In this document: one piece after another, positions 1 to 64,000 of the stretch | Numbering within the stretch: position 1 is the stretch's first letter | Layout of the letters: the number at the start of each line of letters is the position of its first letter | DNA from: Deinococcales bacterium | GTDB taxonomy: Bacteria; Deinococcota; Deinococci; Deinococcales; JAAFIG01 | Reading direction: 5' to 3' | DNA: 64,000 bases | Assembly (NCBI GenBank): GCA_013298595.1 | Contig: JAAFIG010000010.1 | Coordinates: 1 to 64,000, forward strand | Program-made: the position numbers and the translations under genes | Notes under the pieces: generated by a model | What the model was told of the DNA's origin: nothing | Databases searched by the model: none | What the model saw: the letters and a program-made list of their open reading frames with translations, nothing else

Positions 1-87
1 GCGTTCTGGTTGTTTTTCTTGTTTGAAGCGTTGTTCCAGTTCTTGGCTACTTTCAGCCCAGTTGATTGGTTTTATTGTTCGGGTCAT
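1..87 (-). CDS. N-terminal fragment of a probable IS630-type transposase or HTH protein, running off the window edge
   Basis: Reading minus from an ATG at 87, the first 29 codons give MTRTIKPINWAESSQELEQR followed by a basic stretch ending KQPER, after which the window ends. The opening resembles the start of helix-turn-helix proteins of the IS630/ISXO-like transposase group, in which a short N-terminal segment precedes a winged-helix domain. No clear Shine-Dalgarno site precedes the ATG. The visible part is too short to test for a DDE domain or terminal inverted repeats, so the family is a guess; that the frame is coding is somewhat better supported. Confidence 0.4.
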   Translation of the reverse strand, partial: MTRTIKPINWAESSQELEQRFKQEKQPER

Positions 88-177
88 GTGTTTATTATGA
101 CTCACTTTCAAACCGCTTTGGTATAAAACGTGTTCTCAAGTCTCGAGGCTAATAAAAGTCTGAGTCTATTTATTTTT

Positions 178-591
178 TTAACGAAGATTTGGGAACGGGT
201 TATTTTGAGAAGACTGATGCCAAACTGAATTCTCTGCTCTGAGAAGTTCAGCATCATATTGTCGTTTAAGTTCTTCAATATCTTGTTGCTCGAGTTGACG
301 ACCATTAAACTGCATTGAAACCCCACAATATAAGTACAAATACAAAGCTGTTAATGATTCCAATTTGTGAGATTTGGATGTAACAACAAAGATATTCTGC
401 TCTTTGTCACTTTGAAATATGTCAACGCATGGATCGTCGCTCTCGCGGTCTTTCATATACAATTCTGTCCAAACTCGACTATAGGCAATATAAGAATCAC
501 CTTCTGTATCCATATTCCGTTCCGAGCCGTATAAAAGATCTAAAAAGACTCGAAAATCAGGACGCTCCCGATCAACTATCACTTGATACAT
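178..591 (-). CDS. Hypothetical protein, 137 aa
   Basis: Complete frame of 137 residues starting at an ATG. The protein is soluble-looking, without a signal peptide or membrane segment, and acidic-polar in composition. A short hydrophobic leucine/tyrosine segment lies near residue 80 and a glutamine/glutamate-rich helix (QLEQQDIEELKRQYD) near residue 100. No family is recognised. It lies downstream of fusA in the same direction but is separated from it by a strong terminator, so it probably has its own transcript. One CTCGAG lies inside the frame (as Leu-Glu), in keeping with long residence in this genome. Confidence 0.55.
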   Translation of the reverse strand: MYQVIVDRERPDFRVFLDLLYGSERNMDTEGDSYIAYSRVWTELYMKDRESDDPCVDIFQSDKEQNIFVVTSKSHKLESLTALYLYLYCGVSMQFNGRQLEQQDIEELKRQYDAELLRAENSVWHQSSQNNPFPNLR

Positions 592-617
592 AATGGCTAT
601 CCTACTGGAAATAACAA

Positions 618-644
618 AACCGCCCTCGAGTCTCGAGGGCGGTT
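618..644 (-). terminator. Rho-independent terminator of the str operon (fusA)
   Basis: A perfect inverted repeat of 13 bp arms around one central base begins 13 bases beyond the fusA stop. Read on the minus strand the stem is followed by a T-rich run (TTTTGTTATT). Each arm ends in CTCGAG at the apex, so two copies of the over-represented hexamer form the top of the stem. Confidence 0.85.
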
Positions 645-656
645 GATGTGGCGTGA

Positions 657-2756
657 TTACTTGTTCTTAATCAGTGTTTCCATGATGCTGCGTGGAACTT
701 CGCTGTAATGATCGAAGAACATGCTGTAACTGGCACGTCCTTGGGTCATGGAGCGCATATCGGTTGCATAACCGAACATTTCTGAAAGTGGTACGTGGGC
801 TTTGACCAAGCGAGCATTACCGCGTTCGTCCATACCTTGGATTTGTCCACGACGACCGTTTAAATCACCAATGATGCTACCCATGTATTCTTCTGGTACA
901 ACCACTTCGACGCGCATGATTGGCTCGAGGATGGCTGGAGCACCTTTTTGTACAGCTTCTTTCAGTGCCATGCTACCAGCGATTTTGAACGCCATTTCCG
1001 AGGAGTCCACGTCGTGGTAACTGCCGCCAGTCATGGTGACTTTCAGGTCTACAATTGGGAAACCAATCAGTGGACCGCTGGAGAGGCTTTCTTCCATACC
1101 TTTTTGGGCAGGTCCTACGAATTCACGTGGCACTTCACCACCAACAACAGCATTCTCGAATTGGAAACCTGCGCCACGCTCGAGTGGTTCGGCTGTAATT
1201 TTAACGTGTCCGAATTGACCACGACCACCGGATTGACGTACAAATTTACCTTCGCAGTCAACGCGTTTAGTGATGGTCTCGCGGTATGCCACTTGTGGCG
1301 CACCAACGTTGGATTCAACTTTGAATTCGCGGCGTAAACGATCTACCAGAATCTCGAGGTGAAGTTCGCCCATTCCCGAGATGATGGTTTGACCACTTTC
1401 TTGGTTGGTTTCAACGCGGAAAGTTGGGTCTTCTTCAGCGAGTTTCGCCAGTCCTGCACCCATGCGGTCTTGGTCAGCTTTGGTTTTTGGTTCGACCGAC
1501 AAGCTAATCACTGGGTCTGGAATTTCGATACGCTCGAGCATGACAACATTATCGTTGTCACCGATGATGGTGTCGCCAGTTGAAGCATCTTTAACACCGA
1601 CAACTGCGCCGATATCGCCTGCACGAAGCTCAGCAATTTCTTCACGGTGATTGGCGTGCATTTTTAACAAACGCCCAACGCGTTCTTTTTTGCCTTTGCT
1701 CGAGTTGTAAACGTAACTGCCGCTAACCAATGTGCCCGAGTAAACACGCACGAAGGTTAAACGACCAACGTAAGGGTCGGTCATGATCTTGAATGCCAAA
1801 CCTGCCAAAGGACCCTTTGGATCGGATGGGAAATCAATTTCGGTACCTTCTTCGTCTGTACCTTTGATTGCTGGTACATCAAGTGGGCTTGGCAAGTAAT
1901 CAATCACAGCGTCAAGCATCAATTGAACACCTTTGTTTTTGAGGGCGCTACCACAAAGCACGGGGAACAAAATCATGCTGATTGTACCAACACGCAAAGC
2001 ATGTTTTAATTCAACTTCGCTGACATCTTGTCCCTCGAGGTACTTCATCATCACGTCTTCGTCAGCATCGGCAGCAACTTCAACCAATTCGGCACGGGCT
2101 GCTTTGGCACGCTCGAGCCAATCGGCTGGGATATCGGTTTCTTCGATATCTGTACCAAGGTCGTTGTGGAAGAAATGGGCGCGCATACGCACCAAATCGA
2201 TGATACCAACGAATTTATCTTCGGCACCCATTGGGATTTGAATTGGGGCTGGTTTTGCACCAAGGCGTTCTTTGATGTCGTTAACGACTAAGTTGAAATC
2301 GGCACCTGTTTTATCCATTTTGTTGCTAAATGCAATGCGTGGCACACGGTAACGATCTGCTTGTCGCCAGACGGTTTCGGATTGTGGTTCTACACCTTGG
2401 CTCGAGTCGAACACAGCCACAGCACCGTCGAGTACACGCATACTGCGTTCCACTTCGATGGTGAAGTCCACGTGACCTGGTGTGTCAATAATGTTGACAA
2501 CAAATGGAATACCGTATTGGGCATGTGTCCATTCGGCAGTGGTAGCAGCGGCAGTAATCGTGATACCACGTTCGCGTTCTTGTTCCATCCAGTCCATGGT
2601 GGCTGCACCTTCGTGCACCTCACCAATTTTGTGTACGCGACCAGTGTAATACAAGATGCGTTCTGTGGTGGTGGTCTTACCAGCATCAATATGTGCGGCG
2701 ATACCAATATTACGGGTGGTATTAAGATAATTTTTCAGATCAAGGTCTTTGAACAT
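657..2756 (-). CDS. fusA: Translation elongation factor G
   Basis: Ribosomal translocase GTPase of 699 aa, the standard EF-G length. The N-terminal G domain shows the P-loop [13 protein letters not shown] (about residues 20-32), the switch II motif DTPGHVDF and NKMDKTGAD. Domains II-V follow, with the C-terminal [13 protein letters not shown] segment typical of canonical EF-G. It is the last gene of the rpsL-rpsG-fusA operon, as in most bacteria, and is followed by a hairpin terminator. A long structured leader with its own mini-ORF separates it from rpsG, so its expression may be set separately from the ribosomal proteins. A second, divergent EF-G lies at 26143-28152; this copy is the housekeeping one on context. 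Confidence 0.98.
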
Positions 2757-2811
2757 ACGAGTTGCTCCTAATGAGCTGCAAGCTATTACTAGCTGTTGAG
2801 AGAGGGGCTTT

Positions 2812-2907
2812 CTACGAGAATCGGATCACAGCAGGTTGCCGTAATGCCAGAAGGCAACCAGAAGCACTTTTATCAGTGGCTTTGATTGCTAATTCCATTT
2901 GATTCAC
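2812..2907 (-). CDS. Possible 31-codon leader ORF between rpsG and fusA
   Basis: A GTG-started frame of 31 codons ends with TAG 55 bases before the fusA ATG. It is preceded by an excellent Shine-Dalgarno sequence (AGGAGGTG at 2914-2921, 6-7 bases from the GTG). The translated start is (M)[16 protein letters not shown]. Inside the frame an inverted repeat GGTTGCC/GGCAACC (2834-2840 and 2853-2859) can form a hairpin. The strong ribosome site and the position in a 325-base gap of a normally compact operon suggest a regulatory leader peptide for fusA, but the peptide matches nothing I know and may simply be an entry site for ribosomes. Confidence 0.4.
2834..2859 (-). promoter_or_regulatory. Hairpin in the fusA leader
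   Basis: Perfect 7 bp inverted repeat GGTTGCC/GGCAACC with a 12-base loop, inside the 31-codon leader ORF and about 80 bases before fusA. It could couple leader translation to fusA expression. No ribosomal-protein binding site could be identified by eye. Confidence 0.35.
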
Positions 2908-2926
2908 GGGACTCACCTCCTGCCTA

Positions 2927-3080
2927 CACTCGAGATTTCCCTCGAGCTTCTTGCTCACTCGAGCAAACCACTCGAGATTCTGCACCTATTTGGCTTAAAC
3001 AAATGTCAGCTTGGCTCACATCAAGAGACCGCCGTATCGCTACTTGAAGGGCGCTGGCGGTCTCGAGTGGTTTAAGCCAA
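2927..3080 (-). promoter_or_regulatory. rpsG-fusA intergenic region with competing hairpins and clustered CTCGAG
   Basis: Just after the rpsG stop the minus strand holds an 11 bp inverted repeat (TTGGCTTAAAC at 2990-3000 with GTTTAAGCCAA at 3070-3080). It encloses a 9 bp GAGACCGCC/GGCGGTCTC repeat (3025-3033 and 3056-3064). The segment CTCGAGTGGTTT (3062-3073) can pair instead with AAACCACTCGAG (2966-2977), so two alternative folds compete. Four CTCGAG copies lie within about 55 bases (2927-2980). There is no T-run, so this looks like a processing or attenuation element rather than a plain terminator. Confidence 0.45.
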
Positions 3081-3081
3081 A

Positions 3082-3552
3082 TTACCAGCGGTAATGGGCA
3101 TAAGCACGGTTAGCTTCTGCCATACGTTCGACATCATCTTTTTTCTTGATAGCGCCACCACGACCTTGAGCAGCATCGAGGATTTCTCCTGCGACACGTT
3201 CAATAGCGGTTCGTTCTGGGCGGGTATTAGCAGCGCCAACCAACCAACGCAGCGCCAGGCTTTGTTGACGGCGAGCCGAAACTTCGACAGGCACTTGGTA
3301 GGTGCTACCACCGACGCGGCGGCTACGAACTTCGACACGGGGTTTGATGTTATCAAAAGCGCTCTTGAAGACACGCATTGGTTCTTGACCGCTTTTATCT
3401 TGGATTAGACGGCATGCGCCATAAAAGATTTTGCTGGCAAGGTTTTTCTTGCCGCGTTCCATCAGGCGGTTAATTAAGCTCGAGACGATGACATCGTTGT
3501 AAACGAGGTCTGGTTGAACAACTCGGATTTCTGCTTGGCGACGACGTGACAT
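3082..3552 (-). CDS. rpsG: 30S ribosomal protein S7
   Basis: 156 aa, the usual bacterial S7 length. Conserved features include the N-terminal MSRRRQAEIR, LMERGKKNLA, the AFDNIKPRVEVRSRRVGGSTYQVP segment (shown here only in part as PRVEVRSRRVGGSTYQVP) and the AHYRW C-terminus. S7 nucleates assembly of the 30S head on the 3' domain of 16S rRNA and is often the autoregulator of the str operon. It lies 10 bases after rpsL on the same strand. Confidence 0.97.
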   Translation of the reverse strand: MSRRRQAEIRVVQPDLVYNDVIVSSLINRLMERGKKNLASKIFYGACRLIQDKSGQEPMRVFKSAFDNIKPRVEVRSRRVGGSTYQVPVEVSARRQQSLALRWLVGAANTRPERTAIERVAGEILDAAQGRGGAIKKKDDVERMAEANRAYAHYRW

Positions 3553-3562
3553 GGTTTACCCC

Positions 3563-3970
3563 TTACTTCTTCTTGGCTGGGGCTGCGCCTTTAGCGCCTG
3601 CCTTGGCTTTCTTAGTACCGTACTTGCTGCGGCTCTTATTGCGGTCTTTAACACCTTGGGTGTCAAGGGTTCCGCGAATAATGTGATAACGCACACCTGG
3701 CAAGTCCTTCACACGTCCACCGCGAATCAGCACAACGCTGTGTTCTTGGAGGTTATGACCTTCGCCGGGGATGTACGCGGTCACTTCAAAAGCACTGGAT
3801 AAACGTACACGAGCGATCTTACGAAGCGCCGAGTTAGGCTTCTTCGGTGTGGTGGTTTTCACAACGGTGCAAACACCACGACGGAACGGGCTGCCTTTGA
3901 GCGCTGGCACTTTACTCTTTTTAACCAGCACACGACGACCCTTACGTAACAATTGCTGAACTGTAGGCAT
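3563..3970 (-). CDS. rpsL: 30S ribosomal protein S12
   Basis: 135 aa with the invariant S12 motifs [29 protein letters not shown] and [10 protein letters not shown], plus a lysine/alanine-rich C-terminal tail ([15 protein letters not shown]). S12 lies at the decoding centre, and the KKPNSALRK loop holds the lysine positions where streptomycin resistance mutations arise. It is the first gene of the str operon, with a Shine-Dalgarno site (AGAAGGAG) just upstream. Convincing -35/-10 elements were not found in the roughly 225 bases upstream. Confidence 0.97.
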
Positions 3971-4197
3971 TCGACTCCTTCTCGAGTTCGACTACGGGTT
4001 TCTACCGTCCCCCGCAGATGCTCTCTGTAATATCCTTTGTTAATTTCAAAGGTAATGGTTGATAAATCAACCCGAGCAAACCGACGAAGTGTACTCGAGA
4101 AACCCTAAAAGTGCAAGGGGCAAAACTATATCATCTACTCAATCTCTGTTGGGAACTAGGAGCCGATGTAGAACTTTGCATTAACTTATGTTAGCTT

Positions 4198-4737
4198 CTA
4201 TCTAGCAAAACATGGAAGCCCAATATGCGTTTCTTCGTACCTTTTACTGTTCCAAGTTAAAAAAATTTTTTTACTTTCTTTAACAACTTTTGAATCATAG
4301 CCAGCATAGTACAAAATTTCTAAAAGTGGACTGTACATCCGATCATAAAAACGCACAAGCGGAGAAGATAAATTCGCTAAGACAGTTCCATCAAATGGTT
4401 TAGTATTAAATTCGATTAAAAACTTATTGTGAGTAGATACTCTGAAACAAATAGACCTATCTTTAAAACCAATATCGGCAATTTGATTAAATTGTTCATA
4501 TTTTATATTTAAATTAAAATCAATTCTTGATAAGGCTTTTATAGGCAACAAAATAGCCTTGCCTATAAAAATTGTTTTTGCTTCTTCATTTACAGAATCA
4601 ATAACTAACTTACCTTCAGAGTATATTTGGTATTTTTCGTACTGAGGTGTATTTGTTTTCTGAGAATATGTATTATTACTCAAAAAACACGTAAAAGCCA
4701 CTATAAAACCACAAAAAAAGCCTTGAAATCTTTTCAT
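4198..4737 (-). CDS. Secreted hypothetical protein, 179 aa
   Basis: The N-terminus (MKRFQGFFCGFIVAFTCFLS) is a typical signal peptide. The mature part contains short beta-rich segments (GKLVIDSVNEEAKTIFIGKA, VSTHNKFLIEFNTKPF) that weakly recall copper-amine-oxidase-like stalk domains, but the match is too poor to name. A GGGG-type ribosome site (AGGGG) lies 7 bases before the ATG. The gene is AT-rich, uses AAA/TTT-type codons and contains no CTCGAG, unlike nearly every neighbour, which suggests recent acquisition together with the next gene. Confidence 0.6.
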   Translation of the reverse strand: MKRFQGFFCGFIVAFTCFLSNNTYSQKTNTPQYEKYQIYSEGKLVIDSVNEEAKTIFIGKAILLPIKALSRIDFNLNIKYEQFNQIADIGFKDRSICFRVSTHNKFLIEFNTKPFDGTVLANLSSPLVRFYDRMYSPLLEILYYAGYDSKVVKESKKIFLTWNSKRYEETHIGLPCFAR

Positions 4738-4795
4738 AAAGTACCCCTAAGTAAACAAGTATTCTTTAATCAACAATCACTGTTTTAAAAGTTTT

Positions 4796-5875
4796 CTACT
4801 GTCTCAGGGAAATAGTTATTTTTTCTCCAAATCCAGGAAATGGGAATTCAGGCACTGTTCCCACAATTCCAGCACCACTAGGTAAAGGTGCTGGAAATTT
4901 ACAATCTTCACCAACTTGATTCTGAACCATTCTTTTGTATTGGCTTGAAGAGGTTCCAAGAACATACGAGGAGATAATGGCTTTCAATTCAGACTGTGAA
5001 GCAAAGTTATTGACATCTTGGGCAATTGATGTGGTGAACTTTAAAATTTGGCTGGCACCGTTTTTCTTCCAAGAACTTGCAGGAATACTAATTAAATTTT
5101 TTGCCGCTACATAAAAATTTATCCTGTTATCAGGCTCAACATAAAATGTGAGACCCAATCCTGCTGGATAATCAAACGCTGAAACTCGATATTGTGGTCC
5201 TTGAAGGTTACTACCATTTGTAATCAGATATACCTTACCATTAAACCTAATGCCTTGTGTCCAATCATTAGCACTTGGATTATACTGTAAGTAAGCATCT
5301 ACATCTGCACCAGCGGAAGTTCTACCGCCCAAGATAAAATATGCTGTCTCTTTATTCGGATCTGCGATTTCAACAAAATTTTCGTAACTGTAATTAATCC
5401 AAGTATCTGTATAAGGTATCTCAAGCCGTTTGGTTGGTAGACGTAGCCCCATATTGGCGTACGAATATCCTGTTTTTGCTGAAATTCGTCTGTATGCTCC
5501 AGTTGTACTTGTACACGAAAAGGGCGTTAGCGCTTGTGTTGAAAGAGTATTTTGATCAGTGTCTGGTAAATTAGACGTAAATAATCTACCAAACTGATCT
5601 CGAAATGTATTTGCACTAATTTGCTGACCAATGCTTAGACTATTTTGTAGGCTAACCTTATTTGTTAAAATTCTATTGTCCTCTGTTACATAAAAAACAT
5701 TATCACGGTGTTCTTCTGGAATTAATTTCATGAAATTTGCTAAAGTTCTTCGATCATCACCTACTAAGTCTGTATCAATTGAAATTACAGTTTCTTGTTC
5801 TATATTTGGACTAGAACCACATCCCCAAATTAGCAGCGCTAATAGTCCTACTAAAACGTAAACATGTATCTTCAT
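4796..5875 (-). CDS. Hypothetical lipoprotein, 359 aa
   Basis: Signal peptide with a lipobox-like end (LLIWGCGSS), giving a predicted lipidated Cys near residue 19. The mature chain is Ser/Thr/Asn-rich. A middle section (YRRISAKTGYSYANMGLRLP, then AYFILGGRTSAGADVDAYLQ) reads like a secreted beta-sandwich, and a C-terminal tail follows that is rich in Gly/Pro and Phe. No family is recognised. Like its downstream neighbour it lacks CTCGAG and is AT-rich. A promoter with TTGCAT, 17 bases and TATTGT ends only 6 bases before the ATG, so the message is probably leaderless. Confidence 0.6.
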   Translation of the reverse strand: MKIHVYVLVGLLALLIWGCGSSPNIEQETVISIDTDLVGDDRRTLANFMKLIPEEHRDNVFYVTEDNRILTNKVSLQNSLSIGQQISANTFRDQFGRLFTSNLPDTDQNTLSTQALTPFSCTSTTGAYRRISAKTGYSYANMGLRLPTKRLEIPYTDTWINYSYENFVEIADPNKETAYFILGGRTSAGADVDAYLQYNPSANDWTQGIRFNGKVYLITNGSNLQGPQYRVSAFDYPAGLGLTFYVEPDNRINFYVAAKNLISIPASSWKKNGASQILKFTTSIAQDVNNFASQSELKAIISSYVLGTSSSQYKRMVQNQVGEDCKFPAPLPSGAGIVGTVPEFPFPGFGEKITISLRQ

Positions 5876-5881
5876 GTAATC

Positions 5882-5910
5882 ACAATAGAGGATTACTTCA
5901 AATCATGCAA
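5882..5910 (-). promoter_or_regulatory. Probable leaderless promoter of the lipoprotein gene
   Basis: On the minus strand TTGCAT (5910-5905), a 17-base spacer and TATTGT (5887-5882) stand 6 bases before the ATG at 5875. Transcription would begin at or next to the start codon. Confidence 0.5.
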
Positions 5911-5981
5911 CCTACTATTTCGATTCTATTCAGCAGCGTCGTGACTCAGTGTACAATTAGGCAAGCATTGAGAGGAAAATC

Positions 5982-6977
5982 ATGTATAACGCATCCCCGA
6001 CTCGTTACGACAACATTCGCTATAACCGCGTAGGCAAAAGCGGTTTACAATTACCCGCCATTTCGCTGGGGTTATGGCATAACTTTGGAGGTGTAGATAC
6101 CCTCGAGAATGCCCGTATTATGTTACGCGGTGCTTTTGACCTTGGCATCACCCATTTTGATTTAGCCAATAATTACGGACCGCCTCCAGGTTCTGCTGAA
6201 AGTAACTTTGGTGAAATCTTCAAACAAGATTTTTTACCGTACCGTGATGAACTGATTATCTCGAGTAAAGCAGGGTATTTGATGTGGGCAGGTCCGTATG
6301 GAGAATGGGGTAGCCGTAAGTACTTGGTTGCCAGTTGCGACCAAAGCCTGAAACGCATGGGCTTAGCATATGTGGATATTTTTTACTCACACCGCCCAGA
6401 CCCTAAAACCCCACTCGAGGAAACCATGCAAGCCCTTGATTACATTGTTCGTAGCGGACGAGCTTTATATGTGGGCATCTCAAATTACTCAGCTGAGCAA
6501 ACTCAAGAAGCCGCAAAAATACTGCGTGAACTTGGCACACCTTGTTTGATTCATCAACCCAATTACAATATGTTGGATCGTTGGATTGAAAATGGTTTAA
6601 CCACTGTGCTACGTGAAGAAGGTATTGGTTCGATTGTTTTCTCACCATTAGCGCAAGGTTTACTTTCGGATAAATACCTTCAAGGCATCCCTGATGGTTC
6701 TCGAGCCAGTAAAGCTCATGGATTTTTACGTCCCGAACACATTAAACCCGAGCAGATCGCCAAAGTCCAAGCTTTAAACCAATTGGCTCAAGCTCGAGGG
6801 CAAACACTGGCGCAAATGGCTTTAGCATGGGTTCTGCGTTTACCCGAGGTAACTTCGGCTTTAATTGGAGCCAGTAAACTAAAACAAATAGAAGATGCTG
6901 TACAGGCTTTAGATAACTTGCAGTTTAGTCAAACTGAACTCGAGCAAATCGAAGCAGTTCTGCACAAGACAGAGTAG
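5982..6977 (+). CDS. Aldo/keto reductase of the L-glyceraldehyde 3-phosphate reductase (YghZ/MgrA) type
   Basis: 331 aa with the AKR TIM-barrel signature. The catalytic set is visible: D in FDLANNYGPPPGSAE (about residue 60), Tyr in the same segment, Lys in IISSKAGYLMW (about residue 94) and His in YSHRPDPKTPLEE. NADPH-binding features (FSPLAQGLLSDKYL, IGASKLKQIEDAV) lie near the C-terminus. The FDLANNYGPPPGSAE motif is typical of the YghZ/Gpr branch, which reduces L-glyceraldehyde 3-phosphate and methylglyoxal-like aldehydes. An AGAGG ribosome site lies 7 bases before the ATG. It stands alone, convergent with efp. Confidence 0.9.
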   Translation: MYNASPTRYDNIRYNRVGKSGLQLPAISLGLWHNFGGVDTLENARIMLRGAFDLGITHFDLANNYGPPPGSAESNFGEIFKQDFLPYRDELIISSKAGYLMWAGPYGEWGSRKYLVASCDQSLKRMGLAYVDIFYSHRPDPKTPLEETMQALDYIVRSGRALYVGISNYSAEQTQEAAKILRELGTPCLIHQPNYNMLDRWIENGLTTVLREEGIGSIVFSPLAQGLLSDKYLQGIPDGSRASKAHGFLRPEHIKPEQIAKVQALNQLAQARGQTLAQMALAWVLRLPEVTSALIGASKLKQIEDAVQALDNLQFSQTELEQIEAVLHKTE

Positions 6978-6998
6978 ATTCCTACCTGTGCAAAAAAC

Positions 6999-7031
6999 AA
7001 AGGACAAAAGCAAAAACTGTTTTTGTCCTTT
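6999..7031. terminator. Bidirectional terminator between the aldo/keto reductase and efp
   Basis: Perfect inverted repeat AAAGGACAAAA/TTTTGTCCTTT with an 11-base loop between two convergent genes. A/T-rich flanks on both sides suit termination in either direction. Confidence 0.8.
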
Positions 7032-7045
7032 CATTCTTAACAGAT

Positions 7046-7606
7046 TTACGCTCTGCCGAGGTATTCGCCTGTACGAGTGTCCACACGAACTGTTTCATCT
7101 TGTTCGATAAAAAGTGGTACTTGAATAGTTGTACCCGTCTCGAGTTTAGCTGGTTTGGTGCCACCACCACTGGCAGTATCGCCTTTTAAGCCAGGCGCAG
7201 CTTCGATGATTTTCAATGCCATTTGATTAGGCAAACTGATTTTCAGGGGCTTGTCTTTGTAGAATTGCACTTCGACTTCGGTATTTTCTTTCAAAAAACG
7301 AGCGGCATCGCCAGCAAGAATTGTGGGTAGGGTTTGCTGATCGAAGGTGTCCATATCCATAAAGACAAAATCCTCACCGTCTTTATATAAAAACTGCATG
7401 GTTCGACCTTCAATAAAAATATCTTGCAATTTTTCTGTGGCATTAAAAGTGCGATCCACAATGCTACCCGTCTCGAGACTACGGAATTTTGCCACGACTT
7501 TAGCGCCGCCACGACCAATTTTTTGGTGCATGTAATCAATGGTTTCCCATAAGCTATTTTCCATTTCAACTTTTGTACCACTACGAAGTTCTGTAACACT
7601 AATCAT
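7046..7606 (-). CDS. efp: Translation elongation factor P
   Basis: 186 aa from the ATG at 7606, the normal EF-P length; the frame stays open further upstream but an AGGAGG site 8 bases before this ATG fixes the start. EF-P rescues ribosomes stalled on polyproline. Three beta-barrel domains are visible. The KOW-like domain I carries the loop GRGGAKV (residues 32-38) with Gly-Ala where many EF-Ps have a modified Lys or Arg: the tip reads RGGAKVVAK, so the Lys three residues after the Gly-Gly is the likely functional residue. The C-terminal domain ends VDTRTGEYLGRA, matching the family. Confidence 0.95.
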   Translation of the reverse strand: MISVTELRSGTKVEMENSLWETIDYMHQKIGRGGAKVVAKFRSLETGSIVDRTFNATEKLQDIFIEGRTMQFLYKDGEDFVFMDMDTFDQQTLPTILAGDAARFLKENTEVEVQFYKDKPLKISLPNQMALKIIEAAPGLKGDTASGGGTKPAKLETGTTIQVPLFIEQDETVRVDTRTGEYLGRA

Positions 7607-7625
7607 ATAATTGTCCTCCTGCAAA

Positions 7626-7647
7626 CGAGCGCCCATGTGGGCGCTCG
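7626..7647 (-). terminator. GC-rich hairpin between the 582-aa secreted protein gene and efp
   Basis: Near-perfect palindrome with 10 bp arms CGAGCGCCCA/TGGGCGCTCG and a 2-base loop. It lies about 50 bases after the upstream gene's stop and 20 bases before the efp start. Only a short T-run follows on the minus strand, so it may act as a weak terminator or an efp leader structure. Confidence 0.5.
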
Positions 7648-7698
7648 AGACTTGCAAAGCACAGCATTGTAGCGTAAAGCGTGCAAAGCCGCAAATAT

Positions 7699-9447
7699 TC
7701 AGAGGTTCGGTATCAATTTTAACTCGGTTGGTAATGCTCCAAAAAGGCGGTGTGAAGCAAATACCTCGAGTGATTGGACTTGGGTCTGTAAAATAGTTTG
7801 GTTTTGCAAAGTCACACTGCATGATTTATTCATAGCAACCAAGTCGGCTTGCGAATTAGGGGCTGTAAAAGCATCACCACCACTAGCAACTGCGCCATTG
7901 GGACGGGTGTTAGCTGGGAAAACACAGTAAAAAACAGTGCTTTTGGCATCAAAGACTTGGAAGTATTGTTCACCTTCGTCTACAAAAGCAAAGACTGCTT
8001 TGGTGACACCATTTTGGGTAGCTGTACCTGTTGGATCGCCATCGCTATCAAGTTTGGTAAAATTCATTGTCCAAGGTGAAAGCCCATCAATGTTTAAAAC
8101 CCACGTTTGACCTGGTTTTGGTGGAAAACTGGCAACTAAATTGGTTGGGGTAATTGGAGTATTACTGACAACTGTGGTACTTCCACTGACATCAGCCGTA
8201 ATTGTTGCTGTACAAGATTTTTGTAAATCCGTTAACTCCTTGGCATTGGTGGCTTGAAAAACAGATGTACCACCCACAAAACTGGCACCATTGGCTTGGA
8301 TAGTCGCTCCAAAAACACAATAATACACACCATCTTTACCTGTCATTGCAAACACTTTTGCACCCGCCGAAGTGGTAAATGCCAGAGCCTCTTGGTTAAC
8401 ACCCGATTGGGTTGCCACACCAACAACATCGGTTTTATCAACACTATTGTATTTAATAATCCACGGGGCAATACCATCAATACTGACTGTCCAGCTTTGA
8501 CCAACTTTTGGTGGGAAACTGGCTTGTACTTGTGTTGGCGGTGCAGGTGGTGTTGCAATAGCTCCGCTTTGAGGCTCGAGATTGGCTTTACAGGGGGCAC
8601 TGTTGGCATCGGTTAATGTGGTGAACTGACTGGCACCCGCAGCTCGGAAATACACTGCACCTGTCAGTACATTGTTTTGCAAACTACTCGAGCCTTGGAA
8701 GCTACAAACTGTTACCCCACCTTGTGGGTCGGTGGCATAGGCTGCGAGAGTATCAGCTGAGTAGAAAATCTCGAGTTTACGTTGAGCAACTGGGTCGGCT
8801 GTTCCTTCGGTGTTTAATGTTCCAAGGTAGACATTGGTGCCACCACGGTTTTCGACACTCGAGAAAGCCACTCGGTATACAACTGGGCGATTCCCTAAGC
8901 GGAATTCCCATTTTTGACCAACCGCTAAATTAACAGGCCAACTCAGTGCAGGTGGGTTGTTATTACTTGGTGTTGGAGGGGGGGGTGGAGCAGGCGGGGT
9001 TGGGGCTGGTTGGGAGCCGCCATTGTTCACAACCACTCGGCACCCTATGTTATCAGCAACTGGATCGGCATTTCCTACTTTGTTTAATCGAACCCCCTCG
9101 TATACAACACGATTAGTACTGCTAAGGCTACTGTTCACACTGGTTGCATTTGGTAATAAACAGTATTCACTACCACCCGTAAAAGCAACCTGCCAAACAA
9201 ATGAGCCATTATTTTGCGAAAACGAAAACAACGTACCAGCTGTGCCATTTGACCCTTTGGCATCGCCTGTCCAGTCACCATCGGAATCTTTACCTTTGAT
9301 GGTACTTGTCCATGTTTGGCGTAACTCGAGTGAAACCTGACTTCCTGCCTTGAGGATATTCGATGGTGGATACGCATTTTGCGCTCGAGCCTCGAAACCC
9401 GAAAAAGTAACAACTGCTGCCAATAATGCTCCCCAAAATGGTTTCAT
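7699..9447 (-). CDS. Secreted protein with four related domains, 582 aa
   Basis: A signal peptide ending FEARAQ is followed by four related modules of about 110 aa (roughly residues 30-140, 170-285, 305-420 and 435-550). They are separated by a proline-rich linker (near residues 147-167) and short linkers. Each module opens with a pattern like VGQ.W...I and contains YC-F or a similar Cys segment and a later lysine-Cys (KSC), so each may hold one disulfide. The last two are clearly alike (PKVGQSWTVSIDGIAPW against PKPGQTWVLNIDGLSPW). The fold is probably a beta-sandwich, function unknown. A good AAAGGAG ribosome site precedes the ATG. Confidence 0.75.
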   Translation of the reverse strand: MKPFWGALLAAVVTFSGFEARAQNAYPPSNILKAGSQVSLELRQTWTSTIKGKDSDGDWTGDAKGSNGTAGTLFSFSQNNGSFVWQVAFTGGSEYCLLPNATSVNSSLSSTNRVVYEGVRLNKVGNADPVADNIGCRVVVNNGGSQPAPTPPAPPPPPTPSNNNPPALSWPVNLAVGQKWEFRLGNRPVVYRVAFSSVENRGGTNVYLGTLNTEGTADPVAQRKLEIFYSADTLAAYATDPQGGVTVCSFQGSSSLQNNVLTGAVYFRAAGASQFTTLTDANSAPCKANLEPQSGAIATPPAPPTQVQASFPPKVGQSWTVSIDGIAPWIIKYNSVDKTDVVGVATQSGVNQEALAFTTSAGAKVFAMTGKDGVYYCVFGATIQANGASFVGGTSVFQATNAKELTDLQKSCTATITADVSGSTTVVSNTPITPTNLVASFPPKPGQTWVLNIDGLSPWTMNFTKLDSDGDPTGTATQNGVTKAVFAFVDEGEQYFQVFDAKSTVFYCVFPANTRPNGAVASGGDAFTAPNSQADLVAMNKSCSVTLQNQTILQTQVQSLEVFASHRLFGALPTELKLIPNL

Positions 9448-9535
9448 TGACTAACTCCTTTCGCTAATCCTTATTACTTTACAGGTAAAGCGTTACAGTT
9501 GCCGCAACAAAAGCATTTGTGGCGTTTAACACATC

Positions 9536-10156
9536 TTAATTTTTCTGCACAAAAACCCATGTTGCCCCACCGTTAATGGTGGTAAAACGCAAAACCTCGG
9601 GCAAATCAGGATTAGCTTGTTTACGTTTTAACTCGAGCCAACCATTTTTACCAGCTTCTTCGATATTCGGTGCACCACGAGGCACGTAATCCTCGAGTTT
9701 CAAAGCCAATTTAAATTTGGTAGCCAAAGCAAAACTCGAGAAGGCTTTATCGTTTGCTAGAACAAAGCGTTTCACACTTGGTCCAACCAATTCGACCACT
9801 TGCACTTCTCCGCCTCGAGCAAAACTGACCCGTGCTCCAGGTCCAAAAGCCACATTGGAACAGACCAATGCCAGATTATCGGCATCATTGCCACCACCAT
9901 CAAATTGCAATGGCAATAAGCCAGGACGCTCGAGCCGATAAGTGCGCGAAACCGTTTGGGTTTGTCCAGAAAAACTACTGGATAAGGTTTCGGCAAGGGC
10001 AAGCTCTGTGCCTTCAGCGCCTGCACAACGCACATTAGGCGTGGGTTCGGGTGTACTGAACAAACCACTATTTTGAATAACTGGGCGTAGAAGCAAACCA
10101 GCACCAACACCAATCACGACAACCAGAACGTACATCCACCAAGGGGTATCTTTCAT
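9536..10156 (-). CDS. Membrane-anchored hypothetical protein, 206 aa
   Basis: One N-terminal membrane segment (WWMYVLVVVIGVGAGLLL, residues 6-23) is followed by an exported domain with two Cys (VRCAG, LVCSN). No family is recognised. TAGACT stands 6 bases before the ATG with no ribosome site, so the transcript is likely leaderless. Its promoter faces that of the 97-aa gene, with only 16 bases between the two -10 elements. Confidence 0.6.
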   Translation of the reverse strand: MKDTPWWMYVLVVVIGVGAGLLLRPVIQNSGLFSTPEPTPNVRCAGAEGTELALAETLSSSFSGQTQTVSRTYRLERPGLLPLQFDGGGNDADNLALVCSNVAFGPGARVSFARGGEVQVVELVGPSVKRFVLANDKAFSSFALATKFKLALKLEDYVPRGAPNIEEAGKNGWLELKRKQANPDLPEVLRFTTINGGATWVFVQKN

Positions 10157-10162
10157 GGTAGT

Positions 10163-10190
10163 AGTCTACCAAGACTTTCGTGCATATAAT
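10163..10190. promoter_or_regulatory. Divergent leaderless promoter pair
   Basis: On the minus strand TAGACT (10168-10163) lies 6 bases before the ATG at 10156. On the plus strand TATAAT (10185-10190) lies 6 bases before the ATG at 10197. The -10 boxes are 16 bases apart, so each promoter's -35 region overlaps the other's and they may be mutually exclusive. Confidence 0.6.
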
Positions 10191-10196
10191 TCAATT

Positions 10197-10490
10197 ATGT
10201 TCTCCTTTTTCAAAAAACGTGATACCTCACCTCAATATCTCAAATTCGATGGGCAAAATGCGTATTTTATTCGCATTCGTACCGCTAAACGCGGCGAAAT
10301 TGTCGAAATCCGTTTCACGCGTTCGGGCGATATCTCGAGTGATGAGGGCGGGTATTACTTGCGTAAAGGCATTGTCGCACCCAATAGTTTTGATCGTGCC
10401 ACGCTCGAGATTCGTTTTGCCAATGGTTATGCTAAACCTGTGATTACGGTGGATGGTGGCGAGGCAATTCCGTTGAGTGAATGGCAATGA
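10197..10490 (+). CDS. Hypothetical protein, 97 aa, upstream of meaB
   Basis: The start chosen is the ATG 6 bases after TATAAT rather than an in-frame ATG at 10155 that would lie upstream of the promoter. The product (MFSFFKKRDTSPQYLKF...) is a small beta-rich soluble protein without a signal peptide; no family is recognised. Its stop overlaps the meaB start (ATGA), so the two are translationally coupled. Confidence 0.6.
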   Translation: MFSFFKKRDTSPQYLKFDGQNAYFIRIRTAKRGEIVEIRFTRSGDISSDEGGYYLRKGIVAPNSFDRATLEIRFANGYAKPVITVDGGEAIPLSEWQ

Positions 10491-11407
10491 GTTCATTGCT
10501 GACCGCTTTTTTAGCGGGTGATGTGCGTGCTTTGGCTCGAGCCATTACTTTGGTTGAATCGGGTGATGCTCGAGGTGAGGTCTTACTTTCGAGTTTACGG
10601 GCTGAGCGGCAGAACTCGAGTTGTTTGGTGATTGGTATGACTGGTGCGCCAGGTGCGGGTAAAAGCACGTTAACTGATGCCCTAATAACATCGTGCCGCA
10701 GTCTGGGTGCTCGAGTGGCTGTGCTCTGTGTAGACCCTAGCAGCCCATTTAGTGGTGGGGCAATTCTGGGTGATCGTATTCGTATGGGTAAGCATTACCA
10801 AGATAGTGGTGTCTTTGTGCGAAGTATGGCTTCCAGAGGTGCACTTGGCGGTTTAGCCAAAACCACGGTCAGTGTGCTGTCGTTGCTCGAAGCGTTTGGT
10901 TTTGCTTATGTTTTCCTCGAGACGGTTGGGGTTGGACAATCCGAAGTGGATATTGCCAGTGTTGCCGATCACACGGTGTTGGTGTTAACCCCAGCGGGTG
11001 GTGATGCTGTGCAGGCATTCAAAGCGGGCATTATGGAAATTGCGGATATTTTTGTGGTCAATAAAGCCGATTTACCTGGCGCAGATCGTTTAATGCGTGA
11101 AATCCGAGCGGCACAGGAACTTGGTGCTCACGATGAGCACACTTGGTTTGCACCTATTTTGCAAACCATTGGTAGCCAAGCGCAGGGCATACCCGAAATT
11201 CTCGAGGCAATTGGTCAGCATCGTGCTCATTTAGGCTCGAGTGGTTTGCAAACTCGGCGGCTTGAACGCGCTCGTTTTGAACTGAATGCGGCGATTCAAG
11301 AAGAAGCTCGAGAGCGTGCAAAACATGGTCAACAAAATTTGTTAGCTCGTATCAGCCAAGGACAAATTACAGCCAGAGAAGCAGCTTTGGAAGTTTTACA
11401 AACGTGA
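10487..11407 (+). CDS. meaB: MeaB/ArgK-type G3E GTPase (methylmalonyl-CoA mutase chaperone)
   Basis: 306 aa from the ATG in an ATGA overlap (another in-frame ATG lies 6 bases upstream). The P-loop GAPGAGKST, a DPSSPFSGGAILGDRIRM segment, ETVGVGQSE (switch II) and NKAD identify the MeaB family, which protects and reloads adenosylcobalamin-dependent mutases using GTP. No mutase gene is present in the window, so its partner is encoded elsewhere or the protein serves another cofactor enzyme. A hairpin terminator overlaps its stop codon. Confidence 0.9.
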   Translation: MSSLLTAFLAGDVRALARAITLVESGDARGEVLLSSLRAERQNSSCLVIGMTGAPGAGKSTLTDALITSCRSLGARVAVLCVDPSSPFSGGAILGDRIRMGKHYQDSGVFVRSMASRGALGGLAKTTVSVLSLLEAFGFAYVFLETVGVGQSEVDIASVADHTVLVLTPAGGDAVQAFKAGIMEIADIFVVNKADLPGADRLMREIRAAQELGAHDEHTWFAPILQTIGSQAQGIPEILEAIGQHRAHLGSSGLQTRRLERARFELNAAIQEEARERAKHGQQNLLARISQGQITAREAALEVLQT

Positions 11408-11442
11408 AGGGACGTGCGACTGGGGAGTTAATACGTCCCTTC
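11406..11442 (+). terminator. Terminator of the meaB operon
   Basis: Inverted repeat GAAGGGACGT/ACGTCCCTTC with a 17-base loop, starting on the meaB stop codon and followed by TCAGTTTGG. The T-run is poor, so its strength is uncertain. Confidence 0.55.
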
Positions 11443-11466
11443 AGTTTGGTATACGCAAATGCCAAC

Positions 11467-11838
11467 TTATTTGGATGAAGTTAAACCCAGTGTCTCGAGT
11501 AATTCATCACCAACAATGAATTCTTCGGTTTTACCAACAATTAAAAGCGTGCAAGCCCGTTCGCTATAAAAACGTTTAATGGCTTCCCATGCCTCATCTT
11601 CAGAAGCAAAAGTTTGGGTTAATTCTAAATCTAGTACCGTCTCGATTGGATCTTCACCAAATTCTTCACTACGCAGCGCTTCAACAAAAGCGGTAAAAGC
11701 GTAACGGTCCAGGATTTCGTCTTCTTTGGGTGCTCGAGATAAATCGGTTTTGCGCTTTAATTGATCGCCAACCACTGCAAAAGGCTCGAGGGCAGCATCG
11801 AAAGTTTGGTCTGTGACATGTAGTGTTTGAATTGCCAT
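11467..11838 (-). CDS. Hypothetical acidic protein, 123 aa
   Basis: Soluble, Glu/Asp-rich protein starting MAIQTLHVTDQTFDAAL; no signal peptide or membrane segment and no recognised family. A weak -10-like TACGCT lies 6 bases before the ATG, in line with other leaderless genes here. It faces the meaB terminator and lies just downstream of hicA on the same strand, but a 32-base gap and its own promoter make it separate from the toxin-antitoxin pair. Confidence 0.5.
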   Translation of the reverse strand: MAIQTLHVTDQTFDAALEPFAVVGDQLKRKTDLSRAPKEDEILDRYAFTAFVEALRSEEFGEDPIETVLDLELTQTFASEDEAWEAIKRFYSERACTLLIVGKTEEFIVGDELLETLGLTSSK

Positions 11839-11870
11839 ATGCCTAGCGTACCAGTTTTATGGATTTGTAT

Positions 11871-12059
11871 TTATCGTAGCGGTTCAAGACCGAGTTGAAT
11901 ACAAATTTTGATAGCTGTGAAGTCGTTGATTTCGCGGTGTCGAGGTATGCTTGTGCGTTGTTTAATAGTTTCGTTCCACCAAATTGAATGCTCTGCACCT
12001 TCTCGTAATAAAATACAGCCATTAGCTGTTAAGTACACAAGTAAATCACGCCGCTTCAT
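11871..12059 (-). CDS. hicA: HicA-type toxin (mRNA interferase)
   Basis: 62 aa, the usual HicA size. The dsRBD-like fold is recognisable from MKRRDLLVYLTANGC, then the catalytic-His segment REGAEHSIWWN (His about residue 24) and the SIPRHREINDFTAIKICIQLGL C-terminal pattern. HicA toxins cleave mRNA and are held inactive by HicB. The start overlaps the end of hicB by 14 bases, so synthesis is coupled, with the antitoxin gene first. Confidence 0.85.
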   Translation of the reverse strand: MKRRDLLVYLTANGCILLREGAEHSIWWNETIKQRTSIPRHREINDFTAIKICIQLGLEPLR

Positions 12060-12333
12060 AAGGTATTATCACTGGTTTGACAACCGAAGCAGCACTGAGT
12101 ACTAAATGAATTGGTTCTTCTAAATCTGCTTGGCTATCCGTCAGAGTTACATTTGGTAAAGGCAGGGCTTCACCAAGTAATAAATTGGTTTCTGCCATAT
12201 CAACCAAGGCACTACTGAGTAATCGTCTGGCTTCCTCGAGCGTATTGGCGCATGTAATAACACCAGGAAAATCCAAAACTTCGGCGTGGACTTGGTGTTC
12301 AAGAAATTTGAACATGGCTTTATAAGTCAACAT
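12046..12333 (-). CDS. hicB: HicB-type antitoxin
   Basis: 95 aa. The N-terminal partial RNase H-like fold shows HQVHAEVLDFPGVITCANTLEEARRLLSSAL, typical of HicB. The C-terminal DNA-binding part usual in longer HicBs is short or absent. TAGAAT lies 7 bases before the ATG, giving a leaderless message. It neutralises HicA encoded immediately downstream. Confidence 0.85.
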   Translation of the reverse strand: MLTYKAMFKFLEHQVHAEVLDFPGVITCANTLEEARRLLSSALVDMAETNLLLGEALPLPNVTLTDSQADLEEPIHLVLSAASVVKPVIIPYEAA

Positions 12334-12361
12334 GGTGTGTATTCTACTCCTTGAGTGAAAA

Positions 12362-12787
12362 TTATTTTTTTGTAATTAACACTAAGCCAACAACACAAAA
12401 GATGAGTCCAATAAAATTAACTATTGAGAATTTTTCCTTAAAAAACCATATGCCTATGGGTATAACCAGTACGGCGACAATGGCATTAACAATAATACCT
12501 GTTATGCCTAAGCTGCTACCTGCGCGAAATGCCAGTATCCAACCAAGTTCAATGCCAACAATGCTGAGTGTTACTAAAATAACTGCCCAGTTAATGTTTT
12601 GGATACTTTGTAAAAAAGTTTTTTCAGGGCGATCAAAAAAGGTGATGCCCATAACAATCAGCAATGCAAGGCTGTAATAAATAATTAGGGCGTGCCAGTG
12701 GTTGATATTATTGGGTAAGGATTTTTGTCCAATTTGATACAGTAAAACACTGCTGGCAATTAGGGCGATGGGTAGGAGCGGGTTCAT
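12362..12787 (-). CDS. Small EamA/DMT-superfamily membrane protein, 141 aa
   Basis: Four to five hydrophobic segments and the C-terminal pattern IGIWFFKEKFSIVNFIGLIFCVVGLVLI match a half-size member of the drug/metabolite transporter superfamily, which would work as a dimer. The substrate cannot be told. The gene lacks CTCGAG and is AT-rich compared with ssb next to it, which hints at transfer. Confidence 0.7.
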   Translation of the reverse strand: MNPLLPIALIASSVLLYQIGQKSLPNNINHWHALIIYYSLALLIVMGITFFDRPEKTFLQSIQNINWAVILVTLSIVGIELGWILAFRAGSSLGITGIIVNAIVAVLVIPIGIWFFKEKFSIVNFIGLIFCVVGLVLITKK

Positions 12788-12869
12788 GGTTGGCTCGTTT
12801 TATTGGCTTGTCTCGAGGGCATTGGATTTGTAGTATACGTGGTTTTTACAAATGCTGTGATCTTATCTG

Positions 12870-12898
12870 TTGACAACATAAATGTGTTATGCTATAAC
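12870..12898 (+). promoter_or_regulatory. ssb promoter
   Basis: Perfect -35 TTGACA (12870-12875), a 17-base spacer and TATAAC (12893-12898) preceded by TG one base before it, giving an extended -10. The start codon follows 78 bases later with an AGGAG site. Confidence 0.85.
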
Positions 12899-12976
12899 CA
12901 TAACCGACACCTCTCGAGGGTCGCATTTCACTAGGTAAACAAGACATCTCACACAGAACGGATAGGAGAACAGATT

Positions 12977-13777
12977 ATGGCTCGAGGTATTAACAGTATT
13001 TTATTGGTTGGCGCATTGGTTCGTGAAGCAGAACTTCGTTACACCCCCAATGGCGCAGCAGTCCTGAGTTTCACAGTGGCTGGCGATAGCACCATCACCG
13101 ACAGCAGCGGCGAGGTTCGTAGCGTTGCATGGTATCACCGTGCCGAGTACATCTCAAAAAACGCAGAAACTCTGGTCGAGAGCATCAAACCAGGTTCGGC
13201 ATTATTGCTCGAAGGTAAACTCGAGTACCAAGCTTGGGAAAATGACCTAGGCGAGAAACGCAACCGTGTCGTGTTGCGGGTTCATCAACTCGAGGTACTA
13301 CGTGAAAATAGCACCGAGCGTTTAACCGCAGACCGCACAGGTGGTTACAGATTGCTCGAGGGTATCAACCGAGCCATCATTGCTGGTAACTTAACCAAAG
13401 ATGCGGTACTGCGCCACACAAGCAATGGCACACCTGTCACCAGTGTATCTGTGGCAGTCAACGAATCTTGGAAAGATACTACTGGGCAATGGCGCGAAAA
13501 AGCCCATTACTTAGACATCACCCTTTGGGGATCATTAGCCGAAAATAGCGCAGCACTGACCAAAGGCACACCAATTTTTGTGCAAGGCAGACTGGAATCT
13601 GATTCTTGGACAGACAGCGCAGGACAAAAACGTAGCAAATTACAAATTAATGCTGAACGTTTTGAAATTCTCGAGCGCCGCGCCAACAACGAACAGCCTG
13701 AAGCAATCGAAGAAATGGCTGTCGAAGCACCCATACCACCCGTTCGTCGTCCACGCCAAAACCGCGCAGCGGCTTAA
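12977..13777 (+). CDS. ssb: Single-stranded DNA-binding protein with two OB folds (Deinococcus-Thermus type)
   Basis: 266 aa. Two OB domains in one chain: the first at about residues 1-112 (GINSILLVGALVREAELRYT, SVAWYHRAEY) and the second at about 127-235 (INRAIIAGNLTKDAVLRHTS, HYLDITLWGSLAEN). Two-domain SSB that acts as a homodimer is the hallmark of Deinococcus and Thermus, where most bacteria have one domain and a tetramer. The C-terminal tail is basic-proline rich (PPVRRPRQNRAAA) and lacks the usual acidic DDDIPF-like tip, which in other SSBs binds partner proteins; that is unusual. Confidence 0.95.
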   Translation: MARGINSILLVGALVREAELRYTPNGAAVLSFTVAGDSTITDSSGEVRSVAWYHRAEYISKNAETLVESIKPGSALLLEGKLEYQAWENDLGEKRNRVVLRVHQLEVLRENSTERLTADRTGGYRLLEGINRAIIAGNLTKDAVLRHTSNGTPVTSVSVAVNESWKDTTGQWREKAHYLDITLWGSLAENSAALTKGTPIFVQGRLESDSWTDSAGQKRSKLQINAERFEILERRANNEQPEAIEEMAVEAPIPPVRRPRQNRAAA

Positions 13778-13780
13778 ACC

Positions 13781-14125
13781 ATGAACACGTTTCACTCGAG
13801 GGGCTTCTATGCCCCTCAGACCTTAATATACCCACTTGAACCCGCTGCCACACTAGAACGCAACCCGTACAACCTGACTCGTCTTGCCACGCAAATGCTA
13901 CAAGCTCGAGCTACGCAAGTGGTACTGGCATTACATCCAAAACACATCGAAATACTCGAGGTTACTTTTTTACCCATTACTGTTTCTTGGCTCGAGGGTT
14001 GCGTACCTGTGTTACTTGAAACCCATGAAATTACCAATTGGCTGAGCGATTATGATTTTGCCCAAGTTGAATTACTCCGTTCAAAACACGGAATTCTCGA
14101 GGTACGAGTGCTGCCTGGACATTAA
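13781..14125 (+). CDS. Hypothetical protein, 114 aa, downstream of ssb
   Basis: It starts 4 bases after the ssb stop. The codons hold several CTCGAG copies and the frame is uninterrupted, so it is probably real, but no family is recognised. A hairpin GAGGGGC/GCCCCTC (13798-13804 and 13811-13817) falls inside its first codons, so it may be poorly expressed or the region may also serve as the ssb 3' end. Confidence 0.45.
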   Translation: MNTFHSRGFYAPQTLIYPLEPAATLERNPYNLTRLATQMLQARATQVVLALHPKHIEILEVTFLPITVSWLEGCVPVLLETHEITNWLSDYDFAQVELLRSKHGILEVRVLPGH

Positions 14126-14175
14126 GCAAATTTGTTTCTTAACCTAACTTCATAAAAAGAGTGCATTGTGAACCC

Positions 14176-15039
14176 ATGAAAAAACTTTCATGGGTTGGTT
14201 TCTCGAGTGCAGCTTTACTTGGTTTGGCTTTAGCTCAGGGTAATGGTGGTTTTACCGTTATTTCCACTCCAGGATTACCCAATCAAATAGCCACCACCGA
14301 AACATTTTCAAACCGTGCTGCTTTACTACAACTCAAATGTGTTGGCACCCAAATCGAAGTTTCCTTAGACCCTAAAGTCAAACTAACCACCACTCAAACA
14401 CCAACCGTGAGTGTTCGTTTTGACGATGCACCTGCGCTACAACAACAATGGAATTTTGCCCCAGAAGGTGGCGAATTGCTGTTGCCACAAAACTTCACTC
14501 AACAATTTATTGCAGGTATCACTGATGCCAAACAAGCCCGTATCGTCATACCAGAACAACAAAACCCAAGTTGGGAAGGCAATTTTAATGTCATGGGTTT
14601 TCGGGCAGCTTACGCGCAACTTCCTTGCAATACCGCGATTGCACTCACCACAAGCGCAAACCCACCAACTCCAACACCAATTCCAACCACCACAACAAAA
14701 GTCATAGATCCAACCATCGCCTTTATCGCCCCTCTCGAGTTCAGCAAAGCCTTCGGAGGGCGCTTTGAGCCAGAAGCGGGCAAACTGGCTTGGGAATACA
14801 ACGGCATCAAACTGATTCTCGAGCAAAATAAAACTTTGGTTCGCAATGTCAGCCGCAACACCAGCCTCGAATTACCACGAGCTGTTCGCACTATGCCAAA
14901 TGGGCGTACAGTTGTGCCCGCTCGAGTGGTAGCTGCTTTTAATTGCAACACCGCCCCGACCAAACCCACCGATGCGATTGTGCGTGTAACATGTGGTGGT
15001 GGCACAACCCAAATGACTCGAGACTTACCACGTTACTAA
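14176..15039 (+). CDS. Secreted protein with a copper-amine-oxidase-like stalk domain, 287 aa
   Basis: Signal peptide MKKLSWVGFSSAALLGLALAQ, then a beta-rich domain, a Thr/Pro-rich linker (about residues 165-180) and a C-terminal module. In that module GRFEPEAGKLAWEYNG and MPNGRTVVPARVVAAFNC follow the stalk-domain consensus in which a variant of NGRTMVPAR is invariant. Such domains are found on the surface of many bacteria and mediate binding. The chosen start is the ATG beginning the signal peptide; an in-frame GTG 15 bases upstream is possible. A clean terminator follows. Confidence 0.7.
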   Translation: MKKLSWVGFSSAALLGLALAQGNGGFTVISTPGLPNQIATTETFSNRAALLQLKCVGTQIEVSLDPKVKLTTTQTPTVSVRFDDAPALQQQWNFAPEGGELLLPQNFTQQFIAGITDAKQARIVIPEQQNPSWEGNFNVMGFRAAYAQLPCNTAIALTTSANPPTPTPIPTTTTKVIDPTIAFIAPLEFSKAFGGRFEPEAGKLAWEYNGIKLILEQNKTLVRNVSRNTSLELPRAVRTMPNGRTVVPARVVAAFNCNTAPTKPTDAIVRVTCGGGTTQMTRDLPRY

Positions 15040-15053
15040 AACGCAAAATGATC

Positions 15054-15081
15054 AAAGGCAGACGCAGTGTCTGCCTTTTTT
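15054..15081 (+). terminator. Rho-independent terminator
   Basis: Stem AAAGGCAGAC/GTCTGCCTTT with a 5-base loop and a T-run directly after the stalk-domain protein gene. Confidence 0.85.
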
Positions 15082-15091
15082 GTTGCTCAAT

Positions 15092-16180
15092 TTATAATGG
15101 AAAAATTCGATCTGCCCATTGTTTAGGGTCGGTAGCTTCGGCTCGTACCCGCATTTCCCAATGCAAATGTGGTGCGGTGCTAAAACCAGTGTTACCAACT
15201 TTGCCAATCAGTTGCCCTTTTTTGACTTTTTGCCCAATTTTGACCAGAATCTGGCTTTGATGAAAATACAAACTAACCACGCCAGCACCGTGGTTAATTC
15301 CTGTTAAACCACCTCGGATGGGGTATGCACCAGCTACTTCGACAATGCCGTCATTAGCAGCATAAATCGGGTCGCCAATTTTACCAGCGATATCCTGCCC
15401 ATAATGATAATTGACAATGTCATCTTTTTTGTAAAACCGCGCTTGGGCAAACTGGCTGGTAAACACAGCAGGACGCGGATACGCAAATGGTTTTACCCAT
15501 AAACGTGGTGTACCTTCAGATTTTGCATGAGCCGCATTCAGGATAGTGCGTTCTCGAGCACGGTTCTCTTTGGTTAAAGTAGACAGTACCGCTTGGCTCA
15601 TAAAAACATTTTGCACCACTTGAGGGTCTGGTAATAACTTGATACTCGAGTTAATCACTTCACCACCAAGGTTGGCTTGAATTGGCACAATTTTTGGTTT
15701 AGTACCCAGTAATTCGCGTCCTACCCCAACCCAATCTGCGCCATCTTGGGTCATCACCAATTGTTCTTGTCCCCAGAAAACAATTGGTGTACCTGAAGTC
15801 ACACCTTTTAAACGAATCAAGACTGGGTCACCAGGAATACAAGCTTCTCGGTGAATAATACTCGAGCCAGCCGAAATACCTTTGACCGTTGTTAATCGCC
15901 AACGTGCCGAAGCAGCGGCTGCCGCTGCTGGTTTTGTGCTGTTCGCTACGGGTTTAGGAGCACTCGAGGTAGTTGGTTTGACACCATCTGGAACGTTTAA
16001 TGTTTGCCCAAGGCTGATATCGTTACTCGAAAGATTATTGAGGCGTTTGAGTTCTTCGACACTAATGCCATACCGCTGTGCAATATTAAAAAGTGTATCG
16101 CCTTGTTGAACCGTATAAGACGCGGCAAGAACACTCAGACTTGAAAGCAAAATAACTGCAAAAACCCACGATTTTTTCAT
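15092..16180 (-). CDS. LysM domain and M23-family peptidase, secreted
   Basis: 362 aa from the ATG at 16180; the frame continues upstream into the next gene, but TAGACT 7 bases before this ATG and the signal peptide (MKKSWVFAVILLSSLSVLAAS) fix the start. A LysM module (SYTVQQGDTLFNIAQRYGIS) binds peptidoglycan. An alanine-rich linker follows, then a middle domain and a C-terminal M23 endopeptidase with HYGQD, GGLTGINHGAGVVSLYFHQS and PHLHWEMRV. The zinc ligands are the first-motif His and Asp (HYGQD) and the final HxH (HLH). It probably cuts peptidoglycan cross-links during growth. Confidence 0.9.
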   Translation of the reverse strand: MKKSWVFAVILLSSLSVLAASYTVQQGDTLFNIAQRYGISVEELKRLNNLSSNDISLGQTLNVPDGVKPTTSSAPKPVANSTKPAAAAAASARWRLTTVKGISAGSSIIHREACIPGDPVLIRLKGVTSGTPIVFWGQEQLVMTQDGADWVGVGRELLGTKPKIVPIQANLGGEVINSSIKLLPDPQVVQNVFMSQAVLSTLTKENRARERTILNAAHAKSEGTPRLWVKPFAYPRPAVFTSQFAQARFYKKDDIVNYHYGQDIAGKIGDPIYAANDGIVEVAGAYPIRGGLTGINHGAGVVSLYFHQSQILVKIGQKVKKGQLIGKVGNTGFSTAPHLHWEMRVRAEATDPKQWADRIFPL

Positions 16181-16187
16181 CGGCGCT

Positions 16188-16193
16188 AGTCTA
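16188..16193 (-). promoter_or_regulatory. -10 element of the LysM/M23 gene, leaderless type
   Basis: TAGACT on the minus strand, 7 bases before the start codon, with no ribosome site between. Confidence 0.5.
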
Positions 16194-16259
16194 TTATGCC
16201 AAACGGCTCCTGAGATGAAATTGATGACTCGAGATAACCCAGTAGCAAAATGAACCATG

Positions 16260-16265
16260 TACACT
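16260..16265 (+). promoter_or_regulatory. -10 element of rsmE, leaderless type
   Basis: TACACT 7 bases before the GTG start of rsmE. Divergent from the M23 gene promoter, 66 bases away. Confidence 0.5.
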
Positions 16266-16272
16266 AAGAACC

Positions 16273-16962
16273 GTGCGACCTCACCGAGCCTATCATGCCA
16301 ATCTCGAGCCACAAATAAGTATTAGTGGTATCGAAGCAGCCCATTTACGAGTGCTACGCGCTAAAATAGGCGATAGCATCACCGTTTTTAATGGCGCAGG
16401 ACTCGAGGCAGTTGGCACAATTCTCGAGGCAACAGAGCACAGTTTTACTTTGCAACTTGGTGCAGCCCAAAACACAAACCGAGAACCACCACAACCTATT
16501 ACATTAGCAATAGCCTTACTCAAAGCCGATAAACTTGCCGATGTTGTCCGAGCCAGCAGCGAACTCGGAGTCTCGAGCATCCAACTACTTATTACTCAAC
16601 ATGCCGAAGCCAAAGACATTGGTACACAAAAACTCGAGCGATTACGCCGCGTTGCCACCGAAGCCGCTAAACAATGCCAACGCAATACCATCCCCAGCAT
16701 CCTCGAGCCAATTGCACTAACCGCTTTAACAGGCGCAGGCATTGTGGCACATCCACACTCGAGCCGTTTACCTCGAGAAGCGATTCAATGGGATGCACCA
16801 ATCACCATTGTCAGCGGACCCGAAGGCGGATTTTCAAACCAAGAAATAACCTTACTCGAGCACAAAGGTTTTACTCGAGTTACGCTAGGGCAACGCATCC
16901 TCAGGGCAGAAACCGCAGCGCTGGCATTACTATCAAGCATCACCGCTGCCGAAGGGATTTAA
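16273..16962 (+). CDS. rsmE: 16S rRNA (uracil-1498-N3)-methyltransferase
   Basis: 229 aa, GTG start. The N-terminal PUA-like domain (HLRVLRAKIGDSITVFNGAG) precedes a SPOUT methyltransferase domain with the trefoil-knot motifs ISGPEGGFS-like (VSGPEGGFSNQE, about residues 180-191) and VTLGQRILRAETAAL, both diagnostic of RsmE. It uses S-adenosylmethionine to modify U1498 near the decoding centre. Eleven CTCGAG copies lie in the gene, an extreme density. The next gene starts 3 bases after its stop. Confidence 0.95.
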   Translation: MRPHRAYHANLEPQISISGIEAAHLRVLRAKIGDSITVFNGAGLEAVGTILEATEHSFTLQLGAAQNTNREPPQPITLAIALLKADKLADVVRASSELGVSSIQLLITQHAEAKDIGTQKLERLRRVATEAAKQCQRNTIPSILEPIALTALTGAGIVAHPHSSRLPREAIQWDAPITIVSGPEGGFSNQEITLLEHKGFTRVTLGQRILRAETAALALLSSITAAEGI

Positions 16963-16964
16963 CA

Positions 16965-17525
16965 ATGCCAATCTCGAATATCATTGCTTTCGACGATTGC
17001 CCCTTTACTCGAGACCACAAAGGCAATGTCAATGTGATTGGCATTGTCTGCGCTCAAACCAGACTCGAGGGAGTCTTACGCACCCATGTTCGCAAAGATG
17101 GCAAAAATGCCACCACACAACTCGAGAAACTGATCTGGACAAGTAAATTTGCACCCAGTTTGCAACTGATTATGCTCCAAGGTATTGCCCTCGCAGGTTT
17201 TAACGTTGTGGATACCAAAACTCTTTCCGAAAAACTCGAGCTACCAGTCCTGATTATTGCGCGGCGCGAACCAAAACTCGAGAAAATCAAAAGCACCCTC
17301 CTCAACCGCATACCAGGTGGCAAACGCAAATGGCAAATTATTCAAAGCCTAGGCGAAATGGAAGCTTGCGCCGAAGTCTACGTGCAACGCGTAGGCATAG
17401 ACCTCGAGACCAGCGCCGAAGTGATACGCCGTACAACACTGCATGGACGAATACCCGAAGCCTTACGCCTCGCGCACTTGATCGCAGGAGGTATTACAAC
17501 AGGGGAATCTCGAGGACGAACCTGA
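16965..17525 (+). CDS. DUF99/UPF0215-family protein (endonuclease dU family)
   Basis: 186 aa from the ATG just after rsmE; the frame extends upstream within rsmE but that part has the wrong composition. The DUF99 pattern is recognisable: IIAFDDCPFTRD, NVIGIVCAQTRLEGV, IMLQGIALAGFNVVD, then LPVLIIARREPKLEKI and a C-terminal EVIRRTTLHGRIPEALRLAHLIAGGI. The family is related to endonuclease V and includes archaeal EndodU that nicks at deoxyuridine; it is also found in Deinococcus-Thermus genomes. A repair role is inferred. Probably co-transcribed with rsmE. Confidence 0.75.
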   Translation: MPISNIIAFDDCPFTRDHKGNVNVIGIVCAQTRLEGVLRTHVRKDGKNATTQLEKLIWTSKFAPSLQLIMLQGIALAGFNVVDTKTLSEKLELPVLIIARREPKLEKIKSTLLNRIPGGKRKWQIIQSLGEMEACAEVYVQRVGIDLETSAEVIRRTTLHGRIPEALRLAHLIAGGITTGESRGRT

Positions 17526-17550
17526 GGGAAATCTCGAGTACAATACAAGT

Positions 17551-17841
17551 ATGACCACCCTTGAAATTGCCAACCCAGATTCGCAATTAACAGCGCTACT
17601 TGAACGCATAGCGCATGGTGAAGAAATTGTTTTAACACGCAATGGTTTTGAACTGGCTCGAGTCAGTCCAATTGCACAACACACCAAACCAAAGCGAATT
17701 GGTTTTCTTGAAGGAAAAATTCAAATCCATGATGATTTTGATAACACCCCAAATGTAACTGATTCCTTATCTGATGGTGAACTCGATGAGATCATTGATA
17801 CTGTTTTAGCAGAAAAACGAAAAAAGAAAACCAAACACTAA
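17551..17841 (+). CDS. Phd/YefM-type antitoxin, without a visible partner toxin
   Basis: 96 aa. The N-terminal Phd fold (IANPDSQLTALLERIAHGEEIVLTRNGFELARVSP) is clear, followed by a charged C-terminal toxin-binding tail ending in lysines. Partner toxins of this family (VapC or Doc/YoeB type) normally lie directly downstream. Here a convergent DNA methyltransferase begins 9 bases later, so the antitoxin is orphaned, possibly because the neighbouring island replaced the toxin. Confidence 0.8.
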   Translation: MTTLEIANPDSQLTALLERIAHGEEIVLTRNGFELARVSPIAQHTKPKRIGFLEGKIQIHDDFDNTPNVTDSLSDGELDEIIDTVLAEKRKKKTKH

Positions 17842-17850
17842 ACAGTTGAT

Positions 17851-19017
17851 TCAGCGACGCACTTTTGGAGTCATTAAGAAGATAAGCTCAACAGAATCTT
17901 GTCGTGGAAGGCGATTACTTTCATTTGAATTTTTTCCACCAAGGGTACTAAAACTCCCAAGTACTTTTTCTTTTACAGAAACTCTAAACCATTTCTTAGC
18001 TAACTTATGAACAAGATCTCCAGAAAGTCCATTACTACATTTATTTTTTGGAAATGTAAAAATCAATGTTGCCCCTGTTCCTGCTAATCCTGCCAACAAA
18101 TTCTCAAGCGCAACTTTGGATTTTGAATGTAAACTAAAATCGGATTTAGGTCTGTATTTTGCATCAGGGTATCGTCCTTCTCCTGTTACCTCTCCACATC
18201 TACCTTGCGAGATAGTCTCTAAAACATGATAAAATCGACTGTACTGTTCAGAAGAGTATGGTGGATCAACAAATACTAAATCTGTAGCATTTAATTGTTC
18301 AAAAACCGTAAAAGCATCAGCACAAAGCGCTTCACCTTGAACATTTGCACACTGTACAGCCAGTTCACCAAGTGCCTTCTTCACGGATTCAATAAAGTCT
18401 CGATTCCAAGCCTGTACAACGTATTTACCTCCAGTTTCTGTCGGCTTGAAAGGCTGTGCGGTATGTCCAGGCGAAGCCACACAACGACTCGCAGCAATTA
18501 ATAAAGCTGCTAAAGCAATATTGCGGTCTGGTTCGTTCTCTGGTAAATACTTTCGCAAATAATCACAGGTAAGTGCTTGGAGTGGGCTAAAGTAAAAACC
18601 TCCATACGCAGCCCAAACAGCACCTATACGAGCAATCTTTGTACATAAAAGACGTGCTTTTGCAACTTGATAGACTAGAGTATGTCCTTCTGAAACTAAA
18701 CTTGCTTCCACAGCTTCGTTATATAAGGGGTGTTGCTTGAGCCTTTTTAGCACAGGTTCAAGCCAATCAGTCTCAAAAATAAGAGAATCGAAAACTGTTA
18801 CACGTTCAATTACGGAAGCTGCAAAGACTCGAGAATACTCCTGCAAATCCGTAGCAAGAACTGGTTTATTCAATTCTTGAGACGCAAAATGAGCTACTGA
18901 ACCCGACCCTGAGAATAAATCAACGAAACGATTATATTGTGGTTTATTACCCACTTTTCGGATTAGTTCACCCAATCCGTTTTGTAACATAAACCGTTTT
19001 GAACCCATATATTTCAT
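17851..19017 (-). CDS. DNA adenine-N6 methyltransferase (D12 class) of the HerA-NurA operon
   Basis: 388 aa. The N-terminal MKYMGSKRFML is the usual opening of D12-class enzymes, followed by the SAM-binding motif VDLFSGSGSVAHF (about residues 32-44) and the catalytic VDPPYSSEQYSRFYHVLE (DPPY about residues 250-253) that marks N6-adenine or N4-cytosine methylation. A target-recognition region lies between them. It is the third gene of a tight operon: 5 bases after the NurA-like gene. Only one CTCGAG occurs in the gene and the sequence is AT-rich, unlike flanking genes. It could protect host DNA from the associated HerA-NurA machine; the recognition site is unknown. Confidence 0.85.
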   Translation of the reverse strand: MKYMGSKRFMLQNGLGELIRKVGNKPQYNRFVDLFSGSGSVAHFASQELNKPVLATDLQEYSRVFAASVIERVTVFDSLIFETDWLEPVLKRLKQHPLYNEAVEASLVSEGHTLVYQVAKARLLCTKIARIGAVWAAYGGFYFSPLQALTCDYLRKYLPENEPDRNIALAALLIAASRCVASPGHTAQPFKPTETGGKYVVQAWNRDFIESVKKALGELAVQCANVQGEALCADAFTVFEQLNATDLVFVDPPYSSEQYSRFYHVLETISQGRCGEVTGEGRYPDAKYRPKSDFSLHSKSKVALENLLAGLAGTGATLIFTFPKNKCSNGLSGDLVHKLAKKWFRVSVKEKVLGSFSTLGGKNSNESNRLPRQDSVELIFLMTPKVRR

Positions 19018-19022
19018 AAATT

Positions 19023-20324
19023 TTAATCCCGCAGTAATCTTTGTGCGAAGCGCTCGAGAATACCTTTTGATGGATTTTCTGAAATTGAGGCTAAAGAATT
19101 AGCTAACTTCAATGGCACAAGAGCATTTTCATGAGCTGAACTTAACATTTCAGATAACACAGACATTGATTCTTGAAAACCCATTAAGTCACTCATAGTT
19201 GGGTTCAATGGAAAATTCCCTGTAGGTATGTTAAAAGCCACAACATGATCTTTCCCAAGACGGACAACAACCTTACTACCATATTGTGAACGATAGTTAT
19301 CAATGTCGTCGTTATAGACGAAACCTTTGATACGTTCCTGAAGATATTTCATATTTGGCAGAAAAAAGTCACCAGACTCTTTTAGTGATTCTTGAATCAT
19401 CGGTATATGCGAAACCAACTCACCTGTTTTCTCGACTCCAACAGCATGAACTGTGATTTCTTGAGTACGCAAATGCTCAAAAAAAGCGCGAACTGCAAAA
19501 ACTAAACGAGAAAGTTGAGAACGTAAAACCAAAGGTCCATCCTTGACAAAAAGTGTCTCAGCAAGCGCTTTGGGGTTATTACTAAGTTTTATTATCATTC
19601 CAAGAAGTAACAAATTTTCAGATACACTAGCAAGATCAGAAATTACGTTCTCACGTGCCCAGTCTTCTGGCATTGAATGAACTAACTGCAAGTAATCTGA
19701 CAAAGTATGTGCTTGTCCGCAACTTGGACATGCAAACATAATTTTGTTGCGCGGCAAAACCATGGTCTTAGCGCATTTGATACAACCCATGTTCTCTACC
19801 ATTTCATACTTTGGCAACCATAATCTCGAGATCAGATAGTTTAGAGGTTCATAGAGTCCTTCTCGGGTAAAAAATTCATGAATAATGTTACGAATGGTTT
19901 GCACGACAGTATATCCAGGAATAGCAATACCAGACAAAGGCAATGCCACAGCAATAGTACCGTGATTACCCTCTAATTGACGTGTTAAATCTCTCGGATC
20001 AATAATTGGATTGATTTGCATTGCCCGAACTTCTTGTAAATTTAGTGTAACAACAGTAGCTGACATAAATGAAAGACTCTTAGAGCGTTTTAAGCTGTTT
20101 GGAATGGTTAAATAACTACCATCAATAGCTACAATTGTTTCAATTTTTCCTGTTTTAGTAAGATCAAGTTGACCAGATAATTCACCAATAAGTTCAACAC
20201 TTGAGTCGTCTGTATTTTCAAAAGCTGCAATTAAACTTTGAATGTGCGGCTCGTTAATGAGCTTTATATGCCCAATTTTAGAAGCAAATTCCGCAGGAAG
20301 CACAGTGCCAGCAGGACTTGCCAT
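19023..20324 (-). CDS. NurA-domain nuclease with zinc ribbon
   Basis: 433 aa. NurA nucleases work with HerA ATPases to resect DNA ends. The catalytic-type motif VAIDGSY (Asp about residue 68) opens the NurA fold; KDGPLVLRSQ (about residue 265) gives the second acidic site; GVEKTGELVSHI and the C-terminal VPLKLANSLASIS correspond to the later conserved blocks, with Asn where many NurAs have His. A CxxC-CxxC zinc ribbon (CIKCAK and CPSCGQ, about residues 180-201) is inserted, which is not usual for archaeal NurA. Its ATG overlaps the herA stop (TAATG), so the two proteins are made together. Confidence 0.7.
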   Translation of the reverse strand: MASPAGTVLPAEFASKIGHIKLINEPHIQSLIAAFENTDDSSVELIGELSGQLDLTKTGKIETIVAIDGSYLTIPNSLKRSKSLSFMSATVVTLNLQEVRAMQINPIIDPRDLTRQLEGNHGTIAVALPLSGIAIPGYTVVQTIRNIIHEFFTREGLYEPLNYLISRLWLPKYEMVENMGCIKCAKTMVLPRNKIMFACPSCGQAHTLSDYLQLVHSMPEDWARENVISDLASVSENLLLLGMIIKLSNNPKALAETLFVKDGPLVLRSQLSRLVFAVRAFFEHLRTQEITVHAVGVEKTGELVSHIPMIQESLKESGDFFLPNMKYLQERIKGFVYNDDIDNYRSQYGSKVVVRLGKDHVVAFNIPTGNFPLNPTMSDLMGFQESMSVLSEMLSSAHENALVPLKLANSLASISENPSKGILERFAQRLLRD

Positions 20325-22390
20325 TAGACATCAACCTTTTTATCTGTGGTATCAGTATGTTCAAATAAACGAATTTGAACAGGTAAAGCGTACCGATGTG
20401 ACAAGGTAATCATTCGCACGTAGCCTTTGGTTTTTGACCTTTGAATATCAAGACCAATATCTTGAAATTCATAGCGTCGTTCAATTTCTCGAATTTCACG
20501 ATCATCATTTAAGTGAGCAATAAAAAAGTTCTCTGTATTCTTCAATAAATCAGGGCTAAGTGTTGTCATAGACTGCGTTGCATAAACCATTCCAACTCGG
20601 AATTTTGCTCCTTCTTTAGCCAATTTATTATAAATACTTGTTAAGTCTTTATCATCTGCACGAAATAAGTTATGGGCTTCCTCAAAGTAGAAAAGTGCAG
20701 ACTGCTTTTCAAAAACTTCTGTTTCAAGCTCGGCAAATCCTTTCATTTGTTCATTTAGGACTGCTCGAGCAATCATCTCACTGTAGAAAGTTGAAACAAT
20801 TTGATCGGCTTGTGACAAGTCAATAAGGACAGTTTTTCCATCCTTTACGTCCTTAACGATTTTTTCTGCAATACTGGAACCTTTGGGGTCATGGTAACCC
20901 TTAAAAGGTGTTAATTTTTTTGCTCCAGAAATTCCAGTGTCTCCAATCATTTTCAACAGTGCTATATGTATAGGTTCAAAATAAGGTTTACCGCTTTCTT
21001 TACTAGCAGGAAACAATTTTGCTTTTGAGGTGTTATTAAAAATGCCCCATAACTGTTCATAAACTCGCAAAGCAATATCTAAGTCCTGCGTATCAGACAT
21101 TTTTCCTAGCTCTCCATCTACTTTTGCCCTATCTCTACGAACAATGTCCTTGAGAGCATCTAAAGAAGCTAACTCCTCTCGAATTTCAGAAGTGATATGT
21201 AACTGAAGTTGCAATCTTTCTGGTGGTTCAAATCCCGCTTGTCTTAAAAGTCCTTTATACATTGAAATAGCACGTTGATACCGTGTCTTTTCACTACCAA
21301 AAGGGTCTTCTGCAAATCGTTTGTTTAGCTCGAGTTCATCAATCGGTTCCCATCCAAAAAACGGAGCCATATAGTCTGGTCGGGTTGCATGTACTGTGTT
21401 AAACAAAGAGGAAATCATTGAATGCCCAAGACTCAATTGTTCATAGAAATTAACGCGGAGTACATTTGGTTTTCTAATTCCAGCTAATTTTTCTGCTTCT
21501 GGTTCTCGAGGATTTAAACTATAACGTGTACATTTGCTTCTATGGCGCAAGTAAATACTCCCACCAGTCTGTTTATCTGGATAAGTGTACTCTCCCGATA
21601 AATCAAAAACCACTTGCCCCACTTCTTGTTTTGAATTCAACATCATTTCCAGAATAACTTTGATAGTATTTGATTTACCCATTCTGGTTTTGCCAAATAA
21701 TGCGGTGCGATTAGCAATAAAATCTTTGGGGGCAATTTGAATATCTACTGATTTTTTTGGGGCAATCAATTCAGTTTCAGTAAAACGCAAACGACCAATG
21801 TTCATTGTATCGTCACCATCAACAAATGAATTAATCAGCAGAGCAAGATGTTCGGGCTGTGGCACATAAACTTCGTAAAAATGAGGCGATAAGTACGAGT
21901 CAATATCGTTACCAAATTTCACTTCTTTACCGTCATCAAAATACGTTCCAAGAATTGAAATTTGTAATGCACCCCATTGTAGTTCAGCGCTTGTATAAGG
22001 ATCAGTAACTGCTTGCACTTTATGAATCGCAAAAATCGTGCGTTGAATATCTTGCGAGACGGGGGTAGCAACAGCTTGAGTTACTCGTCCCAAAATTAAG
22101 ATTGGAGGACGCACACTTGCACCATCAAGTTTTCTTGCTGCTTGGCTGGCTTTTATAATGATGAAAGAGTTTTTTGGCACTCCACCACATTTGAGTTTCC
22201 ATCCATCACAAGTCACAATTGTTGCTTTATCATAGTTTAGATCAAGCACGTAACCAAGAAGATGATTCCCTTTATCATTATAAGAATTAACAATATCTAC
22301 GACTAAACCTTCAAAAACAGGACGAGATCGTTCATCAGCAGAATCTGCAATCCCGTCAGCAACCTTATCCATAATGTTTTTTGAATTCAT
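20324..22390 (-). CDS. HerA-like hexameric ATPase (DUF87), first gene of a HerA-NurA-methyltransferase operon
   Basis: 688 aa. The start is the ATG at 22390, 6 bases after a GGAGG site; a longer in-frame start at 22438 lacks one. An N-terminal HAS-barrel-like beta domain (GLVVDIVNSY, GYVLDLNYDKATIV) is followed by the ATPase with Walker A FGKTRMGKSNT (about residues 232-242), VVFDLSGEYTYP, the hydrolysis motif FYFEEAHNLF and a sensor/arginine region (IREIERRYEF). HerA proteins form hexameric DNA translocases. The gene uses AT-rich codons and holds few CTCGAG copies. With the NurA-like and methyltransferase genes it forms a self-contained module that could act in phage defence or restriction. 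Confidence 0.85.
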   Translation of the reverse strand: MNSKNIMDKVADGIADSADERSRPVFEGLVVDIVNSYNDKGNHLLGYVLDLNYDKATIVTCDGWKLKCGGVPKNSFIIIKASQAARKLDGASVRPPILILGRVTQAVATPVSQDIQRTIFAIHKVQAVTDPYTSAELQWGALQISILGTYFDDGKEVKFGNDIDSYLSPHFYEVYVPQPEHLALLINSFVDGDDTMNIGRLRFTETELIAPKKSVDIQIAPKDFIANRTALFGKTRMGKSNTIKVILEMMLNSKQEVGQVVFDLSGEYTYPDKQTGGSIYLRHRSKCTRYSLNPREPEAEKLAGIRKPNVLRVNFYEQLSLGHSMISSLFNTVHATRPDYMAPFFGWEPIDELELNKRFAEDPFGSEKTRYQRAISMYKGLLRQAGFEPPERLQLQLHITSEIREELASLDALKDIVRRDRAKVDGELGKMSDTQDLDIALRVYEQLWGIFNNTSKAKLFPASKESGKPYFEPIHIALLKMIGDTGISGAKKLTPFKGYHDPKGSSIAEKIVKDVKDGKTVLIDLSQADQIVSTFYSEMIARAVLNEQMKGFAELETEVFEKQSALFYFEEAHNLFRADDKDLTSIYNKLAKEGAKFRVGMVYATQSMTTLSPDLLKNTENFFIAHLNDDREIREIERRYEFQDIGLDIQRSKTKGYVRMITLSHRYALPVQIRLFEHTDTTDKKVDV

Positions 22391-22437
22391 AATAGCCTCC
22401 GTGGTGCATACCTGAGCTGTCAAACAAGTATATCTCA

Positions 22438-22663
22438 CGAATACGTTTGCAGTACACTCCCATGGCTTCTTTTGTCAGTATTTTGCTTGCCAAGCAGGTT
22501 CAGCCTAACACAGCCCAAAATAACTTCTGGATGCTCACCTAGACGTATCAATTCGTTAATGACATCATCAAATTCGGTTGGAGTGACTGATCCAGATACA
22601 AAATCCATAAGCGAGTGTGCCTTCTGAAATAGTTGTTAATTTCTCGAGGGTTGGTTTAGTCAT
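22438..22663 (-). pseudogene. Probable frameshifted small gene upstream of herA
   Basis: An ATG at 22663 with an AGGA site opens MTKPTLEKLTTISEGTLAYG and then meets a stop. A second minus-strand frame starting at 22609 continues as MDFVSGSVTPTEFDDVINEL followed by a hydrophobic-acidic stretch, ending near 22438. The two halves join smoothly at the overlap if one base were lost or gained, suggesting a broken gene of about 75 codons or an assembly error. No family is recognised. Confidence 0.4.
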
Positions 22664-22694
22664 GGTAATTCCTGTAATACAAAGCACGGAAAAA

Positions 22695-23549
22695 CTAAGC
22701 ACTTTCCAAATCTTTTAAGGTTTTTCCTACACTATTTTTCCACATCATCAAACCATTCACATTGCCGCCATGTATCAGTGTTGCAGCAGCACTAGGACTA
22801 CTAAATTCAGCATCTCGAGTAAATACTAAGTTATCACCTTGAATTTGAAGTACTCCATCCTCGAGAAATTGTTTTTGTGTCCGAACTAAAAATGGATTAC
22901 CTGTTTGGGCTGCTGCACGAATTTCAGTTACTGCTTGGGAACCAGCAAATACTACAAACCCATTGGGAGTACGTCGTCCTTGTGCTGTCAATCCCTTGAT
23001 ACTGGTTGTTAATTTTTCTGAAACTTGAGCGTCTTTTTCAAGAGGGGTAACAGGTGTAAGTAAGTCCGAACCTAAAATGGGCAAAAGCTGTTTTATATTC
23101 AATAAAAAATCTTCCATGCTATCCCGATCAGCTTCGGGTAACTTTGCACCACTTGAAACCGAGTTTTCTAAATCCGCTCGGTCAATTGCCTTTGCTTCTT
23201 CTAAAATCCTACCTTCAAGAAATTTGATATGTGCTTTTGTTAAAAGATTACTCGTACCGACAAAAACAATAATAGACACCCAAAAATCTTTGCTCCTGTG
23301 AGCCTTTAGACGCTCGCCTAAGTCTTCAGTTTCTCCAACATAAACAAGCGCCCGTCCTGTTTGAGGATCAGTCCCTGAAAGAATATAAACACCTGATTCT
23401 TTCAATTCAGGTCGTTGCAACAATTCATCAAGGTCAGTTCTAGGTGCAGCCAGTCCTTTGCCATTCCAATTAGAAATTTCGGCAACACGAAGTCGATTTG
23501 GATCACGAAACCTCAAATACAATGTAATTTTTGTGCCAAGAATAGGCAT
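22695..23549 (-). CDS. GIY-YIG nuclease-domain protein with C-terminal DUF4357
   Basis: 284 aa. The GIY-YIG domain lies at about residues 50-140 (GVYILSG, then VYVGETEDLGERLKAH). Glu in FLEGRILEEA is the likely metal-binding residue. The C-terminal DUF4357 module (SPSAAATLIHGGNVNGLMMW, then KTLKDLE) is the usual partner of this GIY-YIG type in defence-associated proteins. Its ATG overlaps the argS stop (TAATG), so it is translationally coupled to a housekeeping gene, an unexpected pairing. It may sense or cleave nucleic acid; a link to the HerA-NurA island next door is possible. Confidence 0.8.
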   Translation of the reverse strand: MPILGTKITLYLRFRDPNRLRVAEISNWNGKGLAAPRTDLDELLQRPELKESGVYILSGTDPQTGRALVYVGETEDLGERLKAHRSKDFWVSIIVFVGTSNLLTKAHIKFLEGRILEEAKAIDRADLENSVSSGAKLPEADRDSMEDFLLNIKQLLPILGSDLLTPVTPLEKDAQVSEKLTTSIKGLTAQGRRTPNGFVVFAGSQAVTEIRAAAQTGNPFLVRTQKQFLEDGVLQIQGDNLVFTRDAEFSSPSAAATLIHGGNVNGLMMWKNSVGKTLKDLESA

Positions 23550-25372
23550 TACATTTCCTCTGGCGCATCAATACCAAGTACGCCTAACGCCTCTTTAATC
23601 GCATCAGCAACTCGAGTGACAACAGCTAACCGCGCTTCGCGTAAGCCTTCAGGCGCATGAAGAACACTGGTATCTGATTTGCCATTGGCATCCTTGTGAT
23701 TGTAATAGCCATTAAAAGCTCCTGCTAACTCGAGGGCATAAGCGCACATCGGATGGGCGGATTTATCACGGGTACAAAGGGTTAGAACCTCAGAATACTT
23801 TGCCACGGTTTTCAGAACACCAAGCTCGAGTTCGCTTAGGCTCGAGAAATCTGGTGTACCAGAATAGCCTTTGGCAGTGTATTCTCGAGCAATTTTTCTG
23901 GCTCGAGCATGGGCGTATTGTATTTTTACCGCAGTATCGCCTTCTCTGGATAAAGTCGTATCCCAACGAAAATTGATTTGTCGTTCTGGCGTGGTTTTTA
24001 AAACCGTAAATTTTAACGCTCCTATGCCAACAATCGGAGCAAGGGTTTCAGGGTTGGCTGGTGATGGAATCATAGCTTTCATAAATTCAAGGGCTTGTTC
24101 TATCGCCTCAGCAATCACTTCATCGGCACTAACTGTAATACCTTTGCGCCCAGACATGGTTTCACCCTCGAGTAACACGGTTTCATTCGCAAGGTGATGA
24201 TGGTATTTAGCATATGTTCCGTCTGAAATTAACGACAACCCAGCTTTGACCACAATTTGGGCTAACCATTGTCTCGAGTCAATTACATTAATCACTTGGT
24301 TGGCATGAGCAAAACTTTGTCCATCTGGGTGTAATTCGCCTTTTGGAGCACTGGTGTACAAATACTTACCACTGGGTTGCTTGGCAAAATTGCTAAACTC
24401 GAGTCCTTCAAAAAGCCCAAATTTCCAGTAGTGATACGCAATGTCTTTGGTTTCGTACACAAACGTACCATTGCCGCGTACCAGCACTTTAAATGGTTCT
24501 TCGAGTCCTGGCACAAAGCTACTTAAATCCACGCCTTTTGTTCCAGCGTACTTCCCTTCTGTGGGTTGCTCGAGCCGATCTGCGAAAATCTCGAGGGCTT
24601 GTTGAACTAAGCCTGCGTGAACCACATCCGATTCCCATGTTAACAGGTCGTATTCAATGCCTAGGCTATAAGCTGTCTCGAGTTGTGATTTAACCACTGT
24701 TTCGATTTCATTGCGTAATTCGCCACGCTCGAGGGCATGGATCACTTCGGCAATGGCTGGCTCGAGAGCTTGGGCTTCTGGTGTTTTTTTCTTAAAATCA
24801 AAATCTTTGTGTAAACGCACGTATAACTCGCCAAGCCAATGGTCGTATTTTTGTTTGCCATCCCAGACTGCATTGTAATGCTTAATGGCAAATTGACTCT
24901 CGGCAGCTTGCCGACCTGTATCGTCTATATAATTTTGAATTTCGACATTGTACCCAGCCGCTCGGTAAATTCTGCCGAGTGTATCGCCAATTAATGCACC
25001 ACGAATATGTCCAACATGCCATTCTTTGTTTGGGTTGACACTGGTATGCTCGATAATCACTTTTTGGTTTTTACTTGACGGCGTGTACACACTCGAGATG
25101 ATATTTTGTACAAAAGCACTTTGGTCAACAAAGAAATTCAGGTATGGACCAACTGCTTCGGCTCGAGCCACACCACTGGGCAATATCACTTTGGCAGCTA
25201 AATCCTTAGCAATCTGGGCAGGGTTTTGTTTCAAGGCTTTTGCCAGTAAAAACGCGACAGGTGAACCATAATCGCCTGGTTTATCGGCAGGAGTATCCTG
25301 AATCACCACTTCGGTTTCGGGTGGCACAATGTTCTCGAGGGCAAGTTTTAATTGAGCTTTTAAATCCAACAT
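23549..25372 (-). CDS. argS: Arginyl-tRNA synthetase
   Basis: 607 aa from the ATG at 25372. The class I signatures are present: HIGH as HVGHIRGAL (about residues 122-130) and a KMSK-like loop in ETMSGRKGITVSAD. The N-terminal additional domain and the C-terminal DALR anticodon-binding domain (YAHARARKIAREYT onward to ELAGAFNGYYNH) complete it. No ribosome site; TACACT lies 7 bases upstream of the ATG, so the message is probably leaderless. It charges tRNA-Arg. The downstream GIY-YIG gene shares its transcript. Confidence 0.96.
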   Translation of the reverse strand: MLDLKAQLKLALENIVPPETEVVIQDTPADKPGDYGSPVAFLLAKALKQNPAQIAKDLAAKVILPSGVARAEAVGPYLNFFVDQSAFVQNIISSVYTPSSKNQKVIIEHTSVNPNKEWHVGHIRGALIGDTLGRIYRAAGYNVEIQNYIDDTGRQAAESQFAIKHYNAVWDGKQKYDHWLGELYVRLHKDFDFKKKTPEAQALEPAIAEVIHALERGELRNEIETVVKSQLETAYSLGIEYDLLTWESDVVHAGLVQQALEIFADRLEQPTEGKYAGTKGVDLSSFVPGLEEPFKVLVRGNGTFVYETKDIAYHYWKFGLFEGLEFSNFAKQPSGKYLYTSAPKGELHPDGQSFAHANQVINVIDSRQWLAQIVVKAGLSLISDGTYAKYHHHLANETVLLEGETMSGRKGITVSADEVIAEAIEQALEFMKAMIPSPANPETLAPIVGIGALKFTVLKTTPERQINFRWDTTLSREGDTAVKIQYAHARARKIAREYTAKGYSGTPDFSSLSELELGVLKTVAKYSEVLTLCTRDKSAHPMCAYALELAGAFNGYYNHKDANGKSDTSVLHAPEGLREARLAVVTRVADAIKEALGVLGIDAPEEM

Positions 25373-25525
25373 GGTGGGCAGTGTACCAGTTCTACTTAGG
25401 TGATAAATACTTATTTTGAACAAGCAATCTATGTAAAATAGCTTAAATAGCTTGTGTTCAACAGGTAAAAACTTATTTTCCACTCGAGCAGATATATCCC
25501 CTACCATAGAAGTTGCACAAAAAAG

Positions 25526-25554
25526 TTGACACTAGGCTTTGCTCCTTGTATACT
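25526..25554 (+). promoter_or_regulatory. Promoter of the tRNA-Asp/tRNA-Phe operon
   Basis: TTGACA (25526-25531), a 17-base spacer and TATACT (25549-25554), close to the ideal sigma-70 promoter, 31 bases before tRNA-Asp. Confidence 0.85.
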
Positions 25555-25585
25555 CCTCGCCGCTCGAGAGAGCAAGCATTGCCTT

Positions 25586-25661
25586 GGACTGGTGGTGCAG
25601 CGGTTAGCATACCCGCCTGTCACGCGGGTGGTCGCGGGTTCAAATCCCGTCCGGTCCGCCA
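25586..25661 (+). tRNA. tRNA-Asp (anticodon GTC)
   Basis: A complete cloverleaf: acceptor GGACTGG pairs with CCGGTCC, the anticodon loop CTGTCAC carries GTC, the T loop is a normal TTCAAAT and the 3' CCA is encoded. It is the first of two tRNAs in one transcript. Confidence 0.97.
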
Positions 25662-25667
25662 TGAAAA

Positions 25668-25687
25668 AGCCCGAGTTCGCTCGGGCT
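25668..25687 (+). other. UUCG tetraloop hairpin between the two tRNAs
   Basis: AGCCCGAG-TTCG-CTCGGGCT. On the plus strand it has the very stable UUCG loop but no T-run; on the minus strand it is followed by five T's. It may stabilise or guide processing of the tRNA transcript. Confidence 0.5.
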
Positions 25688-25722
25688 ACTTCAAAAAGGT
25701 TTTGTGCAAAACGTTCTACTGC

Positions 25723-25798
25723 GGCGAGGTAGCTCAGCTGGTAGAGCATACGACTGAAAATCGTAGTGTCGCCGGATCATGCCCGGCTCTCGCCACCA
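25723..25798 (+). tRNA. tRNA-Phe (anticodon GAA) with an unusual T loop
   Basis: The acceptor GGCGAGG pairs with TCTCGCC, the D arm is normal, the anticodon loop CTGAAAA carries GAA and the CCA is encoded. The T arm GCCGG/CCGGC encloses ATCATGC in place of the usual TTCRANY, so T54 and A58 are replaced by A and T. The rest of the cloverleaf is standard, so the gene looks functional, but the loop needs checking. Confidence 0.92.
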
Positions 25799-25829
25799 AA
25801 AAAGACCCTGTGAATAGCAGGGTCTTTTT
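25799..25829 (+). terminator. Terminator of the tRNA operon
   Basis: Stem AAAAAGACCCTG/CAGGGTCTTTTT with a 7-base loop, starting at the encoded CCA of tRNA-Phe. Confidence 0.9.
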
Positions 25830-25892
25830 GTGAATGCACGTCGCTACGCCATTTAGCCGATGTACTCTCTCGAGCGCAGCAGTACAGTCTCG

Positions 25893-25922
25893 AGCGTTGC
25901 CTTTTTGGTAACGCTATTTTTT
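25893..25922 (+). terminator. Second terminator downstream of the tRNA operon
   Basis: AGCGTTGCC/GGTAACGCT (one G-T pair) with a five-T loop followed by ATTTTTT. The transcript it ends is unclear. The segment before it (25830-25892) holds a TGTACT/AGTACA repeat and two CTCGAG copies but no gene; it could be a small RNA or a back-up terminator. Confidence 0.7.
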
Positions 25923-25979
25923 GGTTTTCGCAATTCTTGTCTTGAGCAATGCTCGAGTGTGTGTCTGAGGTGAATTATC

Positions 25980-26021
25980 ATGAAACTATTTACGCCTGAT
26001 ACCGCTCGACGAGTTGTGTAA
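25980..26021 (+). CDS. Possible 13-codon leader peptide upstream of the second EF-G
   Basis: GAGGTG lies 7 bases before an ATG that opens MKLFTPDTARRVV and a stop. It sits about 120 bases before the second EF-G gene. No gene family; proposed only on the strength of its ribosome site and position. Confidence 0.3.
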   Translation: MKLFTPDTARRVV

Positions 26022-26142
26022 ACGTCTTTCCAATCTAAAACGGTGTCAGGTCATCCCACATTTGTAACCCCAGTATTGGCTCGGGTTTGGTTGACACTTG
26101 TATTATTGGCTCGAGATTGCTCGAGCGGATTGGATTTGGTTT

Positions 26143-28152
26143 ATGTTTGTTGTTTCTAGGCATCGGAATATTGGCATTGCAGCGCATATTGACGCGGGTA
26201 AAACCACGACCACAGAACGTATGTTGTTTCTGGCTGGGTTGATTCATCGCACTGGCGAAGTGCACGATGGTAATACTGTTACGGATTACTTGGATGTAGA
26301 AAAACGCCGAGGAATTACTGTTACGGCAGCCGCAACCAATCTCGAATGGACTCGAGAGCATGTGTTGCATTCCATTACTCTGATTGATACACCCGGTCAT
26401 GTGGATTTCACCCTCGAGGTGGAACGCAGTATGCGTGTGCTCGATGGTGCCATTGCTGTCTTCGATGCCAGCCAAGGGGTCGAACCGCAATCCGAAACTG
26501 TTTGGCGACAAGCCGAACGTCACGGTGTGCCACGAATTGCTTTTGTTAACAAAATGGATAAGGTCGGCGCAGATTTTGCTGCCACACTCGAAGATATGCG
26601 CTTAAAACTTGGTGCTCGAGTGGTTGCTTTGCAACTGCCGTGGTTTGAAGATAACGTTTTTGTTGGCTTGTTCGATGTGCTCGAGCAAACAGCTTTGCGT
26701 TTTAGTCATGGGCAAACAAATATTCCTGTTGCGTATCAAAAAGCGGTGCAAGAAGCTCGAGCGCAACTCGAAGCAGTCGCAGCGGAGTTTGATGAAACCA
26801 TCCTTGAACAATTTGCCAATGAACAAAGCATCTCGAGTGCAACTCTTCGTCGCGCTTTGCGCCTTGCCACCATCGCTGGAACACTGACACCCGTTCTGTG
26901 TGGTGCAAGCAAAGCCAATATCGGCGTCGAAGCCTTGTTAGACGCAGTCATAGATTATTTGCCTTCGCCTCTCGAGAGTAAAGCTGTACAAGGTTGGCTC
27001 GAGGATGAAACAATCCTTGAAATCAGCCCTGATGCCAATAAACCATTGGTGGCATTTGTCTTTAAACTCCTGACCGACCCATATGTTGGCAAGTTAGCCT
27101 TTGTACGAGTTTACCAAGGCACCCTCGAGACAGGTGCAACCATTCGCAATGGCGATACAACAGAACGAATTGGTAAATTGGTCAAATTGCATGCCAAAGC
27201 CCAACACATGGTGCAAAGCCTCGAAGCAGGTGAAATCGGAGCGATTCTCGCCAGTAAAAGTGTAACAACAGGTGATACCCTCGTTGCCCAAACTGCTACT
27301 GCACTGCGTTTAGAAGCCATCCGAATCCCTGAACGAGTCATGGCATTAACCATCGAACCAAAATCTCGAGCCGACCAAGCCCAGTTTAGTAGTGCACTGC
27401 AAAAACTGCTCAGCGAAGACCCTTCACTCGAGTTACTGGCAGACACCGAAACAGGTGAACAACGCTTATCTGGCATGGGTGAATTACACCTCGAAGTGAC
27501 CATCGAACGATTACTCGCCGAACACAACGTCGAAGTCCGCGTTGGACAACCCAGCATCGCCTACCGAGAAACCATCAGCCGACCAGCCGAACTCGAAATC
27601 AAACACATCAAGCAACAAGGCGGCAACGGACAATACGCCAAAGTCACCATCCGAGCCAGCCCATTAGAACGCGGCACAGGCATTATTCTCGAGGACATCA
27701 GCACAGGTGGCGCACTACCAAAAGCGTATAGCCAAGCTTTCCAAAAAGGCTTAACTCAAGCCCTGAACATTGGCTTACACGGCTACCCAGTCACCGACCT
27801 TCGCATCAGTATCCTCGATGGTGCAACCCACAAAGAAGACTCGAGCGAAATGGCATTCCAAACCGCTGGCACCCAAGCCATCCGCCAACTTCTCGAGCAC
27901 ACAGGCAGCCACAAACTCGAACCGATCATGCAAGTAGATGTCACCACCCCACCCGATTTCACAGGCACAGTCATTGGCGATCTCAACGCCAGACGCGGCA
28001 CCATCCGCAACCTAGAAAACAAAGGCTCGAGTAGCCTGATAAGAGCACTGGTACCACTGGCAGAGTTATTCGGTTACGCCAACGCACTACGCTCGAGAAC
28101 CCAAGGCAGAGCTGCGTTCTCGATGGTGTTAAACGGATACGAACGAACCTAA
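26143..28152 (+). CDS. Second elongation factor G-like GTPase (EF-G2 type)
   Basis: 669 aa from the ATG at 26143 ([20 protein letters not shown]); the frame is open 45 bases further upstream. The G domain shows [29 protein letters not shown] and NKMDKVGAD, and all five EF-G domains are present. The sequence is clearly diverged from the fusA product in domains II-V, in the insertion region of domain I (shorter) and at the C-terminus (QGRAAFSMVLNGYERT). Many bacteria of this phylum carry such a second copy; it may act in stress or ribosome recycling. No adjacent ribosomal protein genes. Confidence 0.92.
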   Translation: MFVVSRHRNIGIAAHIDAGKTTTTERMLFLAGLIHRTGEVHDGNTVTDYLDVEKRRGITVTAAATNLEWTREHVLHSITLIDTPGHVDFTLEVERSMRVLDGAIAVFDASQGVEPQSETVWRQAERHGVPRIAFVNKMDKVGADFAATLEDMRLKLGARVVALQLPWFEDNVFVGLFDVLEQTALRFSHGQTNIPVAYQKAVQEARAQLEAVAAEFDETILEQFANEQSISSATLRRALRLATIAGTLTPVLCGASKANIGVEALLDAVIDYLPSPLESKAVQGWLEDETILEISPDANKPLVAFVFKLLTDPYVGKLAFVRVYQGTLETGATIRNGDTTERIGKLVKLHAKAQHMVQSLEAGEIGAILASKSVTTGDTLVAQTATALRLEAIRIPERVMALTIEPKSRADQAQFSSALQKLLSEDPSLELLADTETGEQRLSGMGELHLEVTIERLLAEHNVEVRVGQPSIAYRETISRPAELEIKHIKQQGGNGQYAKVTIRASPLERGTGIILEDISTGGALPKAYSQAFQKGLTQALNIGLHGYPVTDLRISILDGATHKEDSSEMAFQTAGTQAIRQLLEHTGSHKLEPIMQVDVTTPPDFTGTVIGDLNARRGTIRNLENKGSSSLIRALVPLAELFGYANALRSRTQGRAAFSMVLNGYERT

Positions 28153-28203
28153 AACCGTAACATGCGACTCTTGGATAGAACACAAAACGTGAACTCCTAA
28201 GAA

Positions 28204-28250
28204 CTCCCCCAGCCGCGCTTCGCTTGGCAGCCCCCTCACTTGAGGGGGCT
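28204..28250. repeat. Intergenic palindromic element (REP-like)
   Basis: A short C-rich segment is followed by AGCCCCCTCA-CT-TGAGGGGGCT, a perfect 10 bp stem with a 2-base loop. The layout (CTCCCCCAGCCGCGCTTCGC then the hairpin) is typical of dispersed REP-type elements. A different one lies at 43516-43582. Confidence 0.55.
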
Positions 28251-28343
28251 TAAAGGCAAAAGCTTGTTTGAAGGTGCGTGTTTATTAGAAGAGTGTTCGT
28301 AAGATATTGCGTTTTTTGACGTTATCTTTTCCTGAACCGTAGT

Positions 28344-28376
28344 GGCGAGGCGTGCCTCGCCCTTTATTTTTTGCTG
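28344..28376 (+). terminator. Terminator after the second EF-G
   Basis: GGCGAGGC-GT-GCCTCGCC followed by CTTTATTTTTT on the plus strand. It overlaps the 3' end of the convergent VWA gene and is 190 bases from the EF-G stop. Confidence 0.6.
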
Positions 28377-29578
28377 CGTTGATACCGTTCGGATAAGGCT
28401 TGTTTGCGTGCTGATACGGTGTCGTTGCGTCGCACCCGATCTGCTAGTCCCTCGAGTTGTTGGATTTCAGCGGCAACCGCTGGGCTTTGTGGCATAGCAG
28501 TTAGGTTGCTGATGTTGGTGGTGATTTCGTTCAGGGCTTCGCTGGTGTTGCCTAAGTCTATTTGTTGAACAGCGCGGAGTTTGTTGCGGGCTACTTCGAG
28601 GAAGGTGCTGTTTTCTTTGACTTTTGGGTTTTCTTGTATTTGCTCGAGTTGGTGTTGCGTTAGTTGGTAGGTGTGTTTGATAACGCTGCGTTGGTTGTTG
28701 GTTTGTGTGTAAGCAAGGCGTAGCTCGAGGATGTCGTCTGAGAGGCGTTTATTTGGTATTTCGAGGCGTACAATGGTCTCGAGGGTTTGTCCAAATCGGA
28801 GTTGGTCGAGTTTGTAGCGGTTGGTGTTGGTTTGTTGGTAGTCGTTGAGTACGTCGAGGACTCGAGTTTCGTTTTTTGATTCGATACCAAGGCTGACTAA
28901 GCGTCCGAATGTGTTGAGTAAGCCGTTAAGTTCGATAGCAAATAAGTGTGGTAAAGCGGCTGGGTGTTCGATGAAATGGTAGTTGCCATCGCCTGATAAT
29001 GCCATCGCTTCGAGTAAATCTTCGTTGAAGCCTACGCCTACGCCAAGTGTGCTGGTGCTGATACCTCGAGTGGCGAGTCCTGCGACTTGTTGGCAGATGG
29101 CGTTCGGGTCGGTGATGCCAGCATTGGTTTCGCCATCAGATAGCAGTAGCACGCGGTTGAGGCGTTCTGGCTCGAGTCCTCTGGCGGCTTGTGTGCCACC
29201 TTCGTACCAACCTGCTTGGAGGTCGGTGTTGCCTCGGCTTTGGATTTCTTCGATAGCAGCAATCATTTTTTGTGGGTTATGGGCGTTTTGATTAGCAATT
29301 AACGTGGTTACTTCGTGGTCAAAGATGGTCACGCTGATACGATCTGTGGGCAGTAATTGCGAAATAGCGTATTTGGCAGCGGCTTTGGCATACTCGAGGC
29401 GGGTGCCTTCCATTGAACCGCTGCGGTCAAGTACCAAGGCAAGATTAAGTTTTGGTCGGGTTGCATTGTTTTCTTGTTTGGCTGGCGAGGTAATGCGAAT
29501 CAGTAACTCAAGTTGGGTGGTTGAACGGTTTTCATGGGGAATTTTGCTGGCAATAATTTCAATCTTTGGCTGGGTCAT
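28364..29578 (-). CDS. VWA-domain protein, 404 aa
   Basis: A cytoplasmic protein (no signal peptide) with a von Willebrand factor A domain at about residues 40-220. The metal-ion-dependent adhesion site reads DRSGSM (about residues 51-56), with the second and third loops as RGNTDLQAG and SDGETNAG. The C-terminal half is helical. AAAGGA lies 6 bases before the ATG. The next gene upstream on the same strand encodes a MerR-like regulator, a pairing also seen in other bacteria; the function is unknown. Confidence 0.85.
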   Translation of the reverse strand: MTQPKIEIIASKIPHENRSTTQLELLIRITSPAKQENNATRPKLNLALVLDRSGSMEGTRLEYAKAAAKYAISQLLPTDRISVTIFDHEVTTLIANQNAHNPQKMIAAIEEIQSRGNTDLQAGWYEGGTQAARGLEPERLNRVLLLSDGETNAGITDPNAICQQVAGLATRGISTSTLGVGVGFNEDLLEAMALSGDGNYHFIEHPAALPHLFAIELNGLLNTFGRLVSLGIESKNETRVLDVLNDYQQTNTNRYKLDQLRFGQTLETIVRLEIPNKRLSDDILELRLAYTQTNNQRSVIKHTYQLTQHQLEQIQENPKVKENSTFLEVARNKLRAVQQIDLGNTSEALNEITTNISNLTAMPQSPAVAAEIQQLEGLADRVRRNDTVSARKQALSERYQRSKK

Positions 29579-29661
29579 GGTTTATCCTTTTTAAGCAAGA
29601 CGAGGGCGTGGTATCACTCAAGGCTCGAGTCATACAGCAGGTTTTGGTGTTGCAACCGTGT

Positions 29662-30345
29662 TTAGTTTTTGAGAATATTTTCGATTAACTCGAGTAAACG
29701 TGTTCGTTCAAGTTCGGTTCTGGGTTTTTGAGCGTCGCTGCGTAACCAGAGTTCGATACCTGCATCTAATTCAAATTGTTGCCATTGCTGACTGGGTATT
29801 TTGCTCGGTTCAGCATTGAATACTTGGCTCTCAAAAACCATTTTGTTGCGTGTCACTCGAGGGTTGATGCTTTCTAAGTAATCGAGTGCTTCGCGTTGAG
29901 CGGGGCTGGCTGGTGCAGTTTGTATTTGTTCTCGAGCAACTTGGCTGTAACGGTTGTTTAGTAATTTTTCGGGTTTCTCGAGGCTGGGTAATTCGCCATT
30001 GAGTAAGCGCTCGAGCTGAGCAGTGTCTTGTTGCAAAATGCTGTACAACAATTTGCTGGTGTACCCTTCAGCGGTGGCACGGCGAATCAGCAGCACTTGG
30101 ATTAAGTGGCGATAAGTGTACCGGGCTTCTTTGCCAGCTTTTAGTGGTTCGTCGAGTAAGTTTTCGCTGGCATAATGGCGAATATTGCGAATGCTGATGT
30201 TTTCTCGAGCGCGAGTGCCTTGGTATGTTTCTGGGATAAATAGTTCGAGCCATTGGTTGCAAATAATTTCAAATTCCTCGAGGTTGAAAATACTGTCACG
30301 TAGCATTTCCAACGTTTGTCCGCGAGTCAGTCGTTGGTCTGCCAT
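29662..30345 (-). CDS. MerR-like HTH protein, 227 aa, upstream of the VWA gene
   Basis: Start placed at the ATG at 30345, where a TTGACA/TAATGT promoter ends 7 bases upstream; the frame is open further. The MerR winged-helix pattern is visible at about residues 45-100 (SIRNIRHYASENLLDEP, YTYRHLIQVLLIRRATAEGY), giving a DNA-binding domain. The C-terminal part is helical and lacks the Cys residues used by metal-sensing MerR proteins. Likely co-transcribed with the VWA gene 83 bases downstream. Confidence 0.7.
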   Translation of the reverse strand: MADQRLTRGQTLEMLRDSIFNLEEFEIICNQWLELFIPETYQGTRARENISIRNIRHYASENLLDEPLKAGKEARYTYRHLIQVLLIRRATAEGYTSKLLYSILQQDTAQLERLLNGELPSLEKPEKLLNNRYSQVAREQIQTAPASPAQREALDYLESINPRVTRNKMVFESQVFNAEPSKIPSQQWQQFELDAGIELWLRSDAQKPRTELERTRLLELIENILKN

Positions 30346-30352
30346 AGCAATT

Positions 30353-30381
30353 ACATTAACACATTTTTTTGAAAGTGTCAA
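30353..30381 (-). promoter_or_regulatory. Leaderless promoter of the MerR-like/VWA operon
   Basis: On the minus strand TTGACA (30381-30376), exactly 17 bases and TAATGT (30358-30353), with the ATG 7 bases on. The clearest example in the window of a full promoter placed to give a leaderless message. Confidence 0.75.
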
Positions 30382-30402
30382 GTAAAATTGAATTTGTAAA
30401 TG

Positions 30403-30429
30403 AAAAAGTGGCAAGCCAAAGCTCGCCAC
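30403..30429 (-). terminator. Terminator of ridA
   Basis: GTGGC-A-AGC/GCT-C-GCCAC (9 bp with one mismatch) followed on the minus strand by five T's. It lies 14 bases after the ridA stop. Confidence 0.75.
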
Positions 30430-30443
30430 CCTTTGCAAAATAG

Positions 30444-30824
30444 TTACTCAGCAATAACTTCAATTTCCACCAAACAGGATTTTGGCAATTCACGCACTGC
30501 CACTGTCGTCCGAGCAGGATACGGAGCAACAAATTTTGTCGCATACACGGCATTCATACCCGAAAAATTAGCCATATCCGACAAGTACACATTGCACTTA
30601 AAAACATCATCCAAGGTCTTACCCGCAGCCTCGAGCACCGCAATAATATTCTTAAAAACTTGCTCGGTTTGTTCAGTAATTCCACCAGTTACTAATTCGC
30701 CAGTGGCAGGATCAATCGGGGTTTGCCCAGAGCAATACACAAAACCCAGTTTGGTTTTGACACCCTGAGAATAAGGACCAATCGCGGCAGGAGCGTGAGC
30801 AGAAGCAAAAGTATTTCGTGACAT
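30444..30824 (-). CDS. ridA: RidA/YjgF-family enamine/imine deaminase
   Basis: 126 aa, the family length. The pattern APAAIGPYSQG, VYCSGQTPIDPATGE, AYPARTTVAV-type (APYPARTTVAVRELP) and the terminal VEIEVIA are diagnostic; the Arg in PARTTVAV binds the substrate carboxylate. RidA hydrolyses reactive 2-aminoacrylate made by PLP enzymes such as threonine/serine dehydratases; one of these lies at 40949-42181. GGAGG lies 7 bases before the ATG. Confidence 0.94.
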   Translation of the reverse strand: MSRNTFASAHAPAAIGPYSQGVKTKLGFVYCSGQTPIDPATGELVTGGITEQTEQVFKNIIAVLEAAGKTLDDVFKCNVYLSDMANFSGMNAVYATKFVAPYPARTTVAVRELPKSCLVEIEVIAE

Positions 30825-30878
30825 ATAAAACCTCCACCTCGAGTTTAACAGACATTGCTAAACCTTTTCCTGCCAAGA

Positions 30879-31487
30879 TTAACTATTGATAATCGCGGCT
30901 GCTTGAGTTTCATCAAATTTTGCAACAACAGCCTCAAGCCATGCCTGTGTTTTGGCTTTTCGCATCTGCCGCTGATGCCCACTTCCTTGCTTGCCAATCA
31001 CACCCTCAAATGTGATGCCCTCGAGTTGGTTCGCCTTGATTTGCTGTGTAAAGGCAGCATCCCAACGATGAATGCCTAGAAAACGAGGTGTCTCGAGATG
31101 AGCGCAAAGATCAAGGAAAACTTGTGGTTCCAGTAAACCGCGTTTATATATTTGCAGATCGAACAAGCTGAGATGTTTTGAATCGGTTGTTTCATGAAAA
31201 CCCGCAAAACTATGCTCACCCCAAAACTCGCAAAAAGCTGTGAAATTCGTCCAACCTTGTTTTTTTGCAATCTCCTCGAGTGGTTGTGCTAGTGTTTCAA
31301 GGAACATCGGAATAGCGCTACCAAAGGTTGGATGTGAGGGCAAAAGCATTTGTTGGCGTGTACCAAATTTATGCCAACCCAATTTTTTATCCCATTCAAA
31401 CCGCAAATTTGAACCATCAAGTTTATCAAAAATGTAGGCATCAAAAACTTCTTTCCCAGTGCTTGGGATAGATGGATATTGTTTCAT
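30879..31487 (-). CDS. Minimal RNA ligase family protein (Rnl2-type nucleotidyltransferase), 202 aa
   Basis: The start is the ATG at 31487 with GGAG 5 bases upstream. The covalent nucleotidyltransferase motifs are all visible: motif I KLDGSN (Lys about residue 22, the AMP attachment site), FGTRQQM (Ia), FCEFWGEHSFAG (III), FEGVIGK (IV) and MRKAKTQAW (V). The chain is only about 200 residues, so it has the catalytic core and no added domain. Such ligases repair nicked or cut RNA. No kinase-phosphatase or RtcB gene is adjacent, so the substrate is unknown. Confidence 0.8.
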   Translation of the reverse strand: MKQYPSIPSTGKEVFDAYIFDKLDGSNLRFEWDKKLGWHKFGTRQQMLLPSHPTFGSAIPMFLETLAQPLEEIAKKQGWTNFTAFCEFWGEHSFAGFHETTDSKHLSLFDLQIYKRGLLEPQVFLDLCAHLETPRFLGIHRWDAAFTQQIKANQLEGITFEGVIGKQGSGHQRQMRKAKTQAWLEAVVAKFDETQAAAIINS

Positions 31488-31648
31488 AGTGACTCCGCTC
31501 ATCGCAAAAATAGATGCGAGAGAATGAAAGTATTTTTTGTTTCATTGTCTTTAGTGCTTAAATACGATCATAGGCGAATCACGTAATTAGCCTAGCATAT
31601 CGTATAAATATTTGTTGATACATTTAAAATTAACCACTCGAGCAAAAA

Positions 31649-31674
31649 GAAGCGCTGATAAATATCAGCGCTTC
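31649..31674. terminator. Terminator between secA and the RNA ligase gene
   Basis: Perfect GAAGCGCTGATA/TATCAGCGCTTC stem with a 2-base loop and T-runs on both sides, so it can work in both directions; it ends secA on the minus strand. Confidence 0.9.
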
Positions 31675-31690
31675 TTTTGAGCCATTTTAC

Positions 31691-34600
31691 TTATTTGCTC
31701 TTTTTGATATCACGTTCGTTTTTTCGGCGTTCCTGCCGGCTGAGCTTCTGTACTTTGGTTTGGCTCGAGCGAATAAATGGGTTTGAACCACTGCTATAGC
31801 CTTGTTGTGGGGCATCTTCGCCTTCTTCGGTTTCTGCTTGGGCTTGTTGCATCTGTTGTATTTGTTGTGGTTCAAAGTTAACTTGTGCTCGGAAGATAAA
31901 TTTGGTGACTTCGGCTTTGATACTTTCGGTCATTTCCGAAAATAATTTTGTACCTTCAAATTTGTATTCGACAAATGGGTCTTTTTGTCCGTATTGACGG
32001 TTGAAAATACCACTGCGTAAAACATCCATGCTATGCAAGTGTTCTTTCCAGAATTGATCCACAATTTGTAGTACCACAAAACGCTCGAGTCCTCGTAGAA
32101 TTTGTGGGCTAAGTTGTTGTTCTCGAGCTTCGTAAGCGGAAGCAGCAACATCTAAGAGTTGGTCTGTGACAACATCACGTTTTTGGCTGCGAAGGTTTTC
32201 AAATTCAAATTGTTCAAAAGCTGGGCAGTGATCTACGAGGGTGGCGCGTAGTCCTTCAAGATCCCAACTATCGCTGTCATTACCAAGGTATAGGGCTGTT
32301 TGGGTATTAATGAAATCTACGATCATACCTTCAGTGAGTTCGTTGACTCCTTCGTCTTTGCCAAGGAGCACCTCGCGGCGTTGGGCGTATACCACTTCGC
32401 GTTGTTTGCTCATCACATCGTCGAAGGCAAGCAGTTGTTTGCGGGTGGCAAAGTTACGATCTTCAACACGTTTTTGTGCAGTTTCGATGCTGCGTGTGAC
32501 CATACCAGCTTCGATAGGTTGGGTATCGTCCATACCGAGTCTATCGAGCATTTTAATCACTGTTTCGTTGGCAAATAAACGCATTAAATCGTCTTCAAAC
32601 GATAAATAAAACTTGCTCGAGCCTGGGTCACCTTGTCGTCCTGCGCGTCCTCGAAGTTGATTATCGATACGGCGAGCTTCGTGGCGTTCTGTACCAATAA
32701 TATGTAAGCCACCAGCAGCTTTGACTTTAACAAAATCGGCACGGAATTCATCTCGAGTTTTGATGATGGTTTGAATGTCATCATCATTAATTGTTGGTTT
32801 ATCAGTGACGTGTTTTTTAGCATTTTCAGTGTCGTCGCGTAAGCACGCAGCCACAAATAATTCGATACCATCGTCGTAACGGCTGAATCCTTTTTTCTCG
32901 AGGTGGGCATACGCTGCAAATTCGGCATTACCACCGAGTTGAATATCTGTGCCACGTCCTGCCATATTGGTCGAAATAGTAATGGTGCCACTGCGTCCTG
33001 CTTGGGCAACAATGTCTGCTTCTCGAGCGTGTTGTTTGGCGTTTAACACATTGTGTTTAATGCCTTTACGCAGGTATGCCAGTACGCCAACTTCGCGCTC
33101 AAGTTGATCGAAGTGCATTTGTGCATTTTTAGGCAGCTTCTCGCGGATGCCAACCAGTTTTTCTGGTGTTAAAGCACCTGGGTTTGCCAGTAATTTCTGA
33201 ATTTCTTCGATTAAAGCAGCGGGTGCTTTTGCTAGTTGTGCTTGTAATGCGCCTGCGCTGCGCTCGAGGAATTGTACGTAACGGTTTGGTTCGGCAAGTA
33301 GTTTGCTGATAAATTCAGATTTTTCGATACTGACCGTTCCAACCAGTACGGGTTGCCCGAGTTTGTGTTTTTCGATGATTTCTTCGATAACAGCTTTGAA
33401 TTTTCCAAGCTCGGTGCGGTAGACAACGTCTTGGGCATCTTTACGAATCATTGGTAAGTTAGTCGGAATCACCAGTACATCGGCGTTATAGAGTTCGATA
33501 AATTCTTTTTCTTCGGTTTTGGCGGTGCCTGTCATACCACCGATTTTGTTGTATAGCTTGAAGAAATTCTGGTACGTAATGGTGGCTAAGGTTTGGTTTT
33601 CACCTGCAATTTTGACATTTTCTTTGGCTTCAATGGCTTGGTGTAAACCTTCACCGTAACGTCGTCCAGGCATTAAACGCCCTGTAAATTCGTCTACAAT
33701 CACCACTTCATTTTCTTCGGAAACAATATAATCAACATCTTTTTTGTAATGAGCTTCGGCACGAATGGCTTGGATGAGCATATGCCCAAGTTCCATATTT
33801 TCGGTGGTGAATAAATCAGTCACCGAAAGTAATTTCTCGGCTTTGTTGATACCAACTTCGGTGAGGTGGACACCTTTGCCTTTTTCATCAATGGTGTAAT
33901 CGCCTGTTGGTTCGGTACGGGTTTTATCACCTGGAACAACTGGTTCGCCCTTCTCGAGCATACCTGCGATTTTGGTCATCAGGTAATAATTGGTAGTACT
34001 TTTTTCGGAAGCCCCTGAAATAATTAAAGGTGTTCGGGCTTCGTCAATCAGAATGCTATCCACTTCATCTATGATGCAAAAGTTAAGAGGGGTTTCGGCA
34101 CGTAATACCAAATTTTCTGGAGCTGGTGCCATGTTGTCACGTAGGTAATCAAAACCAAGTTCGGAGTTTGTCACATAAGTGATATCACAAGCGTAAGCTT
34201 CTTTACGTTCGTGTGGCTGCATTTGGCTTTGAATTAAACCAACACTTAGACCTAGGGTTTTAAAAATAATTCCCATTTGTTCCGCGCCAACTTTAACCAA
34301 GTAATCGTTCGCGGTTACCAAATGGGCACCTTTACCCGAAATTGCATTTAAGGCGAGTGCCAGCGTTGCTGCTAGGGTTTTACCTTCGCCTGTTTTCATT
34401 TCAGAAATACGCCCAGCATGAAGCGCACTGCCACCAATGATTTGTACATCGTAATGGCGTTTACCAAGGGTTCGTTTACTGGCTTCCCGAATCAGTGCAA
34501 AGGCTTCGGGCATCAGTTTATCAAGGCTTTCGCCATCTTTATGACGCAATTTGAGTTTGCCAAATTCTTCTGCCAAGTGTTCTGTTGCAAGTTTTGCCAT

Positions 34601-34699
34601 TTCAGGTTCTAGGGCATTGACTTTGCCAACCACGTCTTTTTGTAGCTTCGCCACGTCTTTGGCGTTGTTGTCGAATAGTTTATTGATAATTCCTAACAT
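31691..34699 (-). CDS. secA: Protein translocase subunit SecA
   Basis: 1002 aa. The helicase-type ATPase motifs are present: Walker A MKTGEGKTLAATLA, DEVDSILIDEART (DEAD box), TNMAGRGTDI and ERHEARRIDNQLRGRAGRQGDPG. The protein is longer than E. coli SecA, with an inserted region near residues 500-560, and its C-terminus is Gln/Ser-rich and basic, lacking the CxCx8C(H/C) zinc tail found in many SecAs. It drives export through SecYEG. TTGGAG lies before the ATG. It stands alone, followed by a strong terminator. Confidence 0.97.
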   Translation of the reverse strand: MLGIINKLFDNNAKDVAKLQKDVVGKVNALEPEMAKLATEHLAEEFGKLKLRHKDGESLDKLMPEAFALIREASKRTLGKRHYDVQIIGGSALHAGRISEMKTGEGKTLAATLALALNAISGKGAHLVTANDYLVKVGAEQMGIIFKTLGLSVGLIQSQMQPHERKEAYACDITYVTNSELGFDYLRDNMAPAPENLVLRAETPLNFCIIDEVDSILIDEARTPLIISGASEKSTTNYYLMTKIAGMLEKGEPVVPGDKTRTEPTGDYTIDEKGKGVHLTEVGINKAEKLLSVTDLFTTENMELGHMLIQAIRAEAHYKKDVDYIVSEENEVVIVDEFTGRLMPGRRYGEGLHQAIEAKENVKIAGENQTLATITYQNFFKLYNKIGGMTGTAKTEEKEFIELYNADVLVIPTNLPMIRKDAQDVVYRTELGKFKAVIEEIIEKHKLGQPVLVGTVSIEKSEFISKLLAEPNRYVQFLERSAGALQAQLAKAPAALIEEIQKLLANPGALTPEKLVGIREKLPKNAQMHFDQLEREVGVLAYLRKGIKHNVLNAKQHAREADIVAQAGRSGTITISTNMAGRGTDIQLGGNAEFAAYAHLEKKGFSRYDDGIELFVAACLRDDTENAKKHVTDKPTINDDDIQTIIKTRDEFRADFVKVKAAGGLHIIGTERHEARRIDNQLRGRAGRQGDPGSSKFYLSFEDDLMRLFANETVIKMLDRLGMDDTQPIEAGMVTRSIETAQKRVEDRNFATRKQLLAFDDVMSKQREVVYAQRREVLLGKDEGVNELTEGMIVDFINTQTALYLGNDSDSWDLEGLRATLVDHCPAFEQFEFENLRSQKRDVVTDQLLDVAASAYEAREQQLSPQILRGLERFVVLQIVDQFWKEHLHSMDVLRSGIFNRQYGQKDPFVEYKFEGTKLFSEMTESIKAEVTKFIFRAQVNFEPQQIQQMQQAQAETEEGEDAPQQGYSSGSNPFIRSSQTKVQKLSRQERRKNERDIKKSK

Positions 34700-34926
34700 G
34701 AGTACACTCCAATATGCCGCTTAGCGGCAAGCCGCAAAAGTATAGCACCCTCGAGTCATATCATCAGGTATCTGGCGTACATCTGCATGATGATCTCGAG
34801 AGGATGCAATGCTTTAGTGTTTAATAGTAGCTAATAAAGAAAGCAGTAAGATTATCCATCCTCGAGGGCTGGGTGTGGCGTTACACCGAAACGTTGTACT
34901 TGAAGGCACTATTTGGCAATGTGATT

Positions 34927-34948
34927 TATAATACAGACAGGTCTGTCT
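34927..34948 (+). promoter_or_regulatory. -10 element and TetR-type palindromic operator
   Basis: TATAAT at 34927-34932 is followed at once by ACAGAC-AG-GTCTGT (34933-34946), also readable as AGACAG-GT-CTGTCT (35-48). The CAGACNNGTCTG layout is typical of TetR-family operators, which would block this promoter. No TetR gene lies nearby. The gap from secA to the next gene (34700-35018) otherwise holds three CTCGAG copies and a TGCCGC/GCGGCA repeat at the secA end, with no further gene. Confidence 0.6.
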
Positions 34949-35018
34949 ATTAGAGTTTATGCTTTGTTTCGTTCAAAGCCTTGAGATTATCTCGAGACAA
35001 AAAAGGAAGCGTGAAACA

Positions 35019-35636
35019 ATGAAAATCGGCATTATCGGAGCAGGTAATGTAGCCAAAGCGTTAGCTAAGGGGCTAATCCAAACAGGACACGAAGTACAAA
35101 TTGGTGCTCGAGACACATCAAAACTTATGAGTTGGACAATAGCACCCAGCGTTACCTTAAAAGAAGCTGCTCAGTTTGGTCAAATCTTAATTTTAGCGCC
35201 CAATTTTGCTGGTGTTGAAGATGCTATTCAATCAGCAGACCCAACACTTTTTGTGGATAAAGTCATTATTGATGTCACCAATCCTATTGCTATAGAAAAT
35301 GGCAAATTTACATTGACAATAGGCACCAATGATTCGGCTGGGGAATACATTCAACGTTTGCTTCCAAACAGTCATGTTGTCAAAGCTTTCAACACAGTAG
35401 GCGCAGCTTTAATGACCCAACCCGAAATTGTTGGTGGTGCAGATATGTTTATTGCAGGCAATTCCGAAATTGCCAAAAATACAGTAACCACTATTCTTCA
35501 ATCATTCGGCTGGAGAGTGCGTGACCTTGGCGGTATAGAAAATTCTCGTTGGCTTGAAGCACTGGTTATGGTTGGGATTGCTTACGGAATGAAACACCAA
35601 GTTCAGCACAATGCTTTTCAATTAAAAACAGCTTAA
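35019..35636 (+). CDS. F420-dependent NADP reductase-like (NAD(P)-binding) protein, 205 aa
   Basis: The start is the ATG at 35019 with AAGGAAG upstream. The Rossmann nucleotide-binding motif MKIGIIGAGNVAKALAKGL opens the protein, followed by GHEVQIGARDTSKL and the family segment DVTNPIAIENG and HVVKAFNTVGAALM. This resembles the NADPH:F420 oxidoreductase family, whose members without F420 act as simple NAD(P) reductases. It is first in an operon of four genes behind a TetR-type operator. The first 26 bases of coding sequence are identical to those of the homologue at 35997. Confidence 0.85.
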   Translation: MKIGIIGAGNVAKALAKGLIQTGHEVQIGARDTSKLMSWTIAPSVTLKEAAQFGQILILAPNFAGVEDAIQSADPTLFVDKVIIDVTNPIAIENGKFTLTIGTNDSAGEYIQRLLPNSHVVKAFNTVGAALMTQPEIVGGADMFIAGNSEIAKNTVTTILQSFGWRVRDLGGIENSRWLEALVMVGIAYGMKHQVQHNAFQLKTA

Positions 35637-35645
35637 AGGAGTAAA

Positions 35646-35993
35646 ATGGTAAGCACTTTAGAAACACTACTCAAAACATGGAATACCAACGACCCAAACG
35701 AACGAAAACATTTACTCGAGCAATGCACCACATCAAATGTTCGTTACATTGACCCGCATCTTACCCAAAATATCCAAGATCAAACTGCAATGCTTGAGTT
35801 CCTAACCCTTTTTCGCTCACGCGTACCACACTTACTCGAGATCAAAGGCATACCTGATTTGCACCATCACGTTTTCCGATTCGAGTGGTTATTACGTCAC
35901 CCAGAAAACCAAAGCATTCTTTCAACAGGCGAATTCATTGGTGAATTCACAGGAAATAAAATTTCAAATATCATCGGATTCTTAAAGGAGTAA
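35646..35993 (+). CDS. SnoaL/NTF2-like protein, 115 aa
   Basis: It starts 9 bases after the preceding gene, with AAGGAG. The N-terminal pattern (LETLLKTWNTNDPNERKHLLEQC, RYIDPHLTQNIQ) and the central DLHHHVFRFEWLL fit the NTF2-like/SnoaL fold, a cone-shaped pocket used by small isomerases, hydrolases and unknown proteins. It is sandwiched between two F420-reductase-like genes in one operon. Confidence 0.75.
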   Translation: MVSTLETLLKTWNTNDPNERKHLLEQCTTSNVRYIDPHLTQNIQDQTAMLEFLTLFRSRVPHLLEIKGIPDLHHHVFRFEWLLRHPENQSILSTGEFIGEFTGNKISNIIGFLKE

Positions 35994-35996
35994 ATC

Positions 35997-36638
35997 ATGA
36001 AAATCGGCATTATCGGAGCAGGCGGAGTCGGGCAACAATTAGCGACAGACCTTGTCAAACTTGGACACGAAGCTGTTATCGGCACAAGAGACAGCAGCAA
36101 ACTGGCAGAATACAAAACAAAGAACCCCACTGTTGTCATTGGTTCTTTTGCCGATGCTGCCAAACAACCCGACCTGATTATGCTCGCCACCAACTGGGGC
36201 GGTACCCAAAACGCCCTCGAGTTAGCAGGCATCGAAAACCTCGCAGGCAAAGTGGTGGTAGACATCACCAACCCCTTGGATTTTTCAACTGGCAAACCAG
36301 CCCTTGCCCTTGGTTTTACTACCTCGGCAGGTGAACTCATACAAAGTTGGCTACCTAATGCACACGTAGTCAAAGCCCTGAATATCATCACTGCCAATGC
36401 CATGCTGACCCCAAAAACCTATATTGGTGGCGAACCAGACATGTTCATTGCAGGCAACGATACTACTGCTAAAAAAACCGTCTCGAGTTTTCTCGAGGGT
36501 GTGGGTTGGGGCATTGTAGACCTTGGCGATATTACGCAAAGCCGATTGCTCGAGCCACTTGCCATGATCTGGATTACTGTTGGTTTCCAAAGCAATTGGA
36601 CAAAAGTCAATCACGGCTTTAAGTTGCTGAACAAATAA
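35997..36638 (+). CDS. F420-dependent NADP reductase-like protein, second copy, 213 aa
   Basis: Begins MKIGIIGAGGVGQQLATDLVKLGHEAVIGTRDSSKL and continues with the same blocks as the first copy (VVVDITNPLDFSTGKP, HVVKALNIITANAM), so the two are paralogues in one operon. AAAGGAG overlaps the upstream stop. The pair flanks a SnoaL-like gene. Likely oxidoreductases for the same or related compounds, controlled by a TetR-type operator. Confidence 0.85.
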   Translation: MKIGIIGAGGVGQQLATDLVKLGHEAVIGTRDSSKLAEYKTKNPTVVIGSFADAAKQPDLIMLATNWGGTQNALELAGIENLAGKVVVDITNPLDFSTGKPALALGFTTSAGELIQSWLPNAHVVKALNIITANAMLTPKTYIGGEPDMFIAGNDTTAKKTVSSFLEGVGWGIVDLGDITQSRLLEPLAMIWITVGFQSNWTKVNHGFKLLNK

Positions 36639-36657
36639 ATAACCTCGAGGTGGCTTG

Positions 36658-37044
36658 ATGAAACTCAAATACATTTACCAAGGCACCACGCAATACAGCG
36701 CCGATCTCGAGTTCTACCAAAACCAAATGGGAGCCACCAAAATCTGGGAATTTCAGGCTTTTGGTGCTCACGTCGCCGCACTGCAAATCGGTACAGAACC
36801 CCTGATTTTACTCAACGATCACAGCCACGAAACTCGGTATATTTACGTTGTAGATAGCATAACTAAAAGTCTCGAGGAACTCAAAACTCGAGGCTTAACC
36901 ATTACAGGCACCACTGAAATACCAACAGGCACTTGCCATTTATTCTCGAGTCCCAGTGGGCAGCCTTTTGGATTACTCGAGGAAACCCGTCCTGACGCGA
37001 TGACTGTTGCGTACAATCAAAATAATCCTCGAGCTAAGTTATAA
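36658..37044 (+). CDS. Glyoxalase/VOC-fold protein, 128 aa
   Basis: Vicinal oxygen chelate fold signature: MKLKYIYQGTTQYSADLEFYQNQMGATKIW, HVAALQIGTEPLILLND, RYIYVVDSITKSLEELK and HLFSSPSGQPFGLLEE. Such proteins include glyoxalases, dioxygenases and resistance proteins. GAGGTGG precedes the ATG. It is last in the operon that starts at 35019. Confidence 0.8.
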   Translation: MKLKYIYQGTTQYSADLEFYQNQMGATKIWEFQAFGAHVAALQIGTEPLILLNDHSHETRYIYVVDSITKSLEELKTRGLTITGTTEIPTGTCHLFSSPSGQPFGLLEETRPDAMTVAYNQNNPRAKL

Positions 37045-37098
37045 ACCCATGCCAGGTTTTTCATACTCGAGTTGGTGCAATTTGCGATATAACTTTGT

Positions 37099-39012
37099 AT
37101 GTTGCGTCAATTCTGGTTTTTACTGCTGGGTATAGCATTAGCCGCTTGTGTTAGCCCAGCTAAACCCGTGCCAGTGCCTTCAGGCTCGAGCGATATCCCA
37201 GCCGCAATCAGCAATCCAGATACGGTTTTAACCACAGATTTACTTGTTTTTCCAAATGGTTTTATGCAAAGCATTAAGGAATATGGTGCCAAAGGCGATG
37301 GTGTTACCGACGATACAGCCGCGATTCAACGTGCCTTGGATGATGGTCGGCGTAACCCTGATGGCAGTCCAATTTACGAACCACCAGATGCCCTGAATGG
37401 TCGCAGCAAAGCCTTGTATTTTCCCAAAGGTAAGTATGTGGTGTCTGACACCCTCGATTGGTACGGTTGTTGCGTGACTTTTCAAGGACAAGGACCAAAC
37501 CAAACAATTATTCAACTGAAAAGCTCGAGCTTAGGTTTTAACGACCCACAAAACCCAAAACCAGTGATTCGTGCCCAACCAGGTAACATGAGTTTTCGGC
37601 AGAATTTCTACGATCTTGGCATTCATGTGGCAGCCAATAACGCTGGTGCTGTCGGACTCGAGTATGTTGCCAATAATCATGGTGCGGTACGAAATGTCCG
37701 TATTCTGTCCGAAGATGGCAAAGGTGCTATTGGGCTAGGACAAACCCAAGCGTGGTCGGGTCCATGCATGATAAAAAATCTCGAGGTGATTGGTTTTGAT
37801 TATGGTATTCGAGTGCAGTACATCGAGTACAGCCAAACTTACGAGAATATTGTTTTACGCAACCAAAACATTGCTGGGATTCGCAACGACGGGGCAGTTC
37901 TTGCCATACGAGGCTTATACAGCCAAAACAGTGTGCCCGTCTTTGCTAATAATGGCTATGGGCATGGCTTGATTGCATTGCTTGATGGTCAATTTGTTGG
38001 TAGTAACTCGAGTGTCAGTGCGATTCAAACCCGTAGCAGTGGCAACAACCCAGCTTATATGTACTTACGCAACGTTAGTGCCACTGGGTATCAATCGTTG
38101 CTCGAGGATAACGGCGTGGTGATGGCTGGCTCGAGTGTGACTGAGTGGTTTTCGCATCCCCAACAAACACTGGGGTTTACGGCGAATCCCAAAGCTGAAA
38201 TGCTTAAACTTCCCAGCAAAAATACTCCTGTTTTCCATGATACCAACCTAGATAATTGGGGCGCAGTGAATTGTTATGGCTACGGTGCTTGCCAAGTGGC
38301 TTCGGTGTTACAAGACCTCTTAAATTCTGGTAAAACCACCATTTACTTTCCATTTGGTAATCGGCTTGTTTATAACGAACTCACCGTTACCGTACCAAGC
38401 TCAGTACGTCGAATCATTGGTTTTGGCAGTGCCATCAATACCGATAGTAACGGCATCAACGGTGGTGGCATTCGGTTTGTGGTCGAAGGCAACTCGAGTC
38501 AACCACTGTTAATCGAAGAATTTGGGTATGGCATTAAAGTCGAACATCGCGGCTCGAGAACTGTGGCAATTAAAAATAGTTTTGTCTACGAATACACACC
38601 AAAAGCAGGGGCTGGCGATTTAATTCTCGAGGATGTCGAATTACATGGTTTTCGGGTGATTACAGGGCAGCATGTTTGGGCAAAACAACTGAATAATGAA
38701 AATCGGCGTGGCACCAAAGTCATCAATGACGGTGCAACCCTGTGGATACTTGGTTGGAAAACCGAAGGGCAACACACTGTTATAGATACCCGCAACGGCA
38801 TCAGCGAATACATTGGTGGGTTGCTCTACCCAGCCACCAACGATTTACAAGCAGGCGAGATTGCTTTTATAAACACCAACTCAAAAAGCAGTTTTTTGTA
38901 CTCCAACATTGTCTACACCACCCGCAATTACGACACACAAATTCTTCAAGATGGCAAACAAATCCAAACCAAGGATGTACCGCAACGCACTCGGTTATTT
39001 GTTAGTCCATGA
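37099..39012 (+). CDS. Lipoprotein with a pectate-lyase-like right-handed beta-helix, 637 aa
   Basis: Signal peptide with lipobox (LGIALAACVS). The opening of the mature part, SIKEYGAKGDGVTDDTAAIQRAL (shown partly), is the pectate_lyase_3 signature found in phage tail spikes and exo-polysaccharide enzymes; the following repeats (GAVGLEYVANNHGAVRNVRI, GYGIKVEHRGSRTVAIKNSF) form the helix. The active-site residues cannot be named. TATAAC lies 5 bases before the ATG and there is no ribosome site, so it is probably leaderless. Confidence 0.8.
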   Translation: MLRQFWFLLLGIALAACVSPAKPVPVPSGSSDIPAAISNPDTVLTTDLLVFPNGFMQSIKEYGAKGDGVTDDTAAIQRALDDGRRNPDGSPIYEPPDALNGRSKALYFPKGKYVVSDTLDWYGCCVTFQGQGPNQTIIQLKSSSLGFNDPQNPKPVIRAQPGNMSFRQNFYDLGIHVAANNAGAVGLEYVANNHGAVRNVRILSEDGKGAIGLGQTQAWSGPCMIKNLEVIGFDYGIRVQYIEYSQTYENIVLRNQNIAGIRNDGAVLAIRGLYSQNSVPVFANNGYGHGLIALLDGQFVGSNSSVSAIQTRSSGNNPAYMYLRNVSATGYQSLLEDNGVVMAGSSVTEWFSHPQQTLGFTANPKAEMLKLPSKNTPVFHDTNLDNWGAVNCYGYGACQVASVLQDLLNSGKTTIYFPFGNRLVYNELTVTVPSSVRRIIGFGSAINTDSNGINGGGIRFVVEGNSSQPLLIEEFGYGIKVEHRGSRTVAIKNSFVYEYTPKAGAGDLILEDVELHGFRVITGQHVWAKQLNNENRRGTKVINDGATLWILGWKTEGQHTVIDTRNGISEYIGGLLYPATNDLQAGEIAFINTNSKSSFLYSNIVYTTRNYDTQILQDGKQIQTKDVPQRTRLFVSP

Positions 39013-39025
39013 GTAACATAAGGTC

Positions 39026-39502
39026 ATGCGTTTCTTAGCCATTTCGGGCAGCTTGCGAGCACACTCTAAAAACACGGCTGTGCTCGAGGAAATCATTGCA
39101 CTTGCACCAATGCAAATAGATTTATACACAGGTTTAGCAACACTACCGCATTTCAATCCTGACCTCGAGCGAGAAGGTACTGGCAGTGCAGTGGAAAATT
39201 GGCAACAGCAATTGCGAACTGCCGATGCCATTCTGATTTGTAGCCCCGAGTATGCGCATGGTGTGCCTGGCAGCCTCAAAAATGCTTTGGATTGGGTTGT
39301 TGGCAGTGGCGAACTGATCGAAAAACCTGTGGGACTGATTAACATTGGTGCATCAAGCATAGCACTAGATTCATTAGCAGAAACTTTACGCGTCATGATG
39401 GCAGATGTGCAAACATTTAACATACCAATACAAGCACCGCTCGAGACAAGAAAACAGCTTCTGCTTGGCATTATTCAGGCACTAACAGAAGCTACGACAT
39501 GA
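39026..39502 (+). CDS. NADPH-dependent FMN reductase-like protein, 158 aa
   Basis: Flavodoxin-fold protein with the phosphate-binding loop AISGSLRAHSKN (residues 5-16) and the PEYAHGVPGSLKNALDWV segment that contacts flavin. Typical of the NADPH-dependent FMN reductase family (azoreductase/chromate reductase-like). AAGG lies before the ATG. Confidence 0.88.
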   Translation: MRFLAISGSLRAHSKNTAVLEEIIALAPMQIDLYTGLATLPHFNPDLEREGTGSAVENWQQQLRTADAILICSPEYAHGVPGSLKNALDWVVGSGELIEKPVGLINIGASSIALDSLAETLRVMMADVQTFNIPIQAPLETRKQLLLGIIQALTEATT

Positions 39503-39525
39503 TTTCTATTGAACTCGAGCTTCGT

Positions 39526-40794
39526 TTATTTTTTAGCTGGATCGTCATCACGCAAAGGTTTAGTCCATTCAATACCCGCATTGCTTAAATCAGCAAAAAC
39601 ATCATCTCCACGGGGTTTAGTACCCGTATTAACCCATTTGACCAAATCAGAAAAACCTTCAATCAATTCGCTTTCTGTAAATTCACAATGCTTAGGACGA
39701 CGCACCAAACGCTGCACCAACAAAGACCCATTCCCTCGAGCTTCAACTTTTTTGCGATACGAAATTTCCATATTGACAGGCACAAACGCATCCCCTGTGG
39801 TGTGATAACTCATCACAGGTACGTAAATTCTGCCACTCGGAATACCATACCAATAACGCCCCTCGAGAATTCGCGCATCTGGATTGGCTGCGACACGTTT
39901 AATATTTTTATTGAGTGTGGCAGCATCTAAACCAAGATTGGCATCTATGCGATATTCGGTATCCACATTGGTGGTGACTTGGGTATTGGTGTTGTGATTA
40001 ATCACACCTAAACCACCACCACTAAACCATGCACTATAAAAACTTACATTGGGTGCGGTTTCGACCAGCATTCCTTCGGTACGGTATGGTCGTTCACCAC
40101 CCGATAAATACTTAATCACACTATCAAATTGTTTACCCTTAGCGGTATACGCATTGGGCGTACCAAGCGCTGGCAAAAGCCCGCCAAAGTATTTTTGAAT
40201 AAAAAACGCAACTGGGTCGCCAGTGTTAGGAATTAAAGACACACCACTAATGTACTCGCCAACAGCGGCATACGATAAAAAATAATCAAATAACTCGAGA
40301 CCCGTTAAAACCCCGCAAATTGGCATTGCTCCCGAATACAACGTTGGGTAATTACCCAGACTATCGGAAACAACATTGCCACCCATTGAAGCACCAATAA
40401 TAAAAACACGTTTTGGTATTGCCACACTCGAGCGAAAAAAATCCACTAAATCCTTGGTATCATCTGCACCTTGTCTAACAGCCCAACCATTGGCACTAAA
40501 ACTCGAGCTACCCCAAGCAAAACCATTGTCAATCATCCATTTACGAATTGGTGGTAAATCGGCACGCAATTCAGCACCCATGCCCTTAAAACCATGAGCG
40601 TACATGACCAAGTCACCATTCCAATTGGTTGGCACCTCGATGCGATACGCGTACTTACCACCAAAGACCCCATCCCTCGAGCCAAACAACGCCTTGGCAT
40701 TTGGTAAAGCGTCAAACTTAGGGTCAACCACAGTCCATTGTGCTTGGGCAACTTGTAAACAAAAAACCAGAATCAAAACGAAAAATCGAATCAT
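39526..40794 (-). CDS. Secreted alpha/beta hydrolase, 422 aa
   Basis: The start is the ATG at 40794, at a signal peptide (MIRFFVLILVFCLQVAQAQ); a longer frame exists but carries a CATACT 7 bases before this ATG. The nucleophile elbow GASMGGNV (Ser about residue 150) and oxyanion region (MYAHGFKGMG) mark a serine hydrolase, and a late SYHTTGDAFVPV gives the Asp and the probable His lies near the end. The size and secreted location fit feruloyl esterase, lipase or polyester depolymerase types, not resolved here. Confidence 0.75.
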   Translation of the reverse strand: MIRFFVLILVFCLQVAQAQWTVVDPKFDALPNAKALFGSRDGVFGGKYAYRIEVPTNWNGDLVMYAHGFKGMGAELRADLPPIRKWMIDNGFAWGSSSFSANGWAVRQGADDTKDLVDFFRSSVAIPKRVFIIGASMGGNVVSDSLGNYPTLYSGAMPICGVLTGLELFDYFLSYAAVGEYISGVSLIPNTGDPVAFFIQKYFGGLLPALGTPNAYTAKGKQFDSVIKYLSGGERPYRTEGMLVETAPNVSFYSAWFSGGGLGVINHNTNTQVTTNVDTEYRIDANLGLDAATLNKNIKRVAANPDARILEGRYWYGIPSGRIYVPVMSYHTTGDAFVPVNMEISYRKKVEARGNGSLLVQRLVRRPKHCEFTESELIEGFSDLVKWVNTGTKPRGDDVFADLSNAGIEWTKPLRDDDPAKK

Positions 40795-40935
40795 GACCCC
40801 GAGTATGCCTGAAAGTTGAGGATTGTGCTGTACCTTAGCAGACGATTGCGGCAGAGGTTGAAAAACAAGGCAGGCAGGGCACATAACTATACTGCACTGA
40901 AAACAATACATTTTATTAAAAAACGCATAAAGCCC

Positions 40936-40941
40936 TATACT
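40936..40941 (+). promoter_or_regulatory. -10 element of the threonine ammonia-lyase gene, leaderless type
   Basis: TATACT 7 bases before the ATG at 40949, with no ribosome site; the -35 region is AT-rich without a strong match. Confidence 0.55.
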
Positions 40942-40948
40942 ATGCCCT

Positions 40949-42181
40949 ATGTCCATTCAACTCAGCGATATTCTGGCAGCTCGAGAACGACAAGGTTCTC
41001 ATGTGGTACGTACCCCTGTGCTTTTTGATTCGTTTTTATCTGCACAATTCTCGGCTCGAGTTCATTTCAAAGCAGAGTGTTTACAAAAGAGTGGAAGTTT
41101 CAAAGTTCGAGGTGCACTCAACAAAATCGCTTTGCTTAGCGCAGATGAACGTGCCCGAGGCGTGATTGCACCTTCGGCTGGTAATCATGCACAAGGTGTA
41201 GCAATGGCAGCAGCTTTGCAGGGTATTGAAGCTGTGATTGTCATGCCTTTATTTGCACCTCTGACCAAAATAGAAGCAACTAAAAGTTATGGTGCTAAAG
41301 TCATTTTGCATGGTGCAACATTTGATGATGCAGCAGCCCATGCTCGAGAACTCAGCGAGCAACACAGGTACACATTTATTCATGCTTTTAACGATGTTGA
41401 TATTATCGCAGGACAAGGCACATTGGGTTTAGAACTACTCGAGCAACTCGAGGATGTGGATACAGTACTGATTCCAATTGGTGGTGGTGGTTTAATTGCT
41501 GGTATTGCCACTGCCATCCGAGCTTTACGCCCAAAGGTTCGCATTATTGGCGTACAAGCCAGTGGTTGTGCGGCTGTACGACCGTCACTCGAGGCTGGCT
41601 ATCCGATTGCGGTTCAAGCCGCGCAAACCATTGCTGATGGTATTGCAGTCAAACGCCCAGGCGAACTGACTTTACCAATGATTCAACAATTTGTGGACGA
41701 AATTATCGAAGTTTCCGATGATGATATCGCTCGAGCCATTGCCCATTGTGTGACCCATGCCAGATTAGTTGTTGAAGGCGCAGGTGCCGCTGGCTTAGCT
41801 GCCTTGTTAGCTGGTAAAATAACTGTCTCAAGTAACGAAAATATTTGTGCTGTCTTGTGTGGTGGCAACATAGACCCTAATTTACTGGCTCGGGTTCTCG
41901 AGCAAGTCATGGTGCGCCAAGGACGTTATGTGATGTACAAATTAGCTGTCGTAGACCGCCCAGGTGCATTAGCACAAATTACCGAACGGGTTGCTGAAAT
42001 TGGAGCTAACATCATTGATATTTTTCATCGCCGAGCACTTTGGTTAGCACCCCTAGGCAAAGTAGGTGTTGAATTGGTACTCGAAGTCAAAGACTTAGCC
42101 CATGGTGATGAAGTCAAAAGACACCTCGAAAGTTACGGCTATCATGTTGCTAAAGAAGCCCAAGGTGATTGGCTCGAGTAA
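40949..42181 (+). CDS. ilvA: Threonine ammonia-lyase (biosynthetic/catabolic serine-threonine dehydratase)
   Basis: 410 aa. Fold-type II PLP enzyme with the lysine loop KSGSFKVRGALNKI (PLP-binding Lys about residue 53), SAGNHAQGVA and the tetraglycine phosphate cup IGGGGLIAG. A C-terminal ACT domain (YKLAVVDRPGALAQITERV onward) is the regulatory part, here single and short, as in the TdcB/clostridial type. It makes 2-oxobutanoate for isoleucine. Its 2-aminoacrylate-type intermediates are the substrates of the RidA protein encoded at 30444-30824. Confidence 0.92.
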   Translation: MSIQLSDILAARERQGSHVVRTPVLFDSFLSAQFSARVHFKAECLQKSGSFKVRGALNKIALLSADERARGVIAPSAGNHAQGVAMAAALQGIEAVIVMPLFAPLTKIEATKSYGAKVILHGATFDDAAAHARELSEQHRYTFIHAFNDVDIIAGQGTLGLELLEQLEDVDTVLIPIGGGGLIAGIATAIRALRPKVRIIGVQASGCAAVRPSLEAGYPIAVQAAQTIADGIAVKRPGELTLPMIQQFVDEIIEVSDDDIARAIAHCVTHARLVVEGAGAAGLAALLAGKITVSSNENICAVLCGGNIDPNLLARVLEQVMVRQGRYVMYKLAVVDRPGALAQITERVAEIGANIIDIFHRRALWLAPLGKVGVELVLEVKDLAHGDEVKRHLESYGYHVAKEAQGDWLE

Positions 42182-43354
42182 TTAAAAATCGGCACTTGCA
42201 CCACCACCGCCACTGCGCCCACCACCACTCGAGTTATCATTACTGGCATTGTTACTGCTCGAGGCATTATTGCTCTGGAAGGTATCCCGCGAGGAATTCA
42301 CCCGACGAAACGAATACCCATCATCGTCGTTGTTATCCACCCGTCGAGATTGCAAACGAGGCAGCACAATATTTTGCGAATCATGATGCTGGCAATGCCG
42401 ACAACTCCGATCTAAACGGGCTAAACCTTCCGAAAATTCTGAAGGTGGAACCAATGGGTTCTGCACCCCAAGCAAGGTTTTTTGCGAACAACTCGGGCAA
42501 ATATCAAAACTCGAGAAAAATTGATTACGCCGAATTAATTCATGATTATTACATTTAGGGCAACGCCAAACATCATAATTGACACTGCGAAGTTGCTCCT
42601 CGAGTTGCTGCCCAGCAGTCAAATACTCATCATCGGCTTGTTCGTTTAACCGCTCGAGTTCGGTACGACATTGCGAACACTTCTTACGCCGATTTAAACG
42701 ACTAGCACCCACAGCCAAAGCTGCAATGGTCAAACCACCACCAATAGGTAACCACGGCGAAAAAGGTTCAACGGGTACATTAACCCGAGGCGCAGAGTAT
42801 GTTGGTGAATAGTTAGGTTGTGCCACAGGTTTCGACACCACAGGTTTTGCCTCAGCAGGACATTTTTTCGGTAAAGATTGAATGATCTTCTTTGCACCCA
42901 ACGCCATACCAGCACCGTACCGAGTTTCTTTAAAAAGTGGCACAACACTACGCTCGAGAATTTGTTTCATGGTTGCGTCATAACAACGCTTAAAACCCAA
43001 ACCCAATTCAATCCGCAATTTACGTTCCTTAATCGCCGTAACAAATAACACACCATCATTACGGAACCTCGAGCCAACACCCCAACGATTAAATAAATTC
43101 GTATTAAAAGATTCCCAAGTAACATCCGATGTTTTTAAATCCTTCCAACTAGGCAAAGTCAAAATTATCAGTTCACCACCCGCAGAACGCTTAAACCACG
43201 CAATACTATCCAGCAATTCGGCTTCAGATTTTGCAGGCAAAATATCTGCTAAATCTGAAATGCCATTACCTCGAGATGGATACCCCGCCAAGGCAGTCGA
43301 AACGAAAAGCACAGCCCCACCCACAAGCGCCGCCCGAACTCGAGAGAGATTCAC
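42182..43354 (-). CDS. TPM-domain protein with zinc ribbons, 390 aa
   Basis: GTG start, 6 bases after TATTAT (43366-43361). Signal peptide, then a TPM domain at about residues 30-165 (GISDLADILPAKSEAELLDSI, VLFVTAIKERKLRIELGLGF) as in the YgcG/Psb32 group, a Pro-rich linker, a membrane segment (about 200-218), and two to three CxxC zinc-ribbon pairs (CSQCRTEL, CPKCNNHE, CPSCSQKT). The tail is Ser/Asn-rich ending SGGGRSGGGGASADF. The stop abuts ilvA head-on. TPM proteins help in photosystem repair in plants and are of unknown role in bacteria. Confidence 0.85.
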   Translation of the reverse strand: MNLSRVRAALVGGAVLFVSTALAGYPSRGNGISDLADILPAKSEAELLDSIAWFKRSAGGELIILTLPSWKDLKTSDVTWESFNTNLFNRWGVGSRFRNDGVLFVTAIKERKLRIELGLGFKRCYDATMKQILERSVVPLFKETRYGAGMALGAKKIIQSLPKKCPAEAKPVVSKPVAQPNYSPTYSAPRVNVPVEPFSPWLPIGGGLTIAALAVGASRLNRRKKCSQCRTELERLNEQADDEYLTAGQQLEEQLRSVNYDVWRCPKCNNHELIRRNQFFSSFDICPSCSQKTLLGVQNPLVPPSEFSEGLARLDRSCRHCQHHDSQNIVLPRLQSRRVDNNDDDGYSFRRVNSSRDTFQSNNASSSNNASNDNSSGGGRSGGGGASADF

Positions 43355-43515
43355 GTTCCCATAATACGAGGTGAGAACAGAAAAAGTTGCGTAACCTCGA
43401 GATTACCCAAACTGCGAAGACAAAATTTACAATTGACACAAAAGCATCAGATGCAGGAATTCAAAGTGCAAAACAATAAAAAACATATTATGAAATGGAT
43501 TGTTTAACCGTGGCG

Positions 43516-43582
43516 CAAGCCCTCACCCGACTCGCTTTAAGCTCGTCACCCTCCCCCGCCAAAAAGCGCGGGGGAGGGTGAC
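43516..43582. repeat. Intergenic palindromic element (REP-like)
   Basis: GCAAGCCCTCACCCGACTCG is followed by a 15 bp stem GTCACCCTCCCCCGC/GCGGGGGAGGGTGAC with an 8-base loop. The design differs from the element at 28204 but has the same plan: a C-rich lead and a strong hairpin. The whole gap 43355-43614 holds no gene. Confidence 0.6.
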
Positions 43583-43614
43583 GGTTTGCTTTGTTATCGT
43601 CATTTCTTGGGGGT

Positions 43615-44907
43615 TTAGGTTATTGATTTTCGCTGCTCGAGTATTTCTTTTGCCCAAGCCCGAATCTCGAGTGAAGCATCAAAAACGCATTCCTCAAGAA
43701 TAGAATCTGGTAAAACGCCAATTTGCTCAAGCAGTTGAATATCATCTTTTCGACAAAATTCGCAATATGTATGTTCGTAGATAAACAATAATGAAGGCAA
43801 AGCTTCTGGATGTGGATTTCGTTCAAAAATCCGCAGTGCCGTAAATATGGAATCGTGAAGATTACTGCCTGATACTGCTTTCTTCAAGACTTGCTCGATA
43901 AATAACGCGTCTCCTAATTGGTAATTGCGCTCGAGTAATCCAATTGCATTATCCCAACACTCATTGGGTTTTGGTTCGTACTGTAAGGCAAAATCTCGAA
44001 CTTCTGGATGCTTAATTTGCCCAAGTGCCAAGAGTGCAATGGCTGCAACCTCTTCTTTAGGATGATTGGCTAATTTCAACAGATGCTGATGGGCTAAAGG
44101 AAATGCACGATTCGTGAAAATTCGTAAGTACAAACGTAGGCATTTGGGGCTTCTGATACGAAGTAAGTCTTTTGCTGCGAGCAAGAACTCTTTTTTAGAA
44201 GCCTGTTTGCCCCAAAGTCCAAGTTGATACTCAGATACTTTCTTACTGCGTTTTATTCGTGAAGCAATCTGTTTGTACGGTAAGTGCTGAATTGACTTAG
44301 GGATTCTATTTTTCGGACGACTTTTCTCGGCTTTAATAAACGCAGCTATTGCTACGGATTCACGCTTCCATTGTGCGATACTCAAGTTGACTAAGTCTTC
44401 GCCTAAATCTTCAGCTGCGAATCGAATGATGTTGGCTGGAATCACACAAGTTGAATCCCGAATTAACACCTCACCAAATTTCTCGAGAATAAATTTCAAA
44501 CCAGCAATTCCATCTAATTTGCGAATTTGACGATCTGGGTATGCGTCCCAAGTGGTGAATCGTTGGTACGCAGTTAATCGTTTTTCAAAAACTTCATACA
44601 GTGTTTGTCGAGCTTTTTTGCTCCCGCGCTTGGCTATTTCTAAAAGCACTTCCATCAACTGCCAATCTCGCCGAGTATCGGGTTGCTCAACGTCTTTTAA
44701 CAGTAAGTGTTGAATAAAACTTAAAAACTTTGCGGGTGTATCTGTCAATTCAAAAACATCAACTAAGTAAGGGCTATCCTTTGACCAACCATCAAAACAA
44801 ACTGCAAGAATCTCATCAATGTACTGTTCTGGGTTATGTGTTTTCAAATGCTGAATAGCGCGTCCGAAACCCATCTCGAGCGCGTTTTGAAACTCGAGAT
44901 GGGTCAA
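43615..44907 (-). CDS. HEAT-repeat protein, 430 aa
   Basis: TTG start preceded by GAGGG. The chain is almost all helical, with repeated antiparallel pairs such as LAHQHLLKLANHPKEEVAAIALLALGQIKHPEVRDFA near residue 275-310 (partial quote), matching HEAT repeats; these scaffold protein-protein contacts. No signal peptide and no membrane segment. The start is weak, and two micro-ORFs with strong ribosome sites lie just upstream, the second ending inside the TTG (TTGA), so translation may be re-initiated from them. Function unknown. Confidence 0.65.
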   Translation of the reverse strand: MTHLEFQNALEMGFGRAIQHLKTHNPEQYIDEILAVCFDGWSKDSPYLVDVFELTDTPAKFLSFIQHLLLKDVEQPDTRRDWQLMEVLLEIAKRGSKKARQTLYEVFEKRLTAYQRFTTWDAYPDRQIRKLDGIAGLKFILEKFGEVLIRDSTCVIPANIIRFAAEDLGEDLVNLSIAQWKRESVAIAAFIKAEKSRPKNRIPKSIQHLPYKQIASRIKRSKKVSEYQLGLWGKQASKKEFLLAAKDLLRIRSPKCLRLYLRIFTNRAFPLAHQHLLKLANHPKEEVAAIALLALGQIKHPEVRDFALQYEPKPNECWDNAIGLLERNYQLGDALFIEQVLKKAVSGSNLHDSIFTALRIFERNPHPEALPSLLFIYEHTYCEFCRKDDIQLLEQIGVLPDSILEECVFDASLEIRAWAKEILEQRKSIT

Positions 44908-44942
44908 ATTTGCCCTCGAGTTTTAGTTGTTTGGTGCTTCAT
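44904..44942 (-). CDS. Micro-ORF of 12 codons coupled to the HEAT gene
   Basis: AGGAGG lies 5 bases before an ATG that opens MKHQTTKTRGQI and TGA. The TGA overlaps the TTG start of the HEAT gene, a classic arrangement for re-initiation. It may be a regulatory coupling peptide or the remains of the gene's original N-terminus after a frameshift. Confidence 0.35.
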   Translation of the reverse strand: MKHQTTKTRGQI

Positions 44943-45000
44943 TATTTCCTCCTGAAATAAATTGTTTGGGGTTGATTTCCAGTACTTGTATTTCACGCAT
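44923..45000 (-). CDS. Micro-ORF of 25 codons with a double-glycine-leader-like sequence
   Basis: AAGGAGGTG stands 7 bases before the ATG, among the best ribosome sites in the window. The peptide reads MREIQVLEINPKQFISGG followed by NNEAPNN. The first 18 residues match the leaders of class II microcins and peptide pheromones (M-R-E-hydrophobic, acidic positions, ending Gly-Gly), which would be cut after GG to release a seven-residue core. It overlaps the next micro-ORF by 20 bases. No processing ABC transporter is seen in the window; the resemblance could be chance. Confidence 0.4.
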   Translation of the reverse strand: MREIQVLEINPKQFISGGNNEAPNN

Positions 45001-45080
45001 AACAAAGCACCTCCTTCTTCGCTCGAGTTTACTGTGTGTTTATATTCTGGGGTATTGGCATAATGGCAGATACTGGTTTT

Positions 45081-45575
45081 TTAGCGGGTGAAGACGTAAT
45101 CATCTTCGGCTGCAACAGCGTGACATTCGTTACATTTGGCTAGTGCACCTCGGATTTGTTCTCCATTAGCATTGACTGCTATTTTGCTGGCTGTTGGGTC
45201 GAGCACAAAAAATTCCCAGTCGCCGTAGGCTTTATTAAAACTGTTACCACGTTTGACCATGGCTACACCGCCCAAAATTTTGTTGTCTTTATCGGTGTAG
45301 CGTTTGACTAAAATTGTTCCAATGGGGAATTTACCTTTGTCAGTGCGGTCTGCATTGTTTTTAATATAGATGGTACGGGTGGTGTTGGGGTTATCTGCTA
45401 AATGTGCGCCTTTGAGGGAATCGGAGTTGCCCGAAACTTTGTCTACCAATGTCCATTTGCTGTAATCGGTTAAATCTTCGTTTTGAGCGATAAATTCGGC
45501 AGGTTTTGGTGGCAAGCACGACACAATTGTAACAAGGGCGAAAATAGTCAAACCGAGAAATTGCACACTTTTCAT
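45081..45575 (-). CDS. Cytochrome P460-like lipoprotein, 164 aa
   Basis: Signal peptide ending TIVSC, so probably lipidated. The mature part has the P460-family pattern (WTLVDKVSGNSDSLKGAHLA, GTILVKRYTDKDNKILGG, FNKAYGDWEFFVLD) and the C-terminal haem-binding CNECH (about residues 151-155). P460 proteins are c-type cytochromes with an unusual Lys cross-link, acting on hydroxylamine or nitric oxide. AGGAGGT lies before the ATG. Confidence 0.82.
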   Translation of the reverse strand: MKSVQFLGLTIFALVTIVSCLPPKPAEFIAQNEDLTDYSKWTLVDKVSGNSDSLKGAHLADNPNTTRTIYIKNNADRTDKGKFPIGTILVKRYTDKDNKILGGVAMVKRGNSFNKAYGDWEFFVLDPTASKIAVNANGEQIRGALAKCNECHAVAAEDDYVFTR

Positions 45576-45682
45576 AAAATACCTCCTGTAAGAACCAAAT
45601 TTTGTGATTCTTAACTATAGTCTTTGTACGTTACGAAAACACAAGTGGTTCACTTGTTTAGCTCGAGTTGTACAATTCGCGC

Positions 45683-45688
45683 TAGACT
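45683..45688 (+). promoter_or_regulatory. -10 element of the pyrimidine-nucleoside phosphorylase gene
   Basis: TAGACT followed by GAACCT and the ATG. The same TAGAnT-GAACCT-ATG arrangement recurs at 55186, a shared leaderless promoter pattern. Confidence 0.5.
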
Positions 45689-45694
45689 GAACCT

Positions 45695-46990
45695 ATGACC
45701 ATTCCCGAAATTATTGAACGTAAACGCGAAGGTGGTACGCATTCCAGAGCTGAACTCGAGCAACTTATTCTCGGTTTTGTGGCAGGCACTGTACCTGATT
45801 ATCAAGTGGCTGCGTGGTTGATGGCAGTGTATTTAAAAGGGATGACTGCCGAGGAAACCACGGTTTTAACCCAAGTTATGGCTGCCAGTGGTGAGCAGAT
45901 GGATCTCTCGAGTTTGTCGCGTACTGCCGATAAGCACAGTACGGGTGGTGTTGGCGATAAAACCAGTTTGGTATTAACTCCGATTTTGGCAGCTTGTGGT
46001 TTGACTGTAGCAAAAATGAGTGGGCGTGGTTTAGCCCATACTGGTGGCACGATTGATAAGCTTGAGAGTTTTCCTGGTTGGTCACCTGAACTCGAGGAAT
46101 CGGCTTTTTTGCGTCAAGCTAAGGAAATTGGTTTGGTGTTGGTGGGACAAAGTAAGAATCTTGCTCCTGCTGATGGGTTGTTGTATGCCTTACGTGATGT
46201 GACTGCAACTGTGCCGAGCATTGCGTTAATTGCCTCGAGTATCATGAGTAAAAAACTAGCCAGTGGTGCTCAGACAATTGTTTTAGATGTTAAAGTTGGA
46301 GCTGGTGCTTTTATGAAAACCCTCGAGGATGCTCGGGCTTTAGCAAAAGCCATGCTTGAAATTGGTCAATTAGCGGGGCGTAACACCAGAGCGGTTTTAA
46401 CCGATATGGAAACGCCTCTTGGCAGCATGATGGGTAATGCCTTAGAGGTGAAAGAAGCCCTCGAGACTTTACATGGTGCTGGTGCAGCTGATTTACGTGA
46501 GTTGTGTTTAGAGTTGGCTCGAGAGACTTTGCTGGCTGAAGGTTTCTCGAGTGAAGAAGCCAATAAATTACCATGCCAAGCATTGGATTCTGGGGCTGCG
46601 CTCGAGAAATTCAGGTTATTTGTGGCGGCTCAAGGTGGCGATTCGAGTTTTGTGACACATCCAGAAAAGTTGGTGATTGCCTCTGGGCGTGAAGTGATTC
46701 GGGCAACAACCAGTGGTTACTTAGCAAAACTGGATGCGTTAGCTGTTGGTAAAGCTGTGTTGGCGCTAGGTGGTGGGCGTGAACAAAAAGGCGAAGCGAT
46801 AGATCATAGTGTAGGTGTGGAAATTCATTGTAAACCAAGTGCTCGACTCGAGGTTGGAACACCCATTGCCACGATTTATCATAATGCAGGACGTGGTTTA
46901 GCAACTGCTACACAATTATTACAACATGCAACCAGTGTCTCGAGTTCGGCTGTGCCCGTTGCGCCTTTGATTCTCGAGCGTTTAGCGTAA
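45695..46990 (+). CDS. pdp: Pyrimidine-nucleoside phosphorylase
   Basis: 431 aa, family length. [23 protein letters not shown] (partial) binds phosphate, [18 protein letters not shown] is diagnostic of the thymidine/pyrimidine phosphorylase family, and a helical N-terminal domain and C-terminal mixed domain follow. It splits uridine/thymidine/deoxyuridine to base and ribose 1-phosphate for salvage. Leaderless start. Confidence 0.93.
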
Positions 46991-47117
46991 TGCAGCGTAC
47001 ATCTTTGCCCATGCTGGGGATGGTGGTAGAAAACCATGTCACCTTTCATACTCGAAGTTCAGAGTTAATTCGTACTCGAGGTTCGGTAGTTCATATTCAA
47101 AGTGCGGAGGAATAAAA

Positions 47118-47672
47118 ATGCGTTTATACAATTTCTTATTTGTACTGGTGCTGGTACTGGTGATTGTTTTTGCTTTTGCTAATCTTGATTCACTCAGAAC
47201 CACAACCCAAGTTGTTATTCCTTTCTTTGGTAAGCAAATCCTACCAATGCGTTTATATGGTTGTGTTGCACTTATTTTACTAGCAGCGGTGTACAGCATT
47301 CTTTGGTATTTTTCAAGCACTCGTCTCAAAGCCAAAAGCGCCGATTATTTAACCAAACTCGAGGAAACACGGCGAATCTTAGATGAAAAAGAAGCCAATC
47401 GTTTTGCTCAACTCCAAGCGCAATTAGAAAGTGCCACTCAGGATATTTTGGCTCGAGTTGGTGGAGTGGCTGCACCACAAAAAAGTGGTGGGTTTTTCTC
47501 GAGATTAACGCAAAAAGAAAGCCCTGCACCTTTACCAAGTAACTTGGGTGGTGTTGAAGGTTTGGTGCAACGAATTGAAAAAGTTCGTGATGAATTAGCT
47601 GCCGATATTGCCAGTAGCGAACATGCCATTCTTGAGGCAATCGAGGTTTTAAAGGATCGTAAGTCAGGATAG
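47118..47672 (+). CDS. LapA-type membrane protein with coiled coil, 184 aa
   Basis: Two membrane segments (about residues 5-25 and 45-67) with the loop pattern of the LapA/DUF1049 domain (ANLDSLRTTTQVVIPFFG), then a basic-acidic coiled coil (KLEETRRILDEKEANRFAQL...) and a flexible Pro/Gly tail with a final amphipathic helix. GGAGGAAT lies 8 bases before the ATG. In other bacteria LapA proteins act in lipopolysaccharide assembly. Confidence 0.65.
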   Translation: MRLYNFLFVLVLVLVIVFAFANLDSLRTTTQVVIPFFGKQILPMRLYGCVALILLAAVYSILWYFSSTRLKAKSADYLTKLEETRRILDEKEANRFAQLQAQLESATQDILARVGGVAAPQKSGGFFSRLTQKESPAPLPSNLGGVEGLVQRIEKVRDELAADIASSEHAILEAIEVLKDRKSG

Positions 47673-47752
47673 GAATAGCAAAACGATAAGCGTTTCTTCT
47701 CTGAAACCTAAACGCATAATTTTTATTGTAGGTCGCCCTACCCCCAACATTG

Positions 47753-47787
47753 GACTGAATAAACTTTCGCAGGAAGTCTATTCAGTC
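47753..47787. repeat. Long imperfect palindrome of unknown role
   Basis: GACTGAATA/TATTCAGTC (9 bp) continues with ACTTTC/GGAAGT inside, giving about 15 pairs with one mismatch and a 3-base loop. It lies in the gene-free stretch 47673-47820, which also holds a TAGGTCGCCCTACC-type dyad. It resembles a dispersed palindromic element but no second copy was seen. Confidence 0.45.
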
Positions 47788-47820
47788 ACCGCCACGAGGT
47801 ATAGCTACCGTTTTGATATG

Positions 47821-47849
47821 AAAACCCCGCCTCGAGAAACCCAAGGCGG
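47821..47849 (-). terminator. Terminator of sodA
   Basis: CCGCCT/AGGCGG stem (CTCGAG within the loop) followed on the minus strand by GGTTTTC. It lies 19 bases after the sodA stop. Confidence 0.8.
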
Positions 47850-47867
47850 AGCAGATTCTGTACAACT

Positions 47868-48470
47868 TTATTTTGCGGCTTGGTAATTTGCTTCGGCTTG
47901 TGTCCAGTTGACCACATTCCACCAGGACTCGAGGTATTTAGGGCGTAAATTCTGGTATTTGAGGTAGTACGCATGTTCCCAAACATCCACACCAAGCACT
48001 GGTTTTGCACCTAACTCGAGTGGGGTGTCTTGGTTGGCTGTTGAAATCACTTCGAGTGCACCGTTTTTGACAACCAACCATGCCCAGCCGCTACCAAAAC
48101 GGGTCGCGCCTGCGGTGTTGATTTTTTCTTTGAGGATGTCTAATCCACCCATTGCAGTAATTGCGGCGGCAAGTTCGCCTGTTGGTGCATTTGCGCCACC
48201 TGGGGTCATCAGTGTCCAGAAGAAAGCATGGTTGTAATGTCCGCCACCGTTGTTACGAACTGCACCACGAATTGCTTCAGGGACTTTGCTTAGGTCGTGC
48301 AGCATTTCCTCGAGACCCATGGTGAATTCTGGGTGCTTATCAAGGGCAGCGTTGAGATTGTTGACATAGGCTTGGTGGTGCTTACCATGATGAATTTGCA
48401 TCGTGGCTGTGTCAATGTGAGGCTCGAGGGCATCATGGGCGTAAGTTAAAGCTGGTAATTCGTATGGCAT
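47868..48470 (-). CDS. sodA: Superoxide dismutase, Fe/Mn type
   Basis: 200 aa. The metal ligands are visible: His in [15 protein letters not shown] (about residue 27), His in [10 protein letters not shown] (about residue 82), and Asp/His in [13 protein letters not shown] (about residues 162-166). The signature DVWEHAYY fits the Mn/cambialistic branch. AAGGAG lies before the ATG. Dismutates superoxide; important in oxidation-tolerant Deinococcota. Confidence 0.96.
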
Positions 48471-48565
48471 GTTGTTGCTCCTTAGAAAATAATTGCAAGG
48501 TTGTACTTGCTTGGCTTTGATTCTACTCGAGGTCGGTGTGCTTGATATGCGACCCAGAGAACATC

Positions 48566-49132
48566 TTATTTTTCAACAATATAAGCTCGAGTGATGCTGT
48601 CTGGTTGAATACCAAAGGTTGGGCGGCTTGGATCTATGCGTTGCAGTTTGTCAAGCACATCTGTGCCTTCAATCACTTTGCCAAAGACGGTGTGCCGATT
48701 ATCAAGGTGCGGGGTATCTAAAAAAGTAATAAAAAATTGGCTGCCATTGGTGCCAGGTCCAGCGTTTGCCATGCTGAGGATACCTTTGCCTCGGTGTTTG
48801 AGTTCTGGATGGAATTCATCACCGTATTTGTAACCAGGTCCGCCACGTCCTGTGCCTGTTGGGTCGCCTGTTTGTGCCATAAAACCATCAAGAACTCGGT
48901 GGAAAACAATGCCATCGTAGTATTTGTGGCGAGCTAACCAAACAAAACTATTGACTGTTTTTGGGGTTTGGGCAGCGTAAAGTTCTAAAACCATACGTCC
49001 TTTGTTGGTTTCGACCACAGCGGCATAGCTTTTGCCTGCTTCGGTGGCTTGTCCTGCGGCACTAAACTCGGTTTGACGGGTTTCGGAGAGGTACGGGGTA
49101 AGGGTGTAACCAGCTGGAATGTAATCACTCAT
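48566..49132 (-). CDS. Cyclophilin-type peptidyl-prolyl isomerase, 188 aa
   Basis: Cyclophilin core with the catalytic Arg in [19 protein letters not shown] (about residues 77-95), the [22 protein letters not shown] block, and no signal peptide, so cytoplasmic. A 35-residue N-terminal extension precedes the domain. AAAGGAC lies before the ATG. Confidence 0.92.
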
Positions 49133-49270
49133 GAGTGTCCTTTCGCGGCGCGAAGCGCCAACCCTTGCAGCGTATCAAATTATGACAAAGGACATGTTTC
49201 TTTACAGATACAAAAGCTTTTCTTAGCTAAGATTAAGGCTTTTCTCCTCGAGTTCTCAACTCTCTCAGAG

Positions 49271-49276
49271 TAGAAC
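49271..49276 (+). promoter_or_regulatory. -10 element of the TPR protein gene, leaderless type
   Basis: TAGAAC 7 bases before the ATG at 49284, no ribosome site. Confidence 0.45.
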
Positions 49277-49283
49277 CCATAAG

Positions 49284-51380
49284 ATGCACAATGTGAAAAT
49301 TCGCATTTTAAGTGCCGCGCTTACCGTGGCAGCTTTGGCAAGCGGTGCTTCGGCACAGCGCATTGGCATGTACCCGCTCGAGACATCAGATTCGGTGTTG
49401 GCATTGGCTGTTCCTACAGCGGTGGCACGTAGTCTCGAGACGATAGATGGTGCAATTACACCTGCGCCATTGGATATGTTTTTGGCAGTCAAGCAGCGTC
49501 CTGCATTTTTAGCAACACTCGATAAAGTTTTTTCCTTGGATGCCTTGGTTAACGGTAAACTCGAGGGGGCTGCGGGTGCGTATACAATTGCTTACACCAT
49601 TAAGCGTGGTACCAGTTCGCAGACTGTGGCTGTGCGGGGCGCAGATTTTGCTGCTTTGGTAAAAAGTTCTAATGCCAGTTTAGTGGCTGCTTTGGGCTTA
49701 AAACCCAGTGCAACAGATACTCAAGAATTAGCGGCTGTGGAACGCAATATCCCTGCTGCTGATGTGGTCACTGCTAGTGCTGCCCCTGGCTCAGAAGGCA
49801 ATGGGGCGATTCTTGATAAAGGTGGGCAAAATCCTTGGGCATTAGCAGCCAAAGCTTTGGTTTTGGTTGGGGCAGGCAAGAATGACCAAGCTGTGGCATT
49901 GGTACAACCTGCTGCTAGAGCTGCTCCTGCTGATCCGTTTGTGCAAGCGGCTTATGTTGTTACGCTGGTAGCGGCTCGTAAGCAACCAGAAACCAAAGCT
50001 GCTTTAGATGTTGCTTTTAAACTTAATCCTGCTAAACCAGAATTGCATTACTTAAATGGGCGTTACTGGTTACGTTCAGCAGCCCAAGTCACCCCTGAAA
50101 TTGCCCAGAAAGCCTTGGATGCTTTAAATTTGGCGTTGCAATACAACCCACGCTATCTCGAGGCTGCGATTAGTACTGCCGATTTACTCGAGCGTTTTGG
50201 TAATGCTGAAGGGGCAGTTAATGTTTTAACCCGTTTGGTTGCCAGAGTTCCTGATGATGCCAATTTGCATAATCGGGTTTTGGATACTTTGCTGGATTCT
50301 GATCGGGATGGGGCAGTGAATTACTTAAAAGAAGTGGTTAAAGCCTATCCTGATGTACCAGATTCGGTTTATGCTTTAGCTATTCGTTTATTTGATTCAG
50401 CGGCAGCTCAAAAATTAGTTGATGCTGGCGAGTTATTATACTCGAGTAGCGCACCAATGGCTTTTGCTCGAGGTTATTTACTTGAACGTGGTGGAACTTA
50501 TGAACAAGCTGTGACAGCGTATAAACAAGCCTTACAACGTGATGCAAAATTCCAACGAGCTGGTATTGCTTTGGGTGGTGCTTTATCTAAATTAGGGCGT
50601 TTAGACGAAGCCGAAGCTGCTTTGCGTGGGGCTTTTCCAGAACTTGATCAAAAGCTTTTAGCGCGGATGTATTTGCAAACAGGTCGGATTGATCGGGCGA
50701 AAACGGTTTTAGTGAAATTGCCACAAAACGATTTTGAAGTGACCTACTTAAATGGCGTAGCTGCTTGGCGCGAATACCGTGCTGATGATGCCCAAAAAGC
50801 GCTCGAGGCAGCGGTTAAACTCAATAATACCGATGACCGTCCAAAAGCCACGTTGCTTGAGATTCCAGATGTGCGCCGGCTTGGCGCACCAAAATTAACA
50901 GGCGAAGCCTTGTATCAATTCCGTCTTGGGCAAGCATTGCTGGACACAGGTAATCCACTCGAGGCTTTAACGGCGTTTAACAAAGCCGTCAAAGTTTCCC
51001 CGACCGATGTTCATGCACTTTTATACCGAGGCATTGCTTTGTTACGTACCACCGAACCCGATGAAGCTCGAGATGCTTTTGTGGATTTAGCTAAAATTGC
51101 TCCAAAAAATGCGGTGGTATTAACGTACTTAGCTGCTGCCGAATTAACCCGTGGGCGTTTTGACTTAGCCCTCGAGCAAATAACCGCTGCTCTTGCCCTA
51201 GATAAATCGTATGCTCGAGCTTATTACATTCTTGGTATGACGTACTTTCAGCAATATGCTTTGTTTGGTCAAAGCAGTGATGTGACAGCTGCTCGAGAAG
51301 CTTTCCAACGCTGCATTGGTGCAGATGCGAATTTCCGTGTGCTGGTTGATCCGCGTTTAAGCCAATTACCTGCAAAGTAA
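49284..51380 (+). CDS. Secreted TPR-repeat protein, 698 aa
   Basis: Signal peptide ending ASGASAQ, then an N-terminal alpha/beta domain (about residues 30-140) and many tetratricopeptide repeats from about residue 180 to 690, for example AYKQALQRDAKFQRAGIALG and ALDKSYARAYYILGMTYF. Exported TPR proteins act as scaffolds in envelope assembly. The gene has its own leaderless promoter. No partner nearby. Confidence 0.85.
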   Translation: MHNVKIRILSAALTVAALASGASAQRIGMYPLETSDSVLALAVPTAVARSLETIDGAITPAPLDMFLAVKQRPAFLATLDKVFSLDALVNGKLEGAAGAYTIAYTIKRGTSSQTVAVRGADFAALVKSSNASLVAALGLKPSATDTQELAAVERNIPAADVVTASAAPGSEGNGAILDKGGQNPWALAAKALVLVGAGKNDQAVALVQPAARAAPADPFVQAAYVVTLVAARKQPETKAALDVAFKLNPAKPELHYLNGRYWLRSAAQVTPEIAQKALDALNLALQYNPRYLEAAISTADLLERFGNAEGAVNVLTRLVARVPDDANLHNRVLDTLLDSDRDGAVNYLKEVVKAYPDVPDSVYALAIRLFDSAAAQKLVDAGELLYSSSAPMAFARGYLLERGGTYEQAVTAYKQALQRDAKFQRAGIALGGALSKLGRLDEAEAALRGAFPELDQKLLARMYLQTGRIDRAKTVLVKLPQNDFEVTYLNGVAAWREYRADDAQKALEAAVKLNNTDDRPKATLLEIPDVRRLGAPKLTGEALYQFRLGQALLDTGNPLEALTAFNKAVKVSPTDVHALLYRGIALLRTTEPDEARDAFVDLAKIAPKNAVVLTYLAAAELTRGRFDLALEQITAALALDKSYARAYYILGMTYFQQYALFGQSSDVTAAREAFQRCIGADANFRVLVDPRLSQLPAK

Positions 51381-51479
51381 GTTATTTCAACATTGGTATT
51401 GGGTGCTTGAGTTTCCTGATACGCTTAGGGTATCGTTCGCAAAATTCTATTCTGCGCTTTGCGCTTTTCGAGGTTATGT

Positions 51480-51782
51480 ATGTCTCAACCCAGTAATCCA
51501 ATTCCATTAAAATCCTTACAGCAAGGCACAATGATGGCAATGGCAACCGATATGAACAATGCTCAAGCTGTTGCAGCTGGTTTAATGCCCTGCTTTGGTT
51601 TTGAAATCACAGCCGCCAACGAACAATTCCAAGTCAATGTTGCCGAGTTAAACACTGGGCACGATATTCGCTTGGCTCGAGAAGTGGCTGCTGGTATCCA
51701 AGAAGCCATGCGCCAATTGGTTGAAAAAATTGATGGTCACTTAGCAACCCAAGAACCTATTAATCTCAATAAATTGTCGTAA
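51480..51782 (+). CDS. Hypothetical protein, 100 aa
   Basis: Start chosen at the ATG at 51480 with a CGAGG site; the frame continues 21 bases further upstream. Small soluble protein (MSQPSNPIPLKSLQQGTMMA) with an Asn/Glu-rich helix (GFEITAANEQFQVNVAELN). No family recognised. A terminator follows 14 bases after the stop. Confidence 0.55.
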   Translation: MSQPSNPIPLKSLQQGTMMAMATDMNNAQAVAAGLMPCFGFEITAANEQFQVNVAELNTGHDIRLAREVAAGIQEAMRQLVEKIDGHLATQEPINLNKLS

Positions 51783-51795
51783 CTTTGCAATTGAT

Positions 51796-51825
51796 AAGGC
51801 GGACTTTGTGTTCGCCTTATTTTTT
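51796..51825 (+). terminator. Terminator after the 100-aa gene
   Basis: AAGGCGGAC/GTTCGCCTT (one G-T pair) with a 5-base loop, then ATTTTTTT. Confidence 0.85.
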
Positions 51826-51840
51826 TATATGCTGTTAGCT

Positions 51841-52191
51841 ATGGAAGCCCAGATTTTTGGTACTCGAAATTCACAAGAAACCCGTGCCGCAGAACGTTTC
51901 TTTAAGGAACGAAAAATAAAAATTCATTTTGTAGATTTAAACGAACGCCCGATTGCTCCTGGCGAACTGCGACGTTTTCTCGAGAAATTTGGTTGGGATG
52001 CTGTGCTTGACCGAGCTGGTAAACAATTTATAGCAGCGGGTCTCGAGTATTTAAAACTTTCTGAAGAAGGTTGGTTACAACGTGTTCAGGACGAACCGCG
52101 TTTGTTGCGTTTGCCTTTGGTACGGGTTGGTAAAGTTGTGGCTATTGGGCGTGATGAAGTGCTTTGGAAAACCATGCTTGAGTTAAAATGA
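51841..52191 (+). CDS. ArsC/Spx-type thioredoxin-fold protein, 116 aa
   Basis: The start is the ATG at 51841. The ArsC-like sequence (QIFGTRNSQETRAAERFFKERKIKIHFVDLNERPIA..., partial) keeps the family pattern FLEKFGW near residue 50, but the usual catalytic Cys at the start (CxxS/T) is absent, replaced by GTRNS. So it lacks the arsenate-reductase Cys and may act in another way (the Spx/YffB group includes such members). Its stop overlaps priA (ATGA). Confidence 0.75.
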   Translation: MEAQIFGTRNSQETRAAERFFKERKIKIHFVDLNERPIAPGELRRFLEKFGWDAVLDRAGKQFIAAGLEYLKLSEEGWLQRVQDEPRLLRLPLVRVGKVVAIGRDEVLWKTMLELK

Positions 52192-54482
52192 AAACGTTGC
52201 GTTGGCGTGTGGCAGTGGCGCTTCCGCTGCCTGCTTATGATTTTCAACCACTTGGCGATGCGTATGCTGCCCTTGGTAAACGTGTTCTGGTGCCGTGGCA
52301 AGGTGGTGCTCGAGTTGGCATTGTGCTGGCTATAACCGAGGGAACACTCGAGCGCAGCATGAATTTAAAAGATGCCATTGCTGTACTGGATACCGAACCG
52401 CTTTTCATGCCAGATACTTGTGCGGCTTTGCTCGAGACCGCTCAGCAGAGTATGGCTTTTGAGGGTTTGTTGTACCAAGATTTTTTACCATTTGGTCTTG
52501 AACCAAAATTGTTACATACGGTGCAAATCATGTCTGGGGTGAAACTCGAGTCTTTACCCGATACAGCCCAAGTGTTGGTCACGAAACAAGTAGCAGCCAG
52601 TCTTGATCCAAGTTTGCTCGAGTTTTTACGCGCTCAGGGTTTGTTGCTAGAATCGGTGCAAATTGAGCATCCTAGCCGAGAAGTCATTCGGGTTGTACCT
52701 GATTTTCAAGCGAATTTAACAGCTAAGCAAATGGCAGCACTCGAGGTGCTAAAAAATCATCAGGGTTTTGCAACGCTAAAAGCTTGGTCTGAAGCGGCGG
52801 GTATCTCAAGTGCTGTCTTATCAAAGGTACTTGATCTTGGTGCTGCTCGGCGTGAACTCGAGCCGTTACCTTTGGTTTTACCCGAAACACCTGTGCCCAA
52901 TGCTATGCAAGCACCTCGAGCCGCTGATACCGAGATTGCGCGGCAACTCGAGGTGTTAGATGTAGGGCGTTTACATGGTGGTAAACCGCAGCAGCGTTTT
53001 GCTGTGGTTGGCGAATTAATCCGCCGTGCCATCAAACTTGGTCGCAGTGTTTTGTACCTTGCCCCAGATCATATGCGTTTAACTCGAGCTTTTACAGCAC
53101 TGGGTGGTTTTGCTAAAAGCGCTTTGCTACATGGCGAGTTACGTCCACTCGAGCGGGAAGCTGTTTGGCGCACAACAGCAACAGGGCGGATTTCGGTGTT
53201 GTTTGGCACACCGATGAGTTTATGTGCGCCGTTACCCGATTTGGATTTGATTATTCTCGAAGATGAATTTTCTGATGCTTGGAAATTACATGGTGGCTCG
53301 AGGGTATTTTTACCAGATGCTGTGCTGATTCGTGGCAGCCAAGCCAAAGCTCGAGTGTTATTTGTTGGTAGTGTGCCTGCTGCCGAGAGTCTTGAGTTAT
53401 CTGGTGTGGTTTTAAAACCGCCGCGCTCGAGATTACATATTGTGGATTTTTCGGCAGTTGCAAAAAATGTTGAAGTGGGTCCGATGTCCAATATGCCATT
53501 GGCTCGAGATTCGTACCCGATTTCTACTGAATTTAAACGCCTATTGCGACAAACCATCGAACGTGGTAGGCAAGCCGTGGTGATTGCTCCTCGGCGTGGG
53601 TATAGTGCTTTGCTGCGTTGCAAAGATTGTGCTTGGATTCCTTTTTGCCCACATTGTGATGTCCCACTCAAATTCCATGCTGCCGCTCGAGTGTTGGAAT
53701 GTCATCAGTGTGGTTACAGTGCTGCACCACCATCGCGTTGCCCAAGTTGTGAAGGGACTGTACTTGCACCTAAAGGACCTGGTAGCGAATGGATTCAACG
53801 CGAATTACAGCAATTCTTGCCACAAACCAAGGTTTATCGCTTTGACCGCGACCACAAAGATGATCTCGAGCCAATGCAGCATGGTGCATCTGGCATTATT
53901 GTCGGGACAACCGCTGTGCTTGGTTTGCCTGCACCACCTGACCTTGCTTTGATTGCGTTGTCCTTTGCCGATTCAATGCACTCGAGTCCAGATTTTCGGG
54001 CTTCTGAACGTTTTCATGCGCTTCTACGACAACTGATCGAATGGCATCCAACTCGGGCACCATTATTATTGGTACAGACCTTTCAAGGCAACCATAGCGC
54101 CCTCGAGCAAATCGGGCAGCTTTGCCCTGCCGATTCTTTTGCCCAAAGCGAATTAGAAAGCCGTCAAACGTTTTTATATCCACCTTTCGCTAAAATGGCA
54201 CAAATCCAAGTTTCGGCACGCCGAATTCAAGATGCCGAGCTGGCAGCCAGTAAACTGGGAGCTTTAATCAAAGACCGCAGCCCAGAACCACTCGAGTTAC
54301 TTGGACCTGCCCCTGCCAGTATCGCTCGGGTCAAAGGCTTATTTATTTACCAGTTGCTGGTTCGAGCCACTACCCACACCCGCTTAAAGCACTTACTCGA
54401 GCCTGCTCGAGCCTTTCGAGAAGGTGGTGTACGGGTACGAATTGATGTCAACCCAAGGTATTTAACCGATTTACTTGAGTAA
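52188..54482 (+). CDS. priA: Primosomal protein N' (PriA), helicase motifs degenerate
   Basis: 764 aa. All eight zinc cysteines are present (CKDC, CPHC, CHQC, CPSC) in order between about residues 470 and 530. The N-terminal 3'-end-binding domain and the C-terminal domain are in place. The helicase domain lacks a GxGKT Walker A loop (the equivalent stretch reads VVGELIRRAIKLGRSVLYLA) and the DEEH box is replaced by LEDEFSDAW, so ATP-driven unwinding is unlikely. The same loss is known for Deinococcus radiodurans PriA. It probably still loads the replicative helicase at forks. Confidence 0.9.
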   Translation: MKTLRWRVAVALPLPAYDFQPLGDAYAALGKRVLVPWQGGARVGIVLAITEGTLERSMNLKDAIAVLDTEPLFMPDTCAALLETAQQSMAFEGLLYQDFLPFGLEPKLLHTVQIMSGVKLESLPDTAQVLVTKQVAASLDPSLLEFLRAQGLLLESVQIEHPSREVIRVVPDFQANLTAKQMAALEVLKNHQGFATLKAWSEAAGISSAVLSKVLDLGAARRELEPLPLVLPETPVPNAMQAPRAADTEIARQLEVLDVGRLHGGKPQQRFAVVGELIRRAIKLGRSVLYLAPDHMRLTRAFTALGGFAKSALLHGELRPLEREAVWRTTATGRISVLFGTPMSLCAPLPDLDLIILEDEFSDAWKLHGGSRVFLPDAVLIRGSQAKARVLFVGSVPAAESLELSGVVLKPPRSRLHIVDFSAVAKNVEVGPMSNMPLARDSYPISTEFKRLLRQTIERGRQAVVIAPRRGYSALLRCKDCAWIPFCPHCDVPLKFHAAARVLECHQCGYSAAPPSRCPSCEGTVLAPKGPGSEWIQRELQQFLPQTKVYRFDRDHKDDLEPMQHGASGIIVGTTAVLGLPAPPDLALIALSFADSMHSSPDFRASERFHALLRQLIEWHPTRAPLLLVQTFQGNHSALEQIGQLCPADSFAQSELESRQTFLYPPFAKMAQIQVSARRIQDAELAASKLGALIKDRSPEPLELLGPAPASIARVKGLFIYQLLVRATTHTRLKHLLEPARAFREGGVRVRIDVNPRYLTDLLE

Positions 54483-54623
54483 ATACATGGGTATGCTCCT
54501 AAAGTACGAGTTTAAAATTTCACAATTTTCACGGCTGACTCACGCGGCTAGGCTGGCACATGATACTTTGACGCGCAGATAAGTACCCAAACATTTCTTT
54601 GGGGGAATCGAAAGGAAGATATT

Positions 54624-55115
54624 ATGTTGAAAAAATTATTACCAATTGCTGTTGCTGTCGCCCTCACCGCCGCTTTCACTTTACCAATGGCACAAACCCG
54701 TGCAACCCGTATTGGTTTTGTCAATGCCCAAAAAGTGTTGCAGAATCACCCACAAGGCGCGAAAGTATTGGACTTTCAAAAGAAAGCCCAAGAAGAATTA
54801 AAGTCATTATCTGACCAAGTACAAGCCCTGCAAGTGAAAATTGCCAACGGCACCGCTACAGCCGCTGAACGCCAAAAATACGAAACTCTGGTCAAAACCG
54901 GTCAAGCTCGTCAAGCTGCCTTAAAAGCCCAAGTGGATAAACTGCTCGAACCAATTACCAAAGAAGTTGACGCTGCTGTAGCAAAAGTTGGCAAAGCCCA
55001 AGCCTTTGTTCTGGTGATGGATCGTGCTATTGCTTCACAATCTGGTTTGGTTATTTATGCCGACCCAGAAGGCACAGACTTAACTGACGATGTGATTAAA
55101 GTAATTAAAAATTAA
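54624..55115 (+). CDS. Skp/OmpH-type periplasmic chaperone, 163 aa
   Basis: Signal peptide ending PMAQ, then an alpha-helical chain with the Skp family start RIGFVNAQKVLQNHPQG (Tyr replaced by Asn) and a long coiled-coil arm (KKAQEELKSLSDQVQALQVK). Skp binds unfolded outer-membrane proteins. AAAGGAAG lies before the ATG. A strong terminator follows. Confidence 0.85.
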   Translation: MLKKLLPIAVAVALTAAFTLPMAQTRATRIGFVNAQKVLQNHPQGAKVLDFQKKAQEELKSLSDQVQALQVKIANGTATAAERQKYETLVKTGQARQAALKAQVDKLLEPITKEVDAAVAKVGKAQAFVLVMDRAIASQSGLVIYADPEGTDLTDDVIKVIKN

Positions 55116-55133
55116 GTATAGCCCTTCTCGAGA

Positions 55134-55159
55134 AGCCCAAGGATAACTTGGGCTTTTTT
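55134..55159 (+). terminator. Terminator of the Skp-like gene
   Basis: AGCCCAAG/CTTGGGCT with a 5-base loop followed by TTTTTC. Confidence 0.92.
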
Positions 55160-55185
55160 CTTTGCACAGCCTTCATCAAAACCCG

Positions 55186-55191
55186 TAGAAT
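55186..55191 (+). promoter_or_regulatory. -10 element of the DUF3105 gene, leaderless type
   Basis: TAGAAT followed by GAACCT and the ATG, nearly identical to the arrangement before the pyrimidine phosphorylase gene (45683). A TTGCAC lies 18 bases upstream. Confidence 0.6.
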
Positions 55192-55197
55192 GAACCT

Positions 55198-55710
55198 ATG
55201 AAACCAACATTACTGATTCCCCTAGCCTTGGCTGCACTGCTGGCAGCTTGCGCTCCCGAAGACACAACCATCGAAGGTCTCGAGAAATTTACAGTTACGC
55301 AAGGACACAAAGAAGGGCGTTTATCATACCCAACTAACCCACCAGCTGGTGGCGAACACAATCCTCGTTGGCAAAATTGTGGTGTTTACGACACACAATT
55401 AGCGAAAGAAAATGCTGTTCATAGCCTCGAGCACGGGGCTGTTTGGTTAACTTATCAACCCAATTTACCTGCTGACCAAGTGCAAAAATTACGTGATTTA
55501 ACCAAAGGTCGGGCTTATACCTTGGTTAGCCCATATCAATTTGGAACCTTAGATAAACCCATTTACGCTACAGCGTGGGGGGTGCGTGTTGGTGTGGACA
55601 GTGCCGACGATAAGCGTTTAGAGAAGTTCATTCAAATTTATATGCAGGGTAAGCAAACACCAGAACCTGGAGCTGCTTGCAGTAATGGTTTGGGTAATCC
55701 TATTCAGTAA
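55198..55710 (+). CDS. DUF3105 lipoprotein, 170 aa
   Basis: Signal peptide with lipobox LLAACAP. DUF3105 motifs: NPPAGGEHNPRWQNCGVYD, AVHSLEHGAVWLTYQP and TAWGV, with His residues that likely bind metal (in GGEH and SLEHG). Two conserved Cys (NCGVYD, ACSNG) may form a disulfide. Function unknown; exported. Confidence 0.85.
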   Translation: MKPTLLIPLALAALLAACAPEDTTIEGLEKFTVTQGHKEGRLSYPTNPPAGGEHNPRWQNCGVYDTQLAKENAVHSLEHGAVWLTYQPNLPADQVQKLRDLTKGRAYTLVSPYQFGTLDKPIYATAWGVRVGVDSADDKRLEKFIQIYMQGKQTPEPGAACSNGLGNPIQ

Positions 55711-55786
55711 GATTTCTCACAAGCTTTTTCATTACCTCGAGTGACAAGGATGTACTATTACTTACACAAATTATAGTATTGGGTTT

Positions 55787-55833
55787 CGCTCGGTGGTTCA
55801 GCTCATCTTCTTGAGGGCTGCTCTCACCGAGCG
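55787..55833 (+). promoter_or_regulatory. Hairpin leader of the GH5 gene
   Basis: CGCTCGGTG/CACCGAGCG (9 bp) enclosing a further CAGC/GCTG stem, ending about 38 bases before the GH5 start. No T-run, so it is a leader structure or attenuator rather than a plain terminator of the preceding gene. Confidence 0.4.
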
Positions 55834-55871
55834 TTACTCGAAAACCTGCACAATCAAACTCGAGGTAAAAA

Positions 55872-58127
55872 ATGATGATTGCTGCTCGCTGGCTGTTCGT
55901 ACTGGCTTTAATCGGCGTAGGGTGTTCGTTGGCTCGAGTTGTTGAAACACAAACGCAATCAACCACTCAAGCCCTAAGTTTACAACGTGGTGTGAATCTA
56001 ACAGGGTGGTTCCAATTTGGTGAGTTTCAGGAAGCTCGTTTCTCGGAAATACAATTGCTCCGCGATTCAGGCATCGATTTTATTCGTTTACCAATTCAAC
56101 CAACACTTTTATACGACCAAAAAAGCACCACTTGGGCATTATTAAAACGGGTCTTACTCGAGGCTCGACGCGTAAAAATGCGAGTGATTGTAGATTTTCA
56201 TTCGGCATTAAATACGCAACGTGAAATTCTGACTGGCGATCAGCGTTTCCTCGAGTTACTGGGTAGCATGGGCACATTTTTACTACCATTTTTGGATGTG
56301 GCATTACTCGAGCCAATGAACGAACCAATCAGCCCAACCGCAGATACTTGCGACCCTGCTTTTGATTGGGATAGTTGGCAAAAAAAGTTTTATCAAGCAG
56401 CTCGAGCCACCAATAAAGACATCACTTTGGTTTTAACAGGGGCTTGTTGGGGCGGCATTGATGGTTTACTCAAAAGCCAACCCATTGCTGATAAAAATAT
56501 TATGTACAGTGTGCATTACTACGACCCAATGATGTTTTCGCATCAGGGTGCATCTTGGACAGGGGCAGAATCACGGTTCTTAAAAAATATTCCATACCCA
56601 CCAACACCAGCCAATGTAGCTGCCATCACACCCAGCGTATTGAATCAAATGCCAACTGCTGCCTTAAAAAATCAGATGCGAGACATGTTATCTGCGTATG
56701 GTAAAAGTGGTTTTGAATTTGCTACCATTGCTAATCGCTTAGCTATAGCACAAGCTTGGGCAACCAAAAACAATGCCAAATTGTTACTTGGCGAATTTGG
56801 TGCGCTGATAGATGAAGCCCCACCTCAAGACCGTGTGCGTTATGTCAACGATGTTCGCAATGCTGCCGAGCGTTTAGGTATTGCTTATGCCATGTGGGAT
56901 TTCAATCCCAATGGTGGATTTGGTCCGTACCGAAATGGTCAACCCGAAAAAGGCATGTTTGAAGCCATGGGAGCACGTGCCCCGACCAATGCTGTACCAA
57001 CCCCTGCTAATGCAGTACCAAACTCTACGTACTTGCTGAATCCCGTACCGAGTAATCAATTGCTGATTGCCGATTTTGCAAATGGTAGCCAAAATGTTTT
57101 TGGTACGCCAACCACGTATTATGCTTATGGTCAACCTACTCAACCAACCTTTACCCCAGCTATAAATAATGCTGCGCCTGTGCAAAACGGACAACTTGAG
57201 TTTGATTTCAAAGTGCCAAATAGCAACGATTATGGTGGTGTCGTCACCAATATTCCTGTAGCAAAGCAAGGCATATTCGATGCTCGAGTTTTTGGATTTA
57301 TCCGTTTTGAATTAAGTTTGGTTGGTGGTGGTCAGGTGCGTGTTGGTGTCGCCAGTAGCAAAGTGGATGATAACGGTGATCGGTTTCAGTTCACTGTGGA
57401 TGCTACGGATACACCAACAGTTTATACATTGGCACTTGAAGCTTTTCGTCAAGGTGGTTGGGGTAAAAAAGTGGTACTCGAGGATGTTCTACGGCAACTC
57501 GAGCAAATCGAAGTAACAGCCATGAATACTGGGCAGCCAAGCCGAATTCGTTTTGATAATTTGGTGTTGTTAAACATGGTCGAAGCTTCGGTTGTGCCTA
57601 ATGTACCTGCGGCATTACAAAATGTATTATTCGATTTTTCTTTGGCAGGTCAGGCAGGTAATCAAGGTGGTGAATGGTCGGTGAGTGCTTATCAGCAAAA
57701 TGCAGCTCGAGTAGCAACTGCTACAAGTGAAATTATTGGCAATACACTTAAGGTAAACTTTGATATTCCTCAGCCAAACGAATACGCAGGTGCCAGTGTT
57801 AATCTTAATTTTGGGTCGGTTCGTAATCTGTTAAATACCAATGCTTTACGCCTCGAGCTTTCGGCTTTGGGAGCACAAACTGTTCGAGTCGAATTTCCTT
57901 CTACTTTAGATTCTGCTAACGATCATCCGCAATTTAGGGTGCAAGTTTCACCACAACAAACCACGTACCGAATCCCAATTTCCGAGTTCTACCAAGCTGG
58001 TTGGGGTAAAGCTGTGGATCGGCTCGAGGCATTGCGAAATGCTAAAGGAATTAATGTGATTGTGGACACCGTTGGTACAAAAGGCACATTGCGTTTAGAT
58101 CAAGTGGTTCTCGAGCAAAAACCATAA
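55872..58127 (+). CDS. GH5-family endoglucanase with two C-terminal beta-sandwich modules, 751 aa
   Basis: The start is one of two adjacent ATGs after GAGG. N-terminal signal/anchor, then a GH5 barrel at about residues 38-365. It has RGVNLTGWFQFGEF at the start, ALLEPMNEPI (acid/base Glu of the NEP motif, about residue 150) and LLLGEFGAL (nucleophile Glu, about residue 305). An Asn/Pro-rich linker (about 370-390) leads to two related modules of about 170 aa, each with a GGWGK or AGWGK segment and a final RLD-type strand (about 395-565 and 580-750), like CBM11-type carbohydrate-binding modules. It likely cuts beta-glucans outside the cell. Confidence 0.88.
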   Translation: MMIAARWLFVLALIGVGCSLARVVETQTQSTTQALSLQRGVNLTGWFQFGEFQEARFSEIQLLRDSGIDFIRLPIQPTLLYDQKSTTWALLKRVLLEARRVKMRVIVDFHSALNTQREILTGDQRFLELLGSMGTFLLPFLDVALLEPMNEPISPTADTCDPAFDWDSWQKKFYQAARATNKDITLVLTGACWGGIDGLLKSQPIADKNIMYSVHYYDPMMFSHQGASWTGAESRFLKNIPYPPTPANVAAITPSVLNQMPTAALKNQMRDMLSAYGKSGFEFATIANRLAIAQAWATKNNAKLLLGEFGALIDEAPPQDRVRYVNDVRNAAERLGIAYAMWDFNPNGGFGPYRNGQPEKGMFEAMGARAPTNAVPTPANAVPNSTYLLNPVPSNQLLIADFANGSQNVFGTPTTYYAYGQPTQPTFTPAINNAAPVQNGQLEFDFKVPNSNDYGGVVTNIPVAKQGIFDARVFGFIRFELSLVGGGQVRVGVASSKVDDNGDRFQFTVDATDTPTVYTLALEAFRQGGWGKKVVLEDVLRQLEQIEVTAMNTGQPSRIRFDNLVLLNMVEASVVPNVPAALQNVLFDFSLAGQAGNQGGEWSVSAYQQNAARVATATSEIIGNTLKVNFDIPQPNEYAGASVNLNFGSVRNLLNTNALRLELSALGAQTVRVEFPSTLDSANDHPQFRVQVSPQQTTYRIPISEFYQAGWGKAVDRLEALRNAKGINVIVDTVGTKGTLRLDQVVLEQKP

Positions 58128-58128
58128 G

Positions 58129-58149
58129 TTATCCACAAGTTTATCCACA
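58129..58149 (+). promoter_or_regulatory. Two tandem DnaA boxes
   Basis: Perfect TTATCCACA at 58129-58137 and 58141-58149, in the same orientation 12 bases apart, starting one base after the GH5 stop. A CAACCAC/GTGGTTG dyad with TCTGTTTTC follows (58152-58167). Only two boxes are seen, so this is a regulatory or titration site at most, not an origin. Confidence 0.6.
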
Positions 58150-58303
58150 GGCAACCACAAGTGGTTGTCTGTTTTCTTTAGGTAATCTGCACAAAAACTT
58201 CATATTTTTCAGACTCGAGTTGAAATTTTATCTAAGTCTAAGAAAGTTCAATCATACCTCTGAGAAACAACTTACTCGAGGTTAAGTTATGCAACTGTCC
58301 CGA

Positions 58304-58340
58304 GCGCTGTGACAGGGTAGACTCAGGTTTTTCACAGCGC
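58304..58340 (+). promoter_or_regulatory. Hairpin in the NlpC/P60 gene leader
   Basis: GCGCTGTGA/TCACAGCGC (9 bp) with a 19-base loop, 30 bases before the start codon. The rest of 58150-58303 holds no gene. It is not a known riboswitch by eye. Confidence 0.4.
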
Positions 58341-58370
58341 ATGGGGTAGCAGCTCTGTTAAGGTGCAAGC

Positions 58371-58811
58371 ATGATTTGGAAACGCCTATTGGTTGTTTTA
58401 CTGATTCTCTCGAGTGCCTCATTGGTTTCTGCTCGTTCGAGTAGCAGCGTTGTTCGTGTTGCTTTTGCCAAAATTGGTGCAAGTTACCGTTGGGGCAGCA
58501 GCGGACCTTATAGCTTTGATTGCAGTGGCTTTACCAGCTACGTCATGCGGCAAATGGGCGTGGTTGTACCACACTCGAGCCGTGCTCAATACAATGGCGG
58601 ACGAGCAATTGCCCGCAACGGTTTACAAGCAGGCGATCTAGTTTTCTTCCAGGGACCAAGTGGACGTGGCGGTGTTGGACATGTGGCTGTGTACATCGGT
58701 GGCAACCGCATCATTCATGCCAGCACCCCAAGCACAGGTGTGATTGTCTCGAGCTTAGCCGAACGATACTATGTTAGTCGGTACATTGGCGCTCGCCGTT
58801 ACCTGAAATGA
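58371..58811 (+). CDS. NlpC/P60-family peptidoglycan hydrolase, 146 aa
   Basis: Signal peptide, then an NlpC/P60 domain alone: catalytic Cys in FDCSGFTSYVMRQ (about residue 50), His in GGVGHVAVYIGG (about residue 103) and HASTP as third polar residue. It cuts the gamma-D-glutamyl bond of stem peptides. Aligned with AAGGTG. The stop overlaps ybeY (ATGA). Confidence 0.92.
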   Translation: MIWKRLLVVLLILSSASLVSARSSSSVVRVAFAKIGASYRWGSSGPYSFDCSGFTSYVMRQMGVVVPHSSRAQYNGGRAIARNGLQAGDLVFFQGPSGRGGVGHVAVYIGGNRIIHASTPSTGVIVSSLAERYYVSRYIGARRYLK

Positions 58812-59233
58812 ACTTAACCATTGTTACCGAGGTGCGCGTTCCAACTGGAACGCGCCCTTTGTTACGTAAAGTCCTCAAAAAACTGTGCCAAACCCATCAA
58901 GTCCAAAGTGATATCTGTATTATCCTAGCTTCTGACAACCGACTACGTGCCTTAAAACTCGAGTTTTGGGGCGAAGATGCCAACACCGATGTCCTCACAT
59001 TTCCGCAATGGGAACCTGGTGACCCATTTATGCCACCCGTACTTGGCGATATTTTTATCAGCCTCGAGACTGCTCAAAAACAAGCTATAGCGCATCAACA
59101 CAGCCTCGAGACCGAAATTATTGTGCTTGCCAGTCATGGTTTAACCCATTTACTTGGTTTTGACCACACGACTGAACTTGAGTGGCAACCATTTCATGAC
59201 ATGGAAGCACTGGCTCGAGCCGCAATGGTTTGA
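58808..59233 (+). CDS. ybeY: Endoribonuclease YbeY, rRNA maturation factor
   Basis: 141 aa. The metal site HGLTHLLGFDH (HxxxHxxxxxH pattern) is present near residue 113-123, together with DVLTFPQ. It matures the 3' end of 16S rRNA. Translationally coupled to NlpC/P60 upstream (ATGA). Confidence 0.95.
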   Translation: MNLTIVTEVRVPTGTRPLLRKVLKKLCQTHQVQSDICIILASDNRLRALKLEFWGEDANTDVLTFPQWEPGDPFMPPVLGDIFISLETAQKQAIAHQHSLETEIIVLASHGLTHLLGFDHTTELEWQPFHDMEALARAAMV

Positions 59234-59332
59234 TTGAGGTAAGCAAAAAAGTCATAGTGTTTGGTATTCGCTTGAACCTTAGCTTTTTATCTGGTTGGAA
59301 CTTTTCATGGGCTTTGCGCGTATACTATGACC

Positions 59333-59536
59333 ATGAAAGCACTCGTTCCTGCGTTGGTTGTCATTGCGGTTGTGGCTATTGTCCTCGTTTTGACTTGGGG
59401 TTTTTACATTCCTTTCTTCGACAGTTCTATTCGTGTAGGAACACTGATTTTAACTATCGCAGTGCCCCTACTAATCGGTTTGTTGATTGGATTTTTCATG
59501 GGTCGCTCGAGTGCTAAGCCCCGTTTAAAAAAGTAA
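59333..59536 (+). CDS. Small two-helix membrane protein, 67 aa
   Basis: Start at the second ATG (59333): TATACT (59321-59326) is directly before the first ATG, so transcription would begin about at 59333. Two membrane segments (LVPALVVIAVVAIVLVLTWG and VGTLILTIAVPLLIGLLIGF) joined by a short loop, ending in a basic tail (RSSAKPRLKK). It resembles LapA-domain proteins in layout, but too short to name. Confidence 0.65.
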   Translation: MKALVPALVVIAVVAIVLVLTWGFYIPFFDSSIRVGTLILTIAVPLLIGLLIGFFMGRSSAKPRLKK

Positions 59537-59579
59537 ATTTTGCACAACCCGCACAAGTTTTTCATGGCATGATGGTGCT

Positions 59580-62102
59580 ATGAAACGTCTGATTGGTTTG
59601 GTAGTGCTGGCTTCGTTAGCAGCTTGTGGTACGAGCACCAATGTACCTGGTGGAACTGGTGCTTTAGAGAAATGGTCTGACCCTAAAACATGGGGTGGGA
59701 CTGTCCCTGCGGCTGGTGCGAGTTTAACCATTCCCGAAGGCAAAGAAGTTTTACTGGATAGCTCGGTGGAACTGAGTTCGCTCGAGATTAAAGGTACTTT
59801 GCGTTTTGATAATCAAGACCTCGAGTTGCGTGCCCAACGGATTACTGTAGTGGGTGGGAAATTACAAATAGGGGCTGAACTGGCACCATTCCAAAAACGT
59901 GCCATCATCACCTTAGTGGGTCAAGACACAGGCGCAGATGCTGATGGCATTGGCGAAAAAGTTCTTGGTGTCATGATGGGCGGCAGTCTCGAGCTATATG
60001 GTGCTTCACGTGGCACAGCTTGGACTCGTCTCTCGAGTAATGCCGTTGTTGGTGCAAGCACACTATCGCTTGCAGGTAATACAGGTTGGCGTGTTGGTGA
60101 TAAAATTGCCATTGCCAGCAGCGATTACGATCCTAAACAAGACGAAGCTGTGGTGATTACTTCTGTGACAAGCAATACCATTGGTGTTGCCCCAGCCTTA
60201 AAATACGCACATTTTGGTCAAACCCAAGATTTTGCTGGTAAGACCCTTGAATCTCGAGCCGAAGTTGCTTTACTCAACCGCAATATTGTGATTCGTGGTG
60301 ATGACACCTCGAGTACCACTGGTTTCGGTGGGCATGTCATGATTATGGATTCAAGCATTGCTAAACTCGATCATGTCGAAATGACAAACATGGGGCAAAA
60401 AGGCAAATTAAAACGTTACCCAATACATTTTCATATGCAAGGCACAGGCAGTAATGGGTCTTATATCAAAAATAGTGCTATTGCTAATAACTTTAATCGT
60501 TGTGTAACAATTCATGGTTCTGGTGGTATTACCCTAGAAAATAATGCAGCTTTTAATACCTTTGGGCATTGCTATTTTCTCGAAGATGGCAGCGAAACAG
60601 GTAATGTTTTAAAGAATAATTTGGGATTTGGTACGCAACGCCCCGAAACAGCCGATAAATTATTACCGACTGACAGAGACCCAGCCACATTCTGGATTAC
60701 CAATGCCAGCAACACTTTTACAGGCAATGTTGCCGCAGGTTCAGCCACTTTTGGTTTTTGGATTGCCCTACCCGAAAAAGCCACTGGACCAAGCGCCAAA
60801 GACTCGAGATTTAGTGCATTGCGTCCAAACCGCATGGCACTTGGTGAATTTAAAAATAATTTAGCGCACAGTAACGAAAACACAGGCTTAAATGTGGACG
60901 GTGGTCCAAACATTACAACCCTCGAGTCTGGAACCACCTATTATGCTCCTCGAGTTGACCCAAACGATGATAAAAGTGCCATTGTGCCAACGGTTTTTGA
61001 AAATTTCCAAGCCTACCGTAATCGCAACCGAGGCGTTTGGTTGCGTGGCGAGAAGCATACATTATTAGGTGCCATCATTGCCGATGGGGCAATTGGTGCG
61101 ACTTTTGCCAGCAACGAAACCTTTGTCGAAAACAGTGTCTTTGTTGGTGAAACCGCAATTAAAGGTACCCCTAGCGATTACGAGAAGAACGGTCGGGTTG
61201 GTCTGGATGGACGGACACTGCCTTTTCCGTGGGAAACAGCTTTCCCCATTCGTGGTTACGAATTTTACGATGGCAAAGTCGGGGCTAAAAACGTGACTTT
61301 TGTCAACTACCAACCCAATGCCCAACGGGCTGCCAGTGGTGTTTCTTATTTGCGTTTCACTGCTTTTCATATAGACCCACGCAATGGTTCTGAGGGACTG
61401 AATTTTGTCAATGCTAACAAAGTTTGGTTAGCCTTTGAAAAACCCGAACCCACTGCTCCAAACGATGATGGCATGGACGGTTACCGCAGCGCTGTTTTCC
61501 TCGATAAAGATGGTAGCGTTGCAGGTACAGCCAACCGCAGTGTTGTTGTGGATAACCCGTTTTTAGTCAATGCCAATTGCACTGCTAAAGCCGAATGGGG
61601 TGCTCAAATCTGCAATAACCCCTATGCGCGTTTTCAATTTGAAAATGTTGCCAATTACACAGCCGATACTGCCGAAATCAGTCCAGTTGTCATCACACGG
61701 CTCGAGGATAGCAACCCAGAACATAAGATGTGGGGAACACCACACGATAAGAATAATCGCCACTTTGAAACTCGGTTAATATCCCAAAAAAGCTATACCA
61801 TCAACCCAGCAGGAGCATTACCTGCTCGAGTTCGTTTGCATTTCCGTAACCGCGAAGTAGGAGATTGGGTGCGTATCAGTTTGCCTTGGACAGGAGCAGC
61901 CCCCAGTATTTACCGCGATTGGTGGGTAGATAACCGCAATAAACTGGCGGCTGTACCTCTTGCCGATTTGGATGCCTCGAGTGGCGATAAGTACGCACTT
62001 GATGCTGGCAGAGTGCACCTGAAATTACAAATTAAAAGTGATCCAAATTATGTTAAAGATTGGGCTGTACTCGATATTTGCCAAATTGATTTGTGCAAAT
62101 AA
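59580..62102 (+). CDS. G8-domain and beta-helix lipoprotein, related to CEMIP/TMEM2, 840 aa
   Basis: Signal peptide with lipobox LASLAACG. A G8 domain follows at about residues 30-150 (WSDPKTWGGTVPAAGASLTI, LRFDNQDLELRAQRITVVGG), then a right-handed beta-helix. The diagnostic block RYPIHFHMQGTGSNGSYIKN (partial) at about 280-300, CVTIHGSGGITLENNAAFN and GHCYFLEDGSETGN (about 325-338) matches the animal hyaluronan-depolymerising proteins CEMIP and TMEM2 and the PKHD1 family. So it may bind or cut an extracellular polysaccharide. No known sugar-cutting residues could be confirmed by eye. Confidence 0.8.
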   Translation: MKRLIGLVVLASLAACGTSTNVPGGTGALEKWSDPKTWGGTVPAAGASLTIPEGKEVLLDSSVELSSLEIKGTLRFDNQDLELRAQRITVVGGKLQIGAELAPFQKRAIITLVGQDTGADADGIGEKVLGVMMGGSLELYGASRGTAWTRLSSNAVVGASTLSLAGNTGWRVGDKIAIASSDYDPKQDEAVVITSVTSNTIGVAPALKYAHFGQTQDFAGKTLESRAEVALLNRNIVIRGDDTSSTTGFGGHVMIMDSSIAKLDHVEMTNMGQKGKLKRYPIHFHMQGTGSNGSYIKNSAIANNFNRCVTIHGSGGITLENNAAFNTFGHCYFLEDGSETGNVLKNNLGFGTQRPETADKLLPTDRDPATFWITNASNTFTGNVAAGSATFGFWIALPEKATGPSAKDSRFSALRPNRMALGEFKNNLAHSNENTGLNVDGGPNITTLESGTTYYAPRVDPNDDKSAIVPTVFENFQAYRNRNRGVWLRGEKHTLLGAIIADGAIGATFASNETFVENSVFVGETAIKGTPSDYEKNGRVGLDGRTLPFPWETAFPIRGYEFYDGKVGAKNVTFVNYQPNAQRAASGVSYLRFTAFHIDPRNGSEGLNFVNANKVWLAFEKPEPTAPNDDGMDGYRSAVFLDKDGSVAGTANRSVVVDNPFLVNANCTAKAEWGAQICNNPYARFQFENVANYTADTAEISPVVITRLEDSNPEHKMWGTPHDKNNRHFETRLISQKSYTINPAGALPARVRLHFRNREVGDWVRISLPWTGAAPSIYRDWWVDNRNKLAAVPLADLDASSGDKYALDAGRVHLKLQIKSDPNYVKDWAVLDICQIDLCK

Positions 62103-62127
62103 ACCACACAACCACCCATTTTTGGCG

Positions 62128-62133
62128 TAAACT
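62128..62133 (+). promoter_or_regulatory. -10 element of pilT, leaderless type
   Basis: TAAACT 6 bases before the ATG at 62140, without a ribosome site. Confidence 0.5.
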
Positions 62134-62139
62134 AATGCC

Positions 62140-63327
62140 ATGACTCAGCCAGCTCAGGAACTGAATATTGTTGATATTCTCAAGTACGCTGTTGAACGCG
62201 ATGCCTCGGACATCATCATGACAGCGGGTTTACCACCTCAGTACAAAATTCATGGTGAATGGGGCAATGGCGAACATACCAACCCTTTAACTGGTCTCGA
62301 GACGCGTAAATTGATGTACTCAACTATGAATGAAAAGCAGCAACGGGTTTTTGAAGAAAAACGCGATTTCGATTTTTCGTTCTCTTCCCAAGGTATTGGT
62401 GGGCGTTTCCGTGTCAATATCTTTATGCAGCGCGGTACGGTGGGTGGTGTGATGCGGTTAATTCCGACCAAAACCCGTCCGCTTGAAGAAATTGGTTTAC
62501 CCAAAGATATCCTGATTCAAGTCTCGAGTTTGCCACGTGGTTTGGTATTAGTAACTGGTCCAACAGGTTCAGGTAAAAGTACCACTTTGGCTGCCATGAT
62601 CGACTGGATTAATACCAATAAGAAAAAACATATTGTGACCATCGAAGACCCTGTTGAATTTACTCATTCACATAAAAGCTGCATTATCAATCAGCGCGAA
62701 ATCGGACCAGATACCCAAGATTTCGAGATGGCGTTACGAGCTGTACTGCGTCAAGCGCCTGATGTGATTCTGGTCGGAGAAATGCGCGACTTTGAAACCA
62801 TTCGCAGCGCTGTCACCGCCGCTGAAACTGGGCACTTGGTGATGGGGACATTGCACACCAACAGCGCCCCAGAAGCCATTGACCGTATTGTGGACGTTTT
62901 CCCAGAAGAACAACAAGAACAAATTCGCGTACAACTTGCCAATAACCTGAGCGCAATTATTACGCAGCAAATGTTACCAAAAATCAGTGGTGATGGACGC
63001 GTAGTTGCTTATGAAATTATGATTGCCACGCCTGCTGTGCGCGCCTTAATCCGCGAAGGTAAATCGTATCAATTGGTCAGTGTGATCCAAACCAACGCTT
63101 CACTTGGCATGATTACCATGGATGCTTGCCTTGCCGACATGTACAAAAAGAAAATCATTACTTTTGAACTCGGCGAAGCTCGTTCGGTAGATCCTAAAGA
63201 ATTTACACGCTTAGCCCGCCTTGGCGAAGGTCTTCCAGGGCAACCAGGGCAAGCTCAACGCCCACAACCAGGGCAACCAGCCCAACCACAAACACCACAA
63301 CCCGCCACAGGTTTTGGCAGACGCTAA
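62140..63327 (+). CDS. pilT: Type IV pilus retraction ATPase PilT
   Basis: 395 aa. Walker A GPTGSGKSTT (about residues 138-147), Asp box IEDPVEFTH, the Walker B region VILVGEMRDFETI and GHLVMGTLHTNSA give the secretion ATPase; the N-terminal DASDIIMTAGLPP is PilT-typical. It powers pilus retraction (twitching and DNA uptake). The C-terminal tail of about 30 residues is a Gln/Pro repeat (GQPGQAQRPQPGQPAQPQTP), not part of the usual PilT. Confidence 0.95.
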   Translation: MTQPAQELNIVDILKYAVERDASDIIMTAGLPPQYKIHGEWGNGEHTNPLTGLETRKLMYSTMNEKQQRVFEEKRDFDFSFSSQGIGGRFRVNIFMQRGTVGGVMRLIPTKTRPLEEIGLPKDILIQVSSLPRGLVLVTGPTGSGKSTTLAAMIDWINTNKKKHIVTIEDPVEFTHSHKSCIINQREIGPDTQDFEMALRAVLRQAPDVILVGEMRDFETIRSAVTAAETGHLVMGTLHTNSAPEAIDRIVDVFPEEQQEQIRVQLANNLSAIITQQMLPKISGDGRVVAYEIMIATPAVRALIREGKSYQLVSVIQTNASLGMITMDACLADMYKKKIITFELGEARSVDPKEFTRLARLGEGLPGQPGQAQRPQPGQPAQPQTPQPATGFGRR

Positions 63328-63339
63328 ACTATAAAATGC

Positions 63340-63370
63340 AACGGCAGGGCTATACTGCTCTGCCGTTTCT
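63340..63370 (+). terminator. Terminator of pilT
   Basis: AACGGCAG/CTGCCGTT with a 12-base loop followed by TCTCATT. Confidence 0.75.
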
Positions 63371-63395
63371 CATTGAAAAACGATAAGTTAACATC

Positions 63396-64000
63396 ATGAT
63401 TCACGCGCCCGAAGCCCCTGTATTCAAGGCGCTGCTCCTGATCTCGAGTTTATTACTGATTGGCATTGGCATCATTGCCAGACACCTCGAGCCACGAATA
63501 GCAACTCGTTGGCATTGGGGTATTCGGATTGGCGCGGTCATTCTGATTACCTCGAGTTTAGTTGATCTTGGTTTTACAGCTTGGCGTGCCCTACTCGAGA
63601 TCAACCCGTACTTGTATGGTGCGTATTTAACCAACAGCCGTCATGGACAATGGGTGATGGTTCGGGTGGTGTCGGCTGTTGTGCTGTGGTGGTTATCGGT
63701 CAAACCTCGAGCTGAACTCAACCGCTTACCGAATGCTAATAAAATAGATATTGGTTTACATAGTCTTGCCAGCATTGCCTTGGGATTGAGTATTTCTATG
63801 ACCACACATAGTGGTGCCAGCAACCAAGTTTTACCAATTTTTGGCGATCTGATGCACTTATTTGCCATGTACTTATGGATCAGTGGTGTAGCACTCTTGG
63901 CAATTCATCGTTTTAGTCCAAAAGATGGCATTGAAAAAGCCAAACTGATCTCGAGTGTCGCTGCTTGGAGTGTTGCAGCATTGACACTGACTGGGGTTTA
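63396..64000 (+). CDS. CopD-family-like membrane protein (start only)
   Basis: The frame runs from the ATG at 63396 to the window edge, 201 codons and still open. The N-terminus is MIHAPEAPVFKALLLISSLL followed by several membrane segments. The segment FGDLMHLFAMYLWISGVALL (about residues 155-175) matches the CopD core, where His and Trp lie in the membrane. The family acts in copper import or in cytochrome-linked roles. Partial, so not fully named. Confidence 0.65.
   Translation, partial: MIHAPEAPVFKALLLISSLLLIGIGIIARHLEPRIATRWHWGIRIGAVILITSSLVDLGFTAWRALLEINPYLYGAYLTNSRHGQWVMVRVVSAVVLWWLSVKPRAELNRLPNANKIDIGLHSLASIALGLSISMTTHSGASNQVLPIFGDLMHLFAMYLWISGVALLAIHRFSPKDGIEKAKLISSVAAWSVAALTLTGV

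Follow-up and report, generated by a model that had tools for sequence, protein, structure and literature searches.

CTCGAG in Deinococcota: a dense, conserved palindrome, probably of the HIP class and kept by pressure on the DNA itself

The palindromic hexamer CTCGAG occurs 352 times in a 64,000-nt stretch of a Deinococcales genome (the window, meaning the whole stretch analysed; unstranded sites in 1..64000, the first at 142 and the last at 63950), where base composition predicts 12.3 copies. The word is exact, indifferent to reading frame and conserved between relatives; intermediates one change away are rare, and the dipeptide composition of encoded proteins is distorted. Very probably CTCGAG is a motif of the same class as the cyanobacterial HIP repeats and is under active maintenance. 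As to how it is kept, our leading reading, which we hold at a probability of roughly 0.45, is a continuing pressure at the DNA level that would act through a symmetric protein reader, a methylation-linked process being the likeliest form.

Abundance of CTCGAG and avoidance of other palindromes

The window is contig 2 of a 68-contig, 4.58-Mb assembly, and detailed statistics were drawn from 464-896 kb of this genome (G000). A whole-genome count, a check proposed in a first-pass annotation of the window, finds 27,159 copies (5.9/kb, or about one per 170 bases), while the letter-reversed control GAGCTC has only 15 genome-wide. In a 464-kb sample with a GC content of 45.1%, the window included, the ratio of observed to expected copies is 30 by base composition, 60 by a first-order Markov model and 14.5 by a second-order model. 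The maximal-order ratio for the window is only 1.23, an unfair null because CTCGAG itself contributes most of its own 5-mers. Counts given by the first-pass annotation for 1-4100 (20 sites) and 16200-17540 (19 sites) are exact, as its expectation of roughly 12 copies nearly is; its extrapolated total of 250-350 was right about over-representation, but the true number lies slightly above the upper bound. In the terms used for the HIP class, CTCGAG is a short palindrome well over expectation across the genome, GC-rich (67%) and bare rather than extended.

Nearly all palindromes other than CTCGAG are avoided in G000. The 464-kb sample contains no TTCGAA (134 expected), 3 copies of CTTAAG (134 expected), 9 of GGCC and 103 of CCGG (1,202 expected for each), and no CCGCGG (61 expected); CGGCCG, GGGCCC and AGGCCT are likewise missing from it. 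Avoidance this extreme points to many restriction systems, past or present.

A feature of the DNA that alters proteins

The density of CTCGAG is 5.86/kb overall and 5.78/kb outside open reading frames. Relative to synonymous shuffles that preserve each protein plus the codon usage of non-site codons, enrichment in the three codon phases is 43-fold, 16-fold and 27-fold. The bases around intergenic copies show no strong bias at any position, which makes the bare hexamer the unit. A search for an extended motif returned nothing beyond a slight shortage of G three bases upstream, to 0.61 of background at intergenic sites; eight bases upstream there is a second weak reduction, to 0.76. With enrichment in all phases, equal density outside reading frames and no flanking extension, the initial claims hold that the word appears in every frame and in intergenic DNA, and that it is a DNA-level feature rather than codon bias.

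CTCGAG is held firmly enough to alter protein composition. There are 1,998 Leu-Glu pairs where 847 would be expected, a ratio of 2.4 that is the highest among the 400 dipeptides, and 1,363 of these pairs are encoded as CTCGAG. Ser-Ser stands at 1.6 times expectation. Other dense genomes that were sampled give a Leu-Glu ratio of 2.4-2.5, and two Thermus-like genomes one of 0.9-1.1.

Site layout in the window

The densest stretch named in the first-pass annotation, 16228..17662, includes the 19 sites counted above and another at 17657. Seven perfect-stem terminator-like hairpins were found by a stem scan of the window, and just one has CTCGAG in both arms: the element CCGCCCTCGAG-ACT-CGAGGGCGG-TTTT at 620..648 on the minus strand, with sites at 625 and 632, one per arm. 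The early observation of sites inside terminator stems is borne out by this one case. The longest site-free gap, 2,008 bp at 4095..6101, spans open reading frames of 179 and 359 aa, neither of which has a Pfam match. Outside site-poor blocks, spacing is slightly more regular than Poisson (variance/mean 0.73-0.82). A short-range deficit was seen, but it is restricted to coding DNA, and we therefore claim no spacing rule for the motif.

Other features of the window include a match of about 20-30 bp, at 28335-28365, to a dispersed repeat with several further copies in G000 and many in the genus-mate G001. A 751-aa protein with a GH5 cellulase domain (55872-58127) and an 840-aa protein with a G8 domain and CEMIP-type beta-helix (59580-62102) are further observations for a Deinococcota genome.

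One region, 17658..22642, is poor in sites, with 6 against 29 expected (P 2e-7) and a GC content of 38% compared with 45% for the genome. It serves as an internal negative control and shows that CTCGAG density is not uniform over the window. Its three genes (17851-22438) encode a D12-class (Dam-like) DNA methyltransferase-like protein of 388 aa (17851..19017, minus strand; PF02086 matches, PADLOC MTase_II at 2e-22), a 433-aa protein and a HerA-like ATPase, and this low-GC trio looks like a candidate defence system. The region fits recently acquired defence-type DNA in which sites have not yet been filled in.

Conservation and maintenance of sites

In the main alignment, 61 kb against the genus-mate at 73% identity, exact conservation holds for 68% of 307 sites, compared with 23% of control hexamers of the same composition. 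Sites that are not shared have a counterpart one substitution away in 22% of cases; among controls the figure is 43%. The same pattern is seen in smaller alignments to three further genomes. Sites therefore do not drift freely between relatives; free drift is what the first-pass annotation had named as counting against its reading. One-off hexamers show no excess genome-wide, with 2,446 found against 3,443 expected by composition (both strands).

The exact word, rather than the dipeptide, is what is kept. Leu-Glu itself is conserved alike at sites and elsewhere (80% and 79%), but where the pair is conserved, 85% of pairs written CTCGAG keep the same codons, against 8% of pairs written otherwise. 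Set against synonymous alternatives, with a correction for how the same codons are used elsewhere, CTCGAG has log-odds of 2.4-3.8 when the alternative is a transition and 3.8-5.6 when it is another change. These comparisons cover all six positions, and all are protected with no single position standing out. The figures on maintenance presuppose near-equilibrium and do not distinguish selection from biased repair. Compensation between lost and gained sites was considered (neighbours within 60 bp, 0.46 compared with 0.37) and is not claimed.

Distribution across Deinococcota

Copy numbers are 26,619-28,178 in the genus-mate and in two family-mates, so that the uncultured Deinococcales family, with its four genomes, stands at about 6/kb throughout. 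An arginyl-tRNA synthetase scan places uncultured Deinococcales metagenome assemblies (JAAFJQ, JANYHH, JANXTZ and JANYFS) closest among named records, followed by Trueperaceae, Meiothermus and Thermus. Across 111 genomes of the phylum, with genome sizes rounded, the density peaks at 7.7/kb (G005); Meiothermus-like genera lie at about 1.4-3.4/kb, Thermus-like genomes at about 0.6-1.1/kb, and G007 at 0.3/kb. Among palindromic hexamers, CTCGAG shows the greatest over-representation in 7-45 kb samples of 19 relatives, except in two Thermus-like genomes, G007 and G010; in the 20-kb sample of G010, AT-rich words with two copies outrank it. The f3 genome G008 shows 8-fold enrichment, yet has few methyltransferases. 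There is no CTCGAG excess in 50 kb of the Deinococcus radiodurans MP1 megaplasmid (8 copies, 17 expected).

Methyltransferases and restriction enzymes

Methyltransferases were sought with profiles PF00145, PF01555 and PF07669 over 111 genomes, PF02086 in 28 and PF02384 in 20, in assemblies 91-96% complete; enzymes outside these five Pfam classes may be missed. Within that scope, no methyltransferase orthologue is common to all of the densest genomes (families f1 and f2), and no recognisable PaeR7I-type or A1-type enzyme occurs in them except a 25%-identical relative in G003. Enzymes of inferable type in f1 and f2 match avoided sites instead: L057 is HpaII-type (CCGG), by similarity to a gene adjoining an HpaII endonuclease, and L059 is BsuBI/PstI-type by linkage, so neither serves as the cognate enzyme. 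No cognate methyltransferase was identified among the rest, and L055, L056, L058 and the D12-class gene of the window have no assigned specificity; L055 and L058 were set aside as candidates because none could be assigned.

Meiothermus-like genomes of genus g12 are different in this respect. PaeR7I recognises CTCGAG, and some g12 genomes encode gamma-class methyltransferases that share 63-69% identity with paeR7IM from plasmid pRSB105, where that gene adjoins paeR7IR; the pair is annotated on other plasmids too. The XhoI endonuclease family (PF04555) is limited to G012-G014 plus a broken gene (L322) beside the M.PaeR7I-type copy of G108, so the M.PaeR7I-type genes of these g12 genomes are orphans. 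A second gamma family, A1 (about 550 aa), occurs in exactly 14 of the 18 g12 genomes, those lacking the PaeR7I-type gene. This mutual exclusion suggests that the two enzymes may share a role in g12, although the four PaeR7I-type carriers share a locus and the swap may be a single event. In family f5, the median ratio of CTCGAG to GAGCTC is 3.6 for carriers of either gene and 1.8 for other genomes (Mann-Whitney p 0.004, kinship ignored). A1 was rejected as a phylum-wide cause, being missing from f1, f2 and f3 genomes.

On the restriction side, PF04555 has 0 matches in G000-G008 (assembly 94% complete), and no XhoI/PaeR7I-family endonuclease was found in the window's family, in line with the first alternative in the early expectation that the host either lacks an XhoI-like enzyme or protects the site. 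In three f3 genomes (G012-G014, loci L319-L321) the XhoI-family endonuclease adjoins a beta-class methyltransferase; elsewhere its usual partner is a gamma-class enzyme. This beta-class enzyme, to which no specificity could be assigned, was set aside as a cause, its 57-63% identical relatives occurring in Thermus-like genomes without an excess. In genus g8, carriers of the endonuclease have 0.70, 0.97 and 0.87 sites/kb and non-carriers 1.78, 1.97 and 1.65 (sizes rounded). Restriction avoidance predicts just this shortfall in carriers, and a working CTCGAG restriction system seems not to have produced the enrichment as a by-product.

A link between CTCGAG abundance and methyltransferases, judged from gene content, is thus half supported. 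The tie to a conserved methyltransferase that the first-pass annotation drew from HIP1 is not supported in the densest genomes, where none of the five classes searched is common to all, and survives in the putative orphan CTCGAG-type enzymes of Meiothermus-like genomes.

Proposed explanation and alternatives

In the explanation we favour, continuing sequence-specific pressure on the DNA itself would keep CTCGAG at its very high density: mutations away from the exact hexamer would be removed, and copies would be favoured even at the cost of changes in protein sequence. We infer that the pressure is exerted via a protein reading the hexamer symmetrically, either a type II methyltransferase or a homodimeric binder. 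Its likeliest form is a methylation-linked process, in which methylated CTCGAG would serve repair, replication or the organisation of the chromosome, or would bias mismatch repair along the lines of Elhai's proposal for HIP1. For Meiothermus-like genomes a plausible reader is an orphan adenine methyltransferase of M.PaeR7I type or A1 type. More tentatively, the motif could be an independent, phylum-wide counterpart of HIP1, kept by a CTCGAG-reading protein or repair process rather than by a conserved methyltransferase, and reshaping the proteome.

Such a reader need not involve methylation. CTCGAG could be the binding site of an abundant homodimeric protein that organises chromosomes or takes part in recombination, an unlikely reading that nonetheless accommodates a palindromic, exact word spread evenly over coding and noncoding DNA, spacing somewhat more regular than Poisson (variance/mean again 0.73-0.82) and dense genomes with no common methyltransferase. 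Against it, no candidate protein was identified, the short-range deficit behind part of the regularity is found only in coding DNA, and one would not expect a palindrome of a Chi-like site.

If competent cells prefer DNA containing CTCGAG and copies spread by transformation and recombination, in the manner of the DUS and USS uptake sequences, then high copy number, effects on proteins and scarcity in foreign islands would be expected too. Thermus and Deinococcus take up DNA without sequence preference, and in the material sampled, which for Deinococcus is the 50 kb of MP1, these are the lineages without the excess. Known uptake sequences are about 9-12 bases long, non-palindromic and found around once per kb, whereas CTCGAG is a bare palindromic hexamer with no flanking extension at 6/kb, and uptake drive appears improbable.

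We give slightly less credence to a passive process in which biased mismatch repair or gene conversion creates CTCGAG, as in very-short-patch repair or the model for HIP1, the motif having no function. Known very-short-patch repair corrects one mismatch type, while six of six positions are protected here, and the densest families have no cognate enzyme that we found. In favour of the idea, transition log-odds (2.4-3.8) lie below those for most other changes, a difference that may stem from unequal repair or recent decay, and Elhai proposes an epiphenomenon of this kind for alternate HIPs (PMC4390886). Finally, codon-pair or amino-acid bias alone would account for part of the excess in high-GC relatives, which falls in the Leu-Glu frame as expected from codon usage, but as the cause in G000 it is refuted by the frame and synonymous-shuffle controls (16-43 in all frames, equal non-ORF density), by the near absence of GAGCTC and by conservation of CTCGAG as a unit, and its probability is negligible.

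Comparison with known systems

HIP1 (GCGATCGC) occurs at 300-2,700 per Mb in most genomes of a survey of 97 cyanobacteria, a matching methyltransferase was present in every HIP-bearing genome surveyed, and its function is still termed a mystery (Elhai 2015, PMC4390886). Like HIP1 and the alternate HIPs, CTCGAG is a short, GC-rich palindrome over-represented genome-wide while other palindromes are avoided; gain and loss among relatives are patchy, and candidate orphan methyltransferases occur in some lineages. The parallel first drawn with HIP1 stands in that a DNA-level palindrome, selected or actively restored, whose sites do not drift freely, is present in a Deinococcota genome. CTCGAG differs in being an unextended hexamer, in belonging to another phylum, in its density of about 5,900 per Mb, more than twice the highest listed for HIP1, and in having no common methyltransferase found in its densest genomes.

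Like the DUS and USS of Neisseriaceae and Pasteurellaceae, it is a short word in thousands of copies, genes included; those sequences are longer, asymmetric and less dense. XhoI/PaeR7I restriction-modification has the same recognition sequence, with M.PaeR7I-type orphans in Meiothermus-like relatives, but a search of the window's family turned up no system of this kind, and g8 carriers of the XhoI family are poorer in CTCGAG than non-carriers. M.DraR1 of Deinococcus radiodurans, reported to methylate CCGCGG at N4 (PMC10855626, PMC6712171), likewise concerns a palindrome in the same phylum; CCGCGG is a different word, and one that is missing from the G000 sample. A literature search that mostly lay outside subscription journals turned up no earlier description of a CTCGAG excess in Deinococcota, so priority is uncertain.

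The puzzle of HIP1 persists partly because its cases lie in one phylum, and CTCGAG provides a second, denser case elsewhere, in which pressure at the nucleotide level raises Leu-Glu to 2.4 times expectation in the densest genomes. Its gains and losses, and relatives that can be cultivated (Meiothermus with the motif, Thermus without it, XhoI-bearing genomes with less of it), make the function of HIP-class motifs testable.

Follow-up and report, generated by a model that had tools for sequence, protein, structure and literature searches.

Organization of the Locus

The window examined here, which is a 64-kb stretch of DNA from a member of Deinococcota taken at its full length, carries three adjoining genes for a HerA-type DNA translocase, a NurA/TdpB-like nuclease and a D12-class DNA adenine methyltransferase (Table 1). 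A first-pass annotation made from the letters alone had read them as one minus-strand operon, and all three ORFs were found where it had placed them: the ATG of the nuclease gene overlaps the HerA stop codon as TAATG, and the methyltransferase gene starts 5 bp after the nuclease gene. For HerA, the better start is the ATG at 22390, which is preceded by GGAGG.

Table 1. Features of the operon and its immediate surroundings (positions in the window)
Feature	Position	Strand	Details
D12-class DNA adenine methyltransferase	17851..19017	-	388 aa; PF02086
NurA/TdpB-like nuclease, RNase H-like fold, zinc-ribbon insert	19023..20324	-	433 aa
Zinc ribbon C181-C184 / C199-C202 within the nuclease	19719..19784	-	from alignments
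HerA/FtsK-type hexameric DNA translocase, TdpA-like	20324..22390	-	688 aa; in-frame ORF to 22438 = 704 aa
Disrupted ORF remnant between the HerA and GIY-YIG genes	22441..22663	-	six-frame reading
GIY-YIG nuclease + DUF4357, PADLOC candidate PDC-S14	22695..23549	-	PDLC04923 E 2e-89; DUF4357 7.5e-20
Phd-like ORF	17551-17841		sub-threshold match, 16.9 bits (cut-off 29.8)

The operon differs in composition from its surroundings, with a GC content of 0.38 versus about 0.46. The earlier estimate of about six CTCGAG sites in this AT-rich block proved exact, since six copies were counted (1.3/kb versus 5.5/kb across the window), the lowest density among all 4.6-kb windows of the stretch. Because the window as a whole is rich in this palindrome (352 copies versus 6.7 in shuffles), its depletion in the operon marks foreign DNA. 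The palindrome itself is iterated in a HIP1-like manner and recurs in the loci sampled from genomes G001-G003 and G008, but not in those from G004.

The gene next upstream, a GIY-YIG nuclease with a DUF4357 domain that belongs to a candidate defence family, had been overlooked; it shares the AT-rich block and the low GC content of the three genes and lies outside the conserved triad. Two other neighbours had been taken as signs of a mobile island, and both add little. The broken gene does have disrupted frames, but it matches no Pfam family and has no second copy in its own genome. The supposed orphan Phd antitoxin was rejected as part of the module, as it scores below threshold and has neither a partner nor a reduced CTCGAG density; on account of this score and of its native CTCGAG density, it probably does not belong to the AT-rich block. 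Around the flanking genes argS and rsmE, the gene order of the window is not kept in the three nearest relatives, and thus no clean empty insertion site can be demonstrated.

The Translocase and the Nuclease

TdpABC is a phosphorothioate-based anti-phage system that consists of the translocase TdpA, the nuclease TdpB and the PP-loop sulphur enzyme TdpC; the Thermus system is represented in the PDB by the entries 8wet, 8wfd and 8y1k. The HerA protein of the window matches the Pfam DUF87/HerA family at 50.8 bits and retains intact active-site motifs (Walker A GKTRMGKS, Walker B YFEEAHN and sensor TQS). It scores 46.6 and 24.1 bits against the anti-phage HerA models NF042943 and NF042944 of NCBIfam, below their curated cut-offs of 800 and 850. 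When the single sequence was compared with solved structures, TdpA ranked first (6e-21), and a 21-member profile matched TdpA in the PDB at 2.9e-46 with the next HerA protein at 6e-20, while hhalign against the Thermus TdpA family gave an E-value of 1.1e-44. Judged from these comparisons, no other solved HerA comes nearly as close to the HerA of the window as TdpA does.

The nuclease is much less accessible to family models. Neither this protein nor any other of the host genome matches the Pfam NurA family PF09376, with which hhalign aligned 22 columns of the nuclease only, and no nuclease family of Pfam, NCBIfam, PADLOC or PHROG scored above threshold. The nucleases of the relatives described below and TdpB of Thermus likewise match no model of Pfam, NCBIfam or PADLOC. 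An AlphaFold2 model built from 51 sequences (pLDDT 90) has as its top fold match in VIA-align the TdpB chain 8wfd_G, with a Z-score of 20.9 over 312 residues, compared with 10.0-14.6 for the classical NurA proteins of Sulfolobus, Thermococcus, Thermotoga and Deinococcus; a full-length hhalign comparison with TdpB gave an E-value of 5.7e-5 and a probability of 66. The NurA-like identity proposed for this protein is hence borne out by a model matching NurA and TdpB folds, although PF09376 is blind to it, and the predicted fold is far nearer to TdpB than to classical NurA.

In the same protein, the candidate catalytic residues D68, E236, D262 and K299 are kept in 49-51 of 51 relatives; D68, D210 and P110 are invariant, and E236, D262, K299 and the zinc-ribbon cysteines nearly so. 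The zinc-ribbon insert noticed at first reading was confirmed in alignments as C181/C184/C199/C202, with weak matches to zinc-ribbon families at residues 174-225, and it is missing from TdpB and from the classical NurA proteins used for comparison.

The Methyltransferase

The third gene product matches PF02086 (E 2e-17) and the PADLOC model MTase_II (2e-22) and carries a DPPY motif. Active sites are intact in all three proteins. It is unmatched by the common D12 profile, which places it outside the Dam-like family found in most of the relatives, and it lies on another D12 branch than the methylases of the nearest HerA relatives; given this different branch, it could be an unrelated recruit. 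No relative of it was found within any other triad examined. Its nearest relative, 44% identical, is encoded on the Rhizobium plasmid pRt932, where the gene group L159:4212-9739 comprises a DGQHR (DndB-like) protein, a 423-aa protein, the methylase and a 503-aa protein. This DGQHR-methylase group looks like a separate uncharacterised cassette.

Distribution and Inheritance of the Three Genes

Searching with the nuclease gave matches for 3 of the 111 Deinococcota genomes; the nearest-relatives set comprises 60 other genomes, none of which matched. Such a distribution is not that of the syntenic housekeeping locus which the first-pass annotation had set against a role in defence, and a host DNA-repair role was rejected on this ground. 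The same-genus genome G001 has a distant triad elsewhere (L033), composed of HerA, NurA and a PF01555 methylase, that is AT-rich and CTCGAG-poor like the copy in the window and was too divergent to be detected by the nuclease search.

A scan of 84,980 species genomes with the HerA alignment yielded 406 relatives, and the best 80 of these 406 were annotated. Among these 80, NurA directly follows HerA in all 78 testable contigs, with a median gap of 3 bp, and of the 79 loci that could be tested for it, 76 have a methyltransferase no more than 300 bp away (75 within 20 bp). The adjacent methyltransferases comprise 64 D12 enzymes upstream, eight D12 enzymes downstream and four PF01555-like enzymes upstream. 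The loci without an adjacent methylase are L043 and L053, where one is found two genes away, and L065, which has none, in addition to the truncated contig L103. Three cyanobacterial plasmids of Nostocales (L004, L008 and L009) carry an XRE regulator followed by HerA and NurA with no adjacent methylase. The best 80 of the 406 span 18 phyla, with unassigned loci counted as one group, and six of the loci are archaeal. Plasmids and prophages also carry the triad or the pair: copies were found on a Deferribacter and a haloarchaeal plasmid, on the Vibrio phage PQ189353, where the copy adjoins an integrase, and on eight viral contigs. In the triad of the Deferribacter megaplasmid (L005:5129-8927), HerA is interrupted by an inserted IS200/IS605-TnpB element.

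Phyla are intermingled in the HerA tree, and the window protein groups with that of a Myxococcota MAG (60% identity) rather than with a Deinococcota genome. These two features, together with the spread over 18 phyla, the distant version in G001 and the AT-rich, CTCGAG-poor copies, show that the triad is a genuine unit that has spread horizontally. A total of 11 changes of methylase class are needed on this tree, which is a quick tree with long branches flagged and in which the lack of a methylase counts as one class. Within the 61 triads in which a D12 gene comes first, HerA distances correlate with those of NurA (r 0.89) and of the methylase (Mantel r 0.74, 0 of 2000 permutations). The latter correlation implies that the methylase has been inherited together with the motor, and the pattern as a whole is that of an apparently cognate methyltransferase co-inherited with a predicted DNA-degrading effector, as in restriction-modification.

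Neighbouring genes were compared in two distance classes. Up to 1.2 kb from the cassettes there are 138 genes, whose PADLOC matches (E<=1e-10) extend over 238 model families, with Septu PtuA, AriA, Gabija GajA, KwaB and MADS foremost, and the 114 genes more than 4 kb away have matches to 114 families; since PADLOC models are redundant, this near/far comparison of family matches is only indicative of enrichment. Among eight large neighbours examined one by one are restriction enzymes of types IIG, III and IV and a DrmD-like helicase, as well as a PtuA gene that directly overlaps NurA. The expected co-location with defence genes is thus seen, in the same indicative sense, for Septu, Gabija, KwaB, restriction and DISARM-like genes. 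Near the copy on the Vibrio phage, the depositor's notes name Shedu and Gabija genes. In the Bacteroidota loci L109:7014-13462 and L114, methylase, HerA, NurA and PtuA (the Septu ATPase) form four-gene operons with an overlap of 4 bp, which gives the appearance of a fusion between two defence modules.

Comparison with Known Systems

The closest solved relatives of both effector genes are those of TdpABC, a hexameric HerA-type translocase and a NurA-fold nuclease, and the Thermus loci L034 and L035 show the same compact three-gene arrangement of modification enzyme, translocase and nuclease. However, a base methyltransferase stands here in place of the PP-loop enzyme TdpC, the window nuclease has a zinc ribbon that TdpB lacks, and the order is HerA then NurA instead of TdpB then TdpA. 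TdpC is not present in the window operon, and its SGGKDS motif was found in the Thermus loci only; for this reason we do not class the operon as TdpABC but describe it as working like TdpABC. In one Thermus genome (G053, L165:2879-4607), TdpB is interrupted by a transposase gene.

Type I/II restriction-modification systems, of which D12 or N6/N4 methylases are typical, also have their genes for modification and cleavage joined in a single mobile operon, but cleavage here would fall to a pair of translocase-exonuclease type without a recognisable target-recognition domain. The anti-phage systems HerA-SIR2 and HerA-DUF4297 likewise pair an effector enzyme with a ring of HerA ATPase; their effector is not NurA, they have no methylase, and their HerA proteins match at 6e-20 to 1e-15 as against 2.9e-46 for TdpA. 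The classical NurA-HerA pairs of Sulfolobus, Thermococcus and Deinococcus share the ATPase and nuclease folds and differ in the PF09376 nuclease, to which the window protein is hardly alignable, and in having no methylase partner. A different PF09376 NurA-HerA pair occurs behind a 380-430 aa protein in three Deinococcota loci (L125, L126 and L134), and is possibly another defence operon.

The ICEth1 operon of Thermus thermophilus, which encodes TthHB27I/Tth111II, NurA, TdtA and a PF01555 methylase, functions in DNA donation (PMC5365140). It resembles the window in that NurA, a HerA-like ATPase and a methyltransferase are encoded as one operon within a mobile island of low GC content (PMC5365140); as known from its description, it differs in its type IIG enzyme, its donation role and its order of NurA, HerA and methyltransferase. 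Loss of the nurA-like gene lowers transfer by 4-5 orders of magnitude, and loss of the methylase has only a minor effect (PMC5365140, PMC7767461). No ORF for a type IIG enzyme or an integrase was found in the 12-28 kb section of the window. One locus of our collection with HerA and a methylase and no NurA (L036) may be an ICEth1-like cousin.

The view that the set does not match a named system therefore holds in part: PADLOC 2023, NCBIfam 2026 and Pfam contain no model for the nuclease, whereas the TdpAB core and the ICEth1 operon are already known. The parts and their logic are known, and it is the combination that is without a model in Pfam, NCBIfam and PADLOC. A literature search with partial journal coverage did not find the triad described as a defence system. 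If the restriction reading is correct, such a system would have escaped notice because no family model covers its nuclease, which plasmid records, where they annotate it, call 'DSB repair NurA'.

Proposed Mechanism and Alternative Explanations

We consider the operon likely to serve defence as a mobile restriction-modification system whose effector is of the TdpAB type. The methyltransferase would mark a short sequence throughout the host DNA; the HerA hexameric ring, by homology with TdpA and other HerA proteins, would pump double-stranded DNA; and the docked nuclease, presumably a dimer and active to judge from its fold and catalytic residues, would degrade the DNA delivered to it. By analogy with TdpABC, methylated self DNA would be spared and unmethylated phage or plasmid DNA destroyed, the methyl mark taking the place of the phosphorothioate. 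As no target-recognition domain is recognisable in HerA or the nuclease, specificity must lie in the methylase or in a separate reader. The restriction logic suggested in the first-pass annotation gains support from the spread of the unit and its defence-type neighbours, restriction itself being inferred.

The same set of genes might instead form a transjugation- or conjugation-like donation module, in which HerA exports nuclease-made ends while the methylase shields or labels the DNA being transferred. We regard this as unlikely: TdpAB, the close relatives with solved structures, function in defence against phages, the window operon has no gene for an integrase, a relaxase or DNA transfer beside it, and in most of the 80 genomes the triad lacks the IIG enzyme, the source of the ends in ICEth1. 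What speaks for donation is that the ICEth1 operon is required for it (PMC5365140, PMC7767461) and that the cassette family of the window is mobile too, as seen from the phage, the viral contigs and the phylum-mixing tree. Restriction is favoured by the lack of transfer genes here, by lone triads in 18 phyla and by the closeness to TdpAB. The loci that sit poorly with restriction are the three cyanobacterial plasmids and L065, all without an adjacent methylase, and the minor effect of methylase loss in ICEth1 is at odds with what would be predicted for a lethal restriction enzyme. The cyanobacterial pairs and this minor phenotype (PMC7767461), as well as the occurrence of the same methylase family in a different cassette of Rhizobium beside a DGQHR protein, would suit a modification-dependent or sensing system in which HerA-NurA attacks marked DNA or free ends and the methylase tunes the response without self-protection. 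This appears improbable, since a methylase that adjoins the pair in 76 of 79 loci, is tightly coupled to it and shows correlated distances fits the picture of an obligate partner.

Two further explanations carry even less weight. The copies on the Vibrio phage beside an integrase and on eight viral contigs might point to a module for genome processing or competition that is encoded by a phage or plasmid and defends the element rather than the host, but most copies are chromosomal with no virus genes nearby, and the Shedu and Gabija labels around the phage copy fit a defence region, which makes this very unlikely. That the genes perform ordinary HerA-NurA end resection and repair, with a methylase adjacent by chance, is hardly credible: HerA-NurA pairs of archaea and Deinococcus do act in end processing and the host genome lacks a classical NurA, but the nearest relatives G001-G003 lack one as well, so that the operon is no replacement for it; moreover, the nuclease is not orthologous to PF09376 NurA, its occurrence in Deinococcota is sporadic, and the methylase association extends over 18 phyla.

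Under the restriction-modification reading, the modification enzymes found on the core are the PP-loop phosphorothioate enzyme of TdpABC, Dam-like D12 enzymes, PF01555-type enzymes and the divergent D12 enzyme of the window. The comparison across loci shows the translocase-nuclease pair to be the constant core and the modification enzyme to be the part that is exchanged. A bolder proposal, which we put forward tentatively and hold to be somewhat short of probable, is that unrelated marks (backbone sulphur, Dam-like m6A and PF01555-type) are swapped into one TdpAB-like core, making up a widespread unnamed class of restriction-modification systems. If this were true, a single effector would read self from very different marks, perhaps because it is halted by any mark that affects passage through the HerA-NurA channel, with no specific reader involved.

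Implications

If correct, the proposed function would reveal a common unnamed restriction system present in at least about 400 of the 84,980 sampled species, in which genome annotation may label a defence nuclease as a repair enzyme. It would also join methyltransferase-based restriction to TdpABC and to the transfer operon of ICEth1 as one modular family, and it raises the question of how the same motor-nuclease core recognises chemically different self marks.
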